Below are positions 1 to 64,000 of a DNA stretch of 64,000 bases, piece by piece. Origin of the DNA: Dokdonia sp. Dokd-P16 (lineage in GTDB: Bacteria > Bacteroidota > Bacteroidia > Flavobacteriales > Flavobacteriaceae). The position numbers were made by a program, and so were the translations under genes. The stretch covers positions 1,549,001 to 1,613,000 of the forward strand of contig NZ_CP029151.1 of the NCBI RefSeq assembly GCF_003095655.1. Reading direction: 5' to 3'. How positions within the stretch are numbered: the stretch's first letter is position 1; each line of letters begins with the position of its first letter. The notes under the pieces are model-generated. The model was not told where the DNA came from, did no database searches, and saw nothing but the letters and a program-made list of their open reading frames with translations.

Positions 1-658
1 GGGAAGGCTGAAAAGCAACGCCGGTAATATTCATAGCTACCATATCATCTTTCATTTTTTCTGACACAAAATATCCGAATCCACCTTCAAGAGGACGCAA
101 AATAAAAAAATCTTGCTCTAAGTTGTCGATTAATTTTATTTTAGAGACTTGGAGTATATTTCTATCTACTCTTTCTCTTTTTTGTAATTCATTAAAATCA
201 CAATAACTGCCTACTTCTAAATCAACTAAAATAGTACCACCCTCCGCTTTTCTCCTGCGACTCTGTATATGACTATCTTTATAATTAATGAATTCTGGAT
301 GAGTTTCAAAAGGACTCATTACCCAATAATCATCAAGCTCTTCTTCTCCATAAATAATAGGGGATTTGAAAAACTCTAATCCACTTTTTTGATGTATTTC
401 AATTAAAGACTTTAATTTACCACTAATTAGTAGTTTGGCGGTATAACCTTGCCCTGAGGTACTTATAAGATCTGTAATTTTAGCTTTTTTGTCTAAAATT
501 CCTATTGATGTAATTGGATCAAACGATGCTTTTTCAAAAAAAACGCTATCTATAAATCTTTTATCGTCAACTCTACATCTATGTTTCACTTCATTAATCT
601 GAGTAAATTTGCCTACAATTTTTCTATCTGTACTGTGTCTAATTCGGTAATAGTTCAT
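1..658 (-). CDS. Imm11/DUF1629-like immunity-type protein, partial (3' end beyond window)
   Basis: An open frame starts at the ATG at 658 and stays open to the left edge (219 codons seen), so the C-terminus is missing. It begins MNYYRIRHSTDRKIVGKF and ends, as far as visible, with GGFGYFVSEKMKDDMVAMNITGVAFQPS. The visible end, an aromatic-VSE-K-K followed by N-x-TG-x-x-F-x-P, resembles the C-terminal signature of DUF1629/Imm11 proteins, which act as immunity partners of polymorphic toxins; this assignment is from memory of the family pattern. No signal peptide, so cytosolic. Its neighbours are two unknown lipoprotein genes and a possible toxin remnant on the same strand, and the patch is more AT-rich than the rest of the window. 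The frame is firm; the function is tentative and could be another immunity or hypothetical family. Confidence 0.55.
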   Translation of the reverse strand, partial: MNYYRIRHSTDRKIVGKFTQINEVKHRCRVDDKRFIDSVFFEKASFDPITSIGILDKKAKITDLISTSGQGYTAKLLISGKLKSLIEIHQKSGLEFFKSPIIYGEEELDDYWVMSPFETHPEFINYKDSHIQSRRRKAEGGTILVDLEVGSYCDFNELQKRERVDRNILQVSKIKLIDNLEQDFFILRPLEGGFGYFVSEKMKDDMVAMNITGVAFQPS

Positions 659-751
659 TTTTAAAAAGTTAAATCATTGAGATAAAAGTGAATATAGAAT
701 AAGATAGCGAGTTTAATATACTTTTGCGTCTCATAAACAATATAGTCTTTT

Positions 752-1315
752 CTACTGCATCACTCTATCTAAAACAATAGAGTGTGGTATTACAACCTCA
801 TATTCTCCTTCTTTTTTTAATAATACTTTTTCATTTTCTACGTAAGGGCTCAAAAGGCTTAGACTATTTCCTCCTGCCATAAAAATTAAATATGATGGAG
901 AATTAGATCTTAGGTTACAAAAATTAAATAAATAAAACATATCGATATGAATTTTAAACGGAGAGGGTACAAGACATTGACCGTTATTTTTATTTATATC
1001 GTTATATACTGTAATACCATTCTTAATATATTTAACTTCTATATCTGCAGTATCATAATATGCATTTTCAAAGTGACTTACTTTTTCATCATATTTTATT
1101 TTGTATTTAGGTATTATTTTCAAAGTCAAAGTGTCAGATGCATTCGTCCAAAGCCATTGTCCCTTCAATCTTTCAAAGCTTCTGTTTTTGTCTTTCATAT
1201 AAAAATCTTTTTTTGAGATTTTTTTATATGTTGGTTTATGAATGTCTATAATTTTTAGTTTTGAGCTACAAGAAGAAAATAAGAAGGTGCAAAATAATAG
1301 TTTAAGTATTTTCAT
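752..1315 (-). CDS. Hypothetical lipoprotein, 187 aa
   Basis: I do not recognise a family. The N-terminus MKILKLLFCTFLFSSCSSK is a classic lipoprotein signal peptide: two lysines, a hydrophobic stretch, then a lipobox FSSC with Cys at about residue 16. The mature part is rich in Lys, Asn, Ile and Tyr and has no recognisable enzymatic motif. The start is the first ATG before the signal peptide. It sits 93 bases downstream of the start of the Imm11-like gene on the same strand. Base composition is distinctly AT-rich compared with the core genes to the right, which suits a horizontally acquired or fast-evolving accessory gene. In this setting a periplasmic or outer-membrane immunity lipoprotein is possible, but that is inference from neighbours only. 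Confidence 0.7.
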   Translation of the reverse strand: MKILKLLFCTFLFSSCSSKLKIIDIHKPTYKKISKKDFYMKDKNRSFERLKGQWLWTNASDTLTLKIIPKYKIKYDEKVSHFENAYYDTADIEVKYIKNGITVYNDINKNNGQCLVPSPFKIHIDMFYLFNFCNLRSNSPSYLIFMAGGNSLSLLSPYVENEKVLLKKEGEYEVVIPHSIVLDRVMQ

Positions 1316-1472
1316 TTTCTACTTGTTTTAAGGTTTAAACCAACTATCTGCATCGATATGCTGTTAGAGTGATTAAAAATTCAGCCATGAATATGTCTTT
1401 GCTACTTGAATCCGTTATATTTAAATATGTATTGAAAGAGCTGTAAGAATACCATAGTCGCTTAGAATTATG

Positions 1473-2063
1473 TTATGACATTGATATTCCTATAGATTTT
1501 TCATAAATCCATTTTGCATTTTCTTTTTTCAAAATTATAGCTTGTTCTGAGCTATCTAGAGGATTGCGAGTTAATCTAATAAAAATTATAGCTTTTGTAT
1601 TATTCTTGTTAAGAAATAATTTACTCGTTTGAAGTAATATTCCTTTATTAGGGTTGTTGTATTTGAATATTTTTTGATCTAAAATTTCATTGTTTTTGAT
1701 CTCAAAGTTTTTACATTTTGATGCTTGAAAAAAATCAACTAAGGATGTTTTTTCATACTTTCTTTTATTAAAATCTTTATTGATTTCTTTATTTAATTTA
1801 TCAAAAAAAGGATCAATTTCAGTATTCCATACATATACTTTTAAGGGTTGTATACTATCAGGGCGGGTATCAAACCTATAAGCTGCTTTACCATTTTTAA
1901 ATTCTTTTGGTGTGGGAATAACATCCAATCTAATATCCACTTTAATTTTTTCTAGATACTCGCATAAAAAATTATCTGGTATGACAGTTTTTTCACTCAA
2001 ATCATTACAGCTTAAATATAAAAAAAGAAAGGGTAAACAAAGTTTAATTACAAGGTGGTTCAT
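1473..2063 (-). CDS. Hypothetical lipoprotein, about 196 aa
   Basis: No family recognised. The frame can start at 2072 (MTIMNHL) or at the ATG at 2063 (MNHLVIKLCLPFLFLYLSCN). I prefer 2063 because it leaves a compact lipoprotein signal peptide with the lipobox LYLSC. The mature protein is charged, Lys- and Asn-rich, and ends with a pattern (AIILKKENAKWIYEKSIGISMS) common in small secreted proteins of Flavobacteriia that resemble NTF2-type folds; this resemblance is weak. The 5' end overlaps the 3' end of the short ORF 2044-2226 in another frame, the kind of stop/start overlap seen in toxin-immunity pairs. AT-rich like its neighbours. Confidence 0.65.
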   Translation of the reverse strand: MNHLVIKLCLPFLFLYLSCNDLSEKTVIPDNFLCEYLEKIKVDIRLDVIPTPKEFKNGKAAYRFDTRPDSIQPLKVYVWNTEIDPFFDKLNKEINKDFNKRKYEKTSLVDFFQASKCKNFEIKNNEILDQKIFKYNNPNKGILLQTSKLFLNKNNTKAIIFIRLTRNPLDSSEQAIILKKENAKWIYEKSIGISMS

Positions 2064-2226
2064 TATTGTCATTTAATACATTAGTATATAGATTAGCTAG
2101 CTCATTAAGCTCGGAGTGATTTATGTAATTAGCACTTAAACCAAAATCATTTTGTGTATGATTAATAGTGGTAATTCTACAAAATATATCCGCGTGAATA
2201 TAGTCGTGCAATAGCTCTAACAACAT
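2044..2226 (-). pseudogene. Short ORF, possible C-terminal remnant of a zincin-like toxin
   Basis: Sixty codons starting MLLELLHDYIHADIFCR. The segment LLHDYIHADIF looks like the zinc-binding helix of HExxH metallopeptidases with Asp in place of the catalytic Glu (H-D-Y-I-H). The ATG is immediately preceded by an in-frame TAG, and further stops lie upstream, so no full-length domain is encoded. Its 3' end overlaps the start of the downstream lipoprotein gene, an arrangement typical of a toxin C-terminus followed by its immunity gene. It could equally be a chance ORF or a small real gene. The reading is inference from a single motif plus context. Confidence 0.3.
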
Positions 2227-2420
2227 CTAAACCAGAAATTGAAGCTGCTAGTTATGTGTTAACCTCAAAACTACATCACCTCACATTAACTATGTTACGG
2301 ATTTCCTTTATTTGAGTAAAATTTTCATTTCTAGAGAAATAAAAAAATCTAAGCCATCTGTAACTGTATACTTAAGAGCATTTCCTTAAATTTACCTTTT
2401 CCTTTAAAAACCATTCCACT

Positions 2421-3692
2421 ATGCTAGAAGTAGCACACATTAGAGAAAATAAAGAAGCTTTCGCAACAGCGTTATCTAAAAGAAATATAGACGCCGCAAC
2501 CTTACTTGATCAAGTAGTGGCGGCAGATGATCTTCGTCGTAGTTCGCAAGCGCAACTTGATGAAGTACTTGCAGATAGTAATAAGTTTTCCAAAGAAATA
2601 GGAATGCTTTTTAAGAGTGGAGAAGCTCAAAAAGCTAATATTCTTAAAGAAAAAACTGCAGGTCTAAAAGAGCAATCTAAAACCCTTCAAGAGCAATTAA
2701 ACACTGCTTCTGAGGATTTGCAAAACTTGCTTTATCAAATCCCAAACATTCCACATGACAGTGTTCCTGAGGGTAACAGTGATGAGGATAATGAAGAAAT
2801 CTTTCGCAAGGGAGATATTCCTGAGTTGCATGAAGCAGCACAGCCACACTGGGAGCTTGCAAAGAAATATGATATTATTGATTTTGAACTAGGGACTAAG
2901 ATTGCTGGGGCTGGTTTTCCAGTGTATAAAGGCAAAGGAGCACGTTTACAACGTGCGCTTATCGCTTACTTTTTAGACAAAAACACAGAAGCAGGATATA
3001 CAGAATACCAAGTGCCGCACCTTGTAAATGAGGCGTCAGGTTTTGGTACTGGCCAACTTCCAGATAAGGAAGGGCAAATGTATCACGTGACCGAAGATGA
3101 TTTATATTTAATCCCTACGGCAGAGGTGCCAGTGACAAATATGTTTCGCGGTGATTTACGCAACCATAATGAGTTGCCTATTACATGTACGGGGTATACG
3201 CCATGTTTCCGTCGTGAGGCAGGATCTTATGGGGCACACGTACGCGGGTTAAACCGTTTACACCAGTTTGATAAAGTTGAGATTGTACGCATAGAGCGCC
3301 CAGAAGATAGTGCAGCTGCACTAGACGGGATGGTAGATCACGTAAAAACAATACTTGATGAGTTAGAATTACCATACAGAATCTTACGTCTTTGTGGTGG
3401 TGATCTTGGGTTTACAGCGCACCTTACCTATGATTTTGAATTATTTTCTACAGCGCAAGATCGTTGGTTAGAAATTAGTTCTGTGTCTAACTTCTTGACA
3501 TTTCAAGCAAACCGTTTAAAACTTCGTTTTAAGGATGAAGATGGTCAGAACAAGCTTGCACATACACTTAATGGTAGCTCACTAGCGCTGCCACGCGTAC
3601 TTGCAGGAATTCTTGAAAACTGCCAGACGCCAGAAGGAATAAAAATTCCTAAGGCATTAATCCCTTATTGCGGATTTGATATGATTAACTAA
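2421..3692 (+). CDS. serS: Serine--tRNA ligase
   Basis: Cytosolic class II aminoacyl-tRNA synthetase charging tRNA-Ser (and tRNA-Sec where present) with serine. At 423 aa it has the usual length. The N-terminal third (residues about 1-110, MLEVAHIRENKEAF...) is the two-helix antiparallel coiled-coil arm that binds the long variable arm of tRNA-Ser. The catalytic domain follows with motif 2 visible as FRREAGSYGAHVRGLNRLHQF and motif 3 as LNGSSLALPRVLAGILEN near the C-terminus. The ATG at 2421 gives the canonical arm start. It marks the left edge of conserved core genome next to the accessory patch at 1-2226. A long hairpin at 3714-3745 follows the stop, so it is probably monocistronic. Confidence 0.98.
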   Translation: MLEVAHIRENKEAFATALSKRNIDAATLLDQVVAADDLRRSSQAQLDEVLADSNKFSKEIGMLFKSGEAQKANILKEKTAGLKEQSKTLQEQLNTASEDLQNLLYQIPNIPHDSVPEGNSDEDNEEIFRKGDIPELHEAAQPHWELAKKYDIIDFELGTKIAGAGFPVYKGKGARLQRALIAYFLDKNTEAGYTEYQVPHLVNEASGFGTGQLPDKEGQMYHVTEDDLYLIPTAEVPVTNMFRGDLRNHNELPITCTGYTPCFRREAGSYGAHVRGLNRLHQFDKVEIVRIERPEDSAAALDGMVDHVKTILDELELPYRILRLCGGDLGFTAHLTYDFELFSTAQDRWLEISSVSNFLTFQANRLKLRFKDEDGQNKLAHTLNGSSLALPRVLAGILENCQTPEGIKIPKALIPYCGFDMIN

Positions 3693-3713
3693 TAACGCAT
3701 TAACAGTGATAAG

Positions 3714-3747
3714 AAACGTGTCAGAGCAATTGCTATGGCACGTTTTT
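3714..3747 (+). terminator. Rho-independent-like terminator after serS
   Basis: AAACGTGTCAGAGCAA (3714-3729) pairs with TTGCTATGGCACGTTT (3730-3745) with one mismatch and one G-T wobble, followed by a short T run. The right arm overlaps the candidate promoter of the next gene. Confidence 0.6.
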
Positions 3748-3758
3748 CGTTATCTTTA
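3730..3758 (+). promoter_or_regulatory. Candidate Bacteroidota promoter for the TPR gene
   Basis: TTG at 3730-3732, an 18-base gap, then TATCTTTA at 3751-3758, close to the Bacteroidota consensus TTG-N19-21-TAnnTTTG, ending four bases before the ATG at 3763. The leader would be very short. Confidence 0.45.
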
Positions 3759-3762
3759 GGAT

Positions 3763-5556
3763 ATGAAGAAAAATTGGTTTTTAATACTCATCTGTGTGTT
3801 TGGTTTTTTCGCTTGCGCGAAAGCGCAAACAGAACAACTTGCTCGCAACTATGCAGATCAAGGTGAGTTTGAGAAGGCCATCATTTCTTATAAAAAAGCA
3901 TTACTCAAGCAGAAAGGCAATCACATACTCATCACAGGTCTTGTGAAAAGCTATCAACAGCTAGAAAAATACAAAGAAGCCGAAAGTGCGCTTATCGAAA
4001 ACCTTGCAGCTACTCGCGATAAAGGTTTTTATTATGTAGAGATAGGATACAACCATCAATTACAACAGCGAGATTCTATCGCTCAGGATTATTATAACCA
4101 AGTAATTGCAGGCATAGAAAGTAATACTATGAGTGCTTATCGTGCTGCTCGTGCATTTCAAGAGCACAACTTGCTTACAGAAGCTGTTCAAGCCTATGAG
4201 ATTGCGATGGCTAATAATCCACGAGCGAATTATAATGTCCAACTAGCGAGACTCTATGGGGAGCTAGGAGAGGTGGAGAAAATGTTTAATGCCTACTTAG
4301 ACCTAATTAATAAGAGTGAAAACTATGTGCAAGCCGCACAACGCAATTTTGCGCTTTATGTAAATGATGATCCGCTTAATGAAGCCAACATTATCTTTAG
4401 AAAGACCTTGCTAAAGCGATTACAAACAGAACAAAACGTACTTTATAATGAGTTGCTCAGTTGGCTTTTTATACAGCAAAAGGATTATAGAAAGGCATTT
4501 GCACAAGAAAAGGCTATTTATCGTCGTACAGAAGGAAGACATGAAGGCATCGTAAATCTTGCCGAAATTGCGATAGAAGAAAATGCTATTGAAGATGCAA
4601 CAGAGATATTAGAATTTCTAAGAGATAACGTCGTTGCGGGTAGTGTTAAGCTTTATGCAGAGCAACAGTTAATACAGCTAGCGGTAAAAACGGCAGTCAC
4701 GGCCGAAGATAAAGCGGTTGTTAAAACACGTTTTGAAGCTTTACTAGATCAATATATTAAGAAAGAATACACCGTGCCTTTGCAGATAGATTATGCACAT
4801 TTTCTTGCATTTAACATGGAGCAGCCGGATGAGGCAATTGCATATCTTAAAAAAGGAATTGAAATCCCTCGTGATAGATTTGACCACGCTCGTCTTAAGA
4901 TGGAGCTAGCAGATATTTTGGTGCTCACAGAGAAGTTTAATCAAGCACTTATCTATTATTCTCAAATTCAGAATGAGATCCAGAATAATGTGATCTCGCA
5001 GGAAGCAAGATTTAAGGTGGCAAAGACTAGTTATTATAAAGCAGATTTTGACTGGGCAGAGTCGCAACTCAATGTTTTAAAAGCTGGGGCGACACAGCTT
5101 ATTGCAAATGATGCCCTAGAGTTATTACTCGTTATTAGAGATAACTCCATGGATGATAGTTTACAGACGGCACTTAAAAAATATGCTAGGGCAGATTTAC
5201 TTGCTTTTCAAAACAAGTCTGAAGAGGCTATCGCATTATACGATGATATTTTGGAGAAGCACAAGGGAGAAAAGATAGAAGATGAGGCTTTGCTTTCTCA
5301 GGCAAAATTGTATGAGCGTAAAGAAGCTTTCGCGAAAGCAGAAAAAAATTACCTCACAATCATAGAATATTATAGCGATGGTGTACTAGCAGACGATGCT
5401 TATTATCGCCTAGCAAGATTATACGAAGGACCACTTAATGAGCCAGAAAAGGCAAAAAATAATTACGAGCGTATTATTTTTGACCTAGCAGACAGCATCT
5501 ATTATGTAGAGGCGCAGAAGCGCTTTAGGAACTTGAGAGGCGACGCAATTAATTGA
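3763..5556 (+). CDS. Exported TPR-repeat protein
   Basis: A 597-aa protein with an N-terminal signal sequence (MKKNWFLILICVFGFFACAKAQ) followed by helical tetratricopeptide repeats throughout: successive blocks with the A-x-x-x-Y-x-x-A/L pattern such as QGEFEKAIISYKKALLKQKG near the start and PEKAKNNYERIIFDLADS near the end. TPRs are protein-protein scaffolds; this one should act in the periplasm or at the outer membrane, partner unknown. Processing is ambiguous: A-K-A before Gln22 fits signal peptidase I, whereas Cys18 could serve as a weak lipobox. Two copies of the dispersed palindrome lie inside the gene, a decayed copy encoding ACAKA in the signal peptide and a perfect core encoding AFAKA near the C-terminus. 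It begins a close run with the DUF6090 gene, one base downstream. Confidence 0.85.
   Translation: MKKNWFLILICVFGFFACAKAQTEQLARNYADQGEFEKAIISYKKALLKQKGNHILITGLVKSYQQLEKYKEAESALIENLAATRDKGFYYVEIGYNHQLQQRDSIAQDYYNQVIAGIESNTMSAYRAARAFQEHNLLTEAVQAYEIAMANNPRANYNVQLARLYGELGEVEKMFNAYLDLINKSENYVQAAQRNFALYVNDDPLNEANIIFRKTLLKRLQTEQNVLYNELLSWLFIQQKDYRKAFAQEKAIYRRTEGRHEGIVNLAEIAIEENAIEDATEILEFLRDNVVAGSVKLYAEQQLIQLAVKTAVTAEDKAVVKTRFEALLDQYIKKEYTVPLQIDYAHFLAFNMEQPDEAIAYLKKGIEIPRDRFDHARLKMELADILVLTEKFNQALIYYSQIQNEIQNNVISQEARFKVAKTSYYKADFDWAESQLNVLKAGATQLIANDALELLLVIRDNSMDDSLQTALKKYARADLLAFQNKSEEAIALYDDILEKHKGEKIEDEALLSQAKLYERKEAFAKAEKNYLTIIEYYSDGVLADDAYYRLARLYEGPLNEPEKAKNNYERIIFDLADSIYYVEAQKRFRNLRGDAIN
3810..3825. 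repeat. Dispersed palindrome, decayed copy in a signal peptide
   Basis: CGCTTGCGCGAAAGCG, one mismatch from the 16-bp core. In the TPR gene it encodes A-C-A-K-A in the signal-peptide cleavage region. Confidence 0.6.
5326..5339. repeat. Dispersed palindrome, coding copy (AFAKA)
   Basis: GCTTTCGCGAAAGC, perfect 14-bp core, in the TPR gene. Confidence 0.85.
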
Positions 5557-5557
5557 T

Positions 5558-6211
5558 ATGGCAGAAAAGAAAAAAATAGACTGGCTCAATCATTTTCTGG
5601 AATTTATTGTGGTTGTTATTGGTATTTTGCTTGCTTTTCAGCTCAATACGTGTTCTCAAGAAAGGAAAGAGGGTGAACTTGTAGATAAACACATTGAAAA
5701 TATAATCGATGAAACTGTTTACAATCAGAATAACGTAAAGAGGAGTTTAAAGTCTTCTAATGCTATGCTAGCGCTAGTAGACACTCTAGCTGTAGTTGTA
5801 AATGATAAACAACGCCTTGAACGTGAGTACTGGCTAAGTTTTAAGTTACTTGCGGCAGATTATCTTTATATTAAAAAGAATGCTTACAATACACTTATGG
5901 CTACTGGCGACGTTAGGTTTATAGAAGATCCAGTACTTCAAAATGATATTATAGGTATTTATGAATATTATGGCTGGGCAGAGGGAGTAGATGAACAGAG
6001 TCGGAGTACAATGACAGAATATTATTATCCTTATCTGATAGATTATTCAAATATGACTTCGGATACACTGGAAAATACAGCTCCTTATGAGACTCAGAAA
6101 TTTAAGAATATCCTAGCGTCATATGGATACGCTTTAAGAGAACGAATTAAAAAACAAGAGGATCTTGATAATGTAATTCAAGAATTTTTAGAAAAATATA
6201 AAAAGAACTAA
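5558..6211 (+). CDS. DUF6090-type membrane-anchored protein
   Basis: 217 aa. After a short charged N-terminus there is one hydrophobic segment (residues about 13-30, FLEFIVVVIGILLAFQLNTC) and then a soluble helical region. The block LEF-x-V-V-V-I-G-I-L-x-A-F-Q-L-N is the hallmark of DUF6090 proteins, abundant in Flavobacteriia and of unknown function. Topology suggests a single N-terminal anchor with most of the protein on one side of the inner membrane. It starts one base after the TPR gene stop, and its own stop overlaps the next ATG by one base (TAATG at 6209-6213), so the genes are probably cotranscribed. Confidence 0.8.
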   Translation: MAEKKKIDWLNHFLEFIVVVIGILLAFQLNTCSQERKEGELVDKHIENIIDETVYNQNNVKRSLKSSNAMLALVDTLAVVVNDKQRLEREYWLSFKLLAADYLYIKKNAYNTLMATGDVRFIEDPVLQNDIIGIYEYYGWAEGVDEQSRSTMTEYYYPYLIDYSNMTSDTLENTAPYETQKFKNILASYGYALRERIKKQEDLDNVIQEFLEKYKKN

Positions 6212-6519
6212 TGCTTATATATAACGTTACCATAAACATAGAAGAATCTGTAGAAAAAGAATGGCTAGCCTGGATGCAGCAAGTGCATATTCCAGAAGTG
6301 ATTGCTACAGGTAAATTTGTAAAAGCATTAATGACTAGAGTGCGCACGGAGGAAGAAATGGGCGGAGTGACATACTCTGTTCAATATGGTTGCCCTAGCC
6401 AGCAACATCTAGATGCTTACTACGAGCAAGATGCAGATAGACTAAGACTTGCGAGTAATAAGTTTGCTGGTAAGTTTGTTGCTTTTAGAACAGAACTAGA
6501 AATAATCAGTCAGCACTAA
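6211..6519 (+). CDS. DUF4286 family protein
   Basis: A 102-aa cytosolic protein ([36 protein letters not shown]...) that matches the DUF4286 pattern, a small ferredoxin-like fold conserved in Bacteroidota, in which a beta strand (LIYNVTINI) is followed by W-x-x-W-M and H-I-P. Biochemical role unknown. Both ends are coupled: its ATG shares a base with the DUF6090 stop, and its stop shares a base with the rsmA ATG, so it is translated in step with the ribosomal methylase. DUF4286 genes next to rsmA are, as far as I recall, common in this class. Confidence 0.85.
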
Positions 6520-7385
6520 TGGCGAAGCATAGCTCAAAACGTAAGTTTGAAAAGCCACATGCACATCGTGATACGCACGATCAAGGCATTAAGGCAAAGA
6601 AGCACTTAGGACAGCATTTCTTAGGAGATGAATCTGTTGCAAAAGATATAGCAGACACCCTTACTTATGTGGGATATAGTCATGTGCTAGAGATAGGTCC
6701 TGGTACGGGAGTACTTACAAAGTATCTTCTTGAAAAGCCTACGCACCTTAGTGTGATGGATCTCGATAGAGAATCTATAGCTTATTTACAGAGTGCTTTT
6801 ACACTAGAGCATAAGCTCAATGATGAACATTTTACGGTTCTTGAAGCAGATTTTTTACGATATGATCTCGATACAATATATCCAGGAGAGCAGCTAGCTA
6901 TAACAGGTAACTTTCCTTACAATATCTCTACGCAAATCGTATTTAAGACCATAGAACATAAGGAGCGCATACCAGAGTTTACGGGAATGTTTCAGAAAGA
7001 AGTGGCCGCCCGTATTTGTGCAGATCATGGTAGTAAGACCTATGGAATTATGTCTGTGCTAGTACAAGCTTTTTATGATGCAGAATACCTTTTTACAGTA
7101 CCTCCTACCGTATTTATACCGCCACCAAAAGTGGATAGTGGTGTTTTACGCTTAAAGCGAAAAGAAGGATACCAAGATATAGGTTGTGCACAAGAGATGC
7201 TATTCAAGGTTGTAAAAATGGCTTTCCAGCAGCGCAGGAAGACCTTACGAAATAGTCTGAAAGGAATGGGATTAAGTGATGAGTTTAGAGAGCGAGAAAT
7301 CTTAACAAGAAGACCAGAACAAATATCTGTACAAGAATTTATAGCACTTACGGCAGCAATTACAGAAGATATTGCTACTTCATAA
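6519..7385 (+). CDS. rsmA: 16S rRNA (adenine1518-N6/adenine1519-N6) dimethyltransferase
   Basis: RsmA (KsgA) dimethylates two adjacent adenines in the 3' hairpin of 16S rRNA during late 30S assembly, using S-adenosylmethionine. 288 aa. Visible motifs: the N-terminal KKHLGQHFL (residues 27-35), the SAM-binding loop EIGPGTG (58-64) and the catalytic NFPYN (131-135), the usual Bacteroidota version of NLPYN. The C-terminal [12 protein letters not shown] and the helical tail are also standard. The N-terminus has about 15 extra basic and His-rich residues ([18 protein letters not shown]). The ATG overlaps the upstream stop (TAATG). Confidence 0.97.
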
Positions 7386-7426
7386 ATTCTATGAGGTAAC
7401 TATTCTATCTCCGTAAGCGCTTTTCC

Positions 7427-7434
7427 TATATTTG
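7427..7434 (+). promoter_or_regulatory. -7 element for mgtE
   Basis: TATATTTG, a perfect match to the Bacteroidota -7 consensus, 22 bases before the mgtE ATG. I see no good TTG at the expected -33 distance. Confidence 0.5.
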
Positions 7435-7456
7435 CCCAACTACCAAAAATTACCCT

Positions 7457-8806
7457 ATGCAATTTGAACTCACTAGCGATCTTATCGATCAAATACAAGC
7501 ATATGTAGCTGTTCAAAATGAGACCGCACTTAAAGAGTTGCTCTCTGAGCTTCACCATGCAGATATAGCCGAAGTATTAGATGAGGTAGATGCAGATGAA
7601 GCTGCTTACCTAGTTCTTTTACTAGATAGTGAGCAAACCTCAGAAGCTCTTATGGAGCTTGATGAGGATGTGCGCGAAAAATTACTAGGCAATCTTACTC
7701 CAGCAGAAATAGCAGACGAGGTTGATGAAATGGATACCGATGATGCGGTTGACATGATTGCAGAGCTTGATGATGATGTGCAGCTTGCCGTTATTAATCA
7801 AATAGAAGATGAGGAGCATAAGGCAGACATACGAGAGATGCTGCAATATGATGAGAATAGTGCTGGTGGATTAATGGCAAAAGAGCTCATAAGAGTAAAG
7901 GATTCTTGGACTGTAGGTGGTTGTGTAAGTGAGATGCGCCGTCAGGCAGAAGAAGTTACGAGAGTACACTCCATTTATGTAGTTACAAAAAGAGACGAGC
8001 TTATAGGTCGTCTATCTCTCAAGGATTTGCTTACCTCTGATACAAAAACAAAAATTGCCGAAATATATATTCCTAAGGTTGACTCTGTAAATATTAATGA
8101 CAGTGCAGAAGATGTAGCTAAGCTCATGCAGAAGTATGATCTAGAAGCGATACCGGTGGTGAATGATAAGAACATCTTAATGGGACGTATTACCATTGAT
8201 GATATTGTAGATTTTATAAAAGAAGAAGCAGAAAAAGATTACCAGATGGCTGCAGGTATCTCTCAAGATGTTGAGGCAGATGATAGTATACTTACACTCA
8301 CACGAGCAAGATTGCCATGGCTGTTTTTAGGCTTAGTAGGTGGAGTAGGAGCTGCGACTATCATGGGAGGATTTGAAGATATATTAGAGAGCTATGCACT
8401 GCTCTTTTTCTATACACCGCTTATTGCAGCGATGGCTGGAAATGTAGGAGTACAGTCTAGTGCGATTATCGTTCAGGGTCTAGCTAATGATGATGTAAAG
8501 GGAAGCATAGGTAACCGTCTTGTAAAGGAAATGCTGCTAGCAGCACTTAACGGACTCCTATTAGGACTTGCTTTGTTTGCCTTTACTGCATTGTGGTATG
8601 GTGATGTGAGAGCAGCGATTGCAATCTCTGCATCTCTTTTTGTAGTAATTATCATGGCAGGAATTATAGGTACTTTTATACCACTTTTTCTTCATAAAAG
8701 AGGGATTGATCCAGCGATCGCGACTGGACCATTTATTACTACGAGTAATGATATTTTCGGGATATTAATTTATTTCTGGATTGCAAAAATGGTATTAGGT
8801 ATTTGA
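7457..8806 (+). CDS. mgtE: Magnesium transporter MgtE
   Basis: Inner-membrane Mg2+ channel/transporter, 449 aa, normal length. Order of domains: an acidic N-terminal superhelical domain (residues about 1-125, many Asp/Glu including DEVDEMDTDDAVDMIAELDDD), a pair of CBS domains (about 130-250) that bind Mg2+ and gate the pore, a connecting helix, then five hydrophobic membrane segments (about 280-449) with the conserved PLIAAMAGNVGVQSSAIIVQG region lining the pore. In the family, high cytosolic Mg2+ closes the channel through the N and CBS domains. The gene has its own -7 element, and its TGA overlaps the TTG start of the thioesterase gene, which indicates translational coupling. Confidence 0.97.
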   Translation: MQFELTSDLIDQIQAYVAVQNETALKELLSELHHADIAEVLDEVDADEAAYLVLLLDSEQTSEALMELDEDVREKLLGNLTPAEIADEVDEMDTDDAVDMIAELDDDVQLAVINQIEDEEHKADIREMLQYDENSAGGLMAKELIRVKDSWTVGGCVSEMRRQAEEVTRVHSIYVVTKRDELIGRLSLKDLLTSDTKTKIAEIYIPKVDSVNINDSAEDVAKLMQKYDLEAIPVVNDKNILMGRITIDDIVDFIKEEAEKDYQMAAGISQDVEADDSILTLTRARLPWLFLGLVGGVGAATIMGGFEDILESYALLFFYTPLIAAMAGNVGVQSSAIIVQGLANDDVKGSIGNRLVKEMLLAALNGLLLGLALFAFTALWYGDVRAAIAISASLFVVIIMAGIIGTFIPLFLHKRGIDPAIATGPFITTSNDIFGILIYFWIAKMVLGI

Positions 8807-9228
8807 AAAAACAATCGTTTTCATATCACCTCACCGTCCCAGCATCTGCTATAGATGTATTAGGTCACGTGAATAATGTAGTATACTTAGATTGGGTGCA
8901 AATAGCTGCATCAAAACATTGGAATGCCGCAACGGCTGCTTATTTTAAGGATGAAGACCCAGACGAAGAACGCTTAGGGATTCATAAAATGGCGTGGGTC
9001 GTGATGGATCACCATATCAAATATAAAGCAGAAGCCTTTGAGGGTGATGAGATTGTGGTCACCACTTTCGTGAAAAATTTTACTGCCGCAACATCTGTCC
9101 GTCACACAGAAATACGTCGTAAAGGAGAAGATAAGATTCTCGTAAGCGCAATAACAAACTGGTGTTTGCTAAAAATGCCAGAAGGCAGACCTATGCGTGT
9201 GCCTAAGGAGGTGCTTGAGCTATTTTAA
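8803..9228 (+). CDS. Acyl-CoA thioesterase, 4HBT hotdog family
   Basis: 141 aa. The N-terminal region ASAIDVLGHVNNVVYLDWVQ carries the D-x-x-G-H-V-N-N-x-x-Y signature of 4-hydroxybenzoyl-CoA-type thioesterases; the Asp is the catalytic residue and HVNN lies at the active site. It hydrolyses acyl-CoA or acyl-ACP esters, probably in the cytosol; substrate not predictable. The start codon is TTG at 8803, overlapping the mgtE TGA (TTGA at 8803-8806). No ATG lies upstream in frame or near the start of the domain, so the TTG is well supported. Confidence 0.85.
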   Translation: MKKQSFSYHLTVPASAIDVLGHVNNVVYLDWVQIAASKHWNAATAAYFKDEDPDEERLGIHKMAWVVMDHHIKYKAEAFEGDEIVVTTFVKNFTAATSVRHTEIRRKGEDKILVSAITNWCLLKMPEGRPMRVPKEVLELF

Positions 9229-9277
9229 TACATAGTTCATTATTGGTTATCTACACAGAGACAGTTTTATAAATCCT

Positions 9278-9285
9278 TATCTTTA
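9278..9285 (+). promoter_or_regulatory. Candidate -7 element for the cupin gene
   Basis: TATCTTTA at 9278-9285, one base from the TAnnTTTG consensus, 18 bases before the ATG at 9304. Confidence 0.35.
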
Positions 9286-9303
9286 TCTTAAAGAAGTCGT
9301 TTT

Positions 9304-9690
9304 ATGAAACCCATCAACATAAAAAAAAAGTACTCCAAATTTGATAAGCAATGGCATCCACACCAGATTGCCACGGTAGATGATATGCAAGTCTTGCTTG
9401 CTAAGATTTCTGGATCCTTTGTATGGCACAGTCATAAGGATGAAGACGAATTGTTTTATGTGCAAAAAGGAGTGTTAGAAATGCGCTTTCGCGAAAGCGG
9501 AAATCCAGAAAATGTGTGGTCTGAAATTGTAAATCAAGGCGAAATCATTGTCGTACCTAAAGGTGTAGAGCACTGTCCTACAACCAAAGATGGAGAGGAA
9601 GTACACCTACTACTTTTTGAGAAAACAAGTACTGCGCATACAGGTGAAGTAAGTCATGAAAAAACACAAACCAGCTACCCTAAAATTTAA
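9304..9690 (+). CDS. Cupin domain protein
   Basis: A 128-aa single-domain cupin. Cupin motif 1 is seen as FVWHSHKDEDELFYVQKGVLEMRF (metal ligands His-x-His and Glu), motif 2 as GEIIVVPKGVEHCPTTKD with the last His ligand. It is a cytosolic beta barrel that probably binds a metal; the substrate is unknown, and similar proteins are annotated as mannose-6-phosphate-isomerase-like or simply cupin. A copy of the dispersed palindrome lies in frame between the motifs and encodes RFRES. The 3' end overlaps the longest version of the next small ORF. Confidence 0.85.
   Translation: MKPINIKKKYSKFDKQWHPHQIATVDDMQVLLAKISGSFVWHSHKDEDELFYVQKGVLEMRFRESGNPENVWSEIVNQGEIIVVPKGVEHCPTTKDGEEVHLLLFEKTSTAHTGEVSHEKTQTSYPKI
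9484..9499. repeat. Dispersed palindrome, coding copy (RFRES)
   Basis: CGCTTTCGCGAAAGCG, perfect, in the cupin gene. Confidence 0.9.
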
Positions 9691-9697
9691 AAATATT

Positions 9698-9865
9698 ATG
9701 AATAATAAAAAGATAGCAGGTATTGTTATTATGGCAATTGCTGGAGTATTTATGTTTGCTTTTGATGATGTAACTGGAGGTATAGGTTTTGTGTCTGGAA
9801 TAATGATGGCAATAGGATTAGGTCTTTTTCTAGGCTGGATTCCTGTGAGGAAAAAAGAAAAATAA
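9698..9865 (+). CDS. Small two-helix membrane protein, 55 aa
   Basis: MNNKKIAGIVIMAIAGVFMFAFDDVTGGIGFVSGIMMAIGLGLFLGWIPVRKKEK with two hydrophobic helices separated by a short Asp/Gly loop and a basic C-terminal tail. No known family recognised. The open frame extends upstream to 9656 inside the cupin gene, but the ATG at 9698 gives a compact membrane protein beginning with a basic cap, so I chose it. It lies between the cupin and the dehydrogenase, whose ATG follows three bases after this stop, so all three may be one transcript. Confidence 0.65.
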   Translation: MNNKKIAGIVIMAIAGVFMFAFDDVTGGIGFVSGIMMAIGLGLFLGWIPVRKKEK

Positions 9866-9868
9866 TCA

Positions 9869-10816
9869 ATGAAGATATTACACTTAGATAATAACCACCC
9901 ACTTCTTATGGAGCAGCTCACGGCTGCGGGTCATGAGAATGTGGAGAATTACACAATAACAAAAAAGGAGACAGAAGCTATCATTGCTTCATATGATGGC
10001 ATTGTGATAAGAAGCCGCTTTAATATTGATAAAACGTTTATCGACGCAGCGCCCAATCTCAAATTTATTGCTCGTGTGGGTGCGGGACTGGAAAGTATTG
10101 ATATTCCTTATGCAGAGAGTAAGGGGATTTATCTCATAAGTGCGCCAGAGGGTAATCGAAATGCTGTAGGAGAGCAAGCGCTAGGTATGTTATTAAGTCT
10201 CTTTAATAATTTAAATCGTGCAGATGCAGAGGTAAAAGCAGGTAACTGGAACCGTGAAGCAAACAGAGGTGTTGAGCTAGAAGGAAAAACTGTGGGAATT
10301 ATAGGTTACGGTAATATGGGAAAGGCTTTTGCAAAGAAACTTCAGGGTTTTGATTGTGAGGTGCTCTGTTATGATATTACAGAAAACGTGGGAGACGAGG
10401 GTGCACGCCAAGTATCATTACAAGAATTTCAAGAGCAAGTAGATGTTGTGAGTTTGCACACTCCTTGGACTCCGCAAACGGATAAAATGGTAGATGCCAC
10501 TTTTATAAATGCATTTGCAAAACCATTTTATCTGATAAATACCGCTAGAGGAAAATCTGTAGTCACTGCAGATCTCATGGAAGCCTTAAAAAGTAAAAAG
10601 ATACTTGGTGCCGGACTTGATGTGCTAGAGTATGAAAAGCTTTCTTTTGAGAATTTATTTACCACAGACGGAAGTTCAAATCTGCCAGCACCATTGGAAT
10701 ATCTTATTAAGCAAGATAATGTGTTGCTTACTCCGCACATCGCCGGCTGGACAGTAGCAAGTAAAATCAAATTATCTCAAACGATTGTAGATAAGATATT
10801 GAAACGATTCTCTTAG
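9869..10816 (+). CDS. D-isomer-specific 2-hydroxyacid dehydrogenase (SerA-like)
   Basis: 315 aa, NAD-dependent oxidoreductase of the D-3-phosphoglycerate dehydrogenase superfamily. The substrate-binding domain flanks a Rossmann domain with VGIIGYGNMG. Other family signatures seen are RVGAGLESID, HTPWTPQT, NTARGKSV (the conserved Arg region), GLDVLEYEK and LLTPHIAGWT with the catalytic His. It lacks the ACT domain of long SerA proteins. It could supply serine biosynthesis or act on another 2-hydroxyacid; no serC or serB lies beside it, so I give no gene symbol. Confidence 0.9.
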   Translation: MKILHLDNNHPLLMEQLTAAGHENVENYTITKKETEAIIASYDGIVIRSRFNIDKTFIDAAPNLKFIARVGAGLESIDIPYAESKGIYLISAPEGNRNAVGEQALGMLLSLFNNLNRADAEVKAGNWNREANRGVELEGKTVGIIGYGNMGKAFAKKLQGFDCEVLCYDITENVGDEGARQVSLQEFQEQVDVVSLHTPWTPQTDKMVDATFINAFAKPFYLINTARGKSVVTADLMEALKSKKILGAGLDVLEYEKLSFENLFTTDGSSNLPAPLEYLIKQDNVLLTPHIAGWTVASKIKLSQTIVDKILKRFS

Positions 10817-10846
10817 ATACAATCTATTAATTATACATATAATACT

Positions 10847-11359
10847 ATGAGTTTAGTAATAAAGAAATTTGGAATGATTGCCTTTTTCATAGGCTTGCTT
10901 GGTTTTTCACTAGCACTGTATTTAGGTAAGAGTCTCGATTATGGAACACAAGAGCTCGTAGGATGGGGAGTTATGGGTATGACAGCTGCGATGGTGTATT
11001 TTGGTGTTGCTTACCAGCGCGATACGGTGTATGCTGGAAAAATATCTTTCGGGAAAGCTTTAAAAACAGGAATTATTATTGCAGCTCTAGGAGGGTTAGG
11101 AGTAGCGCTAGCAGACATTGTTTATACCTTATTTGTAAATCCATCTTTTTTTATGGAGTATAATGATTACGCAATGGAACTTGCTGTAGCGTCAAAAAAC
11201 CCAGTAGCAATCTCTCAGCTTGAGGCTCAAAGAGAAATGTATAGTCAATATAGCGGTACAGAGATGTCATTTATTGCTGGACTTATGATGTTTGTAATGA
11301 CGTTTATACTTGGTTTTGTAGTTAGTCTTATTGCAGCATTTATTCTCAAGAAAGAGTAA
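10847..11359 (+). CDS. DUF4199 membrane protein
   Basis: 170 aa with four hydrophobic segments (about residues 8-25, 38-53, 77-95 and 143-165) and a soluble loop after the third. The arrangement and sequence (GMIAFFIGLLGFSLALYLGKS, QRDTVYAGKISFGKALKTGI) match DUF4199, an inner-membrane family of unknown function common in Bacteroidota. The ISFGKAL stretch is encoded by CTTTCGGGAAAGC, one base from the dispersed palindrome core, which I treat as coincidence. Confidence 0.85.
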   Translation: MSLVIKKFGMIAFFIGLLGFSLALYLGKSLDYGTQELVGWGVMGMTAAMVYFGVAYQRDTVYAGKISFGKALKTGIIIAALGGLGVALADIVYTLFVNPSFFMEYNDYAMELAVASKNPVAISQLEAQREMYSQYSGTEMSFIAGLMMFVMTFILGFVVSLIAAFILKKE

Positions 11360-11380
11360 GTCACTTAAATATATAGCATT

Positions 11381-11773
11381 ATGAAAAGAGTCACTGGAAT
11401 AGGAGGAATGTTTTTTAAAAGTGAAGATCCGGATGCACAAAAGGAGTGGTATAAAAATCACTTAGGCATTCCCACAGATCAATACGGCTGGACATTTTGG
11501 TGGAGAGATGAGAACGGAAAGAAGTGCTCTACACAGTGGAGTCCCATGAATGATGATACGACCTATTTTTCTCCTAGTAAGAAACAGTTCATGTTTAATT
11601 TTAGGGTTGACAATTTGATTGCGTTATTGGCCGTCCTCAAAGAAGAAGGTGTAACAATTGTAGGTGAGGTAGAAGAATATAGCTATGGGAAATTTGGGTG
11701 GATACTTGACCCAGAAGATAACAAAATCGAATTGTGGGAACCTATTGATAGTGAGTTTTTAAAGGAAGAATAG
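11381..11773 (+). CDS. VOC (glyoxalase/bleomycin-resistance fold) family protein
   Basis: 130 aa. It begins with MKRVTGIGGMFFKSEDPDAQKEWYKNHLGI, the first beta-alpha-beta-beta-beta module of vicinal oxygen chelate proteins, and ends with YGKFGWILDPEDNKIELWEP, the second module with the conserved D-P-x-x-N-x-I-E-L-W. Such proteins usually bind a divalent metal; substrate unknown. Cytosolic. It starts 21 bases after the DUF4199 stop. Confidence 0.9.
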   Translation: MKRVTGIGGMFFKSEDPDAQKEWYKNHLGIPTDQYGWTFWWRDENGKKCSTQWSPMNDDTTYFSPSKKQFMFNFRVDNLIALLAVLKEEGVTIVGEVEEYSYGKFGWILDPEDNKIELWEPIDSEFLKEE

Positions 11774-11832
11774 CGTAGAAGTATCTCAATCTTTTTTGTA
11801 GTTTTAGCGCTAATTAACCAACAACCAACCAG

Positions 11833-12228
11833 ATGAGTTTAGAAGACGAAAAAATACCGGGTGATAAGCCAGGTAATGATGCAAAAAACATGGCAGACGA
11901 TGCAAAAAAAGCTGCAAGTAATTTTGCAAACGAAGCAAAAGATGCTGCCAATGAATTTGGCAATAGTGCAAAAGAAGAGTGGAATAAGGTGAACACTGGA
12001 GGAAGCAACAAAGTATTAATTGGTATAATGGGAATTATATTCGGATATTTAGGAATCCATAAATTTATGTTGGGTTATACTAAAGAAGGTCTTATTCAGC
12101 TTGGAGCAACTATTGTAACATGTGGTGCTGCGGGAATTGTGGGTTTTATAGAGGGTATTATATATCTCACTAAATCTGACGAAGATTTTCATATTACATA
12201 TGTGGTAAATAAGAAACCTTGGTTCTAG
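11833..12228 (+). CDS. TM2-domain protein with Ala/Lys-rich amphipathic N-terminus
   Basis: 131 aa. Residues about 1-55 are a hydrophilic stretch with repeated A-K/D-D-A-x-x-A-x-x-F units (DDAKKAASNFANEAKDAANE), resembling LEA-type or apolipoprotein-like helices. Residues about 58-115 form a TM2 domain: two membrane helices joined by a short loop, with the family motif GIHKFMLGYTKEGLIQL. The TM2 domain is found across bacteria and animals, function unresolved. It probably sits in the inner membrane with the amphipathic helix able to lie on the membrane surface. Confidence 0.85.
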   Translation: MSLEDEKIPGDKPGNDAKNMADDAKKAASNFANEAKDAANEFGNSAKEEWNKVNTGGSNKVLIGIMGIIFGYLGIHKFMLGYTKEGLIQLGATIVTCGAAGIVGFIEGIIYLTKSDEDFHITYVVNKKPWF

Positions 12229-12281
12229 AATTATAAAGAAAGCTCAGCTAGTCTGGACTTTTTTGTTAAATATTTTATCGT

Positions 12282-12315
12282 AATATAGCGATATTGCAAT
12301 TTATATCTATCTTTA
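12282..12315 (+). promoter_or_regulatory. Candidate promoter and operator of the ArsR-decarboxylase operon
   Basis: AATAT-AGCG-ATATT, an inverted repeat at 12282-12295, is followed by TATCTTTA (12308-12315), a near-consensus -7 element, 22 bases before the ArsR-type ATG. The repeat lies where it could block the promoter, as expected for autoregulation by an ArsR repressor; this is inference. Confidence 0.35.
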
Positions 12316-12336
12316 GGGTATAAACAACGCAACATT

Positions 12337-12669
12337 ATGGGAGTTACAAAGAGGCATATACATTCTATGAGGGCAAATCAGATTGCAGATCTGGCAAAGA
12401 TCCTCTCTAATCCGGCACGTGTGGCTATCATAGAATACATAGGTGATTGCGATGGTTGCCTATGTCAAGATATCTCAGAGAAAATAAGACTATCGCAGCC
12501 CACCACCTCTCAACACCTACAAGTAATTAAAAGAGCAGGAGTTTTAAAAAGCCAATTTAAAGGCAAGGCCCAATATTACAGTATAGATGCTCGCAAATGG
12601 GAGCAATTGCAAGGACTTTTTTACGATTTCTTTGAGCATACTAAATCAAAAATGTCTGAGAAGTCATGA
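12337..12669 (+). CDS. ArsR-type winged-helix transcriptional regulator
   Basis: 110 aa. A winged-helix DNA-binding domain spans most of the protein: helix 3 region CDGCLCQDISEKIRLSQPTTSQHLQVIKRAGVLKS is the typical ArsR recognition block, followed by the wing FKGKAQYYSIDA. A C-x-x-C-x-C arrangement (CDGCLC) sits at the position where ArsR itself holds its C-V-C arsenite-binding pair, so a thiol-based or metal-based switch is possible, although many non-metal ArsR proteins have scattered cysteines. Its TGA overlaps the decarboxylase ATG (ATGA at 12666-12669), so it most likely controls its own operon. Confidence 0.9.
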   Translation: MGVTKRHIHSMRANQIADLAKILSNPARVAIIEYIGDCDGCLCQDISEKIRLSQPTTSQHLQVIKRAGVLKSQFKGKAQYYSIDARKWEQLQGLFYDFFEHTKSKMSEKS

Positions 12670-14087
12670 GTACATCCTTATTAAAAAAAGCATACGATAG
12701 TTCACTTTTCAAAGAAGAAGGAACAGATCTAGTAAATCAGATATCTCAATACCTGTCTGACACTACCTCGGGAAAATCAGAGAAAGTCATCACGTGGACA
12801 ACACCAGAAGATGAGTATCAATTTTGGAAAGAGTATATTTCATCTAATCACACAACCTCAGACTTTTTTAAGACTGTTATCGCGAGGTCAATACACACGC
12901 ACCACCCTAAATATATAGGTCATCAGGTGGCACCTACGGTGCCTGTATCTGCTTTAGCCACACTATTGAGCGCGCAACTTAATAATGGGATGGCAGTATA
13001 TGAGATGGGAGCAGCATCTACTGCACTGGAGCGATTGATTATCGAGCAGTTTGCAAAAGTTATTGGCTTTGATCATGGTGACGGTTTTCTAACTTCTGGG
13101 GGAACGCTCGCAAACCTTACAGCATTACTCGCTGCTCGCAGAGTCATGGCAGAAGGTGATGTTTGGAATGAAGGACATAGTAGTAAACTTGCTATTATGG
13201 TATCTGAGGAGGCGCATTATTGCGTAGATCGGGCCGCTAGAATTATGGGCCTTGGGAGTGAAGGCATTATAAAAGTGCCTGCAGATGATACCTACAAGAT
13301 GCGCACAGAACTGTTAGATACTTACTATGATTCGGCTGTAGCAAAAGGTTATGAGGTGATTGCTATTGTGGGGAGTGCTCCTAGCACAAGTACTGGGGTT
13401 TACGATGATCTAGAAGCGATTCACGCTTTCGCGAAAGCAAAAAAAATATGGTTCCACATAGACGCAGCCCATGGTGGAGCAGCTATTTTTTCTCCTAAAT
13501 ACAAACATCTATTAAATGGAGCAGATAAAGCCGATTCTATAATTATAGACGGTCATAAAATGTTGGGTACAAGTGCGCTGGCAACGGCGGTTATTTTTAA
13601 GGAAAGTACGGCTAGCTACGCTACGTTTGAGCAAAAAGCACAATATCTCTGGGAAAAGAACGAAGATGCAGACTGGTTTAACTTAGCCAAAAGGACTTTT
13701 GAGTGTACAAAAAGTATGATGAGCTTGCGTTTTTATGCTATTATAAATGCATATGGATTGGCATTTTTCGATGACTTTGTTACAACACTCTATGATGCGG
13801 GAAGAGATTTCGGAGCTTTAGTTACTGAGCAGGAGGATTTTGAGATAGCACTTGATCCTGTTTCAAATATTGTTTGTTTTAGATATATAGCTGGGGCTGG
13901 TGATATCAATCGTATTAACCAGAACATACGAAAAGCACTACTGGAAGATGGAGAGTTTTATATTGTGGGAACCTCTTTACGTGGAGAATTCTATTTAAGA
14001 ACCACATTTATGAATCCTTTTACGACAACAAAGCATACAGAGCGCTTACTTAATGTTATTAGAGAAGTTGCAACTGGATTTCTTTAA
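12666..14087 (+). CDS. Group II PLP-dependent amino acid decarboxylase
   Basis: 473 aa, fold-type I PLP enzyme related to aromatic-L-amino-acid, glutamate and L-2,4-diaminobutyrate decarboxylases. Motifs: HTHHPKYIGHQVAP near the N-terminus, the phosphate-binding GFLTSGGTLANLTAL, SEEAHYCVDRAARIMGLG with the ring-stacking His, FHIDAAHGGAA with the Asp that contacts the pyridine nitrogen, and IIIDGHKMLGTSA with the PLP lysine. The substrate cannot be told from these. A copy of the palindrome encodes AFAKA just before the IDAAHGG block. It is translationally coupled to the ArsR-type regulator, which is unusual for a biosynthetic decarboxylase and hints at induction by a toxic or signalling amine precursor. 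Confidence 0.9.
   Translation: MSTSLLKKAYDSSLFKEEGTDLVNQISQYLSDTTSGKSEKVITWTTPEDEYQFWKEYISSNHTTSDFFKTVIARSIHTHHPKYIGHQVAPTVPVSALATLLSAQLNNGMAVYEMGAASTALERLIIEQFAKVIGFDHGDGFLTSGGTLANLTALLAARRVMAEGDVWNEGHSSKLAIMVSEEAHYCVDRAARIMGLGSEGIIKVPADDTYKMRTELLDTYYDSAVAKGYEVIAIVGSAPSTSTGVYDDLEAIHAFAKAKKIWFHIDAAHGGAAIFSPKYKHLLNGADKADSIIIDGHKMLGTSALATAVIFKESTASYATFEQKAQYLWEKNEDADWFNLAKRTFECTKSMMSLRFYAIINAYGLAFFDDFVTTLYDAGRDFGALVTEQEDFEIALDPVSNIVCFRYIAGAGDINRINQNIRKALLEDGEFYIVGTSLRGEFYLRTTFMNPFTTTKHTERLLNVIREVATGFL
13423..13438. repeat. Dispersed palindrome, coding copy (AFAKA)
   Basis: ACGCTTTCGCGAAAGC in the decarboxylase gene. Confidence 0.88.
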
Positions 14088-14192
14088 AAGGGAGGTAATT
14101 AGTCTACTATTTAAAATAATTACTGAGATACAACATGTTACAAAAGGAATAAGGGTTAGCTATTCTACGCAAATTAAAATTAAATTACCTAT

Positions 14193-14206
14193 TTTAGTTA
14201 ACTAAA
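14193..14206. promoter_or_regulatory. 14-bp perfect palindrome upstream of the PAS kinase
   Basis: TTTAGTTAACTAAA, 46 bases before the kinase ATG. It could be an operator; no regulator identified. AT-rich palindromes of this size can occur by chance. Confidence 0.25.
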
Positions 14207-14251
14207 GTAGATAATAGTTCTGTTTATCAGAATATTATGGCAAACCTATAG

Positions 14252-15745
14252 ATGAAAATTTTTACTTCCCCTGCTTCGTTGTTTCCATCATTTGATGAGA
14301 ACGCATCTTTGTTATTACAAGAAGCGGCATCTATTGGTATGTGGGAGTTTAATGTGGGTGGAGAAAAAGTGTACTGGAGTGCAGGTACAAAAAAGTTACA
14401 CGAAGTCTCTGGTGATTATGCGCCTACAGTTGAGCAAGCTGTAAAATTTTATAAGAAAGGTTTCTATCGTGATAAGGTACAGAGAGACTTTGAAAATGCT
14501 ATTAATCATGCACAAAAGTTTGATGGCCACTATATAATTGTTACCGCATCTGGTAAAGAAAAGTGGGTTCGATCTGTAGGAGTTCCAGTAGTTGAAAACG
14601 GGGCGTGCACGAAAATTTATGGTATTTTTCAAGATATTGATTCTCAAAAAAAAGCACAACTAGAGCTTAAACAGAAAGAACAGAAATTTAGAAAAACATT
14701 TATAAATGCTCCCAACGGTGTTGCCTTAATTTCCTTGGAGGGAGAGTGGATCCAGATTAACCCACAGATTTCTAAAATATTTGGATACACATTAGATGAA
14801 ATTAATAGATTAAGGCTCCGTGATTTAAATTACCCTGGAGATATCGATATTAATGTTATTCTCAAAGAGAAATTACTGTCGGGAGATATAGAAAACTATC
14901 AAGCAGAGAGACGTTTTGTACATAAAACAGGTAAAACTGTATGGACAGTACTATCAGTGTCATTAGTAAAATCTGAGATGTCAGAGCCAGGTTATTACAT
15001 ATGCCAGATTACAGATATAACATCTCTTAAAAATGCAAATGAGAGAATAGAAGATCTCTTAAGTAAGACAGAAGGACAAAATGAGAAATTATTAAATTTT
15101 AAACACATTGTCTCACATAATTTGAGGTCACATACTAGTAACTTGGATATGTTATTGACATTTTTAAAGCAGGATATTCCGAGATTAGAAGAATCTTCTG
15201 TGTTTCAAATGTTAATGAGCGCATTTGGAAATCTAGAAGAAACTATTGAGAATTTGAGCGAAGTGTCATCTTTTGATAATGTAACTGCAGAAGATTTTGT
15301 TGAGATTAATGTAATCGAATTTATAGATAAAACACTTACAAGTCTTCATACATTATTTCACGAGGTGGGTGGCACCGTGACAGTGGATATATCTGCAGAG
15401 CTCAACGTTATGGCTATACCAGAATATTTGAGAAGTATTTTCTTAAATATTTTATCAAATACTATTACCTATAGACGCGAGAATGAGTCTTTAAGGGTTG
15501 TAATTACTGCTACACAAGATGCAGATTATACAATTATTCACTTTACAGATAATGGTCGCGGTATAGATTTAGATTTGCATGGTAATAAAATCTTTGGTCT
15601 TTATAAGACCTTCCATAGAAATGAAAGTTCAAGAGGTCTAGGCTTATATATTGTAAAAAACCAGATTGAAGCATTGGGAGGATGTGTAAAAGTTGAAAGT
15701 ACGGTAGGTGAAGGATCTACTTTTAAAATTTATTTAAAACGATGA
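14252..15745 (+). CDS. PAS-domain sensor histidine kinase
   Basis: 497 aa, apparently cytosolic (no signal peptide or membrane helix). Two PAS domains, about residues 20-135 and 140-265, each followed by a PAC-type stretch (YGIFQDIDSQKKAQLELKQKEQKF and YYICQITDITSLKNANERIEDL). Then a coiled linker and the dimerisation helix with the phospho-acceptor His in FKHIVSHNLRSHTSNLDML, the form typical of Bacteroidota kinases. The ATPase domain shows the N box LNILSNTITYRR, the G1 box DNGRGIDLDLHG and the G2 box SSRGLGLYIVKNQIEALGG. Ligand unknown; PAS domains often sense redox, light or small molecules. Overlaps the next gene by ATGA, so partner assignment to that receiver protein is strong. Confidence 0.93.
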   Translation: MKIFTSPASLFPSFDENASLLLQEAASIGMWEFNVGGEKVYWSAGTKKLHEVSGDYAPTVEQAVKFYKKGFYRDKVQRDFENAINHAQKFDGHYIIVTASGKEKWVRSVGVPVVENGACTKIYGIFQDIDSQKKAQLELKQKEQKFRKTFINAPNGVALISLEGEWIQINPQISKIFGYTLDEINRLRLRDLNYPGDIDINVILKEKLLSGDIENYQAERRFVHKTGKTVWTVLSVSLVKSEMSEPGYYICQITDITSLKNANERIEDLLSKTEGQNEKLLNFKHIVSHNLRSHTSNLDMLLTFLKQDIPRLEESSVFQMLMSAFGNLEETIENLSEVSSFDNVTAEDFVEINVIEFIDKTLTSLHTLFHEVGGTVTVDISAELNVMAIPEYLRSIFLNILSNTITYRRENESLRVVITATQDADYTIIHFTDNGRGIDLDLHGNKIFGLYKTFHRNESSRGLGLYIVKNQIEALGGCVKVESTVGEGSTFKIYLKR

Positions 15746-16146
15746 AGCAAATAGACATAGCCTGCATAATAGATGATGACCCAATCTTTGTTTTTGGCGC
15801 ACAACGACTAATGAAAATGAGTAACTTCTGTAAGGGGTTTTTAATTTTTCATGATGGAGAGCAAGCGCTCAATCACCTTGCTCCGGTATTGAGAGGTACT
15901 GTAGCGTCTGCAATTCCAGATGTAATACTGTTAGACATAAATATGCCTATTCTTGATGGGTGGCAATTTTTAGACGGTATTATTACAATAAAGGTGATTA
16001 AGAAAATTACCATCTTTATTGTCACAAGTTCCATAGACCCTAGAGATAAGGAAAAAGCCAAGTCCTATAGTAACGTAAAAAACTTCATTGTTAAGCCCAT
16101 TACTCAAGATAAGCTCAACGATTTGATGTCGCAGATGGAAGGTTGA
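15742..16146 (+). CDS. Single-domain response regulator (CheY-like receiver)
   Basis: 134 aa, one receiver domain and no output domain. Acidic pocket IDDDP near residue 10, phosphorylation site in DVILLDINMPILDG, Thr/Ser in FIVTSSIDPRD, and Lys in FIVKPI. Coupled to the upstream kinase by an ATGA overlap. Output must come from protein-protein interaction or a phosphorelay. A copy of the palindrome lies just after the stop. Confidence 0.93.
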   Translation: MKQIDIACIIDDDPIFVFGAQRLMKMSNFCKGFLIFHDGEQALNHLAPVLRGTVASAIPDVILLDINMPILDGWQFLDGIITIKVIKKITIFIVTSSIDPRDKEKAKSYSNVKNFIVKPITQDKLNDLMSQMEG

Positions 16147-16153
16147 TTCAGTG

Positions 16154-16170
16154 CGCTTTCGCGAAAGCGT
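16154..16170. repeat. Dispersed palindrome, intergenic copy
   Basis: CGCTTTCGCGAAAGCGT, just after the response regulator stop. Confidence 0.9.
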
Positions 16171-16272
16171 AATTCCTATTAAAATAAGCTAAGAGCTGGA
16201 TAAAATTGGTTTAAGTACAAATCAGGTCGTAAAAATGTAAGTTTTTAAGAGTTTAAACGTCAGATCGTTGAT

Positions 16273-16986
16273 ATGAAAGAAAAACCTGATTTCTCAAACC
16301 TAAAAGCGCTGTATATAAATTGCACGCTTAAAAAAACACCTCACATGAGTCATACTAAGGCACTCATGGATGTCTCTATAGATATTATGCGAGCAGAGGG
16401 TGTTACTGTAGAATATTTGAGATTTGTAAATCATGATGTTGCCTATGGCGTGTATCATGACATGACAGCGCATGGAGAAGAGACCGATGAATGGCCAGAA
16501 ATTTTTAAAAAAATAGAAGAGGCAGATATCCTTGTGATAGGAACTCCAATCTGGTTAGGTGAGAAGTCATCTGTAGCAACAAAGCTCATAGAGCGGTTAT
16601 ACGGGGAAAGTGGTAATCGTAATGACAAAGGTCAGTATTATTTTTACGGCAAAGTAGGAGGTTGTATTATCACGGGGAATGAAGACGGTATCAAGCACGT
16701 AGCAATGAGTACCCTTTACTCTTTGCAACATATAGGTTATAGCATCCCTCCACAAGCAGATTGCGGATGGATAGGCGAGGCTGGTCCTGGCGCTAGTTAT
16801 AACGATGAAGAAAGTGGAGCAAAAAATAATGACTTTACAAATCGTAATACGACCTTCATGACATACAACCTCTTGCATCTTGCAAGTATGCTTAAAGCAC
16901 AAGGTGGATATCCAGCTTATGGAAATTCACGAGGTGACTGGGATGATGGTACTCGCTGGAATTTTGAAAATCCAGAATACAGATAG
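16273..16986 (+). CDS. Flavodoxin-like / NAD(P)H-dependent FMN reductase family protein
   Basis: 237 aa, cytosolic. Flavodoxin-like fold: first strand and loop LKALYINCTLKKTPHMSHTKAL, where the FMN phosphate would sit, then EEADILVIGTPIWLGEKSSVATKLIERLYGESG, the family block that contacts the isoalloxazine ring, and a later GGCIITGNEDGIKHVAMSTLYSLQHIGY region. It should be an FMN-binding oxidoreductase; the electron acceptor is unknown. The C-terminal 60 residues are Asn- and aromatic-rich as in many flavodoxin-family proteins of Bacteroidota. Confidence 0.85.
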   Translation: MKEKPDFSNLKALYINCTLKKTPHMSHTKALMDVSIDIMRAEGVTVEYLRFVNHDVAYGVYHDMTAHGEETDEWPEIFKKIEEADILVIGTPIWLGEKSSVATKLIERLYGESGNRNDKGQYYFYGKVGGCIITGNEDGIKHVAMSTLYSLQHIGYSIPPQADCGWIGEAGPGASYNDEESGAKNNDFTNRNTTFMTYNLLHLASMLKAQGGYPAYGNSRGDWDDGTRWNFENPEYR

Positions 16987-17021
16987 TATAAGATTTATAT
17001 AGAGAGGGGAGTAAAATTTTT

Positions 17022-18836
17022 TTATTCCTCTTCTGTATTACGTTGATTATATTTTTTTTCAAGCTCTTCTTGAAACTCTTCCATAACAGGTTTTACGGTG
17101 CTCTCTGGTAGATCTGCGATGCGTATATACATAAGACCATCTATTGCATTATTAAATAGGGGATCTACATTAAATGCAATAACTTTTGCATTTTGCTTTA
17201 TGTATTTTTTAATGAGAACAGGGAGTCGTAGTGATCCTGGTTCTATTTCTTCAATGAGTTTATCAAACTTATTTAGATCTGCTTTACTTTCGTCAAAAAC
17301 AAACTCCTTATCGGCATCTTTGAGCTTTACTTTCCATTCCTTTTTAGGACGTATATATTGTGCGATATAAGGGTCGTAATAATGGGATTTCATAAATTCA
17401 ACCATCATCGACTTTGAGAAGTTTGAAAATTGATTCGAAATACTTACTCCACCTATGAGGTATTTATGCTCTGGAAAGCGCAATGTAGTATGTACAATAC
17501 CTTTCCATAAAAGAAAAAGCGGCATAGGTTTCTGTTGATACTCTTTTATGATAAAGGCACGACCCATTTCAATACTCTCACTCATCATCTTATGAAGCTC
17601 TGGCTCAAAACGGAAAAGATCTTGGAGATAAAACCCATCTATACCGTGCTCCTTATAAATCTTTGATCCTAGCCCCATTCTATAAGCTCCTGCAAGTGCA
17701 TTTGCTTCATTATCCCATAAGAACATGTGGTAATAATATCTGTCAAATTTGTCTAGATCAATAGCCTCATTTGTTCCTTCTCCTATGGCTCTAAACGTGA
17801 TTTCTCTAAGTCTTCCTATTTCTCTCAAAATGCTAGGCATCTCTTGAGCAGGAGCTAGATATACTTCATAGTTTTTACTAGTGAGCAGGCGACGATCATT
17901 TTCGCGCAAGCGTAAAATCTCGTCTTCTATAAGGTCGCTACTCATTTCTGTAACAATCTTTTTAGGTTCCTTTGGCGGTTTTAATTTTTGAGGAATGTCT
18001 TTTAAAATATTCTTTTTCTCAAAGGAATTTGCCAGCATGTACGTTTTCTTACGTAAAAACTCTGTAAAGTCTTCAAGTGACTCATGTTCCTTTTGAGCGG
18101 TTACCTTTATAGGGTTTCCTATACGCACCTTTATTACTCGGTTTTTTTGAGTGAGTAGTTCGCTAGGTAACTTAGCTGTTCTGAGTGTATCACTTAAGCG
18201 TGATAGTTGATAAAAGAGCCTACTGTTTTTTGCGTGAAAATAAATGGGTACAATAGGAACTTCTGCCTTTTTAACCAGCTTCATAGCTGCTTCTTCCCAA
18301 GGCTTGTCTATAATGAGCTTATCATCTTTATACGTTGAGACTTCTCCTGCAGGGAAGATACCAAGGGGATGACCGTCTCTAAGGTGAGATATCGCACTTT
18401 TAAAACCAGCGATACTTGACTTTATATCCTTCTTGTTTTCGAAAGGATTTACTGGCATTACATAAGGCTTAAGTGGCTCAATGCGGTGTAGTAAAAAGTT
18501 TGCGATGATTTTAAAATCTGGCCGTTGCTCAAGCATTAACTTGAGCAGTAATATGCCATCAATACCACCTAGTGGGTGATTTGATATTGTTACATAAGCA
18601 CCATCCTTAGGTAGTCTTTTTAAATCTTCTTCTGGGATTTCAAACTTGATATTAAATTCATCAAGCAATGCATTAAGGAACTCAAGATCTCCTAAATGTT
18701 TATTACGGTCGTAAACTTTATTGAGAGAAGAAATTTTAAGAATCTTCATTAATGACCACCCAGCAAAGGTGCCTATAAAGCCAAATTTATCGACATTTAT
18801 AGCTCGTGCAACTTCTTTGGCGGTGACTAGACCCAT
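17022..18836 (-). CDS. Bifunctional acyltransferase: PlsC-like plus GNAT (OlsF-like)
   Basis: 604 aa. The N-terminal half (about residues 20-270) is a lysophospholipid acyltransferase-type domain with VTISNHPLGGIDGILL as motif I and FPAGEVSTYKD as motif III. The C-terminal half (about 320-500) is an acetyltransferase-fold N-acyltransferase of the OlsB/hemolysin type (YRMGLGSKIYKEHGIDGFYLQDLFRF, SIEMGRAFI). This fusion matches the architecture described for OlsF of Flavobacterium johnsoniae and Serratia, which makes ornithine lipid in two acylations (N- then O-). Assignment from architecture, so ornithine or another amino acid could be the head group. Inner-membrane associated. A decayed palindrome copy encodes LRLREND between the domains. 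Confidence 0.8.
   Translation of the reverse strand: MGLVTAKEVARAINVDKFGFIGTFAGWSLMKILKISSLNKVYDRNKHLGDLEFLNALLDEFNIKFEIPEEDLKRLPKDGAYVTISNHPLGGIDGILLLKLMLEQRPDFKIIANFLLHRIEPLKPYVMPVNPFENKKDIKSSIAGFKSAISHLRDGHPLGIFPAGEVSTYKDDKLIIDKPWEEAAMKLVKKAEVPIVPIYFHAKNSRLFYQLSRLSDTLRTAKLPSELLTQKNRVIKVRIGNPIKVTAQKEHESLEDFTEFLRKKTYMLANSFEKKNILKDIPQKLKPPKEPKKIVTEMSSDLIEDEILRLRENDRRLLTSKNYEVYLAPAQEMPSILREIGRLREITFRAIGEGTNEAIDLDKFDRYYYHMFLWDNEANALAGAYRMGLGSKIYKEHGIDGFYLQDLFRFEPELHKMMSESIEMGRAFIIKEYQQKPMPLFLLWKGIVHTTLRFPEHKYLIGGVSISNQFSNFSKSMMVEFMKSHYYDPYIAQYIRPKKEWKVKLKDADKEFVFDESKADLNKFDKLIEEIEPGSLRLPVLIKKYIKQNAKVIAFNVDPLFNNAIDGLMYIRIADLPESTVKPVMEEFQEELEKKYNQRNTEEE
17899..17913. repeat. Dispersed palindrome, decayed coding copy
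   Basis: TTTTCGCGCAAGCGT, two differences from consensus, in the OlsF-like gene (LRLREND). Confidence 0.4.
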
Positions 18837-18861
18837 TATTTTTGTGGTTATTTTAAGTAGG

Positions 18862-18869
18862 CAAATATA
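18862..18869 (-). promoter_or_regulatory. -7 element for the OlsF-like gene
   Basis: On the minus strand TATATTTG, a perfect consensus match, ending about 26 bases before the ATG at 18836. Confidence 0.45.
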
Positions 18870-18921
18870 ACAAATAGGGTTTGCTATAGTTACATTTTAT
18901 TAACCTAGAGACCGCATACTT

Positions 18922-20172
18922 CTAGTTTTGTGTCACAAGTTGCACTGTGTTTTGAGCAACTTGCTTGAGAAGCACTGATTTATCCTCTTGAAATTTATCA
19001 AGTGCTTCTTGTGCAAAATGTCTTATTGTATAAAGTGAAACGCCTGTGGTAACGTTTACTTTAAATTTTCCTTTAAGCTGATTTGTAAGTTTTTCTAAGC
19101 CATTAAATTTGTTATCTACACATACAGAAAAGCTTATCGCAGAGTTCTGTATAAGGTCAACTTTAAGCTTGTAAGTAGAAAGCAACTGAAAAACCTCTGC
19201 AATATTATCTTCTACCATAAAGGAGAAATCTAGAGAAGATAGTGATATGAGCACTTGGTTTTTCTTGACAATATAACACGGCACCATAGGTGCTAATGTA
19301 GGCACACTACTTACCATGGTGCCAGCAGCCGTAGGGTTGAGGAAGGATTTTACATAAAGCGGTATTTCCTTACGCTGTAGGGGTTGTAATGTTTTAGGAT
19401 GAATAACAGAAGCTCCATAAAATGCAAGTTCAATCGCTTCTTCGTATGGGATTTCATGTAATAAAACGGTCTTATTAAAAACTCGAGGATCACCATTTAA
19501 AACACCAGGAACATCCTTCCAGATAGTCAGATTTTCTGCATCGAGGCAGTATGCAAATATGCCACCCGTATAATCAGATCCTTCTCTGCCTAATGTAGTT
19601 GTAAAGTTATTACTGTCTGATGCTATAAATCCTTGAGTAATGGTAAGTCCTTTTGGGTCTACATGCTCTTTTATCGCTGCTTGCGTTGCCTTCCAGTCTA
19701 CGCGTCCATCGCGGTAACTGCTGTCTGTTTTTATAAGACGTCGCGCATCTAGCCAGGTGTTTGTAAGACCTTGCTTGTTGAGGTATGCACTTATGATGGT
19801 AGTAGATATAAGCTCGCCGTAGCACACAATTTGATCATAAACAAAATCATATTTTGGCGATTTGTTCCAGGCAAGAAAGCCTTTGAGTTCTGCAAAAAGT
19901 TCTTTTATTTTTTCTAAAACTTCATCATCTTTTTCAAAAAGATTATTAATAATCTCCCTGTGATAAGCTACCGTGCGTTCTATATGTTCTGGAAGATTGC
20001 TTTTATCATCAAAGTAAGCTGTAACAATTGCCTCCATGGCATTAGTCGTTTTTCCCATTGCAGAGACTATAACAAGCTTTTCGCCAGCCCCTATGGTTTT
20101 CAGCACAGTTGCTACATTCTTTACGCCATCTGCATCTTTTACAGATGCTCCTCCAAATTTAAATACCTGCAT
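18922..20172 (-). CDS. lysC: Aspartate kinase
   Basis: 416 aa. Phosphorylates L-aspartate, the first step towards lysine (diaminopimelate), threonine and methionine. N-terminal amino-acid kinase domain starts MQVFKFGGASVKD (K-F-G-G-x-S/A-V signature) and includes TTTLGREGSDYTGGIFAYCL, the Asp-contacting GRGGSD-type loop with Glu in the middle. C-terminal ACT domains (about residues 300-400) provide feedback control. It is monofunctional, without a fused homoserine dehydrogenase. The gene stands alone; which end product inhibits it cannot be read from the sequence, so the lysC symbol is by convention. Confidence 0.93.
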   Translation of the reverse strand: MQVFKFGGASVKDADGVKNVATVLKTIGAGEKLVIVSAMGKTTNAMEAIVTAYFDDKSNLPEHIERTVAYHREIINNLFEKDDEVLEKIKELFAELKGFLAWNKSPKYDFVYDQIVCYGELISTTIISAYLNKQGLTNTWLDARRLIKTDSSYRDGRVDWKATQAAIKEHVDPKGLTITQGFIASDSNNFTTTLGREGSDYTGGIFAYCLDAENLTIWKDVPGVLNGDPRVFNKTVLLHEIPYEEAIELAFYGASVIHPKTLQPLQRKEIPLYVKSFLNPTAAGTMVSSVPTLAPMVPCYIVKKNQVLISLSSLDFSFMVEDNIAEVFQLLSTYKLKVDLIQNSAISFSVCVDNKFNGLEKLTNQLKGKFKVNVTTGVSLYTIRHFAQEALDKFQEDKSVLLKQVAQNTVQLVTQN

Positions 20173-20264
20173 ATTGGTAATCTTACTTTTCTAAGTTAGT
20201 CGCTCGTTTTAAATGAGCGCTTATTAATAAACAAATGGTGATGTATTGTTGTGCGGGTTTTGTT

Positions 20265-20282
20265 ACGCTTTCGCGAAAGCGT
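20265..20282. repeat. Dispersed palindrome, intergenic copy
   Basis: Full 18-bp ACGCTTTCGCGAAAGCGT between the GNAT and aspartate kinase genes. A weaker hairpin CGCTC...GAGCG lies nearby at 20201-20219. Confidence 0.92.
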
Positions 20283-20308
20283 ATACCTCACAACAGAGCC
20301 AAAAATTA

Positions 20309-20794
20309 TTAAGCATTAATTTTTTTAATATAATCTTGAAGACGTTGCTCATCCATTTGTACAAGATGCCAATCTTTTAAAAACTTTGCATTACTTTTTT
20401 TGTAGAATTCAATGGCGCTAGTGTTCCAGTCTAGCACAACCCATTCTACACGTTTTACACCGCTCTCTGCTCCAAAAATCATAACCTGATCATAGAGCTG
20501 TTGCCCTACTCCTTTGCCACGTAAAGATTCCTTTACCACTAGATCTTCTAGGTGTAATGATTTGCCATCCCAAGTAGAAAAGCGAAAGTAGCATAATGCC
20601 ATACCTACAACTTCGGTTGCTGTTTTGGCTACAAAACAAGTAAAAAGAGGGTGCTCACCAAAACCGTTTTCTAAGAGTGTTTTTTCTGTAATCTTTACTG
20701 CTTCTGGCTCTTTTTCATAAACTGCTAGTTCGTTTATGAGACCCAGTACAGCTGGCATATCTTCTGGTGTTGCTTTTTGAATAGAGATGTTCAT
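20309..20794 (-). CDS. GNAT N-acetyltransferase, SSAT/thialysine type
   Basis: 161 aa, a single GNAT domain: ATPEDMPAVLGLINELAVYEKEPEAV at the start, acetyl-CoA-binding motif VVKESLRGKGVGQQLYDQV (R/Q-x-x-G-x-G/A), and VVLDWNTSAIEFYKKSNAKFL with the conserved W-N-x-x-A-I-x-F-Y. The W-D-G-K-S-L-x-L-E-D block resembles diamine (spermidine/spermine) and thialysine acetyltransferases. Cytosolic. Substrate probably a small amine; not certain. Divergent from fbp. Confidence 0.85.
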   Translation of the reverse strand: MNISIQKATPEDMPAVLGLINELAVYEKEPEAVKITEKTLLENGFGEHPLFTCFVAKTATEVVGMALCYFRFSTWDGKSLHLEDLVVKESLRGKGVGQQLYDQVMIFGAESGVKRVEWVVLDWNTSAIEFYKKSNAKFLKDWHLVQMDEQRLQDYIKKINA

Positions 20795-20863
20795 AATTAG
20801 GGTTGTTTTTGTCTAAGCGACGCTAAGGTAAATAATTACATTAACTATTCTTAAACGAAAACG

Positions 20864-20894
20864 TTGTAGTAATTTAAGATTAAAGCTACTTTTG
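20864..20894 (+). promoter_or_regulatory. Canonical Bacteroidota promoter of fbp
   Basis: TTG (20864-20866), a 20-base spacer, then TACTTTTG (20887-20894). This fits both the sequence and the spacing of the Bacteroidota consensus and sits 23 bases before the GTG start. The clearest promoter in the window. Confidence 0.7.
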
Positions 20895-20917
20895 CGCTAA
20901 ATCAAAAAACACGTATC

Positions 20918-21922
20918 GTGTCAAGAAAAAACCAAACATTAGGAGAGTTTATTATTGAAAATCAAGCTGAGTTCCAGTATTCTTCTGGAGAGCTTTCTCG
21001 CTTGATCAACTCTATCCGCCTTGCGGCCAAAGTAGTAAACCACGAAGTAAACAAGGCTGGCCTTGTAGATATAGTGGGTGCTGTGGGAGAGACAAACATC
21101 CAAGGTGAAGACCAGCAAAAGCTGGATGTAATGGCAAATGACACCTTTATACGTACCCTTACTAATCGTAATATTCTTTGTGGAATAGCAAGTGAGGAAA
21201 ATGATGATTTTATTTCAATACAAGGTCAAAATGGGGATAACAATAATAAGTATGTATTACTTATGGATCCTCTAGATGGCTCTTCTAATATTGATGTGAA
21301 TGTTTCTGTAGGTACAATTTTTTCAATTTACAGACGTGTGACCCCTGAAGGAACTCCTGTAACAATGGAAGACTTTTTACAAAAAGGTAGAGAGCAGGTA
21401 GCAGCAGGATATATCATTTATGGAACTTCTACCATGATTGTATATACTACAGGTCATGGTGTAAACGGATTTACTCTTAATCCAGCAATTGGAACTTTTT
21501 ATCTTTCTCATCCTAATATGCAGTTTCCAGAAACAGGAAGTATTTATTCTGTAAATGAAGGGAACTATGTACACTTTCCAGACGGAGTTAAGAGGTATAT
21601 AAAATACTGTCAAGAAGAAAAGGATGACCGTCCTTATACATCTAGATACATAGGATCATTAGTTTCTGATATTCATAGAAATATGATAAAAGGAGGGATT
21701 TATATGTATCCAAAAAGCTCAAAAGCAGCAAATGGTAAACTGCGTTTACTGTATGAATGCAACCCTATGGCCTTTATAGCAGAGCAAGCAGGAGGTAAGG
21801 CAAGTGATGGTTTTGAAGCTATTTTAGACCTTCAGCCTACAGAGCTGCATGAGCGAGTTCCTTTCTTTTGTGGAAGCAGATTAATGGTCGAAAAAGCCGA
21901 AAGTTTTATGAAGGAGTCTTAA
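20918..21922 (+). CDS. fbp: Fructose-1,6-bisphosphatase, class I
   Basis: 334 aa. Hydrolyses fructose 1,6-bisphosphate to fructose 6-phosphate, the committed step of gluconeogenesis; cytosolic, Mg2+-dependent. Motifs: [33 protein letters not shown], and the metal-binding [25 protein letters not shown], the class I signature. C-terminal [31 protein letters not shown] is also canonical. The start is GTG at 20918 ([15 protein letters not shown]), supported by family alignment in memory and by a textbook promoter just upstream. Confidence 0.97.
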
Positions 21923-21969
21923 TTGTTGAGTTAAGAAGGATTAAAACTCATAAGGCGGGGGATTTTTTT

Positions 21970-21977
21970 TATATTTG
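21970..21977 (+). promoter_or_regulatory. -7 element of the GTPase operon
   Basis: TATATTTG, a perfect match, 29 bases before the ATG at 22007. No clear TTG at -33. It suggests the operon has its own promoter separate from fbp. Confidence 0.45.
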
Positions 21978-22006
21978 ATTAAACAAATATCAAGGCTACT
22001 ACCATT

Positions 22007-22357
22007 ATGGCTAAAAAAGACCCTACACAGAATGAGCAACTACCTGATGTTGCAAATTCTAAAATTGAGGCTATCAAGAACCTCATTTTCGGTGAAAATA
22101 TTCAAGAATATAATCACGAATTTGACACTCTAAAGGCAGATATCACGCAAAAGCGTGAAGAAATGCTCTCTTATGTAGATGATGCTCGTAAAGAGATCAT
22201 GACGGCTATAGATAATCTAAGTACAGATGTAAATATTCGTATTTCTGATCTTGAACAAGCACTTGATGATAAAACTCAAGACCTTGATAATAGAAAGGTA
22301 AGCCGTGATAGCTTAGGTGATATGCTCATACGTCTTGGTGAGAATATAAAAGCTTAG
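22007..22357 (+). CDS. Small coiled-coil protein, first gene of the GTPase operon
   Basis: 116 aa, hydrophilic and helical, with heptad-like spacing from about residue 25 to 110 (EFDTLKADITQKREEMLSYVDDARKEIMTAIDNLSTDVNIRISDLEQALDDKTQDL, given here in part by position). No signal peptide, no membrane helix, no enzymatic motif; I know no family name. The C-terminal SRDSLGDMLIRLGENIKA looks like a conserved docking helix. It begins a four-gene run with a longin/roadblock-like protein, a small GTPase and a hybrid kinase, so it is probably a structural or adaptor partner of that system. Confidence 0.8.
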   Translation: MAKKDPTQNEQLPDVANSKIEAIKNLIFGENIQEYNHEFDTLKADITQKREEMLSYVDDARKEIMTAIDNLSTDVNIRISDLEQALDDKTQDLDNRKVSRDSLGDMLIRLGENIKA

Positions 22358-22378
22358 ATCAATCTCTGAAAATTTTTA

Positions 22379-23179
22379 ATGACAACTGATGAACGTCTTG
22401 AAATTTTAAAAGAGCTTTTACTCACAGATGAGAAAAAGCCTGAGAATGATATATACAGAAAAATTAAAAATCTAGAAGAGAGACAACAACATCTATCAGA
22501 TAGAGTAGGCCCCATTCTAGATGAACGTTTGTTGAGCTTTGTAAAAGAAATGCCCGAAACTCTAGGGCCCACAATTACCCAAACTTTAAAGTCTGAAATT
22601 AAAAATTCTCAGGATGCTGTGGTAGAAGCATTATACCCTATTATGGGTAAAATGATCAAAAAGTATGTCCAAGCAGAAATAAAAAAGCTTAACGACTCTA
22701 TAAGTGAGAAAATAGATAAGGCATTTTCATTTAGAAGTATGTTTAAGTCTAAGGGTAAGGAAAGACCTACTGCAGCGGCACTGCTTAAAGAAGAATATAA
22801 AGCGTATATTGAACAAATACTTGTAATCGAAAAAGGTTCTGGATTGCTTAAAGCAAGCTTTTCAAAAACCAAAACGATGGACAAGGATATGATGGCGGGT
22901 ATGCTTACGGCGATAAAAAGCTTTGCAGAAGACGCTTTTGAGAGAGGTGAGATGGAATTAGAGAGGATAGATTATCAACTCTACACTATTCACTTACAAA
23001 ACTTCTCAGAATATTATATTGCCGTAATTTTGAGCGGTATTTATGATGATGAATATAAAAATAAACTTGATGATGTGTTACTTGACTTTGCTCAGTTTGT
23101 GATAAACAAAGATGATTTAAGTGACAATCAAAAATTTACAAAAAAATTAAAAGAGTATTTTACAGATGAGCGTATCTAA
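22379..23179 (+). CDS. Coiled-coil protein with a putative longin/roadblock-like C-terminal domain
   Basis: 266 aa. Residues about 1-125 are charged helical or coiled-coil sequence. The C-terminal part (about 135-250) reads YIEQILVIEKGSGLLKAS, then KDMMAGMLTAIKSFAEDAF, then a strand region YQLYTIHLQNFSEYYIAVILSG and a final helix. The order strand-G-strand, a helix with the pattern M-x-A-G-M-L-T-A-I-x-x-F, then strands, resembles longin/roadblock-like folds that partner bacterial and archaeal small GTPases. This is pattern recognition, not an alignment. Its last 14 bases overlap the GTPase gene. Expected role: regulator (GAP, GEF or scaffold) of that GTPase. Homologues are sometimes annotated as cell-envelope or OmpA-related without basis visible here. 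Confidence 0.75.
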   Translation: MTTDERLEILKELLLTDEKKPENDIYRKIKNLEERQQHLSDRVGPILDERLLSFVKEMPETLGPTITQTLKSEIKNSQDAVVEALYPIMGKMIKKYVQAEIKKLNDSISEKIDKAFSFRSMFKSKGKERPTAAALLKEEYKAYIEQILVIEKGSGLLKASFSKTKTMDKDMMAGMLTAIKSFAEDAFERGEMELERIDYQLYTIHLQNFSEYYIAVILSGIYDDEYKNKLDDVLLDFAQFVINKDDLSDNQKFTKKLKEYFTDERI

Positions 23180-23660
23180 AAAAATAGTATTACTAGGACA
23201 TTTTGGTGTTGGTAAGTCTTCACTGCTTCGCAGGTTTGTTGAGAATAATTTCTCAGATAACTATGTAGTGACTATTGGTGTGCATATAATGAAGAAAGAA
23301 GTAACTATCAACTCTGATAAGGTAACGCTTATAGTATGGGATGTTGAAGGAACAGATGATTTTACAAAATATAGACCATCATACTTAATGGGAGCTTCAA
23401 GCTTTATTTATGTATTTGATGCCTCTAGAGCAGTAACATATGGTGATTTAAAATATAACTTAAGTCACTTAAAAGATAAGTATCCCCAAGTGCCTGTGCA
23501 CATTATCGGAAATAAAGTAGACTTAGTCGACAAGGATGAAATCATGGCAGCTCTTAAGGCGCAAGATGTTCAACATAGCTATCTTTCCAGTGCAAAGACC
23601 GGAGAAAATGTTGAACAGCTGTTTAATGATGTAGCAGCCCAATTGCTTAAAAATGCTTGA
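23166..23660 (+). CDS. Rab/Ras-like small GTPase
   Basis: 164 aa, one G domain. G1 P-loop GHFGVGKSS (residues 11-19), candidate switch I Thr36 in YVVTIGVH, G3 WDVEGTDDF (Asp59 to Gly62), G4 NKVD (116-119), G5 SSAK. The position of the Ras catalytic Gln61 is Thr63, so intrinsic hydrolysis is probably slow and a partner GAP is likely. There is no C-terminal prenylation cysteine. The closest analogy is bacterial MglA/Rab-like proteins that set cell polarity or membrane localisation. It overlaps the upstream longin-like gene by 14 bases and the downstream kinase by 8, so the three are translationally coupled. Confidence 0.92.
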   Translation: MSVSKKIVLLGHFGVGKSSLLRRFVENNFSDNYVVTIGVHIMKKEVTINSDKVTLIVWDVEGTDDFTKYRPSYLMGASSFIYVFDASRAVTYGDLKYNLSHLKDKYPQVPVHIIGNKVDLVDKDEIMAALKAQDVQHSYLSSAKTGENVEQLFNDVAAQLLKNA

Positions 23661-25224
23661 TAACCTTAGACAGGATTTTTTTAATAAAACCACACAATTA
23701 CTTATTGTCAATAGAGGACTTAAGGTAGAAGACTCAGATCAAAACCTATTTTCTATTAGCAAAAACTCTGATATAACAGAGTTTCATCCATTTTTCTACT
23801 CACTGATGAATGTCTTTGAGGAGACAAAAAAAGAACATACTTTCTTTTGTGTTCAAGTAGAGGTGCTTGGAAAACTTTATTTTTTAGATATAAAGACCAT
23901 TTTAAGAGATGACGATACGTTAGTCGTAATTTTAAATGATCTCACAGATCACTATAAAACCGTACACCAGATTAAGCAGGTGCGTAATGAGTCTATTATA
24001 GGTTTTAATATCACACAAGAACTTAATCAAGAGTTAGAAATACAGCGCAGTTTTAAGAATAAGTTTCTTGCAAACGTAAGTCATGAAATCCGTACTCCAC
24101 TCAATAGTATTGTAGGCTTTCTTTCTGTATTAGAAAATACAGATATCACAAGAGAGCAATTAGACATTCTTAATATTGTAAAAGATTCATCTAAAAACCT
24201 AGTAACTATTCTAGATGATTTGATGGATATATCTAAGATTGAGGCAGGCAAACTAGAAATTAAGAAGAGACGTTTTGACTTTAAAGAATTTATAGAAGTT
24301 TTAGGTAAAACCTATCAACTTAGAGCAGATGAGAAAAGACTTTCTTTTGAGTTTGAGATGGGCTCAAAGATTCCACGTTTCTTAGTGGGTGATCATCTTA
24401 GAATCAATCAAATCCTTGTAAACTTATTAGAGAATGCATTAAAGTACACGCATCAAGGAAATATAAAATTCTGTGTAAAAACAGATTCTCAAAATGCCAG
24501 AAGAATTCCTGTTACTTTTGAAGTGACAGATACTGGAATAGGAATACCTAAGGAGAAGATAGATAGTATTTTTGACAGCTTTACACAGCTAGAAAAAAGA
24601 GGCCTCTTTGGAGGTTCTGGATTAGGACTTAGTATCGTAAAACAACTTACACACTTGTTAGAGAGTGATCTCGAGGTAAGTAGTGTGGAAGGCAAAGGAT
24701 CTACATTTAGTTTTACAGTATATATGGGAGTTTCTCATAACCAGAAACGAGAGAAGAAAGAAAAGGCTAAGAAGACAAAGAATAAAAAAGCTGCTGGTAA
24801 AAAGCCACGTATTTTATTAGGAGAAGATGTCGAGGTAAATCAGTTGTTAATGCTTCGTCTATTTGTAGATCATGGTGCTTATAGTATAGATATTGCAAAA
24901 GATGGTGAGCGTGTTCTAGAATTTTTAGATAGAAACACTTATGATTTAGTGATACTTGATCTTACGATGCCTATAATGGATGGACTTGATACTGCAGTAC
25001 AAATACGTAGTCATTCTAATAGTAAAATAAGTAAACTGCCTATTATAGCACTTACTGCTAGAACAGCTCAAGAAGAGCAAGATGCAGCAAAGGAGGCAGG
25101 TATGAATGCTTACTTAACAAAGCCTATAGATGCAGAGCTTCTTTTTGAAACAATAGAGAGACTCTTAACGCGCTATAAAAGAAAAAGTAAAGAAGTACTT
25201 TCATTAGAAGAAGAGGAAGAGTAA
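23653..25224 (+). CDS. Hybrid histidine kinase with C-terminal receiver
   Basis: 523 aa, no membrane segment. Residues about 1-105 form a PAS-like sensor (LLIVNRGLKVEDSDQNLFSIS ... VVILNDLTDHYK), then a coiled linker, HisKA with the phospho-acceptor His144 in FLANVSHEIRTPLNSIVGFL, ATPase domain with N box NQILVNLLENALKYTH, G1 DTGIGIP and G2 GGSGLGLSIVKQL, a Lys-rich linker (KREKKEKAKKTKNKKAAGKK region near residues 362-384), and a receiver with acceptor Asp in LVILDLTMPIMDG. With no output domain, the signal must pass by relay or binding. Overlap with the GTPase gene suggests GTP state and kinase activity are linked, inference. Ends before a strong bidirectional terminator. Confidence 0.93.
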   Translation: MLDNLRQDFFNKTTQLLIVNRGLKVEDSDQNLFSISKNSDITEFHPFFYSLMNVFEETKKEHTFFCVQVEVLGKLYFLDIKTILRDDDTLVVILNDLTDHYKTVHQIKQVRNESIIGFNITQELNQELEIQRSFKNKFLANVSHEIRTPLNSIVGFLSVLENTDITREQLDILNIVKDSSKNLVTILDDLMDISKIEAGKLEIKKRRFDFKEFIEVLGKTYQLRADEKRLSFEFEMGSKIPRFLVGDHLRINQILVNLLENALKYTHQGNIKFCVKTDSQNARRIPVTFEVTDTGIGIPKEKIDSIFDSFTQLEKRGLFGGSGLGLSIVKQLTHLLESDLEVSSVEGKGSTFSFTVYMGVSHNQKREKKEKAKKTKNKKAAGKKPRILLGEDVEVNQLLMLRLFVDHGAYSIDIAKDGERVLEFLDRNTYDLVILDLTMPIMDGLDTAVQIRSHSNSKISKLPIIALTARTAQEEQDAAKEAGMNAYLTKPIDAELLFETIERLLTRYKRKSKEVLSLEEEEE

Positions 25225-25244
25225 AATCTTCTTAGAAAACAATT

Positions 25245-25281
25245 AAAAAGGGGAAGATCTCATGAAGATCTTCCCCTTTTT
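25245..25281. terminator. Bidirectional terminator between the hybrid kinase and the TerB-like gene
   Basis: Perfect 16-bp stem: AAAAAGGGGAAGATCT (25245-25260), loop CATGA, AGATCTTCCCCTTTTT (25266-25281). A-run and T-run on both sides let it work for both convergent genes. Confidence 0.9.
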
Positions 25282-25303
25282 GTTTTATAATAAAAGCTAC
25301 AAT

Positions 25304-25732
25304 CTAGCGGCTCATATTTTTTATTTCGTCTTGAAAAGTATCAATATCAGTACCCTCTCTCACTAGGGTAAGTGCTTTATGTGCTACATAAGATGCATTG
25401 CTTGTAGAAAATCCTAAACCTATAGCAAGTCTTACTAAAAGAGGCTCTTCTTCCTCAAAATCATGATCAATGTGAATCATACGAGTAAGATCGTATAAAC
25501 GCTCTAATCTTCTGTCATAAGTAGTAGGAGGGTTAATAGGGTGTGACATATAATCTCCTAAAATAACTTCATAATCCTCTGCAGATATAGAAAGGTTACG
25601 AGCAAGCCTGTCTAAAAAGGCTTTTTCCTTGTCTGAAATTACACCATCATCCATTGCCACTCTCACAATAGATGCAAAGTGATCTTCATTTCTCTTGCGG
25701 AACCCGCTATCATATAAATCTGAAAAAGACAT
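25304..25732 (-). CDS. TerB-like (tellurite-resistance/co-chaperone fold) protein
   Basis: 142 aa, all-helical cytosolic protein. SIVRVAMDDGVISDKEKAFLDRLARNLSIS is the TerB-type helix-acidic-helix unit (D-G-x-I-S/x-x-E), repeated in part as MIHIDHDFEEEEPLLVRLAIGLGFS. TerB-like domains bind divalent metals at acidic residues and appear in stress and phage-defence settings, but stand-alone copies such as this are widespread and uncharacterised. Convergent with the GTPase operon, sharing its terminator. Confidence 0.8.
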   Translation of the reverse strand: MSFSDLYDSGFRKRNEDHFASIVRVAMDDGVISDKEKAFLDRLARNLSISAEDYEVILGDYMSHPINPPTTYDRRLERLYDLTRMIHIDHDFEEEEPLLVRLAIGLGFSTSNASYVAHKALTLVREGTDIDTFQDEIKNMSR

Positions 25733-25789
25733 ATTTCTTAATTTAAATTAAGCATCAAAGATAGCTATTTAATCAAGATTTTTAATTTG

Positions 25790-25797
25790 TACATTTG
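25790..25797 (+). promoter_or_regulatory. -7 element for the HupE-like gene
   Basis: TACATTTG, a consensus match, 24 bases before the ATG at 25821. Confidence 0.4.
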
Positions 25798-25820
25798 ATA
25801 AAAACCCCTAATTTTTTTAG

Positions 25821-26414
25821 ATGGATTCATTCATATTTTATTTTAAAGAAGGCCTTTTCCACGTACTAGATTGGAACGCCTATGACCATATACTCTTTTT
25901 AGTAGTACTCACAGTGCCGTACTTGTTTTCTAACTGGAAGAAATTATTGACATTAGTAACAATTTTCACGCTTGGTCATACCTTATCACTAGCACTATCG
26001 GCTTACGGAGTTGTTAGAGTAAATTCATCATTAGTAGAGGTTCTTATACCTATAACAATTTTAATTACTGCTCTTTATAATATTTTTACAGCTGGAAAAA
26101 AGAATCGCAATCAGAAGATAGGTATTCACCTTTTTGCAGCGCTATTTTTTGGATTAATACATGGGTTAGGTTTTTCTACATATTTTAAAATGATGACAGC
26201 AAGCTCAGAAAGTAAGCTGCTACCATTAATAGAATATACTTTAGGTATTGAAGCAGCACAATTGATTATTGTATTTGTAGTGCTTATTATAAGTTTTGTG
26301 GGTCAAGCAATCTTTAGATTTTCACTTAGGGATTGGGTAATGGTTATTTCATCCATAGTGATTGGAGTTGCTATTCCAGTGTTTAAAACTGCACTTTCTA
26401 GCATTAATTTTTAA
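25821..26414 (+). CDS. HupE/UreJ-like membrane protein
   Basis: 197 aa with six or so hydrophobic segments. His-containing membrane motifs WNAYDHILFL, FTLGHTLSLAL and FFGLIHGLGFSTYF are the signature of the HupE/UreJ_2 family, whose members include proven or suspected nickel/cobalt permeases. No urease or hydrogenase gene is nearby, so the transported ion is unknown. Inner membrane. Confidence 0.85.
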   Translation: MDSFIFYFKEGLFHVLDWNAYDHILFLVVLTVPYLFSNWKKLLTLVTIFTLGHTLSLALSAYGVVRVNSSLVEVLIPITILITALYNIFTAGKKNRNQKIGIHLFAALFFGLIHGLGFSTYFKMMTASSESKLLPLIEYTLGIEAAQLIIVFVVLIISFVGQAIFRFSLRDWVMVISSIVIGVAIPVFKTALSSINF

Positions 26415-26471
26415 TAATTGTTTTGCATGCTTTTAGAAGTGTGTAAATAAGTTATATATTATATTTTTTTT

Positions 26472-26489
26472 ACGCTTTCGCGAAAGCGT
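26472..26489. repeat. Dispersed palindrome, intergenic copy
   Basis: Full 18-bp copy in the leader of the dCMP deaminase gene. Confidence 0.92.
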
Positions 26490-26514
26490 ACCCATACACA
26501 CATCACAACAATTA

Positions 26515-26943
26515 ATGGCTTCAAAACAACATAAATATGACATCGCTTACTTGAGAATGGCTCGAGAGTGGGGAAAACTGTCGTACTGCAACCGTAAACA
26601 AGTGGGAGCAATCATTGTAAAAGATAAGATGATTATCTCTGACGGATATAATGGTACACCTACCGGTTTTGAAAATATTTGTGAAGACGACGAAAATAAT
26701 ACGAAGTGGTATGTATTGCATGCAGAGGCAAACGCAATTTTAAAGGTTGCCAGTTCCACACAATCTTGTCATGGAGCTACATTGTACATCACGTTAAGTC
26801 CTTGCAAGGATTGTAGTAAATTAGTACATCAAGCAGGTATTAAACGCGTAGTATATCATAATGCTTATAAAGATCTAACGGGTGTGAAATTTTTAGAAAA
26901 AGCAGGCGTTGAGATAGTACATCTTCAAGATATTGATTCATAA
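26515..26943 (+). CDS. dCMP/cytidine deaminase family protein (ComEB type)
   Basis: 142 aa. Zinc-dependent deaminase fold: HAEANAI supplies the His ligand and catalytic Glu, and SPCKDC the two Cys ligands. The N-terminal MAREWGKLSYCNRKQVGAIIVKDKMIISDGYNGTPTGFENICEDD region is typical of dCMP deaminases, which make dUMP for thymidylate synthesis. Its TAA is directly followed by the CtpA ATG, so the two are cotranscribed. A perfect palindrome copy lies in the leader, 26 bases before the start. Confidence 0.92.
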   Translation: MASKQHKYDIAYLRMAREWGKLSYCNRKQVGAIIVKDKMIISDGYNGTPTGFENICEDDENNTKWYVLHAEANAILKVASSTQSCHGATLYITLSPCKDCSKLVHQAGIKRVVYHNAYKDLTGVKFLEKAGVEIVHLQDIDS

Positions 26944-28533
26944 ATGAAAATACAACGCAAATATATCCCCCTGCTCTTTGGTTTGGGCATTGCTTTAGGC
27001 ATTTTGCTAGGAAGCCTTTTAGATTTTGGGTATAATGATACCGCGTTGTTTACTTCTAATGCAAAAAAGGATAAACTCAATAAGCTTATCGATTACATAG
27101 ATTATGAATATGTAGATGTCATTAATACAGATAGTATTGTAGACGTTACTGTAAATGGTATTTTAGACAATCTAGACCCACATTCTACTTACATACCACC
27201 AGACGAGTATAGTGCTATGGAGGAGAATATGAAAGGCGATTTTGTAGGTATAGGAGTGAGTTTTTATCCTTATAATGATTCGCTTGCGGTAATACAAGCT
27301 ATTAAAGGAGGGCCTAGTGCTCGTGCTGGAATCAAAGGTGGAGATCGCATTGTTTATGCAGATGGCATCAATTTATCTACCAAAGAAATTACAGATGACT
27401 CTCTATCTAGTATTTTAAAGGGTAAAGCAAGAACACCTATTGAAATCAAAATAAAAAGACCTGGAGTTAAAGACCTTTTGACGTTTAATTTTAAACGTGA
27501 TCATGTGCCTATTTTTAGTGTGGTAGGCAGTTATATGCTTACTAATAATCTTGGATACATTAAGATTAACCGTTTTGCAGAGTCTACTCATGAAGAGTTC
27601 AAAAAAGCACTCATGGATCTCAAAAACAAAGGAGCAACTAAAATTGCACTAGATTTAAGGGATAACCCAGGAGGTTATATCTCTAGCGCAGAGGGTGTGG
27701 TAAATGAGTTTTTAGAAGAAGATAAACTTATACTCTTTACAAAAAATAAGACAGGAAATATATCAAATAGCTATACTGATGATGGCGGTATTTTTGAAGA
27801 TGGAGAAGTGTTTATACTTATAAACGAAAACTCTGCAAGTGCTAGTGAGATTGTTGCGGGAGCATTGCAAGACAATGACAAAGGAGTAATAGTAGGACGT
27901 AGATCCTTTGGTAAAGGGCTTGTGCAGAGAGAAATGGATTTAGGTGACGGCAGTGCTGTGAGATTAACTATCGCACGTTATTACACTCCTACTGGGCGTT
28001 CTATACAGAAGCCTTATGAGTTAGGAGATAAAGATTATTTTGAAGATTATCTTAATAGGTATGAAAACGGCGAGCTGCGTAGTGTAGATAGTATTAAAGT
28101 GGCAGACTCTCTTAAATTTAGAACTCCTAAGGGTAAAATTGTATATGGTGGAGGAGGAATCATACCAGACATCTTTGTTCCTAAAAATACAGATTATGAG
28201 GTAGAGCATCTCAATTATGTATTGCGTTCTGGTTATATGCGCTTATTTATCTTTGAGCAACTAGAAAAGGATAGAACATACTACAACAGCTTGAGTATGG
28301 AGCAATTTCAAGAAGAGGTTGTTATATCAGATCAAGTAGTAGAAGATTTTATATCTTTCGCACAGTTTAGGCAGATTAATTTGAAAGCAAGTAAATATAA
28401 AGACTTGTATAAGAAATACCTCAAAGCTACAATGGCTAGACAACTTTTTGATAACAATGCTTTTGAGATGATGGTAAATAAAGAAGACGCTGTTATTCAA
28501 AAAGTAATAGAACTTACCCTTGAAAAAGAATAA
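26944..28533 (+). CDS. S41 carboxy-terminal processing protease
   Basis: 529 aa. N-terminal membrane anchor (residues about 7-25) with the protease in the periplasm. A PDZ domain (about 95-185) includes GIGVSFYPYNDSLAVIQAIKGGPSARAGIKGGDRIVYADG. The catalytic core follows: DNPGGYISSAEGVVNEF, serine in NENSASASEIVAGALQ, lysine in GRRSFGKGLVQ, a Ser-Lys dyad. It trims or degrades exported proteins by recognising the C-terminus. The C-terminal about 110 residues form a helical tail commonly seen in Bacteroidota CtpA proteins. Downstream of the deaminase with zero spacing; a small membrane protein gene follows after three bases. Confidence 0.94.
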   Translation: MKIQRKYIPLLFGLGIALGILLGSLLDFGYNDTALFTSNAKKDKLNKLIDYIDYEYVDVINTDSIVDVTVNGILDNLDPHSTYIPPDEYSAMEENMKGDFVGIGVSFYPYNDSLAVIQAIKGGPSARAGIKGGDRIVYADGINLSTKEITDDSLSSILKGKARTPIEIKIKRPGVKDLLTFNFKRDHVPIFSVVGSYMLTNNLGYIKINRFAESTHEEFKKALMDLKNKGATKIALDLRDNPGGYISSAEGVVNEFLEEDKLILFTKNKTGNISNSYTDDGGIFEDGEVFILINENSASASEIVAGALQDNDKGVIVGRRSFGKGLVQREMDLGDGSAVRLTIARYYTPTGRSIQKPYELGDKDYFEDYLNRYENGELRSVDSIKVADSLKFRTPKGKIVYGGGGIIPDIFVPKNTDYEVEHLNYVLRSGYMRLFIFEQLEKDRTYYNSLSMEQFQEEVVISDQVVEDFISFAQFRQINLKASKYKDLYKKYLKATMARQLFDNNAFEMMVNKEDAVIQKVIELTLEKE

Positions 28534-28536
28534 CCT

Positions 28537-28830
28537 ATGTTAATGGTAGTAGCTATATATGTATATATTATCGCAATCATCTTTAGATTGCTAGATAATA
28601 GTGCTGCACTACTTATACGTCACGGTATATCTGTTAGTCCTTTTTATCTGAAGCCACCTATTATTCTTGCCCAAATAGAAGATCTTAAAGATGAGAAACT
28701 CATCTGGAAGTTGCGTCGTAATTTATGGTATCAAAAGTTGCACATTGCTTTTACAGCACTAGCAATACTCACATTAATTGTTGGGATTATTTACGAGATA
28801 TATAACCCTTACATCATATACTTAATGTAA
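28537..28830 (+). CDS. Small membrane protein, 97 aa
   Basis: Two hydrophobic helices (about residues 3-20 and 68-90) flank a basic soluble loop containing LRRNLWYQKLH. No family recognised. It follows ctpA by three bases and is the last gene of that run, ending eight bases before a convergent gene. A role with the protease is possible but not shown. Confidence 0.65.
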   Translation: MLMVVAIYVYIIAIIFRLLDNSAALLIRHGISVSPFYLKPPIILAQIEDLKDEKLIWKLRRNLWYQKLHIAFTALAILTLIVGIIYEIYNPYIIYLM

Positions 28831-28837
28831 GTATATA

Positions 28838-29032
28838 CTATTTATGTTTCTCTGCAATCTTGCGAGAGGTACGTAAAATAAGCAATAGCAATATTGCACA
28901 CGCACAAGCAATAACTCCTATTAAAGCAATGCTGCTCTCTCCTTCAAGAAGATTAGAGAAGTCAAGCAATGTTACATTGTAAATAAGAAGGCCTAGGGCC
29001 AGTAAGATTCCAATAGGGATTATAAACTTCAT
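28838..29032 (-). CDS. Small membrane protein, 64 aa
   Basis: Two hydrophobic segments (IIPIGILLALGLLIYNVTLL and ALIGVIACACAILLLLIL) and a basic C-terminal tail (RTSRKIAEKHK). No family recognised. It starts four bases after the stop of marC on the same strand, so it is probably expressed with marC. Confidence 0.65.
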   Translation of the reverse strand: MKFIIPIGILLALGLLIYNVTLLDFSNLLEGESSIALIGVIACACAILLLLILRTSRKIAEKHK

Positions 29033-29036
29033 AGAT

Positions 29037-29621
29037 TTACTTAAATAGTTCTTGAATGTTTGCGGTAAAAAGCTTCACAGCAATTGCTAACAAAATTACA
29101 CCAAAAACTTTATGTATTACAGCAATACCGTTCTTTCCTAAAAAGCGTTCTATATGTTTAGAAGTTTTTAATACAATATAGACTAGTAAGATATTGAGTA
29201 TGATAGCAATTATAATATTGCTAAGATCATATTCTGCACGTAGTGCAAGAAGCGAAGTAAGAGTACCTGGCCCAGCTACTAATGGAAAGGCGAGTGGGAA
29301 TACAGATACAGTCTTTGCACTAATACCATCATCATCTTTAAAAATACTAACACCTAGAATCATTTCTAGAGCTATAAAGAAAAGAATAAAAGAACCTGCT
29401 ACTGCAAATTCATATACATTAACACCTATGAGACCTAGTATGCTTTCCCCTACAAATACAAATAGGATCATTACAATAAGTGCTACTAAGGCAGCCTTCT
29501 CACTCTGTATATGTCCAGCCTTTTTTCGCAGTTTTAATATGATAGGAATACTCCCTATAATATCTATTACAGCAAAAAGTACCATTGCGGCAGTAAGTAT
29601 TTCTTTAAGATCTATTTTCAT
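29037..29621 (-). CDS. MarC family integral membrane protein
   Basis: 194 aa with six predicted membrane segments. The signature SVFPLAFPLVAGPGTLTSLLAL (P-L-A-x-P-x-x-x-G-P-G) is the MarC family core. Despite its name, the family has no established link to antibiotic resistance; function unknown. The gene diverges from katG and has a consensus -7 element. Confidence 0.9.
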   Translation of the reverse strand: MKIDLKEILTAAMVLFAVIDIIGSIPIILKLRKKAGHIQSEKAALVALIVMILFVFVGESILGLIGVNVYEFAVAGSFILFFIALEMILGVSIFKDDDGISAKTVSVFPLAFPLVAGPGTLTSLLALRAEYDLSNIIIAIILNILLVYIVLKTSKHIERFLGKNGIAVIHKVFGVILLAIAVKLFTANIQELFK

Positions 29622-29645
29622 TGCATATTCATTTTAAAATGCGCG

Positions 29646-29667
29646 CAAAGGTACCTTTAATTAAAGG
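29646..29667 (-). promoter_or_regulatory. -7 element of marC with adjacent palindrome
   Basis: On the minus strand TACCTTTG (plus-strand 29646-29653) lies 25 bases before the marC ATG. Directly upstream is the perfect 14-bp palindrome CCTTTAATTAAAGG (29654-29667), which could be an operator in the 265-base marC-katG divergent region. The rest of that region holds nothing else I recognise. Confidence 0.35.
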
Positions 29668-29850
29668 ATACATAATGCATACTTGTATAGAATTATAAAT
29701 ACAATACGTAACTTAATGCACTATTAATAAGTTGGTAACATTTTATTTAAAACTCGTGTAATGTTTAATATAAATTGCCGTCATAGTTTTTGGCTATTAA
29801 ACTTTAATTTATTCTAATGATAAACTATAGTTAGCTAGATAGATAATTAA

Positions 29851-32103
<2,253 letters not shown>

Positions 32104-32110
32104 ATAAATC

Positions 32111-32128
32111 ACGCTTTCGCGAAAGCGT
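32111..32128. repeat. Dispersed palindrome, intergenic copy
   Basis: Full 18-bp copy eight bases after katG, before its terminator. Confidence 0.92.
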
Positions 32129-32140
32129 AAATACACAATA

Positions 32141-32173
32141 AAAACGTCCAACTTGTTATAAGTTGGACGTTTT
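32141..32173. terminator. Terminator after katG
   Basis: Perfect 14-bp stem AAAACGTCCAACTT (32141-32154), loop GTTAT, AAGTTGGACGTTTT (32160-32173). It lies between the convergent katG and M20 peptidase genes and between two palindrome copies. Confidence 0.9.
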
Positions 32174-32249
32174 GCTTTTTATGCAATATTTCTTCTATAA
32201 TGTGGTAAATAGCTCTAAATTTTAAAGGATGCAGTTGTGCGTATTAGTT

Positions 32250-32266
32250 CGCTTTCGCGAAAGCGT
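32250..32266. repeat. Dispersed palindrome, intergenic copy
   Basis: CGCTTTCGCGAAAGCGT, second copy in the katG-M20 gap, beyond the terminator. Confidence 0.92.
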
Positions 32267-32284
32267 AACAACACAAAAACCTTC

Positions 32285-33784
32285 CTAAAAAGCTGTTTCA
32301 AGTAATGCTAGACACACCTTAATACCTTGTCTAATATTCCCTATGCGTATATTCTCATTAGGATTATGCTGATTGTTATCCATATTAACCAGCGGAAGTA
32401 TAACTGTAGGAACATCTAGCGCCTTAATCACGGGAACAATAGGCACGGTGCCACCCATCATCCTAATTGTAATAGGATCTTCACCAAAAGATTGTGATAG
32501 CGCTTTCCTCATTTTTTTGCCAAAAGCATTATCTGGATCTGTTCTAAATGCATTTACAGAAGTCTTACCTATAAACGTGGCTATTTTAGGATAAGCAAGT
32601 CTTTCCTCCTCTGTGGGTGCTCGATCTATAAGGTGATAACCTTGTTTAGTGATGTGCTTTTTAATCTTTTCTAATTGAGCATCACCATCTGTTTCTGGAA
32701 CAAGGCGTATGTCAAGGTTTGCAATGGCATACTCTGGAACTACAGTTTTGAGACCTTCACCTGTCCATGAAGTCCCTATTTGTCTAACGTTAAGAGAAGG
32801 AAATTGCAGCGCTTCTTGATATGAGTTTCCAACTTTTTCGGCGGTGTGAACACCTAGTTTGTTATTAAACTCAGTAAGCTCAAAAGGTACAGAAGAGAGT
32901 ACTTGAGCCGTTTCTGGAGTGATGGTAATTCCGTCATAATAATTTTCAATGAGGACCTTACCATCATCATCTTTCATGGTAGTAAGCAGGTTTGCAAGTC
33001 TAAAAACCGGGTTAGGTGCATAATTACCATAATGACCACTATGTTGAGGTAGGCGGGCACCATAGGTGGTAATTGCCGCAGTAGCAATCCCTCTACAGCC
33101 AAAGGTAAGTGTAGGTTTATTTGAGTCATGAGCAGGACCATCCATTACTACAAAGTAATCTGCAGCATATCTACTTTTATAAGTGTCTAGAGTAGAAAGT
33201 AAAGCAGTTGAGTTATATTCTTCTTCTGGATCAAAAATTACTTTGATATTAAAAGTAGGCTCTTTCTGTTGTTCTATTAAAAGTTGTAGCGCAGTGATAA
33301 ATATCATAATGGGTGCTTTGTCATCTGCGGCGGCTCTACCATAAATACGCCAGTTATCGTCTATTTTACTATCTAGTTGATCCCAAGAAATCGCTTTATA
33401 ATCCCCAGAGCTGTTTTTCTCCTTGAGTACAGGAGTGAAAGGGTCTTCTTGATCCCATGTTGCAGGGTTTACTGCCTGTCCATCTATATGAACATAAAAG
33501 AGTACTGTTTTGTAATTTGGGTTATACTCTTTCTCTACGAGAAGAATAGGGAGCGTACTAGTTTCTAGTAAGCTAGTTGTAAAATCTAGCGCCTTGTAAC
33601 GCTCTTCTACAAAGGCAATATTTTCTAGCATTAAAGCCGGGTTTGAAGGCAAGTTAGGAATGCTCACAAAGGCTTTATGTTCAATAAGAGTTTTCTTGAG
33701 ATTTTGATCTATAAGTGCATCTACGGGAGATTGAGCAACACCTATAAAAGCAGTAAATAAGAGACAAAGAGGCCAGAGTTTCAT
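32285..33784 (-). CDS. Exported M20-family metallopeptidase
   Basis: 499 aa. N-terminal signal peptide (MKLWPLCLLFTAFIGVAQS) directs it to the periplasm. Metal and catalytic motifs in order: FYVHIDGQ (His and Asp), GRAAADDKAPIM (bridging Asp), FDPEEEYNS (catalytic Glu and ligand Glu), VVMDGP and a C-terminal NQHNPNENI with the last His. The insertion between about residues 215 and 370 is the dimerisation domain. Probably an aminopeptidase or dipeptidase of the CNDP/PepV-like group. It converges with katG; a palindrome copy follows its stop. Confidence 0.9.
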   Translation of the reverse strand: MKLWPLCLLFTAFIGVAQSPVDALIDQNLKKTLIEHKAFVSIPNLPSNPALMLENIAFVEERYKALDFTTSLLETSTLPILLVEKEYNPNYKTVLFYVHIDGQAVNPATWDQEDPFTPVLKEKNSSGDYKAISWDQLDSKIDDNWRIYGRAAADDKAPIMIFITALQLLIEQQKEPTFNIKVIFDPEEEYNSTALLSTLDTYKSRYAADYFVVMDGPAHDSNKPTLTFGCRGIATAAITTYGARLPQHSGHYGNYAPNPVFRLANLLTTMKDDDGKVLIENYYDGITITPETAQVLSSVPFELTEFNNKLGVHTAEKVGNSYQEALQFPSLNVRQIGTSWTGEGLKTVVPEYAIANLDIRLVPETDGDAQLEKIKKHITKQGYHLIDRAPTEEERLAYPKIATFIGKTSVNAFRTDPDNAFGKKMRKALSQSFGEDPITIRMMGGTVPIVPVIKALDVPTVILPLVNMDNNQHNPNENIRIGNIRQGIKVCLALLETAF

Positions 33785-33994
33785 AGAAGATAATTTTAAG
33801 AATTGTTGCTGTGTTAAATACTACCGTATGGTAGATAAATATAAGGTTTTCTGCTAGGATGGTTCATTTCTATTAACAGAGGTTAATAAAAGCGTGTTAT
33901 TATACGCTACTAAGGCCAATAAAAGAAGAAACGGTCTATTAATGTTTAATTTTGGAAAACCTCAATGATTAAATATCGTAATTAATTACAGTTT

Positions 33995-35791
33995 ATGGAT
34001 TACAAGCACCTAGTAGTAAATGTCAAGGAAAATGCGCTACGCTTTGAAAACAAGAATGCGCTTTACGTAAAGAATGAGACACTTAATACTTGGGAAGGTA
34101 TAAGCTGGAAAAATATGCATCAGCGTGTTGAAAATCTTTCTAAAGGTTTACTGCAGTTTGGTGTTGAAACACAGCATAACGTAGCCATCTTTGCCGAAAA
34201 TATGCCTAACTGGATTATTGCAGACCTTGCGATAATGAGCATAAGAGCAGTAACGGTACCTATCTATGCAACGTGCTCTACAAAGGAAGTAGACTATGTG
34301 ATAAATGATGCTGAGATAAGCTTACTTTTTGTGGGTAATCAGCATGAATATGATCAAGCTTATGAGCTTCTAGAAAGCTCTTCATACTTAAAGCTTATTG
34401 TAGCTCTTACAGATACCATTAAGTTACAATCATCTGTTTCTTCTATGTATTTAGAAGACTTTGTTGCTACTAGCCCTACCCAAGAAATTGAAGATATCTA
34501 CGTAAAGAGACAACAAGACCTTGATATAAATGATCTAGCGAGTATTATTTACACCTCAGGAACCACAGGAGAACCTAAAGGTGTGATGATAGACCATACT
34601 AATATAGGAGCTTCCCTTGCAGCTCATAGATATGAACTCGACATCTCTGATAAAGATGTGTCATTAAGCTTTTTACCACTTAGTCATATTTTTGAGCGTA
34701 GTTGGGTGTTTTTCTGTTTACACATGGGGATTGAAGTGTACTTTAATCAAGATCCAAAGAAAATTGCAGAGGTTCTCAAAGAAGTGCGACCAACGGTGAT
34801 GTGTACGGTGCCTCGTATTTTTGAAAAAATTTATGCTGCCATACAGAGTAAAACAAAAGAAGCTTCGCCTACAAAGCAGAAACTTGCAAGCTGGGCATTA
34901 GGGGTAGGTAACGATTATTATAACAAGCACCAGCGACTAGAGAAAAAAGTGCCACTAGCATTACAGCTCAAATATAAAATTGCAGATAAGATTGTGTTGA
35001 GCAAGCTGCGTGCACTCTTTGGAGGGCGTATTAAATTTATGCCTTGTGGTGGAGCGCCACTTGCGGCAGATATGGTTTCATTTTTTCACTCCTTTGGTCT
35101 TGACGTAAAATGTGGCTACGGACTCACAGAAACGACCGCAACAGTATCTTTATTTGGATACACAAACTTTGAATTTAACTCTGCTGGTAAAAGCATAGAA
35201 GGCACTCAGATTAAGATAGGAGAAAATGATGAAATCCTTGTAAAAGGTCCTGGTGTGATGCAAGGTTACTACAAAAAGCCAGAAGCTACAGCTCAGGTTT
35301 TTAAGGACGGATGGTTTTGTACAGGAGATGCAGGTAGATTAGATAAAGACGGAAATCTTTTTATCACAGATAGAATCAAGGATTTAATGAAAACCTCAGG
35401 TGGTAAATATATCGCTCCTCAAAAGTTAGAAACAGCGCTTATCAGTGATTCGCTTATTGAGCAACTTGCAGTAATTGGAGATCAGCAAAAATATGTAACT
35501 GCACTTGCGGTTCCTAATTTTGAGAATTTGAAGAAGTATGCCGTTGAGAATAGTATCTCATTTGAGAGTATGGAAGAGCTCATTAAAGACAATAAGGTCT
35601 TAGCACTTTTTGAAAAACGCTTTGACGAGCTTCAGCAAGAATTCTCAGCTTTTGAGAAGATAAAAAAGTTTACGCTGCTTCCTCGTGAGTTCAGCATAGA
35701 AGAAGGGGAAATAACGCCTACCTTAAAAATTAAAAGAAAAATAGTTCAGAAAAAATACAAAGCACTTATTGATAAGATGTACGCAGAGTAG
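33995..35791 (+). CDS. Long-chain acyl-CoA synthetase (AMP-forming)
   Basis: 598 aa adenylate-forming enzyme. Activates fatty acids to acyl-CoA through an acyl-adenylate. Motifs: IIYTSGTTGEPKGVMI (P-loop-like), SFLPLSHIFERSW, GYGLTETTA, FCTGDAGRLDKDGNLFITDRIKDLMKTSGGKYIAP including the hinge and the fatty-acid signature. The C-terminal lysine region EITPTLKIKRKIV is present. Cytosolic or peripheral on the inner membrane. It stands alone with no beta-oxidation genes nearby. Confidence 0.93.
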   Translation: MDYKHLVVNVKENALRFENKNALYVKNETLNTWEGISWKNMHQRVENLSKGLLQFGVETQHNVAIFAENMPNWIIADLAIMSIRAVTVPIYATCSTKEVDYVINDAEISLLFVGNQHEYDQAYELLESSSYLKLIVALTDTIKLQSSVSSMYLEDFVATSPTQEIEDIYVKRQQDLDINDLASIIYTSGTTGEPKGVMIDHTNIGASLAAHRYELDISDKDVSLSFLPLSHIFERSWVFFCLHMGIEVYFNQDPKKIAEVLKEVRPTVMCTVPRIFEKIYAAIQSKTKEASPTKQKLASWALGVGNDYYNKHQRLEKKVPLALQLKYKIADKIVLSKLRALFGGRIKFMPCGGAPLAADMVSFFHSFGLDVKCGYGLTETTATVSLFGYTNFEFNSAGKSIEGTQIKIGENDEILVKGPGVMQGYYKKPEATAQVFKDGWFCTGDAGRLDKDGNLFITDRIKDLMKTSGGKYIAPQKLETALISDSLIEQLAVIGDQQKYVTALAVPNFENLKKYAVENSISFESMEELIKDNKVLALFEKRFDELQQEFSAFEKIKKFTLLPREFSIEEGEITPTLKIKRKIVQKKYKALIDKMYAE

Positions 35792-35806
35792 TTAGTCTGG
35801 GGTATT

Positions 35807-35824
35807 ACGCTTTCGCGAAAGCGT
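35807..35824. repeat. Dispersed palindrome, intergenic copy
   Basis: Full 18-bp copy 16 bases after the acyl-CoA synthetase stop. Confidence 0.92.
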
Positions 35825-35884
35825 AAATATTTACAACCATAAATAATCTCGCTACTCACACATTCTTACTTCATACTTTCCAAG

Positions 35885-35892
35885 TATCTTTG
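35885..35892 (+). promoter_or_regulatory. -7 element for the DUF3109 gene
   Basis: TATCTTTG, a perfect consensus match, ending seven bases before the ATG at 35900, so the mRNA would be nearly leaderless. Confidence 0.5.
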
Positions 35893-35899
35893 CCCAACT

Positions 35900-36466
35900 A
35901 TGTTCCAACTCAAAAAAACCATCGTTTCTGAAGACATTATCGAAAAAGATTTTGTCTGTAATCTTAATGCTTGTAAAGGAGAGTGCTGCATCGCAGGTGA
36001 AGCTGGCGCGCCACTTGAAGAAGATGAGGTTACCATCATGGCAGATATTTATGATAAGGTAAAACCTTTTTTACGCCCAGAGGGAATTGCTGCAATTGAG
36101 GAGCAGGGAACGAGCATCGTGCGTGATGGTGAGCTTGAGACACCGCTAGTAAATGGAGCCGAGTGTGCTTATGTGACTTTTAATGACAAAGGCTGGGCAA
36201 GTTGTGGTATTGAGGATGCTTACAATGCAGGAGAAGTGTCTTGGCGTAAGCCTATTTCTTGCCACTTATACCCTATTCGCGTGCAAAAATACAGCTCATT
36301 TTCTGCAGTAAATTATCATCGCTGGCCTATCTGTAGCGATGCTTGCTCACTGGGGAAAGAACTATCTGTGCCAGTTTATAAATTTACTAAGGATGCGTTG
36401 ATACGTAAATTTGGCGAAGAGTGGTATACAGAACTAGAGAAGACCGCTCAAGAAATGGGTAAATAA
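35900..36466 (+). CDS. DUF3109 family cysteine-rich protein
   Basis: 188 aa. Conserved cysteines occur as CNLNACKGECC near the N-terminus, then C in NGAECAYV, SCGIEDAY, SCHLYPIRV and CSDACSLG. This is the DUF3109 pattern, related to the zinc- or iron-sulfur-cluster-binding YkgJ-type domain, and the cysteines probably ligate a metal cluster. Function unknown. The family is widespread in Bacteroidota. Cytosolic. Confidence 0.9.
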   Translation: MFQLKKTIVSEDIIEKDFVCNLNACKGECCIAGEAGAPLEEDEVTIMADIYDKVKPFLRPEGIAAIEEQGTSIVRDGELETPLVNGAECAYVTFNDKGWASCGIEDAYNAGEVSWRKPISCHLYPIRVQKYSSFSAVNYHRWPICSDACSLGKELSVPVYKFTKDALIRKFGEEWYTELEKTAQEMGK

Positions 36467-36533
36467 TGTAGTGCCCTATGCGGACTTAAAAATCCTATAC
36501 TACAAAGTTGCATGTTATCTTTTAGAGATGCCT

Positions 36534-36541
36534 TATCTTTA
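36534..36541 (+). promoter_or_regulatory. Candidate -7 element for the aminotransferase gene
   Basis: TATCTTTA, one base from consensus, 16 bases before the ATG at 36558. A TTG lies at 36508-36510, with 23 bases between the two elements, slightly longer than ideal. Confidence 0.35.
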
Positions 36542-36557
36542 ATCACAAAGACGATAC

Positions 36558-37700
36558 ATGCACTTTCATTCAAAACTTCCTGACGTTAGTACTACTATTT
36601 TTACGGTAATGAGTAAGATGGCACATGAACATCAAGCTATTAATCTTGCACAAGGATTTCCGGGCTTTGATAGTGATCCAAAACTGCAACAGCTTGTTAC
36701 AAAAGCAATGAGTGATGGGTATAATCAGTATGCTCCTATGCAAGGTGTTTACAGCTTGCGAGAAGAAATCACTCAAAAGCTCAATACCTTATATGGAAGT
36801 GATTATCATCCTGAGACAGAAGTTACAGTAACTGCTGGAGCGACCCAAGCTATTTACACAATTGTATCTGCTTTTATACGTCCAGATGATGAAGTAATTA
36901 TATTAAAGCCAGCTTATGATTGTTATGAGCCTGCAGTAATTGTAAATGGCGGTAAAGTAGTCCCTATCCAACTCAAAGCGCCAGATTATAAAGTAAACTG
37001 GAAAGCGGTGGAAGATGCCATCACGCCTAAGACTAAAATGATATTCATTAATACTCCGCACAATCCTACGGGTACTATTCTTGATAAAGAAGATATGCTG
37101 GAGCTAGAGCGTATTCTTGAAGGTACAGATATCATATTATTGAGTGATGAGGTGTATGAGCATATAGTCTTTGATGGCAAACGTCATGAGAGTGTGGCTC
37201 GTTACCCAGCTTTAAGAGCACGCAGTTTTATTACGGCATCTTTTGGGAAGACCTTTCATAATACAGGGTGGAAAATGGGATACACTGTAGCTCCCAAAGA
37301 GTTGATGGCAGAGTTTCAAAAAGTACATCAGTTTAATGTGTTTTCTGTACACCATCCTTCTCAAAAAGCATTTGCTCAGTACCTCAAGGAGCCTAGTCAT
37401 TATCTAGAACTCAACGATTTTTATCAGCAGAAAAGAGATTTGTTTTTAGACCTAATTGAAGGTTCGCGATTTACAGCAAAGCCTGCCGCAGGTACCTACT
37501 TTCAGATGCTGGATTATTCTGTAATTACTAATGAGAGTGATACCGCTTTCGCGAAAGCGTTAACCATAGACCATAAACTAGCGTCTATACCAACGTCGGT
37601 ATTTAATGTGAATCAAGAAGATTTTAAAATGCTACGATTTTGTGTCGCCAAAGATGACGAAACACTAAAAAAAGCTGCCGAAATTTTAACTAGTATCTAG
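36558..37700 (+). CDS. Methionine/glutamine aminotransferase, PLP class I
   Basis: 380 aa. Class I/II aminotransferase with NLAQGFPGFDSDPKL, YNQYAPMQGVYSLREEI, the Asn-Pro motif NTPHNPTGTIL, SDEVYEHIVFDG and the PLP lysine in ITASFGKTFHNTGWKMGY. Closest in style to YbdL-type methionine aminotransferases, which convert methionine or its keto acid using glutamine. A perfect palindrome core encodes AFAKA near residue 330. Its TAG and the opposing gene's TAG share the bases CTAG. The omega-amidase 4.6 kb downstream would handle the keto product of glutamine. Confidence 0.9.
   Translation: MHFHSKLPDVSTTIFTVMSKMAHEHQAINLAQGFPGFDSDPKLQQLVTKAMSDGYNQYAPMQGVYSLREEITQKLNTLYGSDYHPETEVTVTAGATQAIYTIVSAFIRPDDEVIILKPAYDCYEPAVIVNGGKVVPIQLKAPDYKVNWKAVEDAITPKTKMIFINTPHNPTGTILDKEDMLELERILEGTDIILLSDEVYEHIVFDGKRHESVARYPALRARSFITASFGKTFHNTGWKMGYTVAPKELMAEFQKVHQFNVFSVHHPSQKAFAQYLKEPSHYLELNDFYQQKRDLFLDLIEGSRFTAKPAAGTYFQMLDYSVITNESDTAFAKALTIDHKLASIPTSVFNVNQEDFKMLRFCVAKDDETLKKAAEILTSI
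37544..37560. repeat. Dispersed palindrome, coding copy (AFAKA)
   Basis: CGCTTTCGCGAAAGCGT in the aminotransferase gene. Confidence 0.9.
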
Positions 37701-38209
37701 TCATCTAGTTTACGTGCCACCCAACCTCGTATGAGTTCTGCTGTTACTCCAAAGGCGACATGTGCAAGAAATTCGTTTGCTTGTAATTTTACTGGTATAT
37801 CTTTAGGCTCGTCTTCTAGGCCCATTAATGGTAGTGAGGTTTCATGCGTTGCAAGATATGCTGTCGTACCAAAGAGCGCTCCCTCTACCAGGTTAGTTTC
37901 TGGTCTATCACGTTTTGCATAGCCTAAACTAGCTCCTAATGTAAGGCCTATAGGGATATTTACTAGCTGTTCGGCTAGATCTCGATTTGATGTGCTCACA
38001 GGTTCTCCAGTGAGCTTCTCAGAGATGTTATCTACTAGTTTGAGTTGCGCACTTTCAGTGTTTGGCTGTCTTACTGGTAATACTCGTTCTATGGCACTTT
38101 TAACAATGGTACCTGCTAGACCGCCCAATACTCCAGCAATCACTCCGCGAGTAGCGGTAGATGCTATATTATCTTTTTCAAGCCAGTTAGAAAGTGCAGT
38201 ATTACTCAT
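37697..38209 (-). CDS. DUF1440/YagU-like membrane protein
   Basis: 170 aa with three to four moderately hydrophobic, Gly/Ala-rich segments (RGVIAGVLGGLAGTIVKSAIERVLPVR, IPIGLTLGASLGYA, EGALFGTTAYLATHE, FLAHVAFGVTAELIRG). The N-terminal G-x-x-A-G-x-x-K-x-x-x-E-x-x-P-P/R pattern resembles DUF1440 (YagU), an inner-membrane family of unknown role. The C-terminal stop overlaps the aminotransferase stop tail-to-tail. Confidence 0.7.
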   Translation of the reverse strand: MSNTALSNWLEKDNIASTATRGVIAGVLGGLAGTIVKSAIERVLPVRQPNTESAQLKLVDNISEKLTGEPVSTSNRDLAEQLVNIPIGLTLGASLGYAKRDRPETNLVEGALFGTTAYLATHETSLPLMGLEDEPKDIPVKLQANEFLAHVAFGVTAELIRGWVARKLDD

Positions 38210-38424
38210 AGTAGTTAGTGTTTTATGACCCTAAAGTACTTTTTAAGGCCTAGTAGAGCTCTTAAGATAATTATAATTAACAATTAATTAAATAGCTATA
38301 GCAACATGTAAATATCAATTCTATCAAGAGACGTTAAATTAAGGTGAGTATATCATTTTTGTTTTTATCTTTATGTTTTCGGAGCAAGTAGGTAAGGTGC
38401 TTCACAAAGTATAGACTGTAAGTT

Positions 38425-38895
38425 ATGAATGACAAATTATTTGACGCAATACGCAACGGAGATCTAGAGATGGTGCAAGCAATTATTACTGCTCATCCAG
38501 AACTTGTAAACATTAAAGATCAACGTGGTTCTACCCCTTTATTACTTGCCACTTACTATGGAAATCAAGACATAAGCGAGGCTATTTTAAAACATAAGCC
38601 AGACCTTAATGCTAAGGATAGCTCTGGAAATACGGCGCTTATGGGTGTTTGTTTTAAAGGATACCCAGTAATTGCAAAACTACTTATCGAGAGTGGGGCA
38701 GATGTAAATGCTGTTAATCTTAATCATGCTACAGCCCTCATTTATGCAGCTACTTTTGCGCAGTCAGAAATAGCACAAATGCTTATTGAAAATGGAGCCA
38801 ACTTGTCTCATAAAGATGAAAAAGGTAACACCGCTTTTGATCACGCAAAAATGCAAGGATCTACAAACTTGATGGAAATCTTAGAGGAAAAATAG
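38425..38895 (+). CDS. Ankyrin-repeat protein
   Basis: 156 aa, made of four ankyrin repeats (about residues 1-35, 36-68, 69-101, 102-135) with typical G-x-T-P/A-L-x-x-A and G-A-D/N-x-N/x turns, as in RGSTPLLLATYYGNQDIS and GADVNAVNLNHATALIYAA. A pure protein-binding scaffold; partner unknown. No signal peptide. A half-decayed palindrome lies just downstream. In other bacteria such genes often sit next to catalase; here katG is 6 kb away. Confidence 0.92.
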   Translation: MNDKLFDAIRNGDLEMVQAIITAHPELVNIKDQRGSTPLLLATYYGNQDISEAILKHKPDLNAKDSSGNTALMGVCFKGYPVIAKLLIESGADVNAVNLNHATALIYAATFAQSEIAQMLIENGANLSHKDEKGNTAFDHAKMQGSTNLMEILEEK

Positions 38896-38911
38896 ATTTG
38901 TTGCTGCTATG

Positions 38912-38929
38912 CCGCTTTCGCGAAAATGT
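38912..38929. repeat. Dispersed palindrome, half-decayed intergenic copy
   Basis: CCGCTTTCGCGAAAATGT: left arm intact, right arm mutated, after the ankyrin gene. Confidence 0.5.
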
Positions 38930-38971
38930 GACCCGTCAAAAACAGTCTCAAGCATAAATAGTTTTCACATC

Positions 38972-39634
38972 TTACTTTAATGAATTTAGGTCAAATTTTC
39001 TATAATCTTCTACCCAATTCTTACAGCCATTATCTAGCATCGCTTCACGATTTTTTGTGCCTATACCCAAAAACGAAATATCGAGTTCTTGCGCGGCTTT
39101 CAAATCCCAAAGCCCATCACCTACAGCAATGATATTATCAAAGGACGTTCTATTGTAATATTCTTCAGACTTCTGTATAGCTTCTTTTACAAACCCCACT
39201 CGAGAAATATTATGTAACGAAGTTGCAAGCACTTCAGGAATAAAAGGGACTTGAGAGCCCTCCATTTTTATAGCAGTAGCTTTTGGAAAAGCACCCGTTC
39301 CATAAGCAAATGGAATCTGCATTTCTTGCAATTTTAATAACAGTGAGCGCGCGCCTGGGATTTCACTCACAGGGTTGCATTTAGATAATTCTTTACCCAG
39401 TAAGTGGTCTAGCTCATATCTTAAGTTGGCTGGAGCTTTCTTGTTAAAAGTACGCTCGTAATTATACTCTAGCGCATACAAATCTGTATGGTGTAGATAG
39501 TTGTCATAATCAGTGTCTATATTTTGAAGTCCTATATCTGCTAGAACTTTAGTTATAACAGGTAGATAGGTTGGAATACTATCTGTGAGCGTTCCATCTA
39601 TATCAAAAACGAAAAGTGTGTCTTTTGTAATCAT
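38972..39634 (-). CDS. HAD-superfamily hydrolase
   Basis: 220 aa. Motif I LFVFDIDGTLTDS with the nucleophile Asp, motif II around YGTGAF, motif III Lys (FVKEAIQKSEEYY), motif IV IIAVGDGLWDLKAAQEL. The helical cap between motifs I and II makes it a phosphatase of the phosphoglycolate/beta-phosphoglucomutase group; substrate unknown. The start is exactly one base after the exonuclease stop (TAG-ATG with no spacer), so it is the last gene of a three-gene operon. Confidence 0.9.
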   Translation of the reverse strand: MITKDTLFVFDIDGTLTDSIPTYLPVITKVLADIGLQNIDTDYDNYLHHTDLYALEYNYERTFNKKAPANLRYELDHLLGKELSKCNPVSEIPGARSLLLKLQEMQIPFAYGTGAFPKATAIKMEGSQVPFIPEVLATSLHNISRVGFVKEAIQKSEEYYNRTSFDNIIAVGDGLWDLKAAQELDISFLGIGTKNREAMLDNGCKNWVEDYRKFDLNSLK

Positions 39635-40333
39635 CTAGTTTTTTCTGAATAATTGTTTAACGGTAAGTGACCCATCGCTGTTTAATCGCTTTACGATTTT
39701 TATGAAAGCAATGGCTGTGATAAGCGCATCTCCGGCAGAGGTATGTCTATCGTGCAAAGGAATTTTGAGCGCTTCGGCAAGTTCATCTAGCGTGTATCTT
39801 TTTTCTTGTAATGATCTGTTTATAGGATGCACAAGTCTTTTGTACAACGTTTCTGTATCTAGCACTCTATTTTTAAGTTTTCCTAGTTGAGCACGTTTGA
39901 GAGCTGCATTAATTACTGCAACGTCAAAACCTATGTGGTGCCCTATAAGAATGTCTGTTCCTATAAACTCTAAACATCTTTCTATTGCCTCTTGTTCATT
40001 TACTTGCTCATAGCTTCCATTGCGCAAGATGCCGTGTATTTTTGCGCTTTCAGGCTTGTATACATCTTGTTTGAGGTAAAGCTCTAGGCTCTGTGCTATA
40101 GAAATCTCATTGTTAATTACGGTGACCGCTCCTATAGATAGAATACGATCTTCTTTATAATGTAAACCAGTGGTTTCGGTGTCAAATACTACAAAGCGAG
40201 TAGTATGGAGCTTTTTTCCATCTAAGGTACTACCTAAAAACCCTGCCTTACTTTTCTCTTGAGAAAAAGCAGCAAGATACTGTGTCCAAAATTTTGGAAA
40301 ATCTCTTTGAGGTGATGTAGTAAATAATCCCAT
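39635..40333 (-). CDS. 3'-5' exonuclease, DnaQ/DEDDh type
   Basis: 232 aa. DEDDh exonuclease motifs: FVVFDTETTGL (Asp and Glu), GHHIGFDVAVINAAL (Asp), HDRHTSAGDALITAIAF (His and Asp). Related to the proofreading epsilon subunit but stand-alone; may trim nucleic acid or degrade oligonucleotides. Zero-spacer junctions link it to the DUF294 protein upstream and the HAD hydrolase downstream. Pairing with a DUF294 nucleotidyltransferase is also seen in Gammaproteobacteria near acetate uptake genes. Confidence 0.92.
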   Translation of the reverse strand: MGLFTTSPQRDFPKFWTQYLAAFSQEKSKAGFLGSTLDGKKLHTTRFVVFDTETTGLHYKEDRILSIGAVTVINNEISIAQSLELYLKQDVYKPESAKIHGILRNGSYEQVNEQEAIERCLEFIGTDILIGHHIGFDVAVINAALKRAQLGKLKNRVLDTETLYKRLVHPINRSLQEKRYTLDELAEALKIPLHDRHTSAGDALITAIAFIKIVKRLNSDGSLTVKQLFRKN

Positions 40334-42244
40334 CTAGCTCAAATTTTGAGTTTGAAAACGTACACGTAATACTTCTTGTAAATCGCGTAGTGGTTTAAAG
40401 CATCGTTTTAGTTTGAGACGTTCCTCCTTTGATAAATCGGCTAGTTTAATGAAGCGGCCGCTATCATCGTTGCGCAACCCTTGTTTGACTCTAAATTTAA
40501 GAAGTGCTTTAAATGCGTATGCGCAGCTTTCAAAGAGTTCTTTGTTTTGAGGTTCTAGCTCTGCAAGCTTTTCAAAACGTTCTGAGGTATGATTTATGTT
40601 GCGCAGGTTATGGTAGAGAGAAAGCACTCTGGCGCCACTTATTAATGGAGCCATAGCTCGATTTTTTATATCAAATTCGTCTTTATGTGCACCATCTGAC
40701 TCCACTAGAAAGTTGCGAAAGAAACTCACCGGCGGCGGATTTTTAAGTGCGTCCTTTGCCATAAATCTAAAAAAGACAGAAGATGTAGATAGTTGGTCAT
40801 AAATAGAGGCGGTAAGTTCTCCTACTAATTCCTGAGTTCCATAGACCATTCTATAGTCAAAGAATATTCCCGATAGCAACATGCTTTCTGGAGATGGATC
40901 TTTGATCCATGTAGAAAACTGAATTTTCCACTCAGAAAGTGATAAACAGTATAAAGGATTACTTCCCATCATATCTGCAGGGCAGTAATCATAACCTATT
41001 TTATGAAGGCGTTTATTCATCCTATTTGCTAGATGCAGAAAGTAATTTTTAGTCGCCTCATTATTTTCTGGTGACACATCCTCATAAATAAGAGCGTTAT
41101 CTTGATCTGTATACAGTAATTGCTCCTCTCGACCTTGACTTCCTAATGCAAGCCATGTAAATGGTACTGGAGGATTATGTGCCATCTTACTTAATGAGAG
41201 CTGCATAGTGCGTTGCATGAGAGCATCTTTAAGCTCAGAAAAAATATTAAGAATATGTGATATGGGTAAGTTTTGGTCTAGGTAGCGCTCAAGAAGAAGC
41301 GTTGCTTTTTCCCAAGTAAATCTGAGCATTTTGGTTTTTTTTGCTCGTTTTATTTCCTTTACGAGTTCGGCGGGACTGTTACCGTAAGCGACCACAATGT
41401 CATGCTTACTTAACACACCTATTACCTTTGTGCTAGCTGTACCGTCCTCGGTAATTATGAGGTGACTTATTCCATTTTTGAGCAATATAAGTTGCGCTTG
41501 AGTTACGGTTATCTTTGGAACGGCACAGACAACCTGAGTAATCATTGCATCGCGTACTACGTGATTACTAGAGATGATATTATTTGCAATAGCATTACGT
41601 AATTCTCGATTTGTGAGAACACCCACTGGTATTGAATCTGTAGTAATGACTAAACACCCTATGCGATGTTGTTGCATCAATCTGGCTGCTTCTTGTATGG
41701 AAGTTTCTGGGGAGCAAGTAATGATGGAGGTGCTATATCGTGCTTGTTCTAAGCCCAGTAAATGTGCGCCGCGTTCAGGCTCATAGGTGTTCAGTAATGA
41801 GCCACTTTGCTGTAAAGTATATGGATCTTTAATATTTGATGCAAAGCTAGCGATGAGGTAATTTGAAATGGCTTTGTTCGCTTTCGCGAAAGCGGAAAAC
41901 TCCTCCATAGGTAACGTATAGAGTATCGTCTCTTCCTTTGCCGTAGCAGTCGTTCTATAGGTATCTGTAGAGGTTACTTTAAGACCAAAAAGATCTCCTT
42001 CATCGCAAATGTCTACCACCTTAATCACATCCTTGGATGGTCTCGTAAGTTTTATAGCCCCTTGCTGAACGATATAAAAACGATCATTATAAGCTTGATC
42101 ACGATTAAAAATGACTTCATCCTTATCCAAGTAAAGTACAGAAGCTTGACTACAAATATCCAGCAAATCACCTTCGGCCATAAATTGAAATGGTGGAAAC
42201 TGTTTTAAAAAATCATAGATTCTTTGAGCAATTGTGTTTTGCAT
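40334..42244 (-). CDS. Cyclic-nucleotide-binding, CBS and DUF294 nucleotidyltransferase protein
   Basis: 636 aa, no membrane segment. Order: cyclic nucleotide-binding domain (about residues 1-130, YIVQQGAIKLTRPS), a CBS pair (about 165-300, AARLMQQHRIGCLVIT, HLIITEDG), then a nucleotidyltransferase domain (about 350-480) with LALGSQGREEQLLYTDQDNALIYED supplying the G-S-x-G-R-x-E and D-x-D catalytic motif, and a helical C-terminal domain. This looks like a sensor that changes nucleotidyl transfer onto an unknown target in response to cNMP and adenylate. A perfect palindrome copy encodes AFAKA in the cNMP-domain end. First gene of the three-gene operon. Confidence 0.92.
   Translation of the reverse strand: MQNTIAQRIYDFLKQFPPFQFMAEGDLLDICSQASVLYLDKDEVIFNRDQAYNDRFYIVQQGAIKLTRPSKDVIKVVDICDEGDLFGLKVTSTDTYRTTATAKEETILYTLPMEEFSAFAKANKAISNYLIASFASNIKDPYTLQQSGSLLNTYEPERGAHLLGLEQARYSTSIITCSPETSIQEAARLMQQHRIGCLVITTDSIPVGVLTNRELRNAIANNIISSNHVVRDAMITQVVCAVPKITVTQAQLILLKNGISHLIITEDGTASTKVIGVLSKHDIVVAYGNSPAELVKEIKRAKKTKMLRFTWEKATLLLERYLDQNLPISHILNIFSELKDALMQRTMQLSLSKMAHNPPVPFTWLALGSQGREEQLLYTDQDNALIYEDVSPENNEATKNYFLHLANRMNKRLHKIGYDYCPADMMGSNPLYCLSLSEWKIQFSTWIKDPSPESMLLSGIFFDYRMVYGTQELVGELTASIYDQLSTSSVFFRFMAKDALKNPPPVSFFRNFLVESDGAHKDEFDIKNRAMAPLISGARVLSLYHNLRNINHTSERFEKLAELEPQNKELFESCAYAFKALLKFRVKQGLRNDDSGRFIKLADLSKEERLKLKRCFKPLRDLQEVLRVRFQTQNLS
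41879..41894. repeat. Dispersed palindrome, coding copy (AFAKA)
   Basis: CGCTTTCGCGAAAGCG in the DUF294 gene. Confidence 0.9.
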
Positions 42245-42263
42245 AGCGTGTACGTATTCATTG

Positions 42264-42271
42264 TAAAGATA
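42264..42271 (-). promoter_or_regulatory. -7 element of the DUF294 operon
   Basis: TATCTTTA on the minus strand, 20 bases before the ATG at 42244; divergent from the omega-amidase promoter at 42300-42307. Confidence 0.35.
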
Positions 42272-42299
42272 GTACAGATGGAAAGTTCTACCATAAATG

Positions 42300-42307
42300 T
42301 ATCTTTA
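42300..42307 (+). promoter_or_regulatory. -7 element of the omega-amidase gene
   Basis: TATCTTTA just upstream of the ATG at 42312. It overlaps the alternative upstream start at 42297, which supports the shorter protein. Confidence 0.4.
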
Positions 42308-42311
42308 TACT

Positions 42312-43091
42312 ATGAAATCAGAAACATTACAAGTAAGTCTCATACAAACTTCGCTTTTTTGGGAAGACGCAAATCGTAATAGAGCACATCAAGAAACATT
42401 AATAGCAAAGGTGCCTGATGGAACTCACCTTATTGTACTACCAGAGATGTTTACCACTGGGTTTTCTATGAGTCCGCAATCACTAGCCGAAACTATGGAT
42501 GGAGAAACTGTCCAGTGGATGAAGCAACAGGCCTTAAAGTCACAAGCAGCCATCTGCGGAAGTTTAATAATAAGCGAAGGAGGTCTTTATCACAATCGTT
42601 TTATATTTGTCACTCCAGAAGGAGAATCAACGAGCTATAATAAGCGTCATACATTTAATATGGCTGGTGAGGGAGAGCAGTATAAAGCGGGTGATAAACA
42701 GGTGGTTGTTAATTATAAAGGCTGGAAGATTTTTCCGCAGATTTGTTATGACTTGCGTTTTCCGGTGTATGCGCGTAATACATCTGATTATGATCTCATT
42801 ATTTACGTTGCAAACTGGCCAAAAACCAGAATAGCGGCTTGGGATACGCTCCTTAGAGCTAGAGCTATAGAAAACATGTCTTACTGTATAGGAGTAAACC
42901 GCGTGGGAGTAGATGGTAATAACCTTGAATATATAGGGCACTCTGCTGTATATGATGTGCTAGGAGACGAGATGGTAACAGCGCACACTCAAGAAGGCGT
43001 AGTGACCACTACGTTAACCAAAGCGCATGTAAATGACACCAGAAGTAAGTTGCCTTTTCTAGAAGACAAAGACAGATTTACTCTTGAATAG
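42312..43091 (+). CDS. Carbon-nitrogen hydrolase, omega-amidase type
   Basis: About 259 aa. Nitrilase fold with the catalytic triad seen as Glu in LIVLPEMFTTGFSMS, Lys in TSYNKRHTFNMAGE and Cys in FPQICYDLRFPVYARN. The RHTFNMAGE and C-Y-D-L-R-F-P-V-x-x-R-N contexts match YafV/omega-amidase, which hydrolyses alpha-ketoglutaramate left by glutamine transaminases. I start at ATG 42312; the frame can extend to 42297 but a promoter element lies there. It would complete the methionine/glutamine transaminase reaction of 36558-37700. Its 3' end overlaps the convergent lipoprotein gene by 14 bases. Confidence 0.9.
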   Translation: MKSETLQVSLIQTSLFWEDANRNRAHQETLIAKVPDGTHLIVLPEMFTTGFSMSPQSLAETMDGETVQWMKQQALKSQAAICGSLIISEGGLYHNRFIFVTPEGESTSYNKRHTFNMAGEGEQYKAGDKQVVVNYKGWKIFPQICYDLRFPVYARNTSDYDLIIYVANWPKTRIAAWDTLLRARAIENMSYCIGVNRVGVDGNNLEYIGHSAVYDVLGDEMVTAHTQEGVVTTTLTKAHVNDTRSKLPFLEDKDRFTLE

Positions 43092-44742
43092 TATCCTTAA
43101 CCTTGGTTTTCTTAGGAAGTAGTTCAAATGTTTCTTTAGCAAACCAACTAGGTCGTACATCAATTTCTCCAGGGAAATTAATAATCACCTCTGGTTGTTT
43201 TTTCTGTAAATAATTTCCTGAGTCAAAAACACGGTTATTATTGGAGTCCTCTATAAGGCGTATTTTATACGAGCCTGGTTTGAGGAGCTTAAAGTTAAAA
43301 ACAGTCTCTTGAAGAGAGTATTGCGTTTCTATAACCTCATCACTTTTATCCATTAACTGGATGATGTAAGGGAAGTTGTTTGCGTTTTTAAGGGTGAGCT
43401 CTATATCTCCATAATCTGAGAACTCCTTAGTGTTTGCTTTATAGAAAAGAGTATCATTCTGTTGGCCAAAAAAGTCTGTAATCGCATTAGGTAGCGCTTT
43501 GATACTATAACTAGCTTTTTCCTCTTTCTCAAAATCAATATCTAGAGAAGTCCCGTTATCTTGTAAAGAATAGGTAAAAGGAATCTCGACAGAGTCTTTT
43601 ACAACGGTTATTAAAGATTTATTAATGGTGTCTATTGGAATATTGCTGAGTATGCGATACGGTTTGTCTAGCAACACAGCATTGCGATATTTTGAAGAGA
43701 AGGCTAGAGAATCTAGTTTTGGCTTACGTATTCTAGCCTGCAGGGTGTCACTATAACCAGGAGCACTAATATTAAAGACGAGCGAGTCAAGTGATACTCG
43801 TGGTTTGTACCAATAATACAGAGTGTCCTCTCCTTTTTTTGTGATAGTAGTTTCATAATTATTTCCCACATTAGTTAAGAGGTTTATGGCTATACTATCT
43901 ATATAACCACTAATACCAAAGGCAATTTTACCCTCTGCAGCATGCTTAGGGCGAGAGGCTTTATAAGCGGGTGTTTCTGAAAATAACTTTAATGTATATG
44001 ACGAGTCGGTTGGGACAGTTACAAAATCTTCTATAAAAGCTACTTTGTCCTTTTTGGGTTGAAAAGTATAATTGGCATCTTCATCTTTTAAAGCTACAAG
44101 CGCATACGTTCCAGGTTTTAGATAGTCTAGTTCAAAGGTGTTAAGGCTATCTAAGGTGTTTGTAACATATAATGGAGGCTTATTATAAATAGTAGAATCT
44201 GTATACGTGCTATCTGCTTCATAAAGCATCACGGTCACAAAATTATCAGGCTTGTCTAAGATCGCATCTACAATTGTTCCAGACACAGTAAGACTATCTA
44301 TATAGTCTCCTGTAGACATCACATACTTAAACGAAGGAAAAGGATTTCCTTCATTATTATCTACAATACTGAGCCCAAAATTGAAAACATAGGTCGTATT
44401 AGCAGCAAGTGTATCTTGGATTTTAATCTCTATGTATTTTGAGGCAGACCCCTGTGGAGAGATTACTCTATTGATAATAGGAGGAGAGATAATAAGTTGT
44501 TTTCTAAGGTCTTTGAGTTTTACATACTCATCAAAATAAATACGAATTTCATCTCCTTCAAAGTTTGTAGTAAAATTAGGAGGTGTAGACTTTACAAAAA
44601 CTGGAGGCAAACTATCCATAGGTCCTCCGGTAGGAGAACCACGTTTTGCACAGTTTACGAGAGTAAGTGCCATACTTACCATAACTACTATAAATGTAGC
44701 TACTCGTCTTCTATTAAAATGATACCAAGGATTATCTGTCAT
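43078..44742 (-). CDS. Ig-like-domain lipoprotein
   Basis: About 554 aa. Short basic N-terminus (MTDNPWYHFNRRRVATFIVVM) then a hydrophobic stretch ending in the lipobox TLVNC, then KRGSPTGGPMDSLPPVFVKSTPPNFT, the characteristic start of this family. An N-terminal bacterial Ig-like domain (Big_5 type, residues about 45-145, FEGDEIRIYFDEYVKLKDL) is followed by several beta-rich modules. Probably anchored in the outer membrane; function unknown. The frame opens at a TTG at 44760, but the ATG at 44742 gives the clean lipoprotein signal, so I chose it. It follows comF by about 40 bases. Confidence 0.8.
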   Translation of the reverse strand: MTDNPWYHFNRRRVATFIVVMVSMALTLVNCAKRGSPTGGPMDSLPPVFVKSTPPNFTTNFEGDEIRIYFDEYVKLKDLRKQLIISPPIINRVISPQGSASKYIEIKIQDTLAANTTYVFNFGLSIVDNNEGNPFPSFKYVMSTGDYIDSLTVSGTIVDAILDKPDNFVTVMLYEADSTYTDSTIYNKPPLYVTNTLDSLNTFELDYLKPGTYALVALKDEDANYTFQPKKDKVAFIEDFVTVPTDSSYTLKLFSETPAYKASRPKHAAEGKIAFGISGYIDSIAINLLTNVGNNYETTITKKGEDTLYYWYKPRVSLDSLVFNISAPGYSDTLQARIRKPKLDSLAFSSKYRNAVLLDKPYRILSNIPIDTINKSLITVVKDSVEIPFTYSLQDNGTSLDIDFEKEEKASYSIKALPNAITDFFGQQNDTLFYKANTKEFSDYGDIELTLKNANNFPYIIQLMDKSDEVIETQYSLQETVFNFKLLKPGSYKIRLIEDSNNNRVFDSGNYLQKKQPEVIINFPGEIDVRPSWFAKETFELLPKKTKVKDTIQE

Positions 44743-44783
44743 GCGACTACAAAGAAACAATTATTTTAACCAAAACGAAATAC

Positions 44784-45464
44784 CTATTGTGCTATTGCCA
44801 TCACGGCAATACTTAATTTAATATTAGGTATTTTAAGAAGTTGCAACGCACATGATTCTAAAGTTGCTCCAGTAGTTAAAATATCATCACATAGTAAGAT
44901 ATGTTTACCTTCAAAATTGCGATTCATTGTAATTGAAAAAGCATCAAGAACTTCATCACTGCGTGTAAAACGCCCTTTAAATACTTGTGTTTTTGTATTT
45001 TTTGATTTGACAAGCACGTCATCTACATAATGAGCTTCTAATGCTTTGGCTAGTGATTTACCAAAGCCTTCCACTTGATTGTATCCTCTTTTTCTTTTCT
45101 TCTTTGGGTGTATAGGTACTGGAACTACTGCATCTATACGATTATATTCTTCAAGAGTTTTGAGATCTTCACCAAGCCATGCCCCTAGAAAGCCACTTAT
45201 CTCATGCTGTCCTCTGTATTTGAGATTATGCATGAGTTCTTGCACAGGACCTTTCTTTTCAAAATAAAATAATGCGGTTGCATTTTCTATATTGAGGCGA
45301 CCGTAAAATACTTTTTTGATTGCAGGGTCGTTGTACCTATGAAAATCTGTGAGAGGTAATGTATGCCTACAATGTGTACATATCATATTTTCGGCAGCGA
45401 TGAGTTCGCTGTCGCAAGATTTACAGGTTTCTGGAAAAAATAGAGAACGGAGCGATTGTAGCAA
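44784..45464 (-). CDS. comF: ComF family phosphoribosyltransferase
   Basis: 226 aa. N-terminal zinc-ribbon-like cysteines (CKSCDSELIAAENMICTHC), then a phosphoribosyltransferase fold with the PRPP loop HILLCDDILTTGATLESCA. ComF is needed for DNA uptake in naturally competent bacteria, where it acts in the cytosol on incoming single strands. Conserved also in non-competent species, so competence cannot be concluded. The start is TTG at 45464 (LLQSLRSLFFPETCKSC); there is no nearby ATG before the Cys cluster and an in-frame stop lies just upstream. Confidence 0.9.
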   Translation of the reverse strand: MLQSLRSLFFPETCKSCDSELIAAENMICTHCRHTLPLTDFHRYNDPAIKKVFYGRLNIENATALFYFEKKGPVQELMHNLKYRGQHEISGFLGAWLGEDLKTLEEYNRIDAVVPVPIHPKKKRKRGYNQVEGFGKSLAKALEAHYVDDVLVKSKNTKTQVFKGRFTRSDEVLDAFSITMNRNFEGKHILLCDDILTTGATLESCALQLLKIPNIKLSIAVMAIAQ

Positions 45465-45519
45465 TGGCTTATACTTTTTTTTTCTAAATTAACCCCTTTA
45501 TGTGAATAATAGAACATCT

Positions 45520-46401
45520 ATGCGTACTAAAAGTACCAATAATACCTTATTACTCCTTGTAATCTTACTATGTCTTGTAGTTGCAGGGCTAGGATTTCAC
45601 ACCTATAATTTTCAAAACGAAGTGCAGCAACGAGAGGCGCAACTAATAGATGACAAAGAAAGAGTCACCGCACAGCTCGACGAGGAATTGTCTAAATATA
45701 GCAGTCTTTTAAAAGAGAGAGATGCATTAAAAGGAGAACTCAAACAAGCGCAATCAAGACTCTTACAGCTCAAGGAAACACTAAGAGACGACGACCTGAG
45801 TAGATCAAAAATGCAGCAGTTTCAAATGGAAATAAAAAGACTGCGTCGAGAGCGAGAATTTTTTATAAGTGCAAATGATAGTTTACAATTAGAAACAAAA
45901 CGTCTTGTTGCATTGCAACAAGAAACACAAAAAGCACTTGATCTAGCGACAAAATCTCAAGACAGCATACAGAAATCTAATAGAGATCTAGCAGAGAGAC
46001 TTACACAAGGAGCACGTCTTACAGTAAGTAATCTCGCTGCAAGAGGAGTGATTCAGCGCAACAGCGGTAAGTTTTTTATGACTTCTAGAGCGAGTCGCGT
46101 TGAGATGATGCAGGTGTGTTTTACCGTAAACGATAACCAACTTGCAGAGGTAGAAAATAAATCTTTTTACGTACAAGTACTTAATGGGCGAGGTCGCATG
46201 ATAGGTGTAGAACGTAATGAAAAGTTTGAAGACGGCTCTGTGGTGCGCTATAATACAAAAACTACGATTGCATTTAATAAAACCGCATATACCATCTGCG
46301 AGCTTGTTCTGCCTGTACAGCAGATGGAAGGTGGTGATTACACTATAAATGTCTACCACGAAGGTTCTATGCTACTCTCTACCATACTTTCTTTAAAATA
46401 G
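45520..46401 (+). CDS. Membrane-anchored coiled-coil protein
   Basis: About 293 aa. One membrane helix near the N-terminus (NTLLLLVILLCLVVAGLGFHTY), then a long coiled coil (about residues 35-165: REAQLIDDKERVTAQLDEELSKY onward) and a beta-rich C-terminal domain (about 190-293). No known family name. ATG at 45520 is preferred; a GTG at 45502 would add six residues, and the ATG at 45500 is followed directly by a stop. Probably in the inner membrane with the coiled coil in the periplasm. Confidence 0.7.
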   Translation: MRTKSTNNTLLLLVILLCLVVAGLGFHTYNFQNEVQQREAQLIDDKERVTAQLDEELSKYSSLLKERDALKGELKQAQSRLLQLKETLRDDDLSRSKMQQFQMEIKRLRREREFFISANDSLQLETKRLVALQQETQKALDLATKSQDSIQKSNRDLAERLTQGARLTVSNLAARGVIQRNSGKFFMTSRASRVEMMQVCFTVNDNQLAEVENKSFYVQVLNGRGRMIGVERNEKFEDGSVVRYNTKTTIAFNKTAYTICELVLPVQQMEGGDYTINVYHEGSMLLSTILSLK

Positions 46402-46444
46402 AGCAATCGCAATTTCCGTTATTTCGGAGGGATTGCTATTTTTA
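46402..46444 (+). terminator. Terminator after the coiled-coil gene
   Basis: AGCAATC (46402-46408) pairs with GATTGCT (46431-46437), with an inner TCCG/CGGA pair and a T-run (ATTTTT) after the second arm. Confidence 0.6.
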
Positions 46445-46499
46445 CAGCTTGTTACAAACGGAAACAAATAACTTTATTTTATTGGTTTGAGAGGTTTTT

Positions 46500-46517
46500 A
46501 CGCTTTCGCGAAAGCGT
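46500..46517. repeat. Dispersed palindrome, intergenic copy
   Basis: Full 18-bp copy upstream of glyS. Confidence 0.92.
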
Positions 46518-46567
46518 GACCTCATACCTCATCAATATTAATAGATTGCATAATTAATCTACAGACT

Positions 46568-48103
46568 ATGGCTCAACAAGACGATCATTTTAAAAAAGTA
46601 ATATCTCACGCAAAAGAATATGGCTACATCTTTGGTAGTAGTGAGATTTATGATGGCCTAAGTGCTGTGTATGACTACGGTCAAAACGGTGTTGAGCTTA
46701 AGAAAAACATACGCGAGTACTGGTGGAAGAGTATGGTGCAAATGAACCAAAATATTGTAGGTCTAGATGCTGCAATATTTATGCATCCTACTACTTGGAA
46801 AGCTTCTGGTCACGTAGACGCATTTTCTGATCCACTTATTGATAACAAGGATTCAAAGAAGCGCTACCGTGCAGATGTACTCGTTGAAGATTATGCAGAA
46901 AAGCTCAATCAGAAAGCAGAGAAAGAAATTGCTAAGGCAGCAAAGCGTTTTGGAGAAAGCTTTGATAGAGTGCAATATGAAGCGACAAATCCTAGAGTTA
47001 TGGGATATCGCGAGAAGCAAAAAAGTGCAACCGCAAGACTTGCACAATATCTAGATGCAGAAGATCTACCAGCAGTAAAAGCACTTATAGAAGAATTAGA
47101 AATAGGATGTCCTGAATCTGGATCAAAAAACTGGACAGATGTACGCCAGTTCAATTTGATGTTTGGAACAAAACTAGGAGCATCTGCAGAGACAGCAACA
47201 GATTTGTACTTACGACCAGAAACGGCTCAAGGTATATTTGTAAATTTCTTAAACGTCCAAAAAACAGGACGTATGAAGATTCCTTTTGGAATTGCTCAAA
47301 CAGGGAAAGCATTTAGAAATGAGATTGTTGCGCGTCAGTTTATCTTTCGTATGCGAGAATTTGAACAAATGGAAATGCAATTTTTTGTACGTCCAGGAGA
47401 AGAAATGAAGTGGTACGAGCACTGGAAAGAGACACGCTTAAAATGGCATAAATCATTAGGTCTTGGAGAAGAGAATTATCGTTTTCATGATCATGAGAAG
47501 CTTGCGCACTATGCAAATGCAGCAACAGATATAGAATTCAACTTTCCATTTGGGTTTAAAGAGCTTGAGGGTATACACTCTAGAACAGATTTTGATCTTA
47601 AAGCACATGAAGAGCATTCTGGAAAGAAATTACAATTTTTTGACCCAGAAATTAATGAGAGCTATGTGCCTTATGTTGTAGAAACTTCAATAGGACTTGA
47701 TAGAATGTTTCTAGCTGTATTTTCTGCATCACTTCAAGATGAAGAATTAGAAAACGGAACTTCAAGAGTAGTATTAAAACTACCAGCAATCTTAGCTCCT
47801 GTAAAGGCTGCAATTTTGCCTCTAGTAAAGAAAGATGGACTACCAGAAGTAGCGCAAAAAATTATAGATGATTTGAAATACGATTATCGCGTAGCTTACG
47901 ATGAGAAAGATGCTGTAGGCCGTCGTTACAGACGTCAAGATGCGGCTGGAACCCCACTCTGTATAACAGTAGATCATGATACGCTAGAAGATAATATGGT
48001 AACAGTAAGAGATAGAGATAGCATGGAGCAACAGCGTGTATTAATCACAGATTTACCAGATATTCTCAATAATAAAGTGAATTTTAGACATTGGATAGCT
48101 TAA
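46568..48103 (+). CDS. glyS: Glycine--tRNA ligase, homodimeric type
   Basis: 511 aa class II synthetase of the single-chain alpha2 form (eukaryote/Thermus-like), not the alpha/beta tetramer. N-terminal [38 protein letters not shown] gives the glycine-binding insertion motif; motif 2 is [25 protein letters not shown]; motif 3 lies in [19 protein letters not shown]. The C-terminal part (about 400-511, [15 protein letters not shown]...) is the anticodon-binding domain. The gene stands alone; palindrome copy upstream and terminator after. Some annotators call this form glyQS. Confidence 0.97.
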   Translation: [511 protein letters not shown]

Positions 48104-48124
48104 GTCCAATTACTGATATATACT

Positions 48125-48153
48125 AAAAACACCCATTTCATGGGTGTTTTTTT
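48125..48153 (+). terminator. Terminator after glyS
   Basis: AACACCCAT (48128-48136), loop TTC, ATGGGTGTT (48140-48148), then a T-run of six. Classic Rho-independent structure. Confidence 0.85.
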
Positions 48154-48221
48154 ATGCTTTGGATTCAGATTTTTGTATTTTTAATAAATTTTTAACAAGC
48201 AAACCACTAAAAAACTACATT

Positions 48222-50888
48222 ATGAAACAAATCTACTCATTGCTGGTTGCAGCTCTCTTAGCTTTTAGCTTTGGGGTGTCTGCGCAGCAAACAAATAAAG
48301 CCAGTAAAAGTGGGCTACTTTCTGCCCCTGTTGTAATACCTAGTATTGCAGATCAAATTAAAGCAGGAACACTTATATATGCGGATAATACACCAAAATT
48401 AGGTCGTGCCAAAGGCATAGGGTCTCCTAATATTGTCCCAGGTAAGGGTTCTGTAGGTAATGATCCTCTCGTAAACGCACAACGCAGTCAGGAGGTTAGC
48501 ATGACACAAACAAGGTCACCTTTAACAACGTTTGTAGCAGATGTATCTTCTTTTACACCTTCTGACCCTACGGGTGCGGCCGGACCTAACCACTATATAG
48601 CTGCATGGAATGTAGGCTTTAAAATATTTAATAAGGACGGGACAGATGCTACTCCAGAAATGGACTTGAGCACTTTGTTTCCTGGAAATTCAACAGGAGA
48701 TCCAATTGTTTTCTTTGATGCAAACGTAGATAATGGTGCAGGGAAACCTAGAGGGAGATATGTAATCACAGAATTCCGTAACTCTGGTGCGCCAGGTGGT
48801 AATGGATTTGACGTTGCAATATCTGCGGGTCCGGATCCGGTGAATGACCCATGGTATGTTTATGAAGCACAATTTAATGCAGGAGCATTCCCTGATTACA
48901 CAAAATTTTCTGTATTTGGTGAATCTTACGTAGTTACGGCAAACATAAACTCAACTACAGAGCAAGTTTTCTTACTCGAGCGTAATAAAATGTTAAATGA
49001 TGAAGCGGCTCAGTTTGTAGCTTTTGGACTTCCTGGAATTGAAAGAAATGGTTTTTATAGTCCACAAGGGTTTCATACTACGGGAGATGAGAGCGCTCCA
49101 GCAGGTACTCCAGTCCCTGTAGTTTATCTTCAAGATGATGCATGGGGAGGAGTCGATGATGACCACCTTAAAGTATGGGAAGCTACTATAGATTGGGCAG
49201 ATGCTGCAAATGCAAGTATTGAACTAGCTCAAGAAATTACAACAGCAGATTTTGTAAGTGTCTTTGATGGTGGATCATTCTCAAATATTCCACAAGGCGG
49301 TGGAGGTCCAGATGTAGATGCATTGCAAGCTACGATGATGAACCAAGTACAATATAGACGTTTTCCTACTTATAACACTGTTGTAATGAATTTTGTAGTT
49401 GATGTGTTAGACCCAGGTGAAAAGGCAGGAATAAGATGGTATGAATTAAGACAAGATGGAGATGGGCAACCATGGTCTATATATCAAGAAGGTACTTATG
49501 TTACTCCAGGAAAGCGTAACGCATATCAAGGAAGTATGGCGATGGATTCTCAAGGAAATATTGCTATGGGTTATATATCATCATCAGATGAAGATCGTAT
49601 TGCAATGAATTATACTGGTCGTTTTGATGGAGATCCATTAGGAGTAATGACAGTATTTGAGCAAGAACTCTTCAAAAGTACAGCAGCCTCTCCTACAGAT
49701 AGGTTTGCAGATTATGTGCACTTAACTCTTGATCCAGAGAACGAGTCATTCTGGTTTATTACAGAGCAGTTTGATCCAACGCGTAGAGATGTAGTTGCTA
49801 ATTTTACACTAGACGCTGCCCAGCCAGATGACCTCAGTGTTTTTAGTATTGTAACTCCTGTAGGAGAAGGAGAATATACAGGTGATGAGGATGTTATTGT
49901 AACTATAAGAAATTACGGATCAAATGCAATCACAAACCCAACTGTGCAATACACTGTAAATGGTGGAGCAGCAGTAGTAGAAACTTTTACAGGAACTATA
50001 GAGCCAGGGCTAAGTGTCGAATTTACCTTTGCTCAAGGTGCAGATCTTTCTGAGCCTGGTAACTATACACTTGATGTTTCTACTTTGTTGAGTAATGATA
50101 GCAATGTTGAGAATGATTCATTGGTGTGTGTTGCAACAAATACTGTGGGTCTAGCATGTCAACCAGATAGTGATTGTGAAGGTTTTGGTGATGGTGTGAC
50201 TACCATTACATTAGCAAATCAAAATGCATTGTTAACAAATTGTACCTCTTCAGGATATAGTGATGATTCAGGAATTGAGTTTGCATTTGATAGTCCAGAG
50301 TCGTTATCTGGAACATTGCAAGTTGGTTTTACAGACTCTGCCTTTGCAATTTGGATTGATATAAATGATGATGCAACCTTTACTGAAGATGAACTTGTTG
50401 CTTCTGGTCAGGTAGCAACAGCAGATACTGATTTTGCTTTTTCAATTGATGTTACAGCCTTTGATGTGGCACAGCTTACTGCAGGGCCATTGACTATGCG
50501 TGTGAGAGGTGAAGATGAGGATACAGCTGGTGATGTTACTGATCCTTGTGATGATCTTCAATTTGGAAGAACTAATGATTATACAGCAACCTTCGCTCCA
50601 GAAGTGCTCGCGGTAGAGAGTAATGTGTTTTTAGAAACTTCTCTAAATATCACTAGTACAGATAATAAATATTTTGCTATAAATGTGAACACGCCATTTG
50701 AGGGAAGAGCTGCTATTTCTGTTTTTAATACTCTTGGACAAAGACTTGCCTATAACAATCTTAATAAAGAAGGAAATGGTTATACATATGATTTAGACAT
50801 GTCATACGTTGCAGCTGGCGTTTATATCGTTCAATTTACAGATATAGATGGTGGATCTAAATTAGTAGAGAAGATAGTAGTTAGATAA
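48222..50888 (+). CDS. Secreted protein with GEVED domain and type A T9SS sorting domain
   Basis: About 888 aa. Signal peptide MKQIYSLLVAALLAFSFGVSAQ then a long beta-rich region. Around residues 120-560 are repeats of D-P-T-G-A-A-G-P-N-H-Y and beta-propeller-like sequence; about 685-810 is a GEVED-type domain (FAIWIDINDDATFTEDELVAS). The last 80 residues (NVFLETSLNITSTDNKYFAINVNTPFEGRA ... AAGVYIVQFTDIDGGSKLVEKIVVR) are a type A T9SS C-terminal sorting domain, so it crosses the outer membrane by type IX secretion and is anchored or released. Possible hydrolase or adhesin; no catalytic motif identified. The ATG at 48222 gives the signal peptide; a longer frame from 48144 does not. Confidence 0.9.
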   Translation: MKQIYSLLVAALLAFSFGVSAQQTNKASKSGLLSAPVVIPSIADQIKAGTLIYADNTPKLGRAKGIGSPNIVPGKGSVGNDPLVNAQRSQEVSMTQTRSPLTTFVADVSSFTPSDPTGAAGPNHYIAAWNVGFKIFNKDGTDATPEMDLSTLFPGNSTGDPIVFFDANVDNGAGKPRGRYVITEFRNSGAPGGNGFDVAISAGPDPVNDPWYVYEAQFNAGAFPDYTKFSVFGESYVVTANINSTTEQVFLLERNKMLNDEAAQFVAFGLPGIERNGFYSPQGFHTTGDESAPAGTPVPVVYLQDDAWGGVDDDHLKVWEATIDWADAANASIELAQEITTADFVSVFDGGSFSNIPQGGGGPDVDALQATMMNQVQYRRFPTYNTVVMNFVVDVLDPGEKAGIRWYELRQDGDGQPWSIYQEGTYVTPGKRNAYQGSMAMDSQGNIAMGYISSSDEDRIAMNYTGRFDGDPLGVMTVFEQELFKSTAASPTDRFADYVHLTLDPENESFWFITEQFDPTRRDVVANFTLDAAQPDDLSVFSIVTPVGEGEYTGDEDVIVTIRNYGSNAITNPTVQYTVNGGAAVVETFTGTIEPGLSVEFTFAQGADLSEPGNYTLDVSTLLSNDSNVENDSLVCVATNTVGLACQPDSDCEGFGDGVTTITLANQNALLTNCTSSGYSDDSGIEFAFDSPESLSGTLQVGFTDSAFAIWIDINDDATFTEDELVASGQVATADTDFAFSIDVTAFDVAQLTAGPLTMRVRGEDEDTAGDVTDPCDDLQFGRTNDYTATFAPEVLAVESNVFLETSLNITSTDNKYFAINVNTPFEGRAAISVFNTLGQRLAYNNLNKEGNGYTYDLDMSYVAAGVYIVQFTDIDGGSKLVEKIVVR

Positions 50889-50933
50889 ATAATCGATACA
50901 GCTGAAACATATGCTGTATATCCATTAAATATT

Positions 50934-50969
50934 AAAAAGCTCAACAAGGAATTTCTTGTTGAGCTTTTT
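50934..50969. terminator. Bidirectional terminator after the T9SS cargo gene
   Basis: Perfect 15-bp stem AAAAAGCTCAACAAG (50934-50948), loop GAATTT, CTTGTTGAGCTTTTT (50955-50969), between two convergent genes. Confidence 0.9.
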
Positions 50970-50998
50970 TTAGTAGAAAAAGTATGTACAGTCTCAAT

Positions 50999-51340
50999 TT
51001 ACATATTCATCTTCATCTCCGTAATCCCTACAGGGCTAGCTTTGTCACATCTATTCATACGGCGTTGTGGTGTATACTTGAACCAAACGCTGGCTCCATC
51101 CTTCATAAAATCTTTGTCTATCGTCATGGGGTCAAAATGACGTCCATCCTCAAGTTTAATAGTCCACTCGCAATCGCCTTCTGCCTTAGATTGTACGATT
51201 GTTCCAGAAGTATATCCAGTTGTGTCAAAATCCATAAGTGCTGTTTTAGTATCCTCTGTAGCAACCGCTTCTTGACCACGGCAAGAAAAAGCCATGATTG
51301 CTACTAGTGACATACCTGTAATGTATAATCTTGTTTTCAT
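50999..51340 (-). CDS. Hypothetical lipoprotein, 113 aa
   Basis: Signal peptide with lipobox (MKTRLYITGMSLVAIMAFSCRG, Cys at about residue 20). Mature protein about 93 residues with a beta-rich look (GTIVQSKAEGDCEWTIKLEDGRHFDPM ... ASVWFKYTPQRRM). No family name known. It lies downstream of the large barrel gene (51378-54803) on the same strand, 37 bases after its stop in transcription order, and could be an outer-membrane partner. Confidence 0.75.
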   Translation of the reverse strand: MKTRLYITGMSLVAIMAFSCRGQEAVATEDTKTALMDFDTTGYTSGTIVQSKAEGDCEWTIKLEDGRHFDPMTIDKDFMKDGASVWFKYTPQRRMNRCDKASPVGITEMKMNM

Positions 51341-51377
51341 AATTAGGTAGTTTTGTTTCCTTAAAGGTCGTTAAAAT

Positions 51378-54300
51378 TTAGAAGAAAGCTTTAATCTGGA
51401 TATTACCCGTATGAATAGTTCGTGTTTCTTCACTTTTACGCCCAAAATATGATACATTCAAATCTAAAAATTTGGTAATCCTTTTTTGTGCAATAGCATT
51501 CCAAGTAAAATTTGTTCCTGGTTGTAATCCTTCTAATATCTGATATGCAACTGGACTAAATGCGCTTCCGCGAAAATCGTTATTGATATACGTAAACTCC
51601 CCAGTTAAAGATACTTTTTCTAAATCTGCTAATGCAAAGGAGATGCCAAGATTCTGCTGGTCAAGCTGTTCCTGCTCTCCTGATGTGTTATTCTTATTTT
51701 GATATTCATAAAATAGCGAAACTCTCGACTGTTTGCCAAAGAGATATGAGAGCTTAGGATTAATACCGATATTATCGATGCTAAAACTACGAGAGATAAA
51801 ATTCTCTGCACTACTCACGGTCGAGCCTAAATCTCCTTGAGCATTAAAGAGCCAGCTCTCTTTAATTTTATGTAGAAAATTGAGTTGATGACTTTGTATC
51901 TCACTTTCTTGCAGCCCTGTAGAGAGAAGAATTTTAGAGGTATTTGATAGAAATGAATAGGAGGTCGTGTAACGCTGTTTTCCTCTATTAAAAAATAAGG
52001 TATTTCTAAAGTTGACTGTAGCACCTATTTCATTGTCATCCTCATTAAATGGGTTGAGGCTAAAATCGTTATCAGTGCGCAATACTCGTTTATCTAAGAT
52101 ATAGCTAGACTGATTGTAAAAGTGGGAAAGAAACTTTTTTATTCCTTTAAGCCCAGACCACTGTCCGGGTTGTAGGGTGAGTTGCTGGCTTAATTTATTT
52201 TGATGAGTTCTTACAAATACTTGGTTTGGTAGTAGTATTCTCACGTAATCTGCTTGATCTTGAAACTGCGCTATCTCAAACTCATCGAGTTCTTGTATAC
52301 CATCTCCGTTATAATCATTCCATGTATGGGTTCCTTGACCTTCATCTACTTGAATAAAAGTAAATTCTTGCTGAGGTTGGGTACCGCTATTGGTTTCAAA
52401 AACCGTATTAAGACGGATGATATCATTTGCAAATCGTTGATTATACAGCAATCTTGAGTTGAGCGAATTCTCATCTTCTCGTTGATCTTCATAGCTAAGA
52501 TTACGGTAATTTAAAAAGAGCGAGACGTTCGTTTTCTCATTCTTTATTAATTGAGATTTTAAGTAATATGTATTGGATGTATTTACACGTGCTATGCGAT
52601 TAAGTCGCACACTATCATTTACACGATATTTATATCCAGCTTCCATATAGACGTTTGTGCTGTCTCCCACGCCAGCAAAAGCTTTGTAAGCGCTAAATCG
52701 CTGACTGCTTGCCGTTATAGAGTCATTCCTTTTTGTGACTCTAACGTTGTCCTCCATGTTAAATGCAGCGCCTATCCAAGATTTTTTAAAACCATAAATG
52801 GCATTTACGTCTGCTCGTGTAAAGTTTGTATTGAGTTGCACATCATCTGTACTAAGTGTACTTGCATTAATCGCAGTTCTTAAATTACCAAGTTCCCAGT
52901 TGGCATTTAGACTGTGTCTGTAGCCATTGTAGGCGTCTTGAAAGTTTAGATGTTGAAATTGATAGGTAATTGCTCCTTGTTCTGTACGAACATAATTGAG
53001 TCCTACCGTAGTAAAGTGTTGAGTTCCTAATAAAGTTCCTCCCGCTTGAGCTAGTGAGTTCTCGACATTCCAATCTCGGTTAAATTCTATATTGTAAAGC
53101 CCTTCAATACTTCTAAAATCTTCTTGTATAAAATCCCAACTCCCAAAAGCGCGAAGGCTGGATAAACTATCCTTTTTATATAACAGCTGATTTATATCTA
53201 CATGTGCAGCATAGCCATTATTATCACCGTCATCTAGTGTAGAAAATGTGTTGGTGTCATTGTTACTTCCCGCAGCTTCAAAGTTTATTGTAGTTTTTTC
53301 TGAAGGTGTGTAGCTTCCATTTATTACACCTAATTGTAGTACAGTAGGGGCAAAAAGTTGTACTTGAGGAGCAAAAGAACCTTGCGAAATACCATTTATA
53401 GGGGCAACATATTGAAATGTGCGCTGTAGCGTATTTGTCGTGCTTAAAATATAATCTCCTTGGTTTTCTCCTACATTAGTAAAGCGTACTTGAAATAAAT
53501 CTTCTCCAGGATCAGCGCTAAATTCAAAAACCTCGACTCCATTTACAACTATCTGCCTGTAGAGAATCTTATTTTCATCAAAGGTATCTGAGATTGCGCT
53601 GGGAGCAATCATTTCTTGCATATCGTCACCAGCTTCTTGTAAAATAGCAACCTGTTCGGAGGTGAGATTTTGTTGTAGTGGTTGATTTTTAGCATCACTT
53701 TCTGAATATACGTGAGCAGCTATTTTGAATTTATCGCTTTCGCGAAAGCTTCCTCCTCCATACGCCAGAAAACGTGTGTAACGTCGTTCAGAAAATTGAT
53801 AAGCAACATTGATACGCATCTCACTAGTGATGGGATAAGTGGCATTAAATCGTATCTCTCCAGCATTATAATCGATAATATAGTCTTCGCTCTCTCCACG
53901 TGTGAGCGGGATGCCATTAACATAAACAGTCTCACTCCCAGAAACTACTAGAACGAATAGCTCACCATTAGGCCCAGTGAGTTTATAGGGGCCTTGATTT
54001 CCTTCCTGCCCTGTAAATGTACTTTGTGTAAAAACACCTCGTACTAAAGCTCCAGAAGCATGTAGATCTGTTTGTTTATCATCTGAGTGATTCAAGGTAC
54101 CCCCTAGGGATAGCCCTTGTATTTTCTTTGTAAATCTGCTGAAATAGGTGTCCCTGTTTTCTAAATTAATATCACCAGCTCTTATATTCCAGTTATCAGA
54201 AAATAGTTCAATAAACACTTGATCAAACTCATCTAGATTTTGAGAGTAGCCACCTTGCTGGCTAGGTATATTTGCATCTTGTATAGAAGCGCGTAAGGTA

Positions 54301-54803
54301 ACGCGCTCACTTAGCTTTCCGCTTATTTGTAAGTCAAGCTCTGAGTTCAAGGTACTGTTTTGGCTATTGCCTACAGCAACTCCTCTTAAGATGCTTCCGC
54401 TCACGTTAAGGCCAGAAAATGGAGTGACAGTATTTGTTCTTCTGTCTTCACCTAAACTTATAATCTTGTCGAGATTGCCAGTACTCGTCACAATCTGGTT
54501 AGGGTCATACTGAGAATAGACACGCGTAAGAAAATCTGGATATACCTTGTAGGTTATAATGAGAGAATCTGGAAGTATTCCATTTTTCGCGCTAAGCGTA
54601 AGGATACTTTTTCCATAATCCATACTATAAGATGTGCTATCTATCCTTTTACCTTGTAGCGTAGTGATTTTAAATAAGGAAGGATTTATGCTTACAGAGT
54701 CTAAAAGCACAGAGTCTCTTACCGCAATTCTTTTGGTACGCGTTTGTTGTGCTAGAACAGCACTGGTGCATAATAGTAAAAGAACTGTGTAAAATACGCG
54801 CAT
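51378..54803 (-). CDS. Large outer-membrane beta-barrel protein (SprA-like style)
   Basis: About 1141 aa. Signal peptide MRVFYTVLLLLCTSAVLAQ. N-terminal 90 residues include beta-sandwich repeats (DSLIITYKVYPDFL); from about 130 on the sequence is a long run of alternating strands ending in an aromatic residue (SYFGRKSEETRTIHTGNIQIKAFF), typical of outer-membrane barrels. Segments such as YVNGIPLTRGESEDYIIDYNAGEIRF resemble the repeat in SprA, the huge T9SS translocon pore, but the protein is far shorter, so I do not call it SprA. Function unknown. I start at ATG 54803; the frame can extend one codon to TTG at 54806. Contains one perfect and one decayed palindrome copy. Confidence 0.8.
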   Translation of the reverse strand: MRVFYTVLLLLCTSAVLAQQTRTKRIAVRDSVLLDSVSINPSLFKITTLQGKRIDSTSYSMDYGKSILTLSAKNGILPDSLIITYKVYPDFLTRVYSQYDPNQIVTSTGNLDKIISLGEDRRTNTVTPFSGLNVSGSILRGVAVGNSQNSTLNSELDLQISGKLSERVTLRASIQDANIPSQQGGYSQNLDEFDQVFIELFSDNWNIRAGDINLENRDTYFSRFTKKIQGLSLGGTLNHSDDKQTDLHASGALVRGVFTQSTFTGQEGNQGPYKLTGPNGELFVLVVSGSETVYVNGIPLTRGESEDYIIDYNAGEIRFNATYPITSEMRINVAYQFSERRYTRFLAYGGGSFRESDKFKIAAHVYSESDAKNQPLQQNLTSEQVAILQEAGDDMQEMIAPSAISDTFDENKILYRQIVVNGVEVFEFSADPGEDLFQVRFTNVGENQGDYILSTTNTLQRTFQYVAPINGISQGSFAPQVQLFAPTVLQLGVINGSYTPSEKTTINFEAAGSNNDTNTFSTLDDGDNNGYAAHVDINQLLYKKDSLSSLRAFGSWDFIQEDFRSIEGLYNIEFNRDWNVENSLAQAGGTLLGTQHFTTVGLNYVRTEQGAITYQFQHLNFQDAYNGYRHSLNANWELGNLRTAINASTLSTDDVQLNTNFTRADVNAIYGFKKSWIGAAFNMEDNVRVTKRNDSITASSQRFSAYKAFAGVGDSTNVYMEAGYKYRVNDSVRLNRIARVNTSNTYYLKSQLIKNEKTNVSLFLNYRNLSYEDQREDENSLNSRLLYNQRFANDIIRLNTVFETNSGTQPQQEFTFIQVDEGQGTHTWNDYNGDGIQELDEFEIAQFQDQADYVRILLPNQVFVRTHQNKLSQQLTLQPGQWSGLKGIKKFLSHFYNQSSYILDKRVLRTDNDFSLNPFNEDDNEIGATVNFRNTLFFNRGKQRYTTSYSFLSNTSKILLSTGLQESEIQSHQLNFLHKIKESWLFNAQGDLGSTVSSAENFISRSFSIDNIGINPKLSYLFGKQSRVSLFYEYQNKNNTSGEQEQLDQQNLGISFALADLEKVSLTGEFTYINNDFRGSAFSPVAYQILEGLQPGTNFTWNAIAQKRITKFLDLNVSYFGRKSEETRTIHTGNIQIKAFF
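51563..51579. repeat. Dispersed palindrome, decayed coding copy
   Basis: CGCTTCCGCGAAAATCG in the barrel gene, read as DFRGS. Confidence 0.4.
53735..53749. repeat. Dispersed palindrome, coding copy (SFRES)
   Basis: CGCTTTCGCGAAAGC in the barrel gene. Confidence 0.88.
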
Positions 54804-54844
54804 CAATAGTAAAACTCTAGGCTGAGGTAAATATTACAATGACT

Positions 54845-54852
54845 CAAAGGTA
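54845..54852 (-). promoter_or_regulatory. -7 element of the barrel gene
   Basis: TACCTTTG on the minus strand, a perfect match, about 40 bases before the ATG at 54803. Confidence 0.45.
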
Positions 54853-54921
54853 AACTTTATAAGTTTTTTACGAGGTGTGGAAAAACCTAATTTATAACTT
54901 AGCAGCCCAATACAGCATACT

Positions 54922-55686
54922 ATGAAAATTATCTCTTATAACGTAAACGGTATCCGTGCAGCTTTGCGCAAAGATTTTGCCACCTGGTTGCAACACACAG
55001 ATCCAGATGTGGTGCTGTTGCAAGAGACAAAAGCAACACCAGATCAAGTAGATACAGCAGTTTTTGAAAGTCTGGGTTATGAGCATTACTGGTTCAGCGC
55101 ACAAAAAAAAGGATACAGTGGTGTGGCTATTCTCACGAAGAAAACACCTAAAAATGTAGTGTATGGAACGGGAATCGAATCCATGGATTTTGAAGGTAGA
55201 AATATAAGAGTGGACTTTGATGATGTTTCTGTGATGAGCATGTACTTGCCATCTGGAACAAATATTGCCCGTCTAGAGCATAAACTGGAATACATGTCGT
55301 TATTACAAGATTATGTAAACGAGATCAAGCAAGATGTTCCAAATCTTGTGATAGGTGGAGATTACAATATTTGTCACGAAGCTATAGATATTCACGATCC
55401 CGTACGTAATAAAAACGTAAGCGGATTTTTACCTGTAGAGCGTGAGTGGATAAGTAACTTTATGGACAGTGGTTTTATAGACTCTTTCCGTCATCTTAAC
55501 AAAGAGCCAGACAACTACACATGGTGGAGTTATCGAGCAAATGCGCGAGCAAATAACAAAGGATGGCGCATTGATTATAACATGGTAAGTGAGCCTCTTA
55601 AAAATAATATTGAACGTGCTGTGATTCTCTCTGATGCTGTGCATAGTGATCACTGTCCGCACATGGTAGAATTAAAATTATCTTAA
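54922..55686 (+). CDS. xth: Exodeoxyribonuclease III
   Basis: 254 aa. AP endonuclease/3'-5' exonuclease of base-excision repair, Mg2+-dependent, cytosolic. Motifs of the family in order: NGIRAALRK, QETKATPDQ, YSGVAILTKK, MYLPSGTN, GGDYNICHEAIDIH, WWSYRANARANNKGWRIDY and SDHCPHMVELK with the catalytic Asp-His pair. Normal length. Begins close to a divergent outer-membrane gene and is followed after five bases by an OmpA lipoprotein gene. Confidence 0.95.
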   Translation: MKIISYNVNGIRAALRKDFATWLQHTDPDVVLLQETKATPDQVDTAVFESLGYEHYWFSAQKKGYSGVAILTKKTPKNVVYGTGIESMDFEGRNIRVDFDDVSVMSMYLPSGTNIARLEHKLEYMSLLQDYVNEIKQDVPNLVIGGDYNICHEAIDIHDPVRNKNVSGFLPVEREWISNFMDSGFIDSFRHLNKEPDNYTWWSYRANARANNKGWRIDYNMVSEPLKNNIERAVILSDAVHSDHCPHMVELKLS

Positions 55687-55691
55687 AAAAA

Positions 55692-56684
55692 ATGAATACA
55701 ATGTTTAAAAAATCCCTTCTTATAATACTTGCGATAAGCGCACTTACTTCTTGCGTTCCTGCAAAAAAGTTTAAAGATCTTGAAGCAAGCTATAGCAGGT
55801 TGCGCAAGGATAATCGTAGCCTTGAGGATAATGTAAAGGACTTAAAAGCTGAGCTTAAAAAGACGAACGCAGTTTATGATAAAGTCTCAAAAGATTTAGG
55901 CTCAAGTATAATTAGAGTAGAGGAGTTAGAAGGGGAGTACGCTTCCGCGAAAGCTAATCTAGAACAACTACAAGCAAGTTATAACGCACTAGAATCTAAT
56001 AGTAGTGCGACTATAGCCGAAAATTCTCAGAAAAACAGACAACTTCTAGCCGAACTAGAGACAAAGCAAAATGATCTTGCTGAAAAAACTGCTGCTCTTG
56101 AAGCGGAACGTACTCGTCTTGAAAAGTTACAAAAGGATCTAGCAGAACGCTCTGCGAGAGTAGATGAGCTAGAAGGTGTAATCGCAGCAAAAGATGCTAC
56201 AATGAGAGCGCTTAAAGAATCTATCTCAAAAGCACTTACAGACTTTGAAGGAAAAGGACTTACCGTAGAGCAACGTGATGGTAAGGTATATGTGTCGCTA
56301 GAAAACAAGCTTTTATTTGATTCTGGTAGCTGGACCGTAGGTGCAAATGGGACAAAGGCGGTAAAGCAACTAGGTAGCGTACTTGCAGATAACCCGGACA
56401 TCGCAGTGCTTATCGAGGGACATACAGATAATGTGCCTTACGGAGGTAGCGGAAATCTAGCTGGTAACTGGGATCTATCTGCTAAAAGAGCGACAGCTAT
56501 TGTTGAAATTTTACGCACAAATAGGAATATAGACCCTAAAAACCTAACAGCAGCAGGCCGTGGAGAATATGCTCCCGTAGCTGAAAATGATACCGCAGAG
56601 AACAAAGCAAAAAATAGACGTATAGAAGTAATCCTAACACCTAAGCTTGATGAGGTGACTGCTTTGCTTAATGATATTGATTAG
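55692..56684 (+). CDS. OmpA-family lipoprotein with coiled coil
   Basis: About 330 aa. Signal peptide with lipobox LTSC (MFKKSLLIILAISALTSC), then a coiled coil (about residues 25-165, ARVDELEGVIAAKDATMRAL), then a C-terminal OmpA-like peptidoglycan-binding domain (about 200-320): LFDSGSWTV, LIEGHTDNVPYGG, LSAKRATAIVEILRTN and GRGEYAPVAENDTAENKAKNRRIEVIL. It probably ties the outer membrane to the cell wall. The ATG at 55701 would remove three residues and looks equally good. A one-mismatch palindrome encodes ASAKA in the coiled coil. Confidence 0.9.
   Translation: MNTMFKKSLLIILAISALTSCVPAKKFKDLEASYSRLRKDNRSLEDNVKDLKAELKKTNAVYDKVSKDLGSSIIRVEELEGEYASAKANLEQLQASYNALESNSSATIAENSQKNRQLLAELETKQNDLAEKTAALEAERTRLEKLQKDLAERSARVDELEGVIAAKDATMRALKESISKALTDFEGKGLTVEQRDGKVYVSLENKLLFDSGSWTVGANGTKAVKQLGSVLADNPDIAVLIEGHTDNVPYGGSGNLAGNWDLSAKRATAIVEILRTNRNIDPKNLTAAGRGEYAPVAENDTAENKAKNRRIEVILTPKLDEVTALLNDID
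55939..55954. repeat. Dispersed palindrome, one-mismatch coding copy (ASAKA)
   Basis: ACGCTTCCGCGAAAGC in the OmpA lipoprotein gene. Confidence 0.6.
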
Positions 56685-56744
56685 ATAAAACGAGAGTTCT
56701 ATAGTTGTACAAAGACGCAATGATTTGCGTCAAATCCAATACTT

Positions 56745-57779
56745 ATGAAATACACAACAATACCAAATACAGATATAAAAGTTTCAAAAATTTGTTTGGG
56801 GTCAATGACTTGGGGTCGCCAGAACACGGAGGCTGAAGGTCATGAGCAAATGAATTATGCACTTACACAAGGCGTAAACTTTATTGATACGGCAGAGATG
56901 TATAGCGTGCCTTTTCAAGAGAAAACCTATGGTGCAACAGAAAAGGTGATAGGTACTTGGCTTGCTAAAAATAAGAACCGAGATCAGATTGTTCTTGCTT
57001 CAAAGATTACTGGACCTAGCCCAACATTTGCTTCTGTAAGAGATAATCTTGGGTTTTCTAAAGAAGCTATTGATGATGCATTGCACAAGAGTTTAAAACG
57101 TCTCCAAACCGATTATCTTGATTTATACCAACTGCACTGGCCAGAACGTAACACAAATTTCTTTGGAAAATTAGGATATGTTCATAATGATGATGAGCAG
57201 TGGAATGATAATATTGCAGAGATTCTTGAATCTCTAGACACCTATGTAAAGCAAGGAAAAATTAGAAATATAGGACTGTCTAACGAGTCTCCTTTTGGTT
57301 TGATGCGTTTTATAGAAGAAGCTAGAAAAGGTGCGCCAAAGGTGGTTACTGTTCAAAATCCTTATAATCTTCTTAATAGAAAAGACGAGATAGGACTTAC
57401 AGAAGGCTTACATCGGGAGGATGTAGGTTTACTGCCGTATTCTCCTCTTGGTTTTGGTCAATTAACAGGAAAGTATCTAGACGGTTATCCAGAAGATGCG
57501 CGTGTGACTTTGTTTCCTAACTATAATCGTTACCACAACGATAATGCATTTGAAGCAACACGCCGTTATAAAAAAATTGCAGATGACCACGGTTTAAGTC
57601 TAACTCAAATGGCACTTGCATTTGTAACAGATAGGCCTTTTGTGACTGGTAATATCATTGGAGCGACGAGTATGGAGCAACTTAAAGAAAACATTGGTAG
57701 TGCAGATATTACACTTTCTGAAGAGGTTTTAAAAGCGATAGACGAGGTGCACACAGCAATACCAAACCCTGCACCATAA
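56745..57779 (+). CDS. Aldo/keto reductase
   Basis: 344 aa, (beta/alpha)8 NADPH-dependent reductase. Catalytic residues in the usual places: FIDTAEMYSVPF (Asp and Tyr), LASKITGP (Lys), LYQLHWPERN (His). C-terminal cofactor motif NIIGATSMEQLKENI. Similar in style to Tas, an E. coli protein of this family. Substrate unknown; cytosolic. Confidence 0.93.
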   Translation: MKYTTIPNTDIKVSKICLGSMTWGRQNTEAEGHEQMNYALTQGVNFIDTAEMYSVPFQEKTYGATEKVIGTWLAKNKNRDQIVLASKITGPSPTFASVRDNLGFSKEAIDDALHKSLKRLQTDYLDLYQLHWPERNTNFFGKLGYVHNDDEQWNDNIAEILESLDTYVKQGKIRNIGLSNESPFGLMRFIEEARKGAPKVVTVQNPYNLLNRKDEIGLTEGLHREDVGLLPYSPLGFGQLTGKYLDGYPEDARVTLFPNYNRYHNDNAFEATRRYKKIADDHGLSLTQMALAFVTDRPFVTGNIIGATSMEQLKENIGSADITLSEEVLKAIDEVHTAIPNPAP

Positions 57780-57803
57780 TAAAAGTAATGTACTAGTAAA
57801 CTT

Positions 57804-57833
57804 AAAAGACACGCTGTAAAGTGTGTCTTTTTC
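57804..57833. terminator. Terminator between the aldo/keto reductase and M23 peptidase genes
   Basis: AAAAGACAC (57804-57812), loop of ten bases, GTGTCTTTT (57823-57831), then TCTTTT. It precedes a palindrome copy at 57839-57856. Confidence 0.7.
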
Positions 57834-57838
57834 TTTTC

Positions 57839-57856
57839 ACGCTTTCGCGAAAGCGT
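57839..57856. repeat. Dispersed palindrome, intergenic copy
   Basis: Full 18-bp copy between convergent genes, just after the terminator. Confidence 0.92.
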
Positions 57857-57872
57857 AATTATCTACTTAAAA

Positions 57873-59018
57873 TCATGTAAATGGAACGGGCTTTATAGCA
57901 GTTTTATATAGATATCCTTGTAAGCTATCATGAGTACGTATATGAAACCAGTTACCCGTTTTTTCTAATAGCAGAACAGTGTCTCTTCTCTTCAATGTGC
58001 CTACTCTTTCTGAAGTTGAAGTTGGTGATAATCGCATCGTACCATTATTTTTAAGAACTCCTAAATTGCTAGAGAGCGAATCTAAAATTGTGGGCATTTC
58101 CGTTTGTTTAATATATGGATATGGGTTAATAGCTCCCGTACGATTATAAATGCCAAAATGTAAATGTGGAGGTGTCGTTCTGGCATTCCCAGTATTGCCT
58201 ACTAACCCAAGTGTATCTCCTATTTTCACGCGCTTTCCAGTCGTAGCGATGATGCTATCTAAGTGCGCATAATAAAGGGACTGGCCAAAAATGCCATCAC
58301 GTAACCACAGCTGTTTACCTCCTAGACCGCGATTACCTGTGGAGGATACCATACCATCAGTAATTGCTACGACGGGGGTTCCTCTTGCTGCGAAAATATC
58401 TACACCCTCATGGCTACGTTTACCGCCACTTCTAGAAGCTCCCCAGAAGCTTTGAATGGCCTTATTATCTTTTCCGCTTACTGGAAAGCCGTACTGTGGT
58501 GTTGTGTAAATTTTTAATGTAAAGGATGAGTTTGTGCCTATTTCAGGCTGTATGAGGAGTGTGTATAATCCTGACGCCGTAATTTTGGTAGTAAATTTTC
58601 TCTCATTAGGAGCATTAGATAATCTAGGCGTTGGATTTATTATAGAATCATTCTCCCATGTAAAAAGGTCAAGAAATATGGCGGTTGAGTCTACGTTGTT
58701 TTCAACTTCCGCATGAAAAATCTCACCTGCAGCGAGTGTGAATGTATAGCGGTAAGGGATCAAATTGTTAGAAGAATAAGTCCCTACAGTGGTATACGGA
58801 AGACCCGAGAGTACGTTTTGGTCTTTAGGTAGTACTTTTTTTTGATACGCTTTCGCGAAAGCGGAATTCCAAGAGTTATAAATACTATCATCTTTCTCAA
58901 AGCCACGAGCATAAACTTCGCGAGCCGAAGGTTGCGTGATGGCATCTGTGGCTTTTTGAATTTGATTACAGCTTATTATGGCAAGAAGTAATAAAGTGTA
59001 TAGAATCTTTTTAAGCAT
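57873..59018 (-). CDS. M23-family (LytM) peptidase lipoprotein with SH3b domain
   Basis: 381 aa. Lipoprotein signal with IISC (MLKKILYTLLLLAIISCNQ). The LytM peptidase domain (about residues 190-300) has HEGVDIFAARGTPVVAITDG (first His and Asp ligands), HLDSI and PPHLHFGIYN (H-x-H). It should cleave peptidoglycan cross-links or other glycine-containing peptides in the envelope. The C-terminus (about 320-380, MRLSPTSTSERVGTLKRRDTVLLL) is a bacterial SH3 domain. A palindrome core encodes AFAKA after about residue 50. Confidence 0.92.
   Translation of the reverse strand: MLKKILYTLLLLAIISCNQIQKATDAITQPSAREVYARGFEKDDSIYNSWNSAFAKAYQKKVLPKDQNVLSGLPYTTVGTYSSNNLIPYRYTFTLAAGEIFHAEVENNVDSTAIFLDLFTWENDSIINPTPRLSNAPNERKFTTKITASGLYTLLIQPEIGTNSSFTLKIYTTPQYGFPVSGKDNKAIQSFWGASRSGGKRSHEGVDIFAARGTPVVAITDGMVSSTGNRGLGGKQLWLRDGIFGQSLYYAHLDSIIATTGKRVKIGDTLGLVGNTGNARTTPPHLHFGIYNRTGAINPYPYIKQTEMPTILDSLSSNLGVLKNNGTMRLSPTSTSERVGTLKRRDTVLLLEKTGNWFHIRTHDSLQGYLYKTAIKPVPFT
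58847..58863. repeat. Dispersed palindrome, coding copy (AFAKA)
   Basis: ACGCTTTCGCGAAAGCG in the M23 peptidase gene, 1 kb from the previous copy. Confidence 0.9.
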
Positions 59019-59140
59019 AGCAGCTACCGTGCAGAAAAGGTGCCATGTGTATGTAAGAAACAGTCAGATGTTAACGCAATTGATTATAAATGGACGTTTT
59101 TAATTACTCCTAGAAAATGATTGAAATTTAAAGAAGAAGT

Positions 59141-60511
59141 TTATCCAAAAAGGTGCCTCACGACATCATGGACTTTTGCAACTTTAATCACATTGATGTG
59201 ATAATTAGTGTCAGGTATTTTGCAATATTTTGAAATCACGATGCTTGTAAAACCTAGTTTTTCTGCCTCTACGATGCGTTGTTCAATACGATTTACGGGC
59301 CGAACTTCTCCTGCGAGACCTATCTCTGCCGCAAAACACATGGATTTATCTACAGGTATATCTACGTTGCTCGATAATACTGCTGCTACCACTGCAAGAT
59401 CTATAGCAGGATCATCTACAGTGATTCCTCCAGTCACGTTGAGAAAAACATCTTTTGCGCCTAGTTTGAAACCTGCTCGTTTTTCTAATACAGCGAGAAG
59501 CATATTGAGTCGCTTTACATTGTATCCTGTTGAGCTACGTTGTGGTGTTCCATACACTGCAGTGCTCACAAGCGCTTGAATCTCAATCATAAGCGGTCGC
59601 ATACCTTCCATCGTGGTTGCGATTGCTGTCCCGCTCAAGTCTTCATCATTTTTTGAAATGAGAATCTCACTTGGATTGCTCACCTCTCTCAACCCTGAGC
59701 CCTGCATCTCATAAATACCTAGTTCGCTAGTGCTCCCAAAACGGTTTTTGTGTGCTCTTAAAATTCTATAAACATGGTTGCGATCTCCTTCAAATTGAAG
59801 AACGGTATCTACCATGTGTTCAAGAATTTTTGGGCCAGCGATGTTTCCATCTTTTGTGATGTGACCTATAAGAATCACAGGTGTTGCTGTTTCCTTAGCA
59901 AATCGTATCAGCTCTGAAGTGGTTTCACGTATTTGTGAGATACTTCCAGCGGTACTTTCTATATGATCAGAATGTAGCGTTTGTATAGAGTCTATAATCA
60001 CAATATCTGGCTGCATCTCTTCTATGTGCCTAAAGATATTTTGAGTTTTTGTCTCTGTAAGAATATAACACTGGTCGCTTTCTGGATTAATACGCTCAGC
60101 ACGCATTTTTATTTGCTGCTGACTTTCCTCTCCAGAGACGTAGAGTGTTTTGTAAGGTAGCGCTAGTGATATCTGTAATAGCAAAGTACTTTTTCCTATT
60201 CCAGGTTCTCCACCTAGAAGAGTAAGCGATCCAGGAACTAAGCCACCACCTAGAACACGGTTAAGTTCTCCGTTTTTAGTATTCATTCTAGCCTCAGAAG
60301 CGGTAGAAATATCGGCAATCTTAAGGGGTTTACTGGTGCGTGTAAGTCCAGAAACCTTTGCAGTTTCAGACTTCCAGTCCTTTTTGTCTACTTTTTGTAC
60401 AACCTCTTCAACAATGGTATTCCATTGCTTGCAAGCATTACACTGGCCTTGCCACTTGGCATGCTGTGTGCCACAGTTCTGACAGAAAAAGGTAGTTTTT
60501 GTTTTGGCCAT
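59141..60511 (-). CDS. radA: DNA repair protein RadA
   Basis: 456 aa, RecA-related helicase-like ATPase that helps branch migration during recombination; cytosolic. N-terminal zinc finger CQNCGTQHAKWQGQCNACKQW; Walker A GGEPGIGKSTLLLQ; the RadA-specific KNRFGST motif; C-terminal Lon protease-like domain (about residues 285-456: DVFLNVTGGITVDDPAIDLAVVAAVLSS, lacking the catalytic serine context of true proteases). Consensus -7 element upstream. Confidence 0.97.
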   Translation of the reverse strand: MAKTKTTFFCQNCGTQHAKWQGQCNACKQWNTIVEEVVQKVDKKDWKSETAKVSGLTRTSKPLKIADISTASEARMNTKNGELNRVLGGGLVPGSLTLLGGEPGIGKSTLLLQISLALPYKTLYVSGEESQQQIKMRAERINPESDQCYILTETKTQNIFRHIEEMQPDIVIIDSIQTLHSDHIESTAGSISQIRETTSELIRFAKETATPVILIGHITKDGNIAGPKILEHMVDTVLQFEGDRNHVYRILRAHKNRFGSTSELGIYEMQGSGLREVSNPSEILISKNDEDLSGTAIATTMEGMRPLMIEIQALVSTAVYGTPQRSSTGYNVKRLNMLLAVLEKRAGFKLGAKDVFLNVTGGITVDDPAIDLAVVAAVLSSNVDIPVDKSMCFAAEIGLAGEVRPVNRIEQRIVEAEKLGFTSIVISKYCKIPDTNYHINVIKVAKVHDVVRHLFG

Positions 60512-60530
60512 AAAATGAGTAATCTGCTTG

Positions 60531-60538
60531 CAAAATTA
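60531..60538 (-). promoter_or_regulatory. -7 element of radA
   Basis: TAATTTTG on the minus strand, consensus TAnnTTTG, 19 bases before the ATG at 60511. Confidence 0.45.
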
Positions 60539-60631
60539 GAGAATCAAACCTTCTATTAAAATTAATTTGATTTAAATAATATGTAAACTATAGCGCAAGA
60601 GTACGCTATAAAAAGTGGATATTATAAGTGA

Positions 60632-61777
60632 TTAATAGCCAAAGTCTTGTTTGATCTGATCTGCTCTATCTAGCATTAAATCCTTAGTAAGAAATGATAC
60701 TTCTTCTAGTAGAAAAGCATTTTGATATGCGCGCATTGCCTTTTTAGGTTCTCCAGATTTCTCTAGTGATAGTGCAAGGTAGTAGTTTCCTAGCATAGTT
60801 TCTGGGTATTGCTTGCGAGCAACTTTTCCAAGTTCTTCAAGGCCTTCCCAGTCTCCTTTTTTCTCTAGCGCTGTAGATGTGGCTATAAAATCATTAACGC
60901 GTATAGGGTCATCTAGGCCAAAAAGCGTTTTTACCGTTGCATACTTATCTATGAGATAATTAAAAGGAGACTCGCTAGGTAGTATCTTCTCTTTGTACTC
61001 TTTTTTACTAATAGGGCGATAAATAGAAAACATGTTTTCTAGCGCCTTTGGTATAGCGCGACCCACGAGTGAGTAGTGCGTTGCTCCGTCAAAATTGTCA
61101 AAAGTATATTGAACATTCTCATTTTGGACCTGTTTGATCTGAGCATCTAGTTGAATAATAGGATCGCGTAGTACACTTATATCGTCACTTGCGGTTGCGA
61201 GGTAATAGAATATTTTTTGCTGTGCCTGTCCTAATCTAGCAACAAGACGCTCTTCCATTTGTGGTGCGAGATCTGGACTTAAAGAAATGTATCCTTGAAA
61301 AAGTGCGGGATCTTTCATTAAATAGTAATTCATAAAATTTGCGGTCATATCATGACCTACTGCGATTCTAAAAGTACTAGTTCTGTAATTTTCATCAAGA
61401 TAAGGCATTACTTCTAAGCCTAAAAATTCAAAGAAAGAAGCTCCGGTATCAGATGGGAGGTTGCTTACATCATCATAAAAGGTGTCATCATCTCTACTGT
61501 CTACTTGATTAATGCCTACTACAATTACTTGTGGCATTTCTTCCCAGTAGCTATAATAATCTACATTACCAGCCACGGGTTCAAATAGGTAGTCACCATC
61601 CATAACTACAATTACAGGATATGATTTTTCTATATTCTCGTCATAATTGCGAGGTAACTGTATTTTAAGCTGTCTGGCTGTGCCTAGAATTTCTGATTGA
61701 ATCTCTTTATAATCAATTTGAGAAGAAGCTAGTACACTGTAAATACAGAGTATTAGGGTAAGTAGGTTTGTTTTCAT
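60632..61777 (-). CDS. Esterase-D-like alpha/beta-hydrolase protein lacking the serine nucleophile
   Basis: 381 aa. Signal peptide MKTNLLTLILCIYSVLASSQ, so periplasmic or envelope. Residues about 25-260 follow the esterase D/PF00756 pattern: LKIQLPRNYDENIEKSYPVIVVMDGDYLFE and FLGLEVMPYLDENYRTSTFRIAVGHDMTANFMNYYL. In the nucleophile elbow, where the family has G-H-S-x-G/A, this protein has G141-H-D143-M-T; the codon is GAT, not serine. About residues 330-380 form a TPR-like helical repeat (LGNYYLALSLEKSGEPKKAMRAYQ). It could be a pseudoenzyme, or use Asp as in dehalogenases. It follows the flippase gene by 47 bases. Confidence 0.8.
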   Translation of the reverse strand: MKTNLLTLILCIYSVLASSQIDYKEIQSEILGTARQLKIQLPRNYDENIEKSYPVIVVMDGDYLFEPVAGNVDYYSYWEEMPQVIVVGINQVDSRDDDTFYDDVSNLPSDTGASFFEFLGLEVMPYLDENYRTSTFRIAVGHDMTANFMNYYLMKDPALFQGYISLSPDLAPQMEERLVARLGQAQQKIFYYLATASDDISVLRDPIIQLDAQIKQVQNENVQYTFDNFDGATHYSLVGRAIPKALENMFSIYRPISKKEYKEKILPSESPFNYLIDKYATVKTLFGLDDPIRVNDFIATSTALEKKGDWEGLEELGKVARKQYPETMLGNYYLALSLEKSGEPKKAMRAYQNAFLLEEVSFLTKDLMLDRADQIKQDFGY

Positions 61778-61824
61778 GTGGGAATAACTTTTTAGTTATT
61801 AGGATAGTCCTAAAATATAAAAAA

Positions 61825-62781
61825 TTACCGTCTTTTAATGAGTAGCAAGATAAGTGCGCAAATGCCGCCTATAATTACATTAAAAATAGTTTGAGTTCCC
61901 CAGAGGAGCCAGCCAAAGGTTGCACCATCCTCAAATCCAAAAAAAGTGAATATTGCCGCCATAGCTATGGGATATAAACCCATTCCTGCATTTGTAGCAC
62001 TCATTGCAAATGCACCTATTACAAAGGAAGCAAGAATAACTCCTAGTGGAGCCTCTGCAGTGCCAGGTACCGTAAATTTCATGATCCAAAACATACCTAT
62101 ATACATACCCCATATAAACAAGGTGTGTAGTATAAATGCAGTGTTATGCTGCATGTTTAGAATACTTCTTACCCCATCAAGAAGTCCGAGTCCAAAGTTT
62201 CTAATCTTCTGAATAAAAGGATGTGAGGACTTTTTAAGTAATCGCAAGCCAAAGATTCCAGCAGTAAGACCTACAGCAAGTAGTATGATAAAACCAGTGG
62301 GGTTTGCATTTTCTTTAAAGTAAGCTATGAGTGCTGTAGATTGTAAGACTACGGCTGTAGTCATGATGAGAAGCAGTACAATAAGATCTGCAATGCGCTC
62401 TGCTACAATAGTTCCAAAGGCTTTCTCAAAAGGAATGCCGTCTGTTTTTGAAAGGCTTACACCTCTTAAAACCTCCCCAGATCTAATGATGAAGGTATTT
62501 GCAAAATAGCCAATCATAATAGCCATGAAACTGGTAATAAATTTAGGCTTGTAACTTAAAGGTTCTAGTAGGTATTTCCAGCGGTATGCTCTAGAAAAAT
62601 GACTTAATAAACCAAATAGCAGCGAGATAATAATCCATAAAGGATTGACCATTTTTATTGCTTCCCACATGTCGCTGCGCTCTACCGCAGTCATTTTACT
62701 GAGTTGGTACCAAACCAAAAAAACTCCCACAAGTGGGAGTATAATTTTAAGTGCGAGACTTTTATGTTTATTACTTATCAA
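61825..62781 (-). CDS. Lysylphosphatidylglycerol synthase-type flippase (LPG_synthase_TM family)
   Basis: 318 aa integral membrane protein with eight or so hydrophobic helices. The FSRAYRWKYLLEPL and GEVLRGVSLSKTDGIPFEKAFGTIVAERIADL blocks are the signature of the lysylphosphatidylglycerol synthase transmembrane family (also called UPF0104), whose members flip lipids or act with glycosyltransferases. It lacks the aminoacyl-transferase domain. The start is TTG at 62781, two bases after the panD stop; no closer Met exists before residue 30. Confidence 0.85.
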   Translation of the reverse strand: MISNKHKSLALKIILPLVGVFLVWYQLSKMTAVERSDMWEAIKMVNPLWIIISLLFGLLSHFSRAYRWKYLLEPLSYKPKFITSFMAIMIGYFANTFIIRSGEVLRGVSLSKTDGIPFEKAFGTIVAERIADLIVLLLIMTTAVVLQSTALIAYFKENANPTGFIILLAVGLTAGIFGLRLLKKSSHPFIQKIRNFGLGLLDGVRSILNMQHNTAFILHTLFIWGMYIGMFWIMKFTVPGTAEAPLGVILASFVIGAFAMSATNAGMGLYPIAMAAIFTFFGFEDGATFGWLLWGTQTIFNVIIGGICALILLLIKRR

Positions 62782-62783
62782 CG

Positions 62784-63134
62784 TTAGTTGAGCAAGTTTG
62801 TTTCTTCATTAGGGAAGCATAAAGTAGGTTTAAACTTTTTAGCTTCTTCTACTTCCATAAAGGCGTATACAATTAAGATAAGCGTATCTCCTTTTGCAAC
62901 TTTACGAGCAGCAGCACCGTTTAGGGTGATTTCTCCACTCTTTCTTGGTCCAGGGATTGCATACGTCTCAAGACGTTCTCCGTTTGTTACGTTTACAATT
63001 TGTACACGTTCTCCTTCAATTATGTTTGAAGCGTCCATCAAGTCTTCATCAATGGTAATACTTCCAATATAATGTAACTCGGCACCCGTTACTTTAACGC
63101 GGTGTATTTTTGATTTTACAACATTTACTAGCAT
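62784..63134 (-). CDS. panD: Aspartate 1-decarboxylase
   Basis: 116 aa. Makes beta-alanine from L-aspartate for pantothenate and coenzyme A. Made as an inactive pro-protein that cleaves itself between Gly24 and Ser25 (HYIGS in the visible sequence) to form the catalytic pyruvoyl group. Other conserved blocks: [48 protein letters not shown]. It lies between panC and the flippase with 21- and 2-base gaps. Confidence 0.97.
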
Positions 63135-63155
63135 AGTGCAAAGGTAATAATAAGT

Positions 63156-64000
63156 TTAATTTAGGGCTATATTATCTATTAGTCTAATCTCACCAGCATA
63201 AACGGCAAGAAAAGCTCGGTATTGTTGGTTTTTACGCTTTCGCGAAAGCGTACTTAAATTTTTGATATTTGCAATCTCAAAGTATTCAAGTTCGAGACCT
63301 TCTTTTTCCTCAAAAACCGTTGAAACATATTTTTTCAATTGTAATGCAGATTGTGAGTCAAAATTATTCTTCACATACTGCAGCACTTCATAAATAAAAG
63401 GCGCAATAGCAAGTTGATTCTCAGTAAGTCGTGCATTACGACTGCTCATTGCGAGACCATTTTCTTGTCTATGTATAGGGCAACCTATGATTTTTAAAGG
63501 TAATTTTTCTTTTTCTACAAGCTTACGCACAATGGCAAGCTGTTGATAATCTTTCTCTCCAAAATATGCTTTATCCGGATTTACTTGTCTAAAAAGGAGA
63601 TTTAAAACAGTCCCTACACCATCAAAGTGTCCTGGCCTGTGCTCTCCCTCCATAACCTTCTCTATGGCTCCAAAGTTATATGGGGTAGAGGAAACCTTAT
63701 TCCCATAAACTTCCGTAGCAGTTGGTGCGTATACTACCACTTTATCTCCATAATGCGCTAGAAATTCTAGATCTTTTTTAAGAGTGCGAGGATACTTGTC
63801 TAAGTCTGAAATATTATTGAATTGTGTAGGGTTAACAAAAATGCTTACTATAATTAAGGCACAATCTTTGAGTGCATAATCAATAAGTGATGCATGTCCA
63901 TGATGTAGGGCGCCCATTGTAGGGACAAAACCTACGTATTTGCCATTGCTTTTTGCTTGATGAACAATCTTAGAAATCTGTTTATGAGCTGTTATTGCTT
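63156..64000 (-). CDS. panC: Pantothenate synthetase, partial (5' end beyond window)
   Basis: Joins pantoate and beta-alanine using ATP. The frame continues upstream of the internal Met at 63917 to the right edge (27 more codons, AITAHKQISKIVHQAKSNGKYVGFVPT), so the N-terminus lies outside. Motifs: FVPTMGALHHGHASLID (HIGH), FVNPTQF, FGEKDYQQLAIVRKLV, GCPIHRQENGLAMSSRNARL. The palindrome falls near the C-terminus and is read as TLSRKR. Precedes panD by 21 bases, so the two steps that meet at beta-alanine are encoded together. Confidence 0.95.
   Translation of the reverse strand, partial: AITAHKQISKIVHQAKSNGKYVGFVPTMGALHHGHASLIDYALKDCALIIVSIFVNPTQFNNISDLDKYPRTLKKDLEFLAHYGDKVVVYAPTATEVYGNKVSSTPYNFGAIEKVMEGEHRPGHFDGVGTVLNLLFRQVNPDKAYFGEKDYQQLAIVRKLVEKEKLPLKIIGCPIHRQENGLAMSSRNARLTENQLAIAPFIYEVLQYVKNNFDSQSALQLKKYVSTVFEEKEGLELEYFEIANIKNLSTLSRKRKNQQYRAFLAVYAGEIRLIDNIALN
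63234..63251. repeat. Dispersed palindrome, coding copy (TLSRKR)
   Basis: Full 18-bp copy in panC, the only one in this third frame. Confidence 0.92.

Follow-up and report, generated by a model that had tools for sequence, protein, structure and literature searches.

Bacteria are known to have only a few kinds of oligonucleotide signal that extend through the whole genome. The Chi sites that we know of are short, non-palindromic and read on one strand, and in E. coli their density is close to one per 4.5 kb. To our knowledge, none of the DNA uptake sequences described so far (USS or DUS) is palindromic. Binding sites of the parS/Noc type number a few to some dozens. Among palindromic repeats, HIP1 (GCGATCGC) of cyanobacteria has no agreed function, and for each HIP genome surveyed a methylase with a predicted target within HIP is listed, according to the available part of the report (PMC4390886). 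An 18-nt palindrome of Caldithrix abyssi (AACCGTTnnAACGGTT) is present in 38 exact copies, which the authors argue to be intergenic and strand-oriented, and its conservation is confined to the 18 nt in the accessible text of that paper (PMC5317091). In the same family as the genome studied here, Riemerella columbina prefers its own DNA in uptake, and the candidates listed in the accessible sections of the report are A/T-rich k-mers only (PMC7965970). Here we describe a palindrome of Dokdonia sp. Dokd-P16, for which a literature search found no published description, and its copies in the window, that is, the whole 64-kb stretch of DNA that was analysed.

Results

Abundance in the genome and in relatives

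The sequence-only reading of the window had counted 16 copies with a perfect core, and CTTTCGCGAAAG is present exactly 16 times (Table 1). All of these extend to the 14-mer GCTTTCGCGAAAGC, 13 reach the 16-mer and seven the full 18-mer ACGCTTTCGCGAAAGCGT. About five decayed copies had also been mentioned, and exactly five places match a pattern with one good arm. Placement by eye against the ORF list agrees with the statement that eight perfect copies are intergenic, six of them with the full 18 bp.

Table 1. Copies of the palindrome in the window, with their context and their fate in aligned relatives.
Feature	Position	Strand	Context and conservation
Decayed copy, one change	3811..3824	.	
Perfect 14-mer	5326..5339	.	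within ORF 3763-5556 (+)
16-mer	9484..9499	.	within ORF 9304-9690 (+)
Perfect 14-mer	13425..13438	.	within ORF 12666-14087 (+); identical in 5/5 aligning relatives; flanking codons differ in 4/5
16-mer	16154..16169	.	intergenic; 14-mer retained in 3/3 aligned relatives with diverged downstream flank
Decayed copy, 3 changes	17898..17911	.	
Full 18-mer	20265..20282	.	intergenic
Full 18-mer	26472..26489	.	intergenic; 14-mer retained in 6/7 aligned relatives; flanks mostly rewritten in 4/7, one of those four (G004) with truncated site
Full 18-mer	32111..32128	.	intergenic
16-mer	32250..32265	.	intergenic
Full 18-mer	35807..35824	.	intergenic
16-mer	37544..37559	.	within ORF 36558-37700 (+); missing in G016, G003 and G004 without indel, that is, by substitution
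Decayed copy, 2 changes, both in the same outer arm	38914..38927	.	perfect in G016 and G003, both without the 37545 site
16-mer	41879..41894	.	within ORF 40334-42244 (-); 14-mer retained in 5/5 aligned relatives
Full 18-mer	46500..46517	.	intergenic; 14-mer retained in 5/5 aligned relatives
Decayed copy, 3 changes	51564..51577	.	
Perfect 14-mer	53736..53749	.	within ORF 51378-54806 (-)
Decayed copy, one change	55941..55954	.	
Full 18-mer	57839..57856	.	intergenic, flanked by convergent ORFs
16-mer	58848..58863	.	within ORF 57873-59018 (-)
Full 18-mer	63234..63251	.	within ORF 63156-63917 (-), close to ORF 3' end

The palindrome is real and genome-wide. There are 808 copies of GCTTTCGCGAAAGC in the 3.62-Mb genome, or about one per 4.5 kb, so it is by no means restricted to the window, and a control pattern read backwards has 0 copies. 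The frequency had been claimed to be far beyond chance, and a 464-kb genome sample puts it well above the Markov level, with 98 exact copies against 0.001 expected at order 3. The expectation is 0.008 at order 4 and reaches 0.97 at order 5, because the order-5 model already absorbs the motif. Against its 98 perfect copies, the same sample holds 18 with one mismatch. The description of the palindrome as HIP1-like holds, as it is highly iterated in coding and intergenic DNA; like HIP-type palindromes it lies far over the Markov expectation (on the 464-kb sample) and is found genome-wide.

All 17 same-genus relatives searched hold between 369 and 905 copies each. Among 397 genomes of the family, six exceed 400 copies and are spread over three genera, 74 others have 1-19, and related genera without the palindrome exist. 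Nonlabens probably shares it with Dokdonia, and the motif carriers group together in a tree, weakly (single-origin support 59/86). Single matches in unrelated phyla, from a genome scan of 257 Gb, are at chance level, about a thousand matches to a 14-mer being our estimate at equal base use. Equivalent palindromes of other genera were surveyed in 15 samples of 20 kb, two of them from carriers, with one thin 20-kb sample per genus: none of the 13 non-carrier samples had a palindrome of at least 12 bp with three copies, and the three palindromes found with two copies were all AT-rich. In phage and plasmid collections, the 34-nt consensus gave only partial matches of 17-20 nt (E 0.3-4, chance level), which fall in Vibrio, Mycobacterium and Weissella records.

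Placement and spacing

Coding and intergenic counts are approximate because the ORF caller was simple (longest non-overlapping ORFs). With it, 57 of the 98 sites in the 464-kb sample fall in coding sequence and 41 are intergenic, in about 8% of the bases; in a 440-kb stretch, 68 of 115 sites are within coding sequence. By type of intergenic region, there are nine sites in 5.1 kb of convergent, nine in 11.0 kb of divergent and 22 in 21.3 kb of co-directional spacers.

The spacing had been described as fairly even, which was true in the window (mean 3.9 kb, CV 0.47 against 0.91 for random placement, P 0.002) and over 440 kb, where the CV was 0.57 and 0.54 in two species against 0.99 at random, none of 3000 simulations was as even, and gaps shorter than 1 kb numbered 7 and 5 against 26 and 30 expected. 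Elsewhere the evenness is interrupted. In the initial 500 kb of the genome, covered by the first 100 sites of the list, the CV was 1.07 against 0.98 at random and the dispersion in 20-kb bins was 1.04. Sites there are overall no more even than random, since stretches of 37, 27 and 20 kb have none, although gaps below 1 kb remain rarer than expected (6 against 18).

Shape of the site

The footprint is dyad-symmetric and spans about 50 bp, consisting of a core of 18-20 bp and a shoulder of about 15 bp on each side. Each shoulder, on the strand whose 5'-to-3' direction leads into the core, is nearly without C and GT-rich towards the core; the shoulders are seen at coding and intergenic sites and in both Dokdonia and Nonlabens. 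T is found before the core and A after it. The flanks share composition, and their position preferences are only weak. Among 289 sites, no consistent left-right covariation was found beyond the core (over 30 positions, z ranged from -1.7 to 2.7, with the maximum at position -2), which suggests independent reading of each half-site rather than a long hairpin.

Conservation and turnover

Purifying selection maintains the 14-mer at the DNA level, even within genes. In a 78.6%-identical relative, 60 of the 74 aligned sites are unchanged where 7.4 would be expected. Where the peptide of a coding site is identical, the exact motif DNA is retained in all 36 cases. Among 10833 control windows of 5 codons, likewise with an identical peptide, the DNA is identical in 1543 (14%); at 15 nt, these windows are slightly longer than the 14-nt motif. 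When 47 coding sites were aligned to G016, nine had changed both peptide and motif, and two had changed the peptide and retained the motif. The 14-mer, which between genes is extended to TACGCTTTCGCGAAAGCGTA, is a sequence-specific DNA signal that occurs about once per 3-5 kb round the chromosome. A word kept inside genes by selection is surprising whatever its role, and several hundred coding stretches would be concerned when 57/98 is extrapolated.

Sites are also replaced. Of the 14 sites whose motif is imperfect in G016, ten have a G016-specific site less than 2.5 kb away, compared with 37% of randomly chosen places (P 0.009), a test that is partly confounded because both site sets avoid the shared sites. 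Between genera, nine coding sites are comparable, with one position clearly shared and one probably, and the density is similar. Moreover, the 464-kb sample holds 87 decayed copies with 1-3 mismatches, 29 of which have both outer bases of one arm altered. Among 36 alignable variant sites, 21 retain the variant core, eight are perfect in the relative and seven are lost; thus, there may be more functional sites than perfect ones.

Discussion

We infer, tentatively, that the palindrome is the site of a putative clade-specific, dimeric chromosome-organising protein. Such a binder would have been acquired a single time, by the ancestor that Dokdonia, Nonlabens and a third genus share, and each subunit would read one half-site and wrap or bend the DNA of the shoulder. 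Single sites are lost, others arise nearby and the density holds, which suggests that it is the whole array that matters. The likeliest job would be chromosome organisation or maintenance, by a nucleoid-associated protein or by one that marks resident DNA. Many dyad sites, even coverage and selection are what an array of nucleoid-protein sites should have, and all are found here, except that the first 500 kb, as a whole, are not evenly covered. The presence of the motif in temperate-looking phage contigs, and its absence from the one Nonlabens phage examined, also speak for this reading. Several points count against this reading: uptake or Chi-like signals also predict even spacing, clade restriction and strong conservation; strand-asymmetric avoidance of a single base along 15 bp is not typical of ordinary groove reading; the single origin is weakly supported; and the first 500 kb contain the long gaps.

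A sharp, dispersed and clade-limited oligonucleotide, present in hundreds of coding and intergenic copies with degenerate flanks, is also what a DNA uptake sequence looks like, which marks self DNA for natural transformation and accrues through biased uptake and recombination like USS and DUS. Sites that are evenly spaced along extended regions and come and go by substitution agree with such a role, as does the preferential uptake of own DNA in Riemerella columbina (PMC7965970, in its available part). However, of the machinery of type IV pilus uptake, the PilB/PilT-type ATPase (PF00437) exceeded the cut-off in only four of the 14 carriers, this genome not among them, and it is just as scarce in non-carriers (4 of 22). 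The motif also occurs in temperate-looking phage contigs with phage transposase or integrase genes, and it is palindromic, unlike the USS and DUS that we know of, which makes an uptake sequence unlikely. A Chi-like signal of self-recognition would stop or regulate AddAB (or another DNA-degrading complex), with resident DNA repaired and foreign linear DNA destroyed, and as a palindrome it would act from either end. The density similar to that of E. coli Chi, the strand-asymmetric shoulders that are GT-rich towards the core, and the one isolated phage examined, Nonlabens phage P12024S, which has no motif within 2 mismatches in 35.7 kb, speak for it. An AddAB/RecBCD-type complex is present in carriers and non-carriers alike: the AddB-type nuclease domain PF12705 was found in 36 of 36 genomes, and this genome has a second match in a 1062-residue frame about 5 kb away, taken to be AddA from its size and place only. 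Thus, the domain is not discriminating, being equally common in genera without the motif; known Chi sites, moreover, differ from this motif in form, and we regard a Chi-like role as unlikely.

In Elhai's cyanobacterial model of HIP, an orphan methyltransferase acting on part of the core, together with repair bias, makes and keeps the sites. The core here includes CGCG and TCGCGA, which are plausible targets, and a methylase matching part of HIP is predicted in every HIP genome in the available text of PMC4390886. The proposed methylase target was not supported for the two families tested: C5 methylases (PF00145) are lacking in eight of the 14 carriers, this genome among them, and N6/N4 methylases (PF01555) were over the cut-off in 2 of 14 and are missing from this genome. 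The conserved 14-18 bp also exceeds the length of a methylase target, and this model is distinctly improbable. As a perfect inverted repeat that is denser between convergent ORFs, the palindrome could also form a hairpin in transcripts (ACGCUUU-CGCG-AAAGCGU) as a terminator, processing or stability signal, but such an RNA-level element is very improbable in view of the 68 coding sites among 115, the order of T before and A after the core, which is the opposite of a terminator T tail, the arms without consistent covariation beyond the core, and the lack of any Rfam match at gathering thresholds. The earlier suggestion of a mobile palindrome had to be given up, since substitution, with no indel, accounts for the gain or loss of a coding site, and the copies do not bring their flanks with them. 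High copy number and intergenic enrichment would suit a REP-type repeat spread by a Y1/RAYT transposase, but Y1_Tnp is lacking in ten of the 14 carriers, among them this genome, over half of the sampled sites are coding, sites stay while their flanks diverge, and the flanks share little beyond composition; this origin is scarcely credible. The likeness of the TTTC/GAAA half-sites to parS and Noc sites did not lead to a link either. TGTTYCACGTGRAACA, which we take to be the parS form, is present separately at least once in each of the 22 genomes searched, a claim that rests on the listed sequences, as counts with 2 mismatches alone are no higher than those of the reversed-pattern control (in this genome, 3 against 2). 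A single ParB, with no Noc-like second copy, is found in 13 of the 14 high-copy genomes; together with the separate parS-type sites and the 808 copies, this rejects a parS/Noc site.

If the site does belong to a chromosome-organising protein, it may, still more tentatively, represent a new code of bacterial chromosomes. A clade-gained dimeric protein would need a docking site every few kb, so that about 800 near-identical 50-bp sites would have been written by selection into genes and spacers, lost ones would be replaced nearby, and chromosome-resident mobile DNA would carry sites too. As the carriers are marine genera with cultured strains, the putative reader protein can be isolated and deleted.

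Comparison with known systems

With parS and Noc sites, the motif shares a palindrome with TTTC/GAAA arms, but the spacing of the arms differs and the sites number 808. It is like Chi in density and in the GT-rich strand leading into the core, whereas it is long and palindromic and Chi is short and one-directional. USS of Pasteurellaceae and DUS of Neisseriaceae are alike in their hundreds of sharp copies, degenerate flanks, clade limitation, making and loss by substitution, and tolerance in genes; in contrast, the motif here is a palindrome, and the PilB/PilT-type motor is below the cut-off in this genome and in 9 of 13 other carriers. The palindrome of Caldithrix abyssi is also long and dispersed, but here there are 808 copies, over half of them in genes (in the samples), with shoulders, as compared with the accessible text of PMC5317091. 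HIP1 and the alternate HIPs are likewise very highly iterated, dispersed and lineage-specific palindromes; they belong to another phylum, have other sequences and a core of 5-8 bp instead of 14-20 bp, and number 1000-2000 per Mb in the available part of PMC4390886 against about one per 4.5 kb here, where there is no consistent methylase (two families) and the strand-asymmetric shoulders of about 15 bp are present. The present case is sharper than HIP1: its core has 14-20 bp, single mismatches are few, selection acts on the DNA inside genes, the sites are regularly spaced along extended regions, and there are related genera without it.

Results

Perfect GCTTTCGCGAAAGC occurs 16 times in the window (13 times as the 16-mer and 7 times as the 18-mer) and five further copies have a decayed arm or centre, in agreement with the 16 perfect and about five decayed copies of the sequence-only reading. 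Its claim that this is far beyond chance also holds: a 464-kb sample, made of the window and twenty 20-kb stretches distributed round the chromosome, contained 98 copies where an order-3 Markov model predicts 0.001, and one-mismatch copies numbered only 18. The motif is not confined to the window, which spans bases 1549001-1613000 of the chromosome: the genome (3,623,447 bases, single contig) has 808 copies, and the reversed-read control gave none genome-wide. The window matches no Rfam family at gathering thresholds and contains no tRNA.

The consensus continues beyond the 14-mer as TAC...GTA (counting outward, -1 C 87%, -2 A 63%, -3 T 72%; n=123 sites). In the flanking shoulders, positions -4 to -18 have 2-13% C against a background of ~18%, with ~25% G and ~40% T; farther out the depletion fades by about -35. 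The footprint is ~50 bp and dyad-symmetric. C-poor shoulders were found when the 126 coding and the 71 intergenic sites were taken separately, and likewise in named sites from Dokdonia (50) and Nonlabens (36), the latter including those of Flavobacteria bacterium BBFL7. Left and right shoulders showed no consistent covariation (z from -1.7 to 2.7 over 30 positions in 289 sites), so the two halves are apparently recognised separately.

Each of the 17 genomes of the same genus that were searched carries 369-905 copies, the two lowest counts coming from genomes 78% and 85% complete. Among 397 genomes of the family, 317 have no copy, 74 have 1-19 each and six exceed 400 (two of the host genus, three of g11 and one of a third genus, g210). 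At least 111 stretches of named records contain the motif; the 80 matches listed include 31 from Dokdonia, 20 from Nonlabens and 4 from BBFL7, and from these genus names we infer that g11 is Nonlabens. In a tree of seryl-tRNA synthetases from 30 genomes, the nine high-copy genomes fell on the same side of one weakly supported branch (59/86; seen in 56% of bootstrap trees).

Some low-copy genomes (G141, G118, G254, G127) have motif clusters with a recurrent 933-bp spacing, and pairs exactly 933 bp apart recur across genera otherwise without the motif. In an Aquimarina record (Table), the TolC-like ORF holding such a pair is followed by ORFs resembling, by eye, copper-resistance genes (multicopper oxidase, P-type ATPase). 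The pairs and this context suggest moving islands acquired from the carrier clade. Separately, ParB-domain frames of ~600 aa occur in several genomes with small motif clusters and in some without; they perhaps belong to integrative elements.

Intergenic DNA is favoured, with 41 of the 98 sites of the 464-kb sample in only ~8% of its bases, and 47 of 115 sites of a contiguous 440-kb stretch in 41 kb. Such sites lie between convergent, divergent and co-directional ORFs. Of the coding sites in the 440 kb, 42/68 are in the frame encoding Ala-Phe-Ala-Lys. The even spacing noticed from sequence alone was borne out in the 440 kb (CV 0.57) and in 400 kb of G016, a 78.6%-identical relative (CV 0.54), both against 0.99 for random placement and with 0/3000 simulations as even; the twenty sampled stretches had 2-6 sites each (dispersion 0.25, P 0.0004). 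It failed in the first 500 kb of the genome (CV 1.07; dispersion of 20-kb bins 1.04) because of long site-free gaps. The long chromosomal stretches without the perfect motif (Table) are perhaps recently acquired DNA. A second, local palindromic repeat, CCCGATAGCTATCGGG, has six copies with partly conserved flanks in one 20-kb stretch, possibly a cassette array or duplicated gene family.

Features with coordinates (window positions unless a genome, contig (C) or extracted locus (L) is named; G000, genome under study)
Feature	Position	Observation
Motif site	16155	Perfect in 3/3 aligned relatives despite diverged downstream flank
Motif site	26474	Perfect in 6/7 aligned relatives, including 3/4 with flanks largely rewritten
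Coding motif site	37545	Missing from three relatives, no indel
Decayed motif site	38914	Perfect in G016 and G003, both without site 37545
Shared coding site, Nonlabens tegetincola	L107: 6765	Same codons as counterpart in 440-kb stretch of G000
933-bp motif pair, Aquimarina	L071: 157-1103	Both copies within TolC-like ORF
Long stretches without perfect motif	G000:C1 ~82-119 kb, 258-285 kb, 407-427 kb	
CCCGATAGCTATCGGG repeat	L276 (G000:C1:2580001-2600000): 2297, 3869, 5481, 15072, 18685, 19594	
ParB-domain frames	G029:C18:76088; G141:C1:2364602; G254:C1:1204417 and 1043601; G010:C21:474723; G034:C2:628740	

Comparison of the 440 kb with G016 gave 76 aligned blocks at 78.6% identity. Among the 74 of 115 sites that could be aligned (41 unaligned sites being excluded), 60 are perfect in G016 against 7.4 expected from flank identity; the other 14 comprise two of one-arm variant type, seven substituted (two by a single base) and five with indels. 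Inside the anchored range lie 32 of the unaligned sites; for 24 of them a partner lies no more than 150 bp from the predicted position, compared with 16% for random positions. The peptide is kept at 36 of the 47 alignable coding sites (68 in total), and all 36 retain the exact motif, whereas control 5-codon windows with unchanged peptide are identical in DNA in only 1543/10833 cases; this is direct evidence for DNA-level selection inside genes. At nine of the 47 both peptide and motif changed, and at two the peptide changed and the motif was retained.

Site positions shift while density stays. For ten of the 14 aligned sites imperfect in G016, a site specific to G016 lies no more than 2.5 kb away, compared with 37% for random positions, a partly confounded comparison. 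Of 32 motif-bearing frames found in loci of Nonlabens, BBFL7 and g210, nine have a relative within the 780 kb of G000 that were compared; one clearly and one probably share the site position, and seven do not. The protein sharing a site with N. tegetincola (68% identity over 1416 residues) is among the few in which the position is shared this deeply.

Discussion

The data establish the motif's sequence and spread, selection on it, its spacing over long stretches, its shoulders and its turnover. For its role, we tentatively favour, at somewhat less than even chance, that the motif is the docking site of a putative dimeric protein, which would organise or mark resident chromosomal DNA, may wrap the shoulder DNA and may have been gained a single time. 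A DNA uptake signal is a less likely alternative; no PilB/PilT-type ATPase over cut-off was found in 10/14 high-copy genomes (carriers), G000 among them. A Chi-like signal appears slightly less probable still; the AddB-type nuclease domain occurs in 36/36 genomes, carriers and non-carriers. With regard to methylation, 8/14 carriers have no C5 methylase and 12/14 no N6/N4 methylase over cut-off.

Viral contigs also bear the motif. Among 80 viral loci listed, 28 with 28-45% GC were considered, and sites with shoulder C of at most 10% were present in 12 of them, from 10 contigs. A scan of 20 proteins, drawn from five loci, found genes resembling a phage transposase and its DNA transposition partner on two motif-bearing contigs (one also has tail genes, on another piece), and an integrase together with a tape-measure protein on a third. 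Thus some phages able to reside in a chromosome seem to carry the signal. Nonlabens phage P12024S (35.7 kb) has no copy within two mismatches, and no integrase among its annotated genes. The IMG/VR contigs behind L163/L180/L185, L216, L176 and L193 are phage-like and motif-bearing, most with C-poor shoulders (L193 weaker); the motif on such contigs is possibly useful to predict hosts.

We saw no published description among the matches listed from the open-licence PMC literature, searched by letters, for Dokdonia/Nonlabens palindromes and for Flavobacteriaceae repeats (10 of 171 matches listed), and no account among those listed on Flavobacteri uptake sequences, HIP-type palindromes or Dokdonia natural transformation; one letter-based match deals with words missing from the genomes of humans and other animals. 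The main text of Elhai 2015 (PMC4390886) has neither "Bacteroid" nor TTCGCGAA. The motif is not a REP/RAYT repeat, the Y1 transposase being missing from 10/14 carriers. Nor is it a parS or Noc site, of which its half-sites reminded the sequence-only reading: a separate parS-type sequence, TGTTYCACGTGRAACA, has at least one copy in each of the 22 genomes searched, and 13/14 carriers encode a single ParB.
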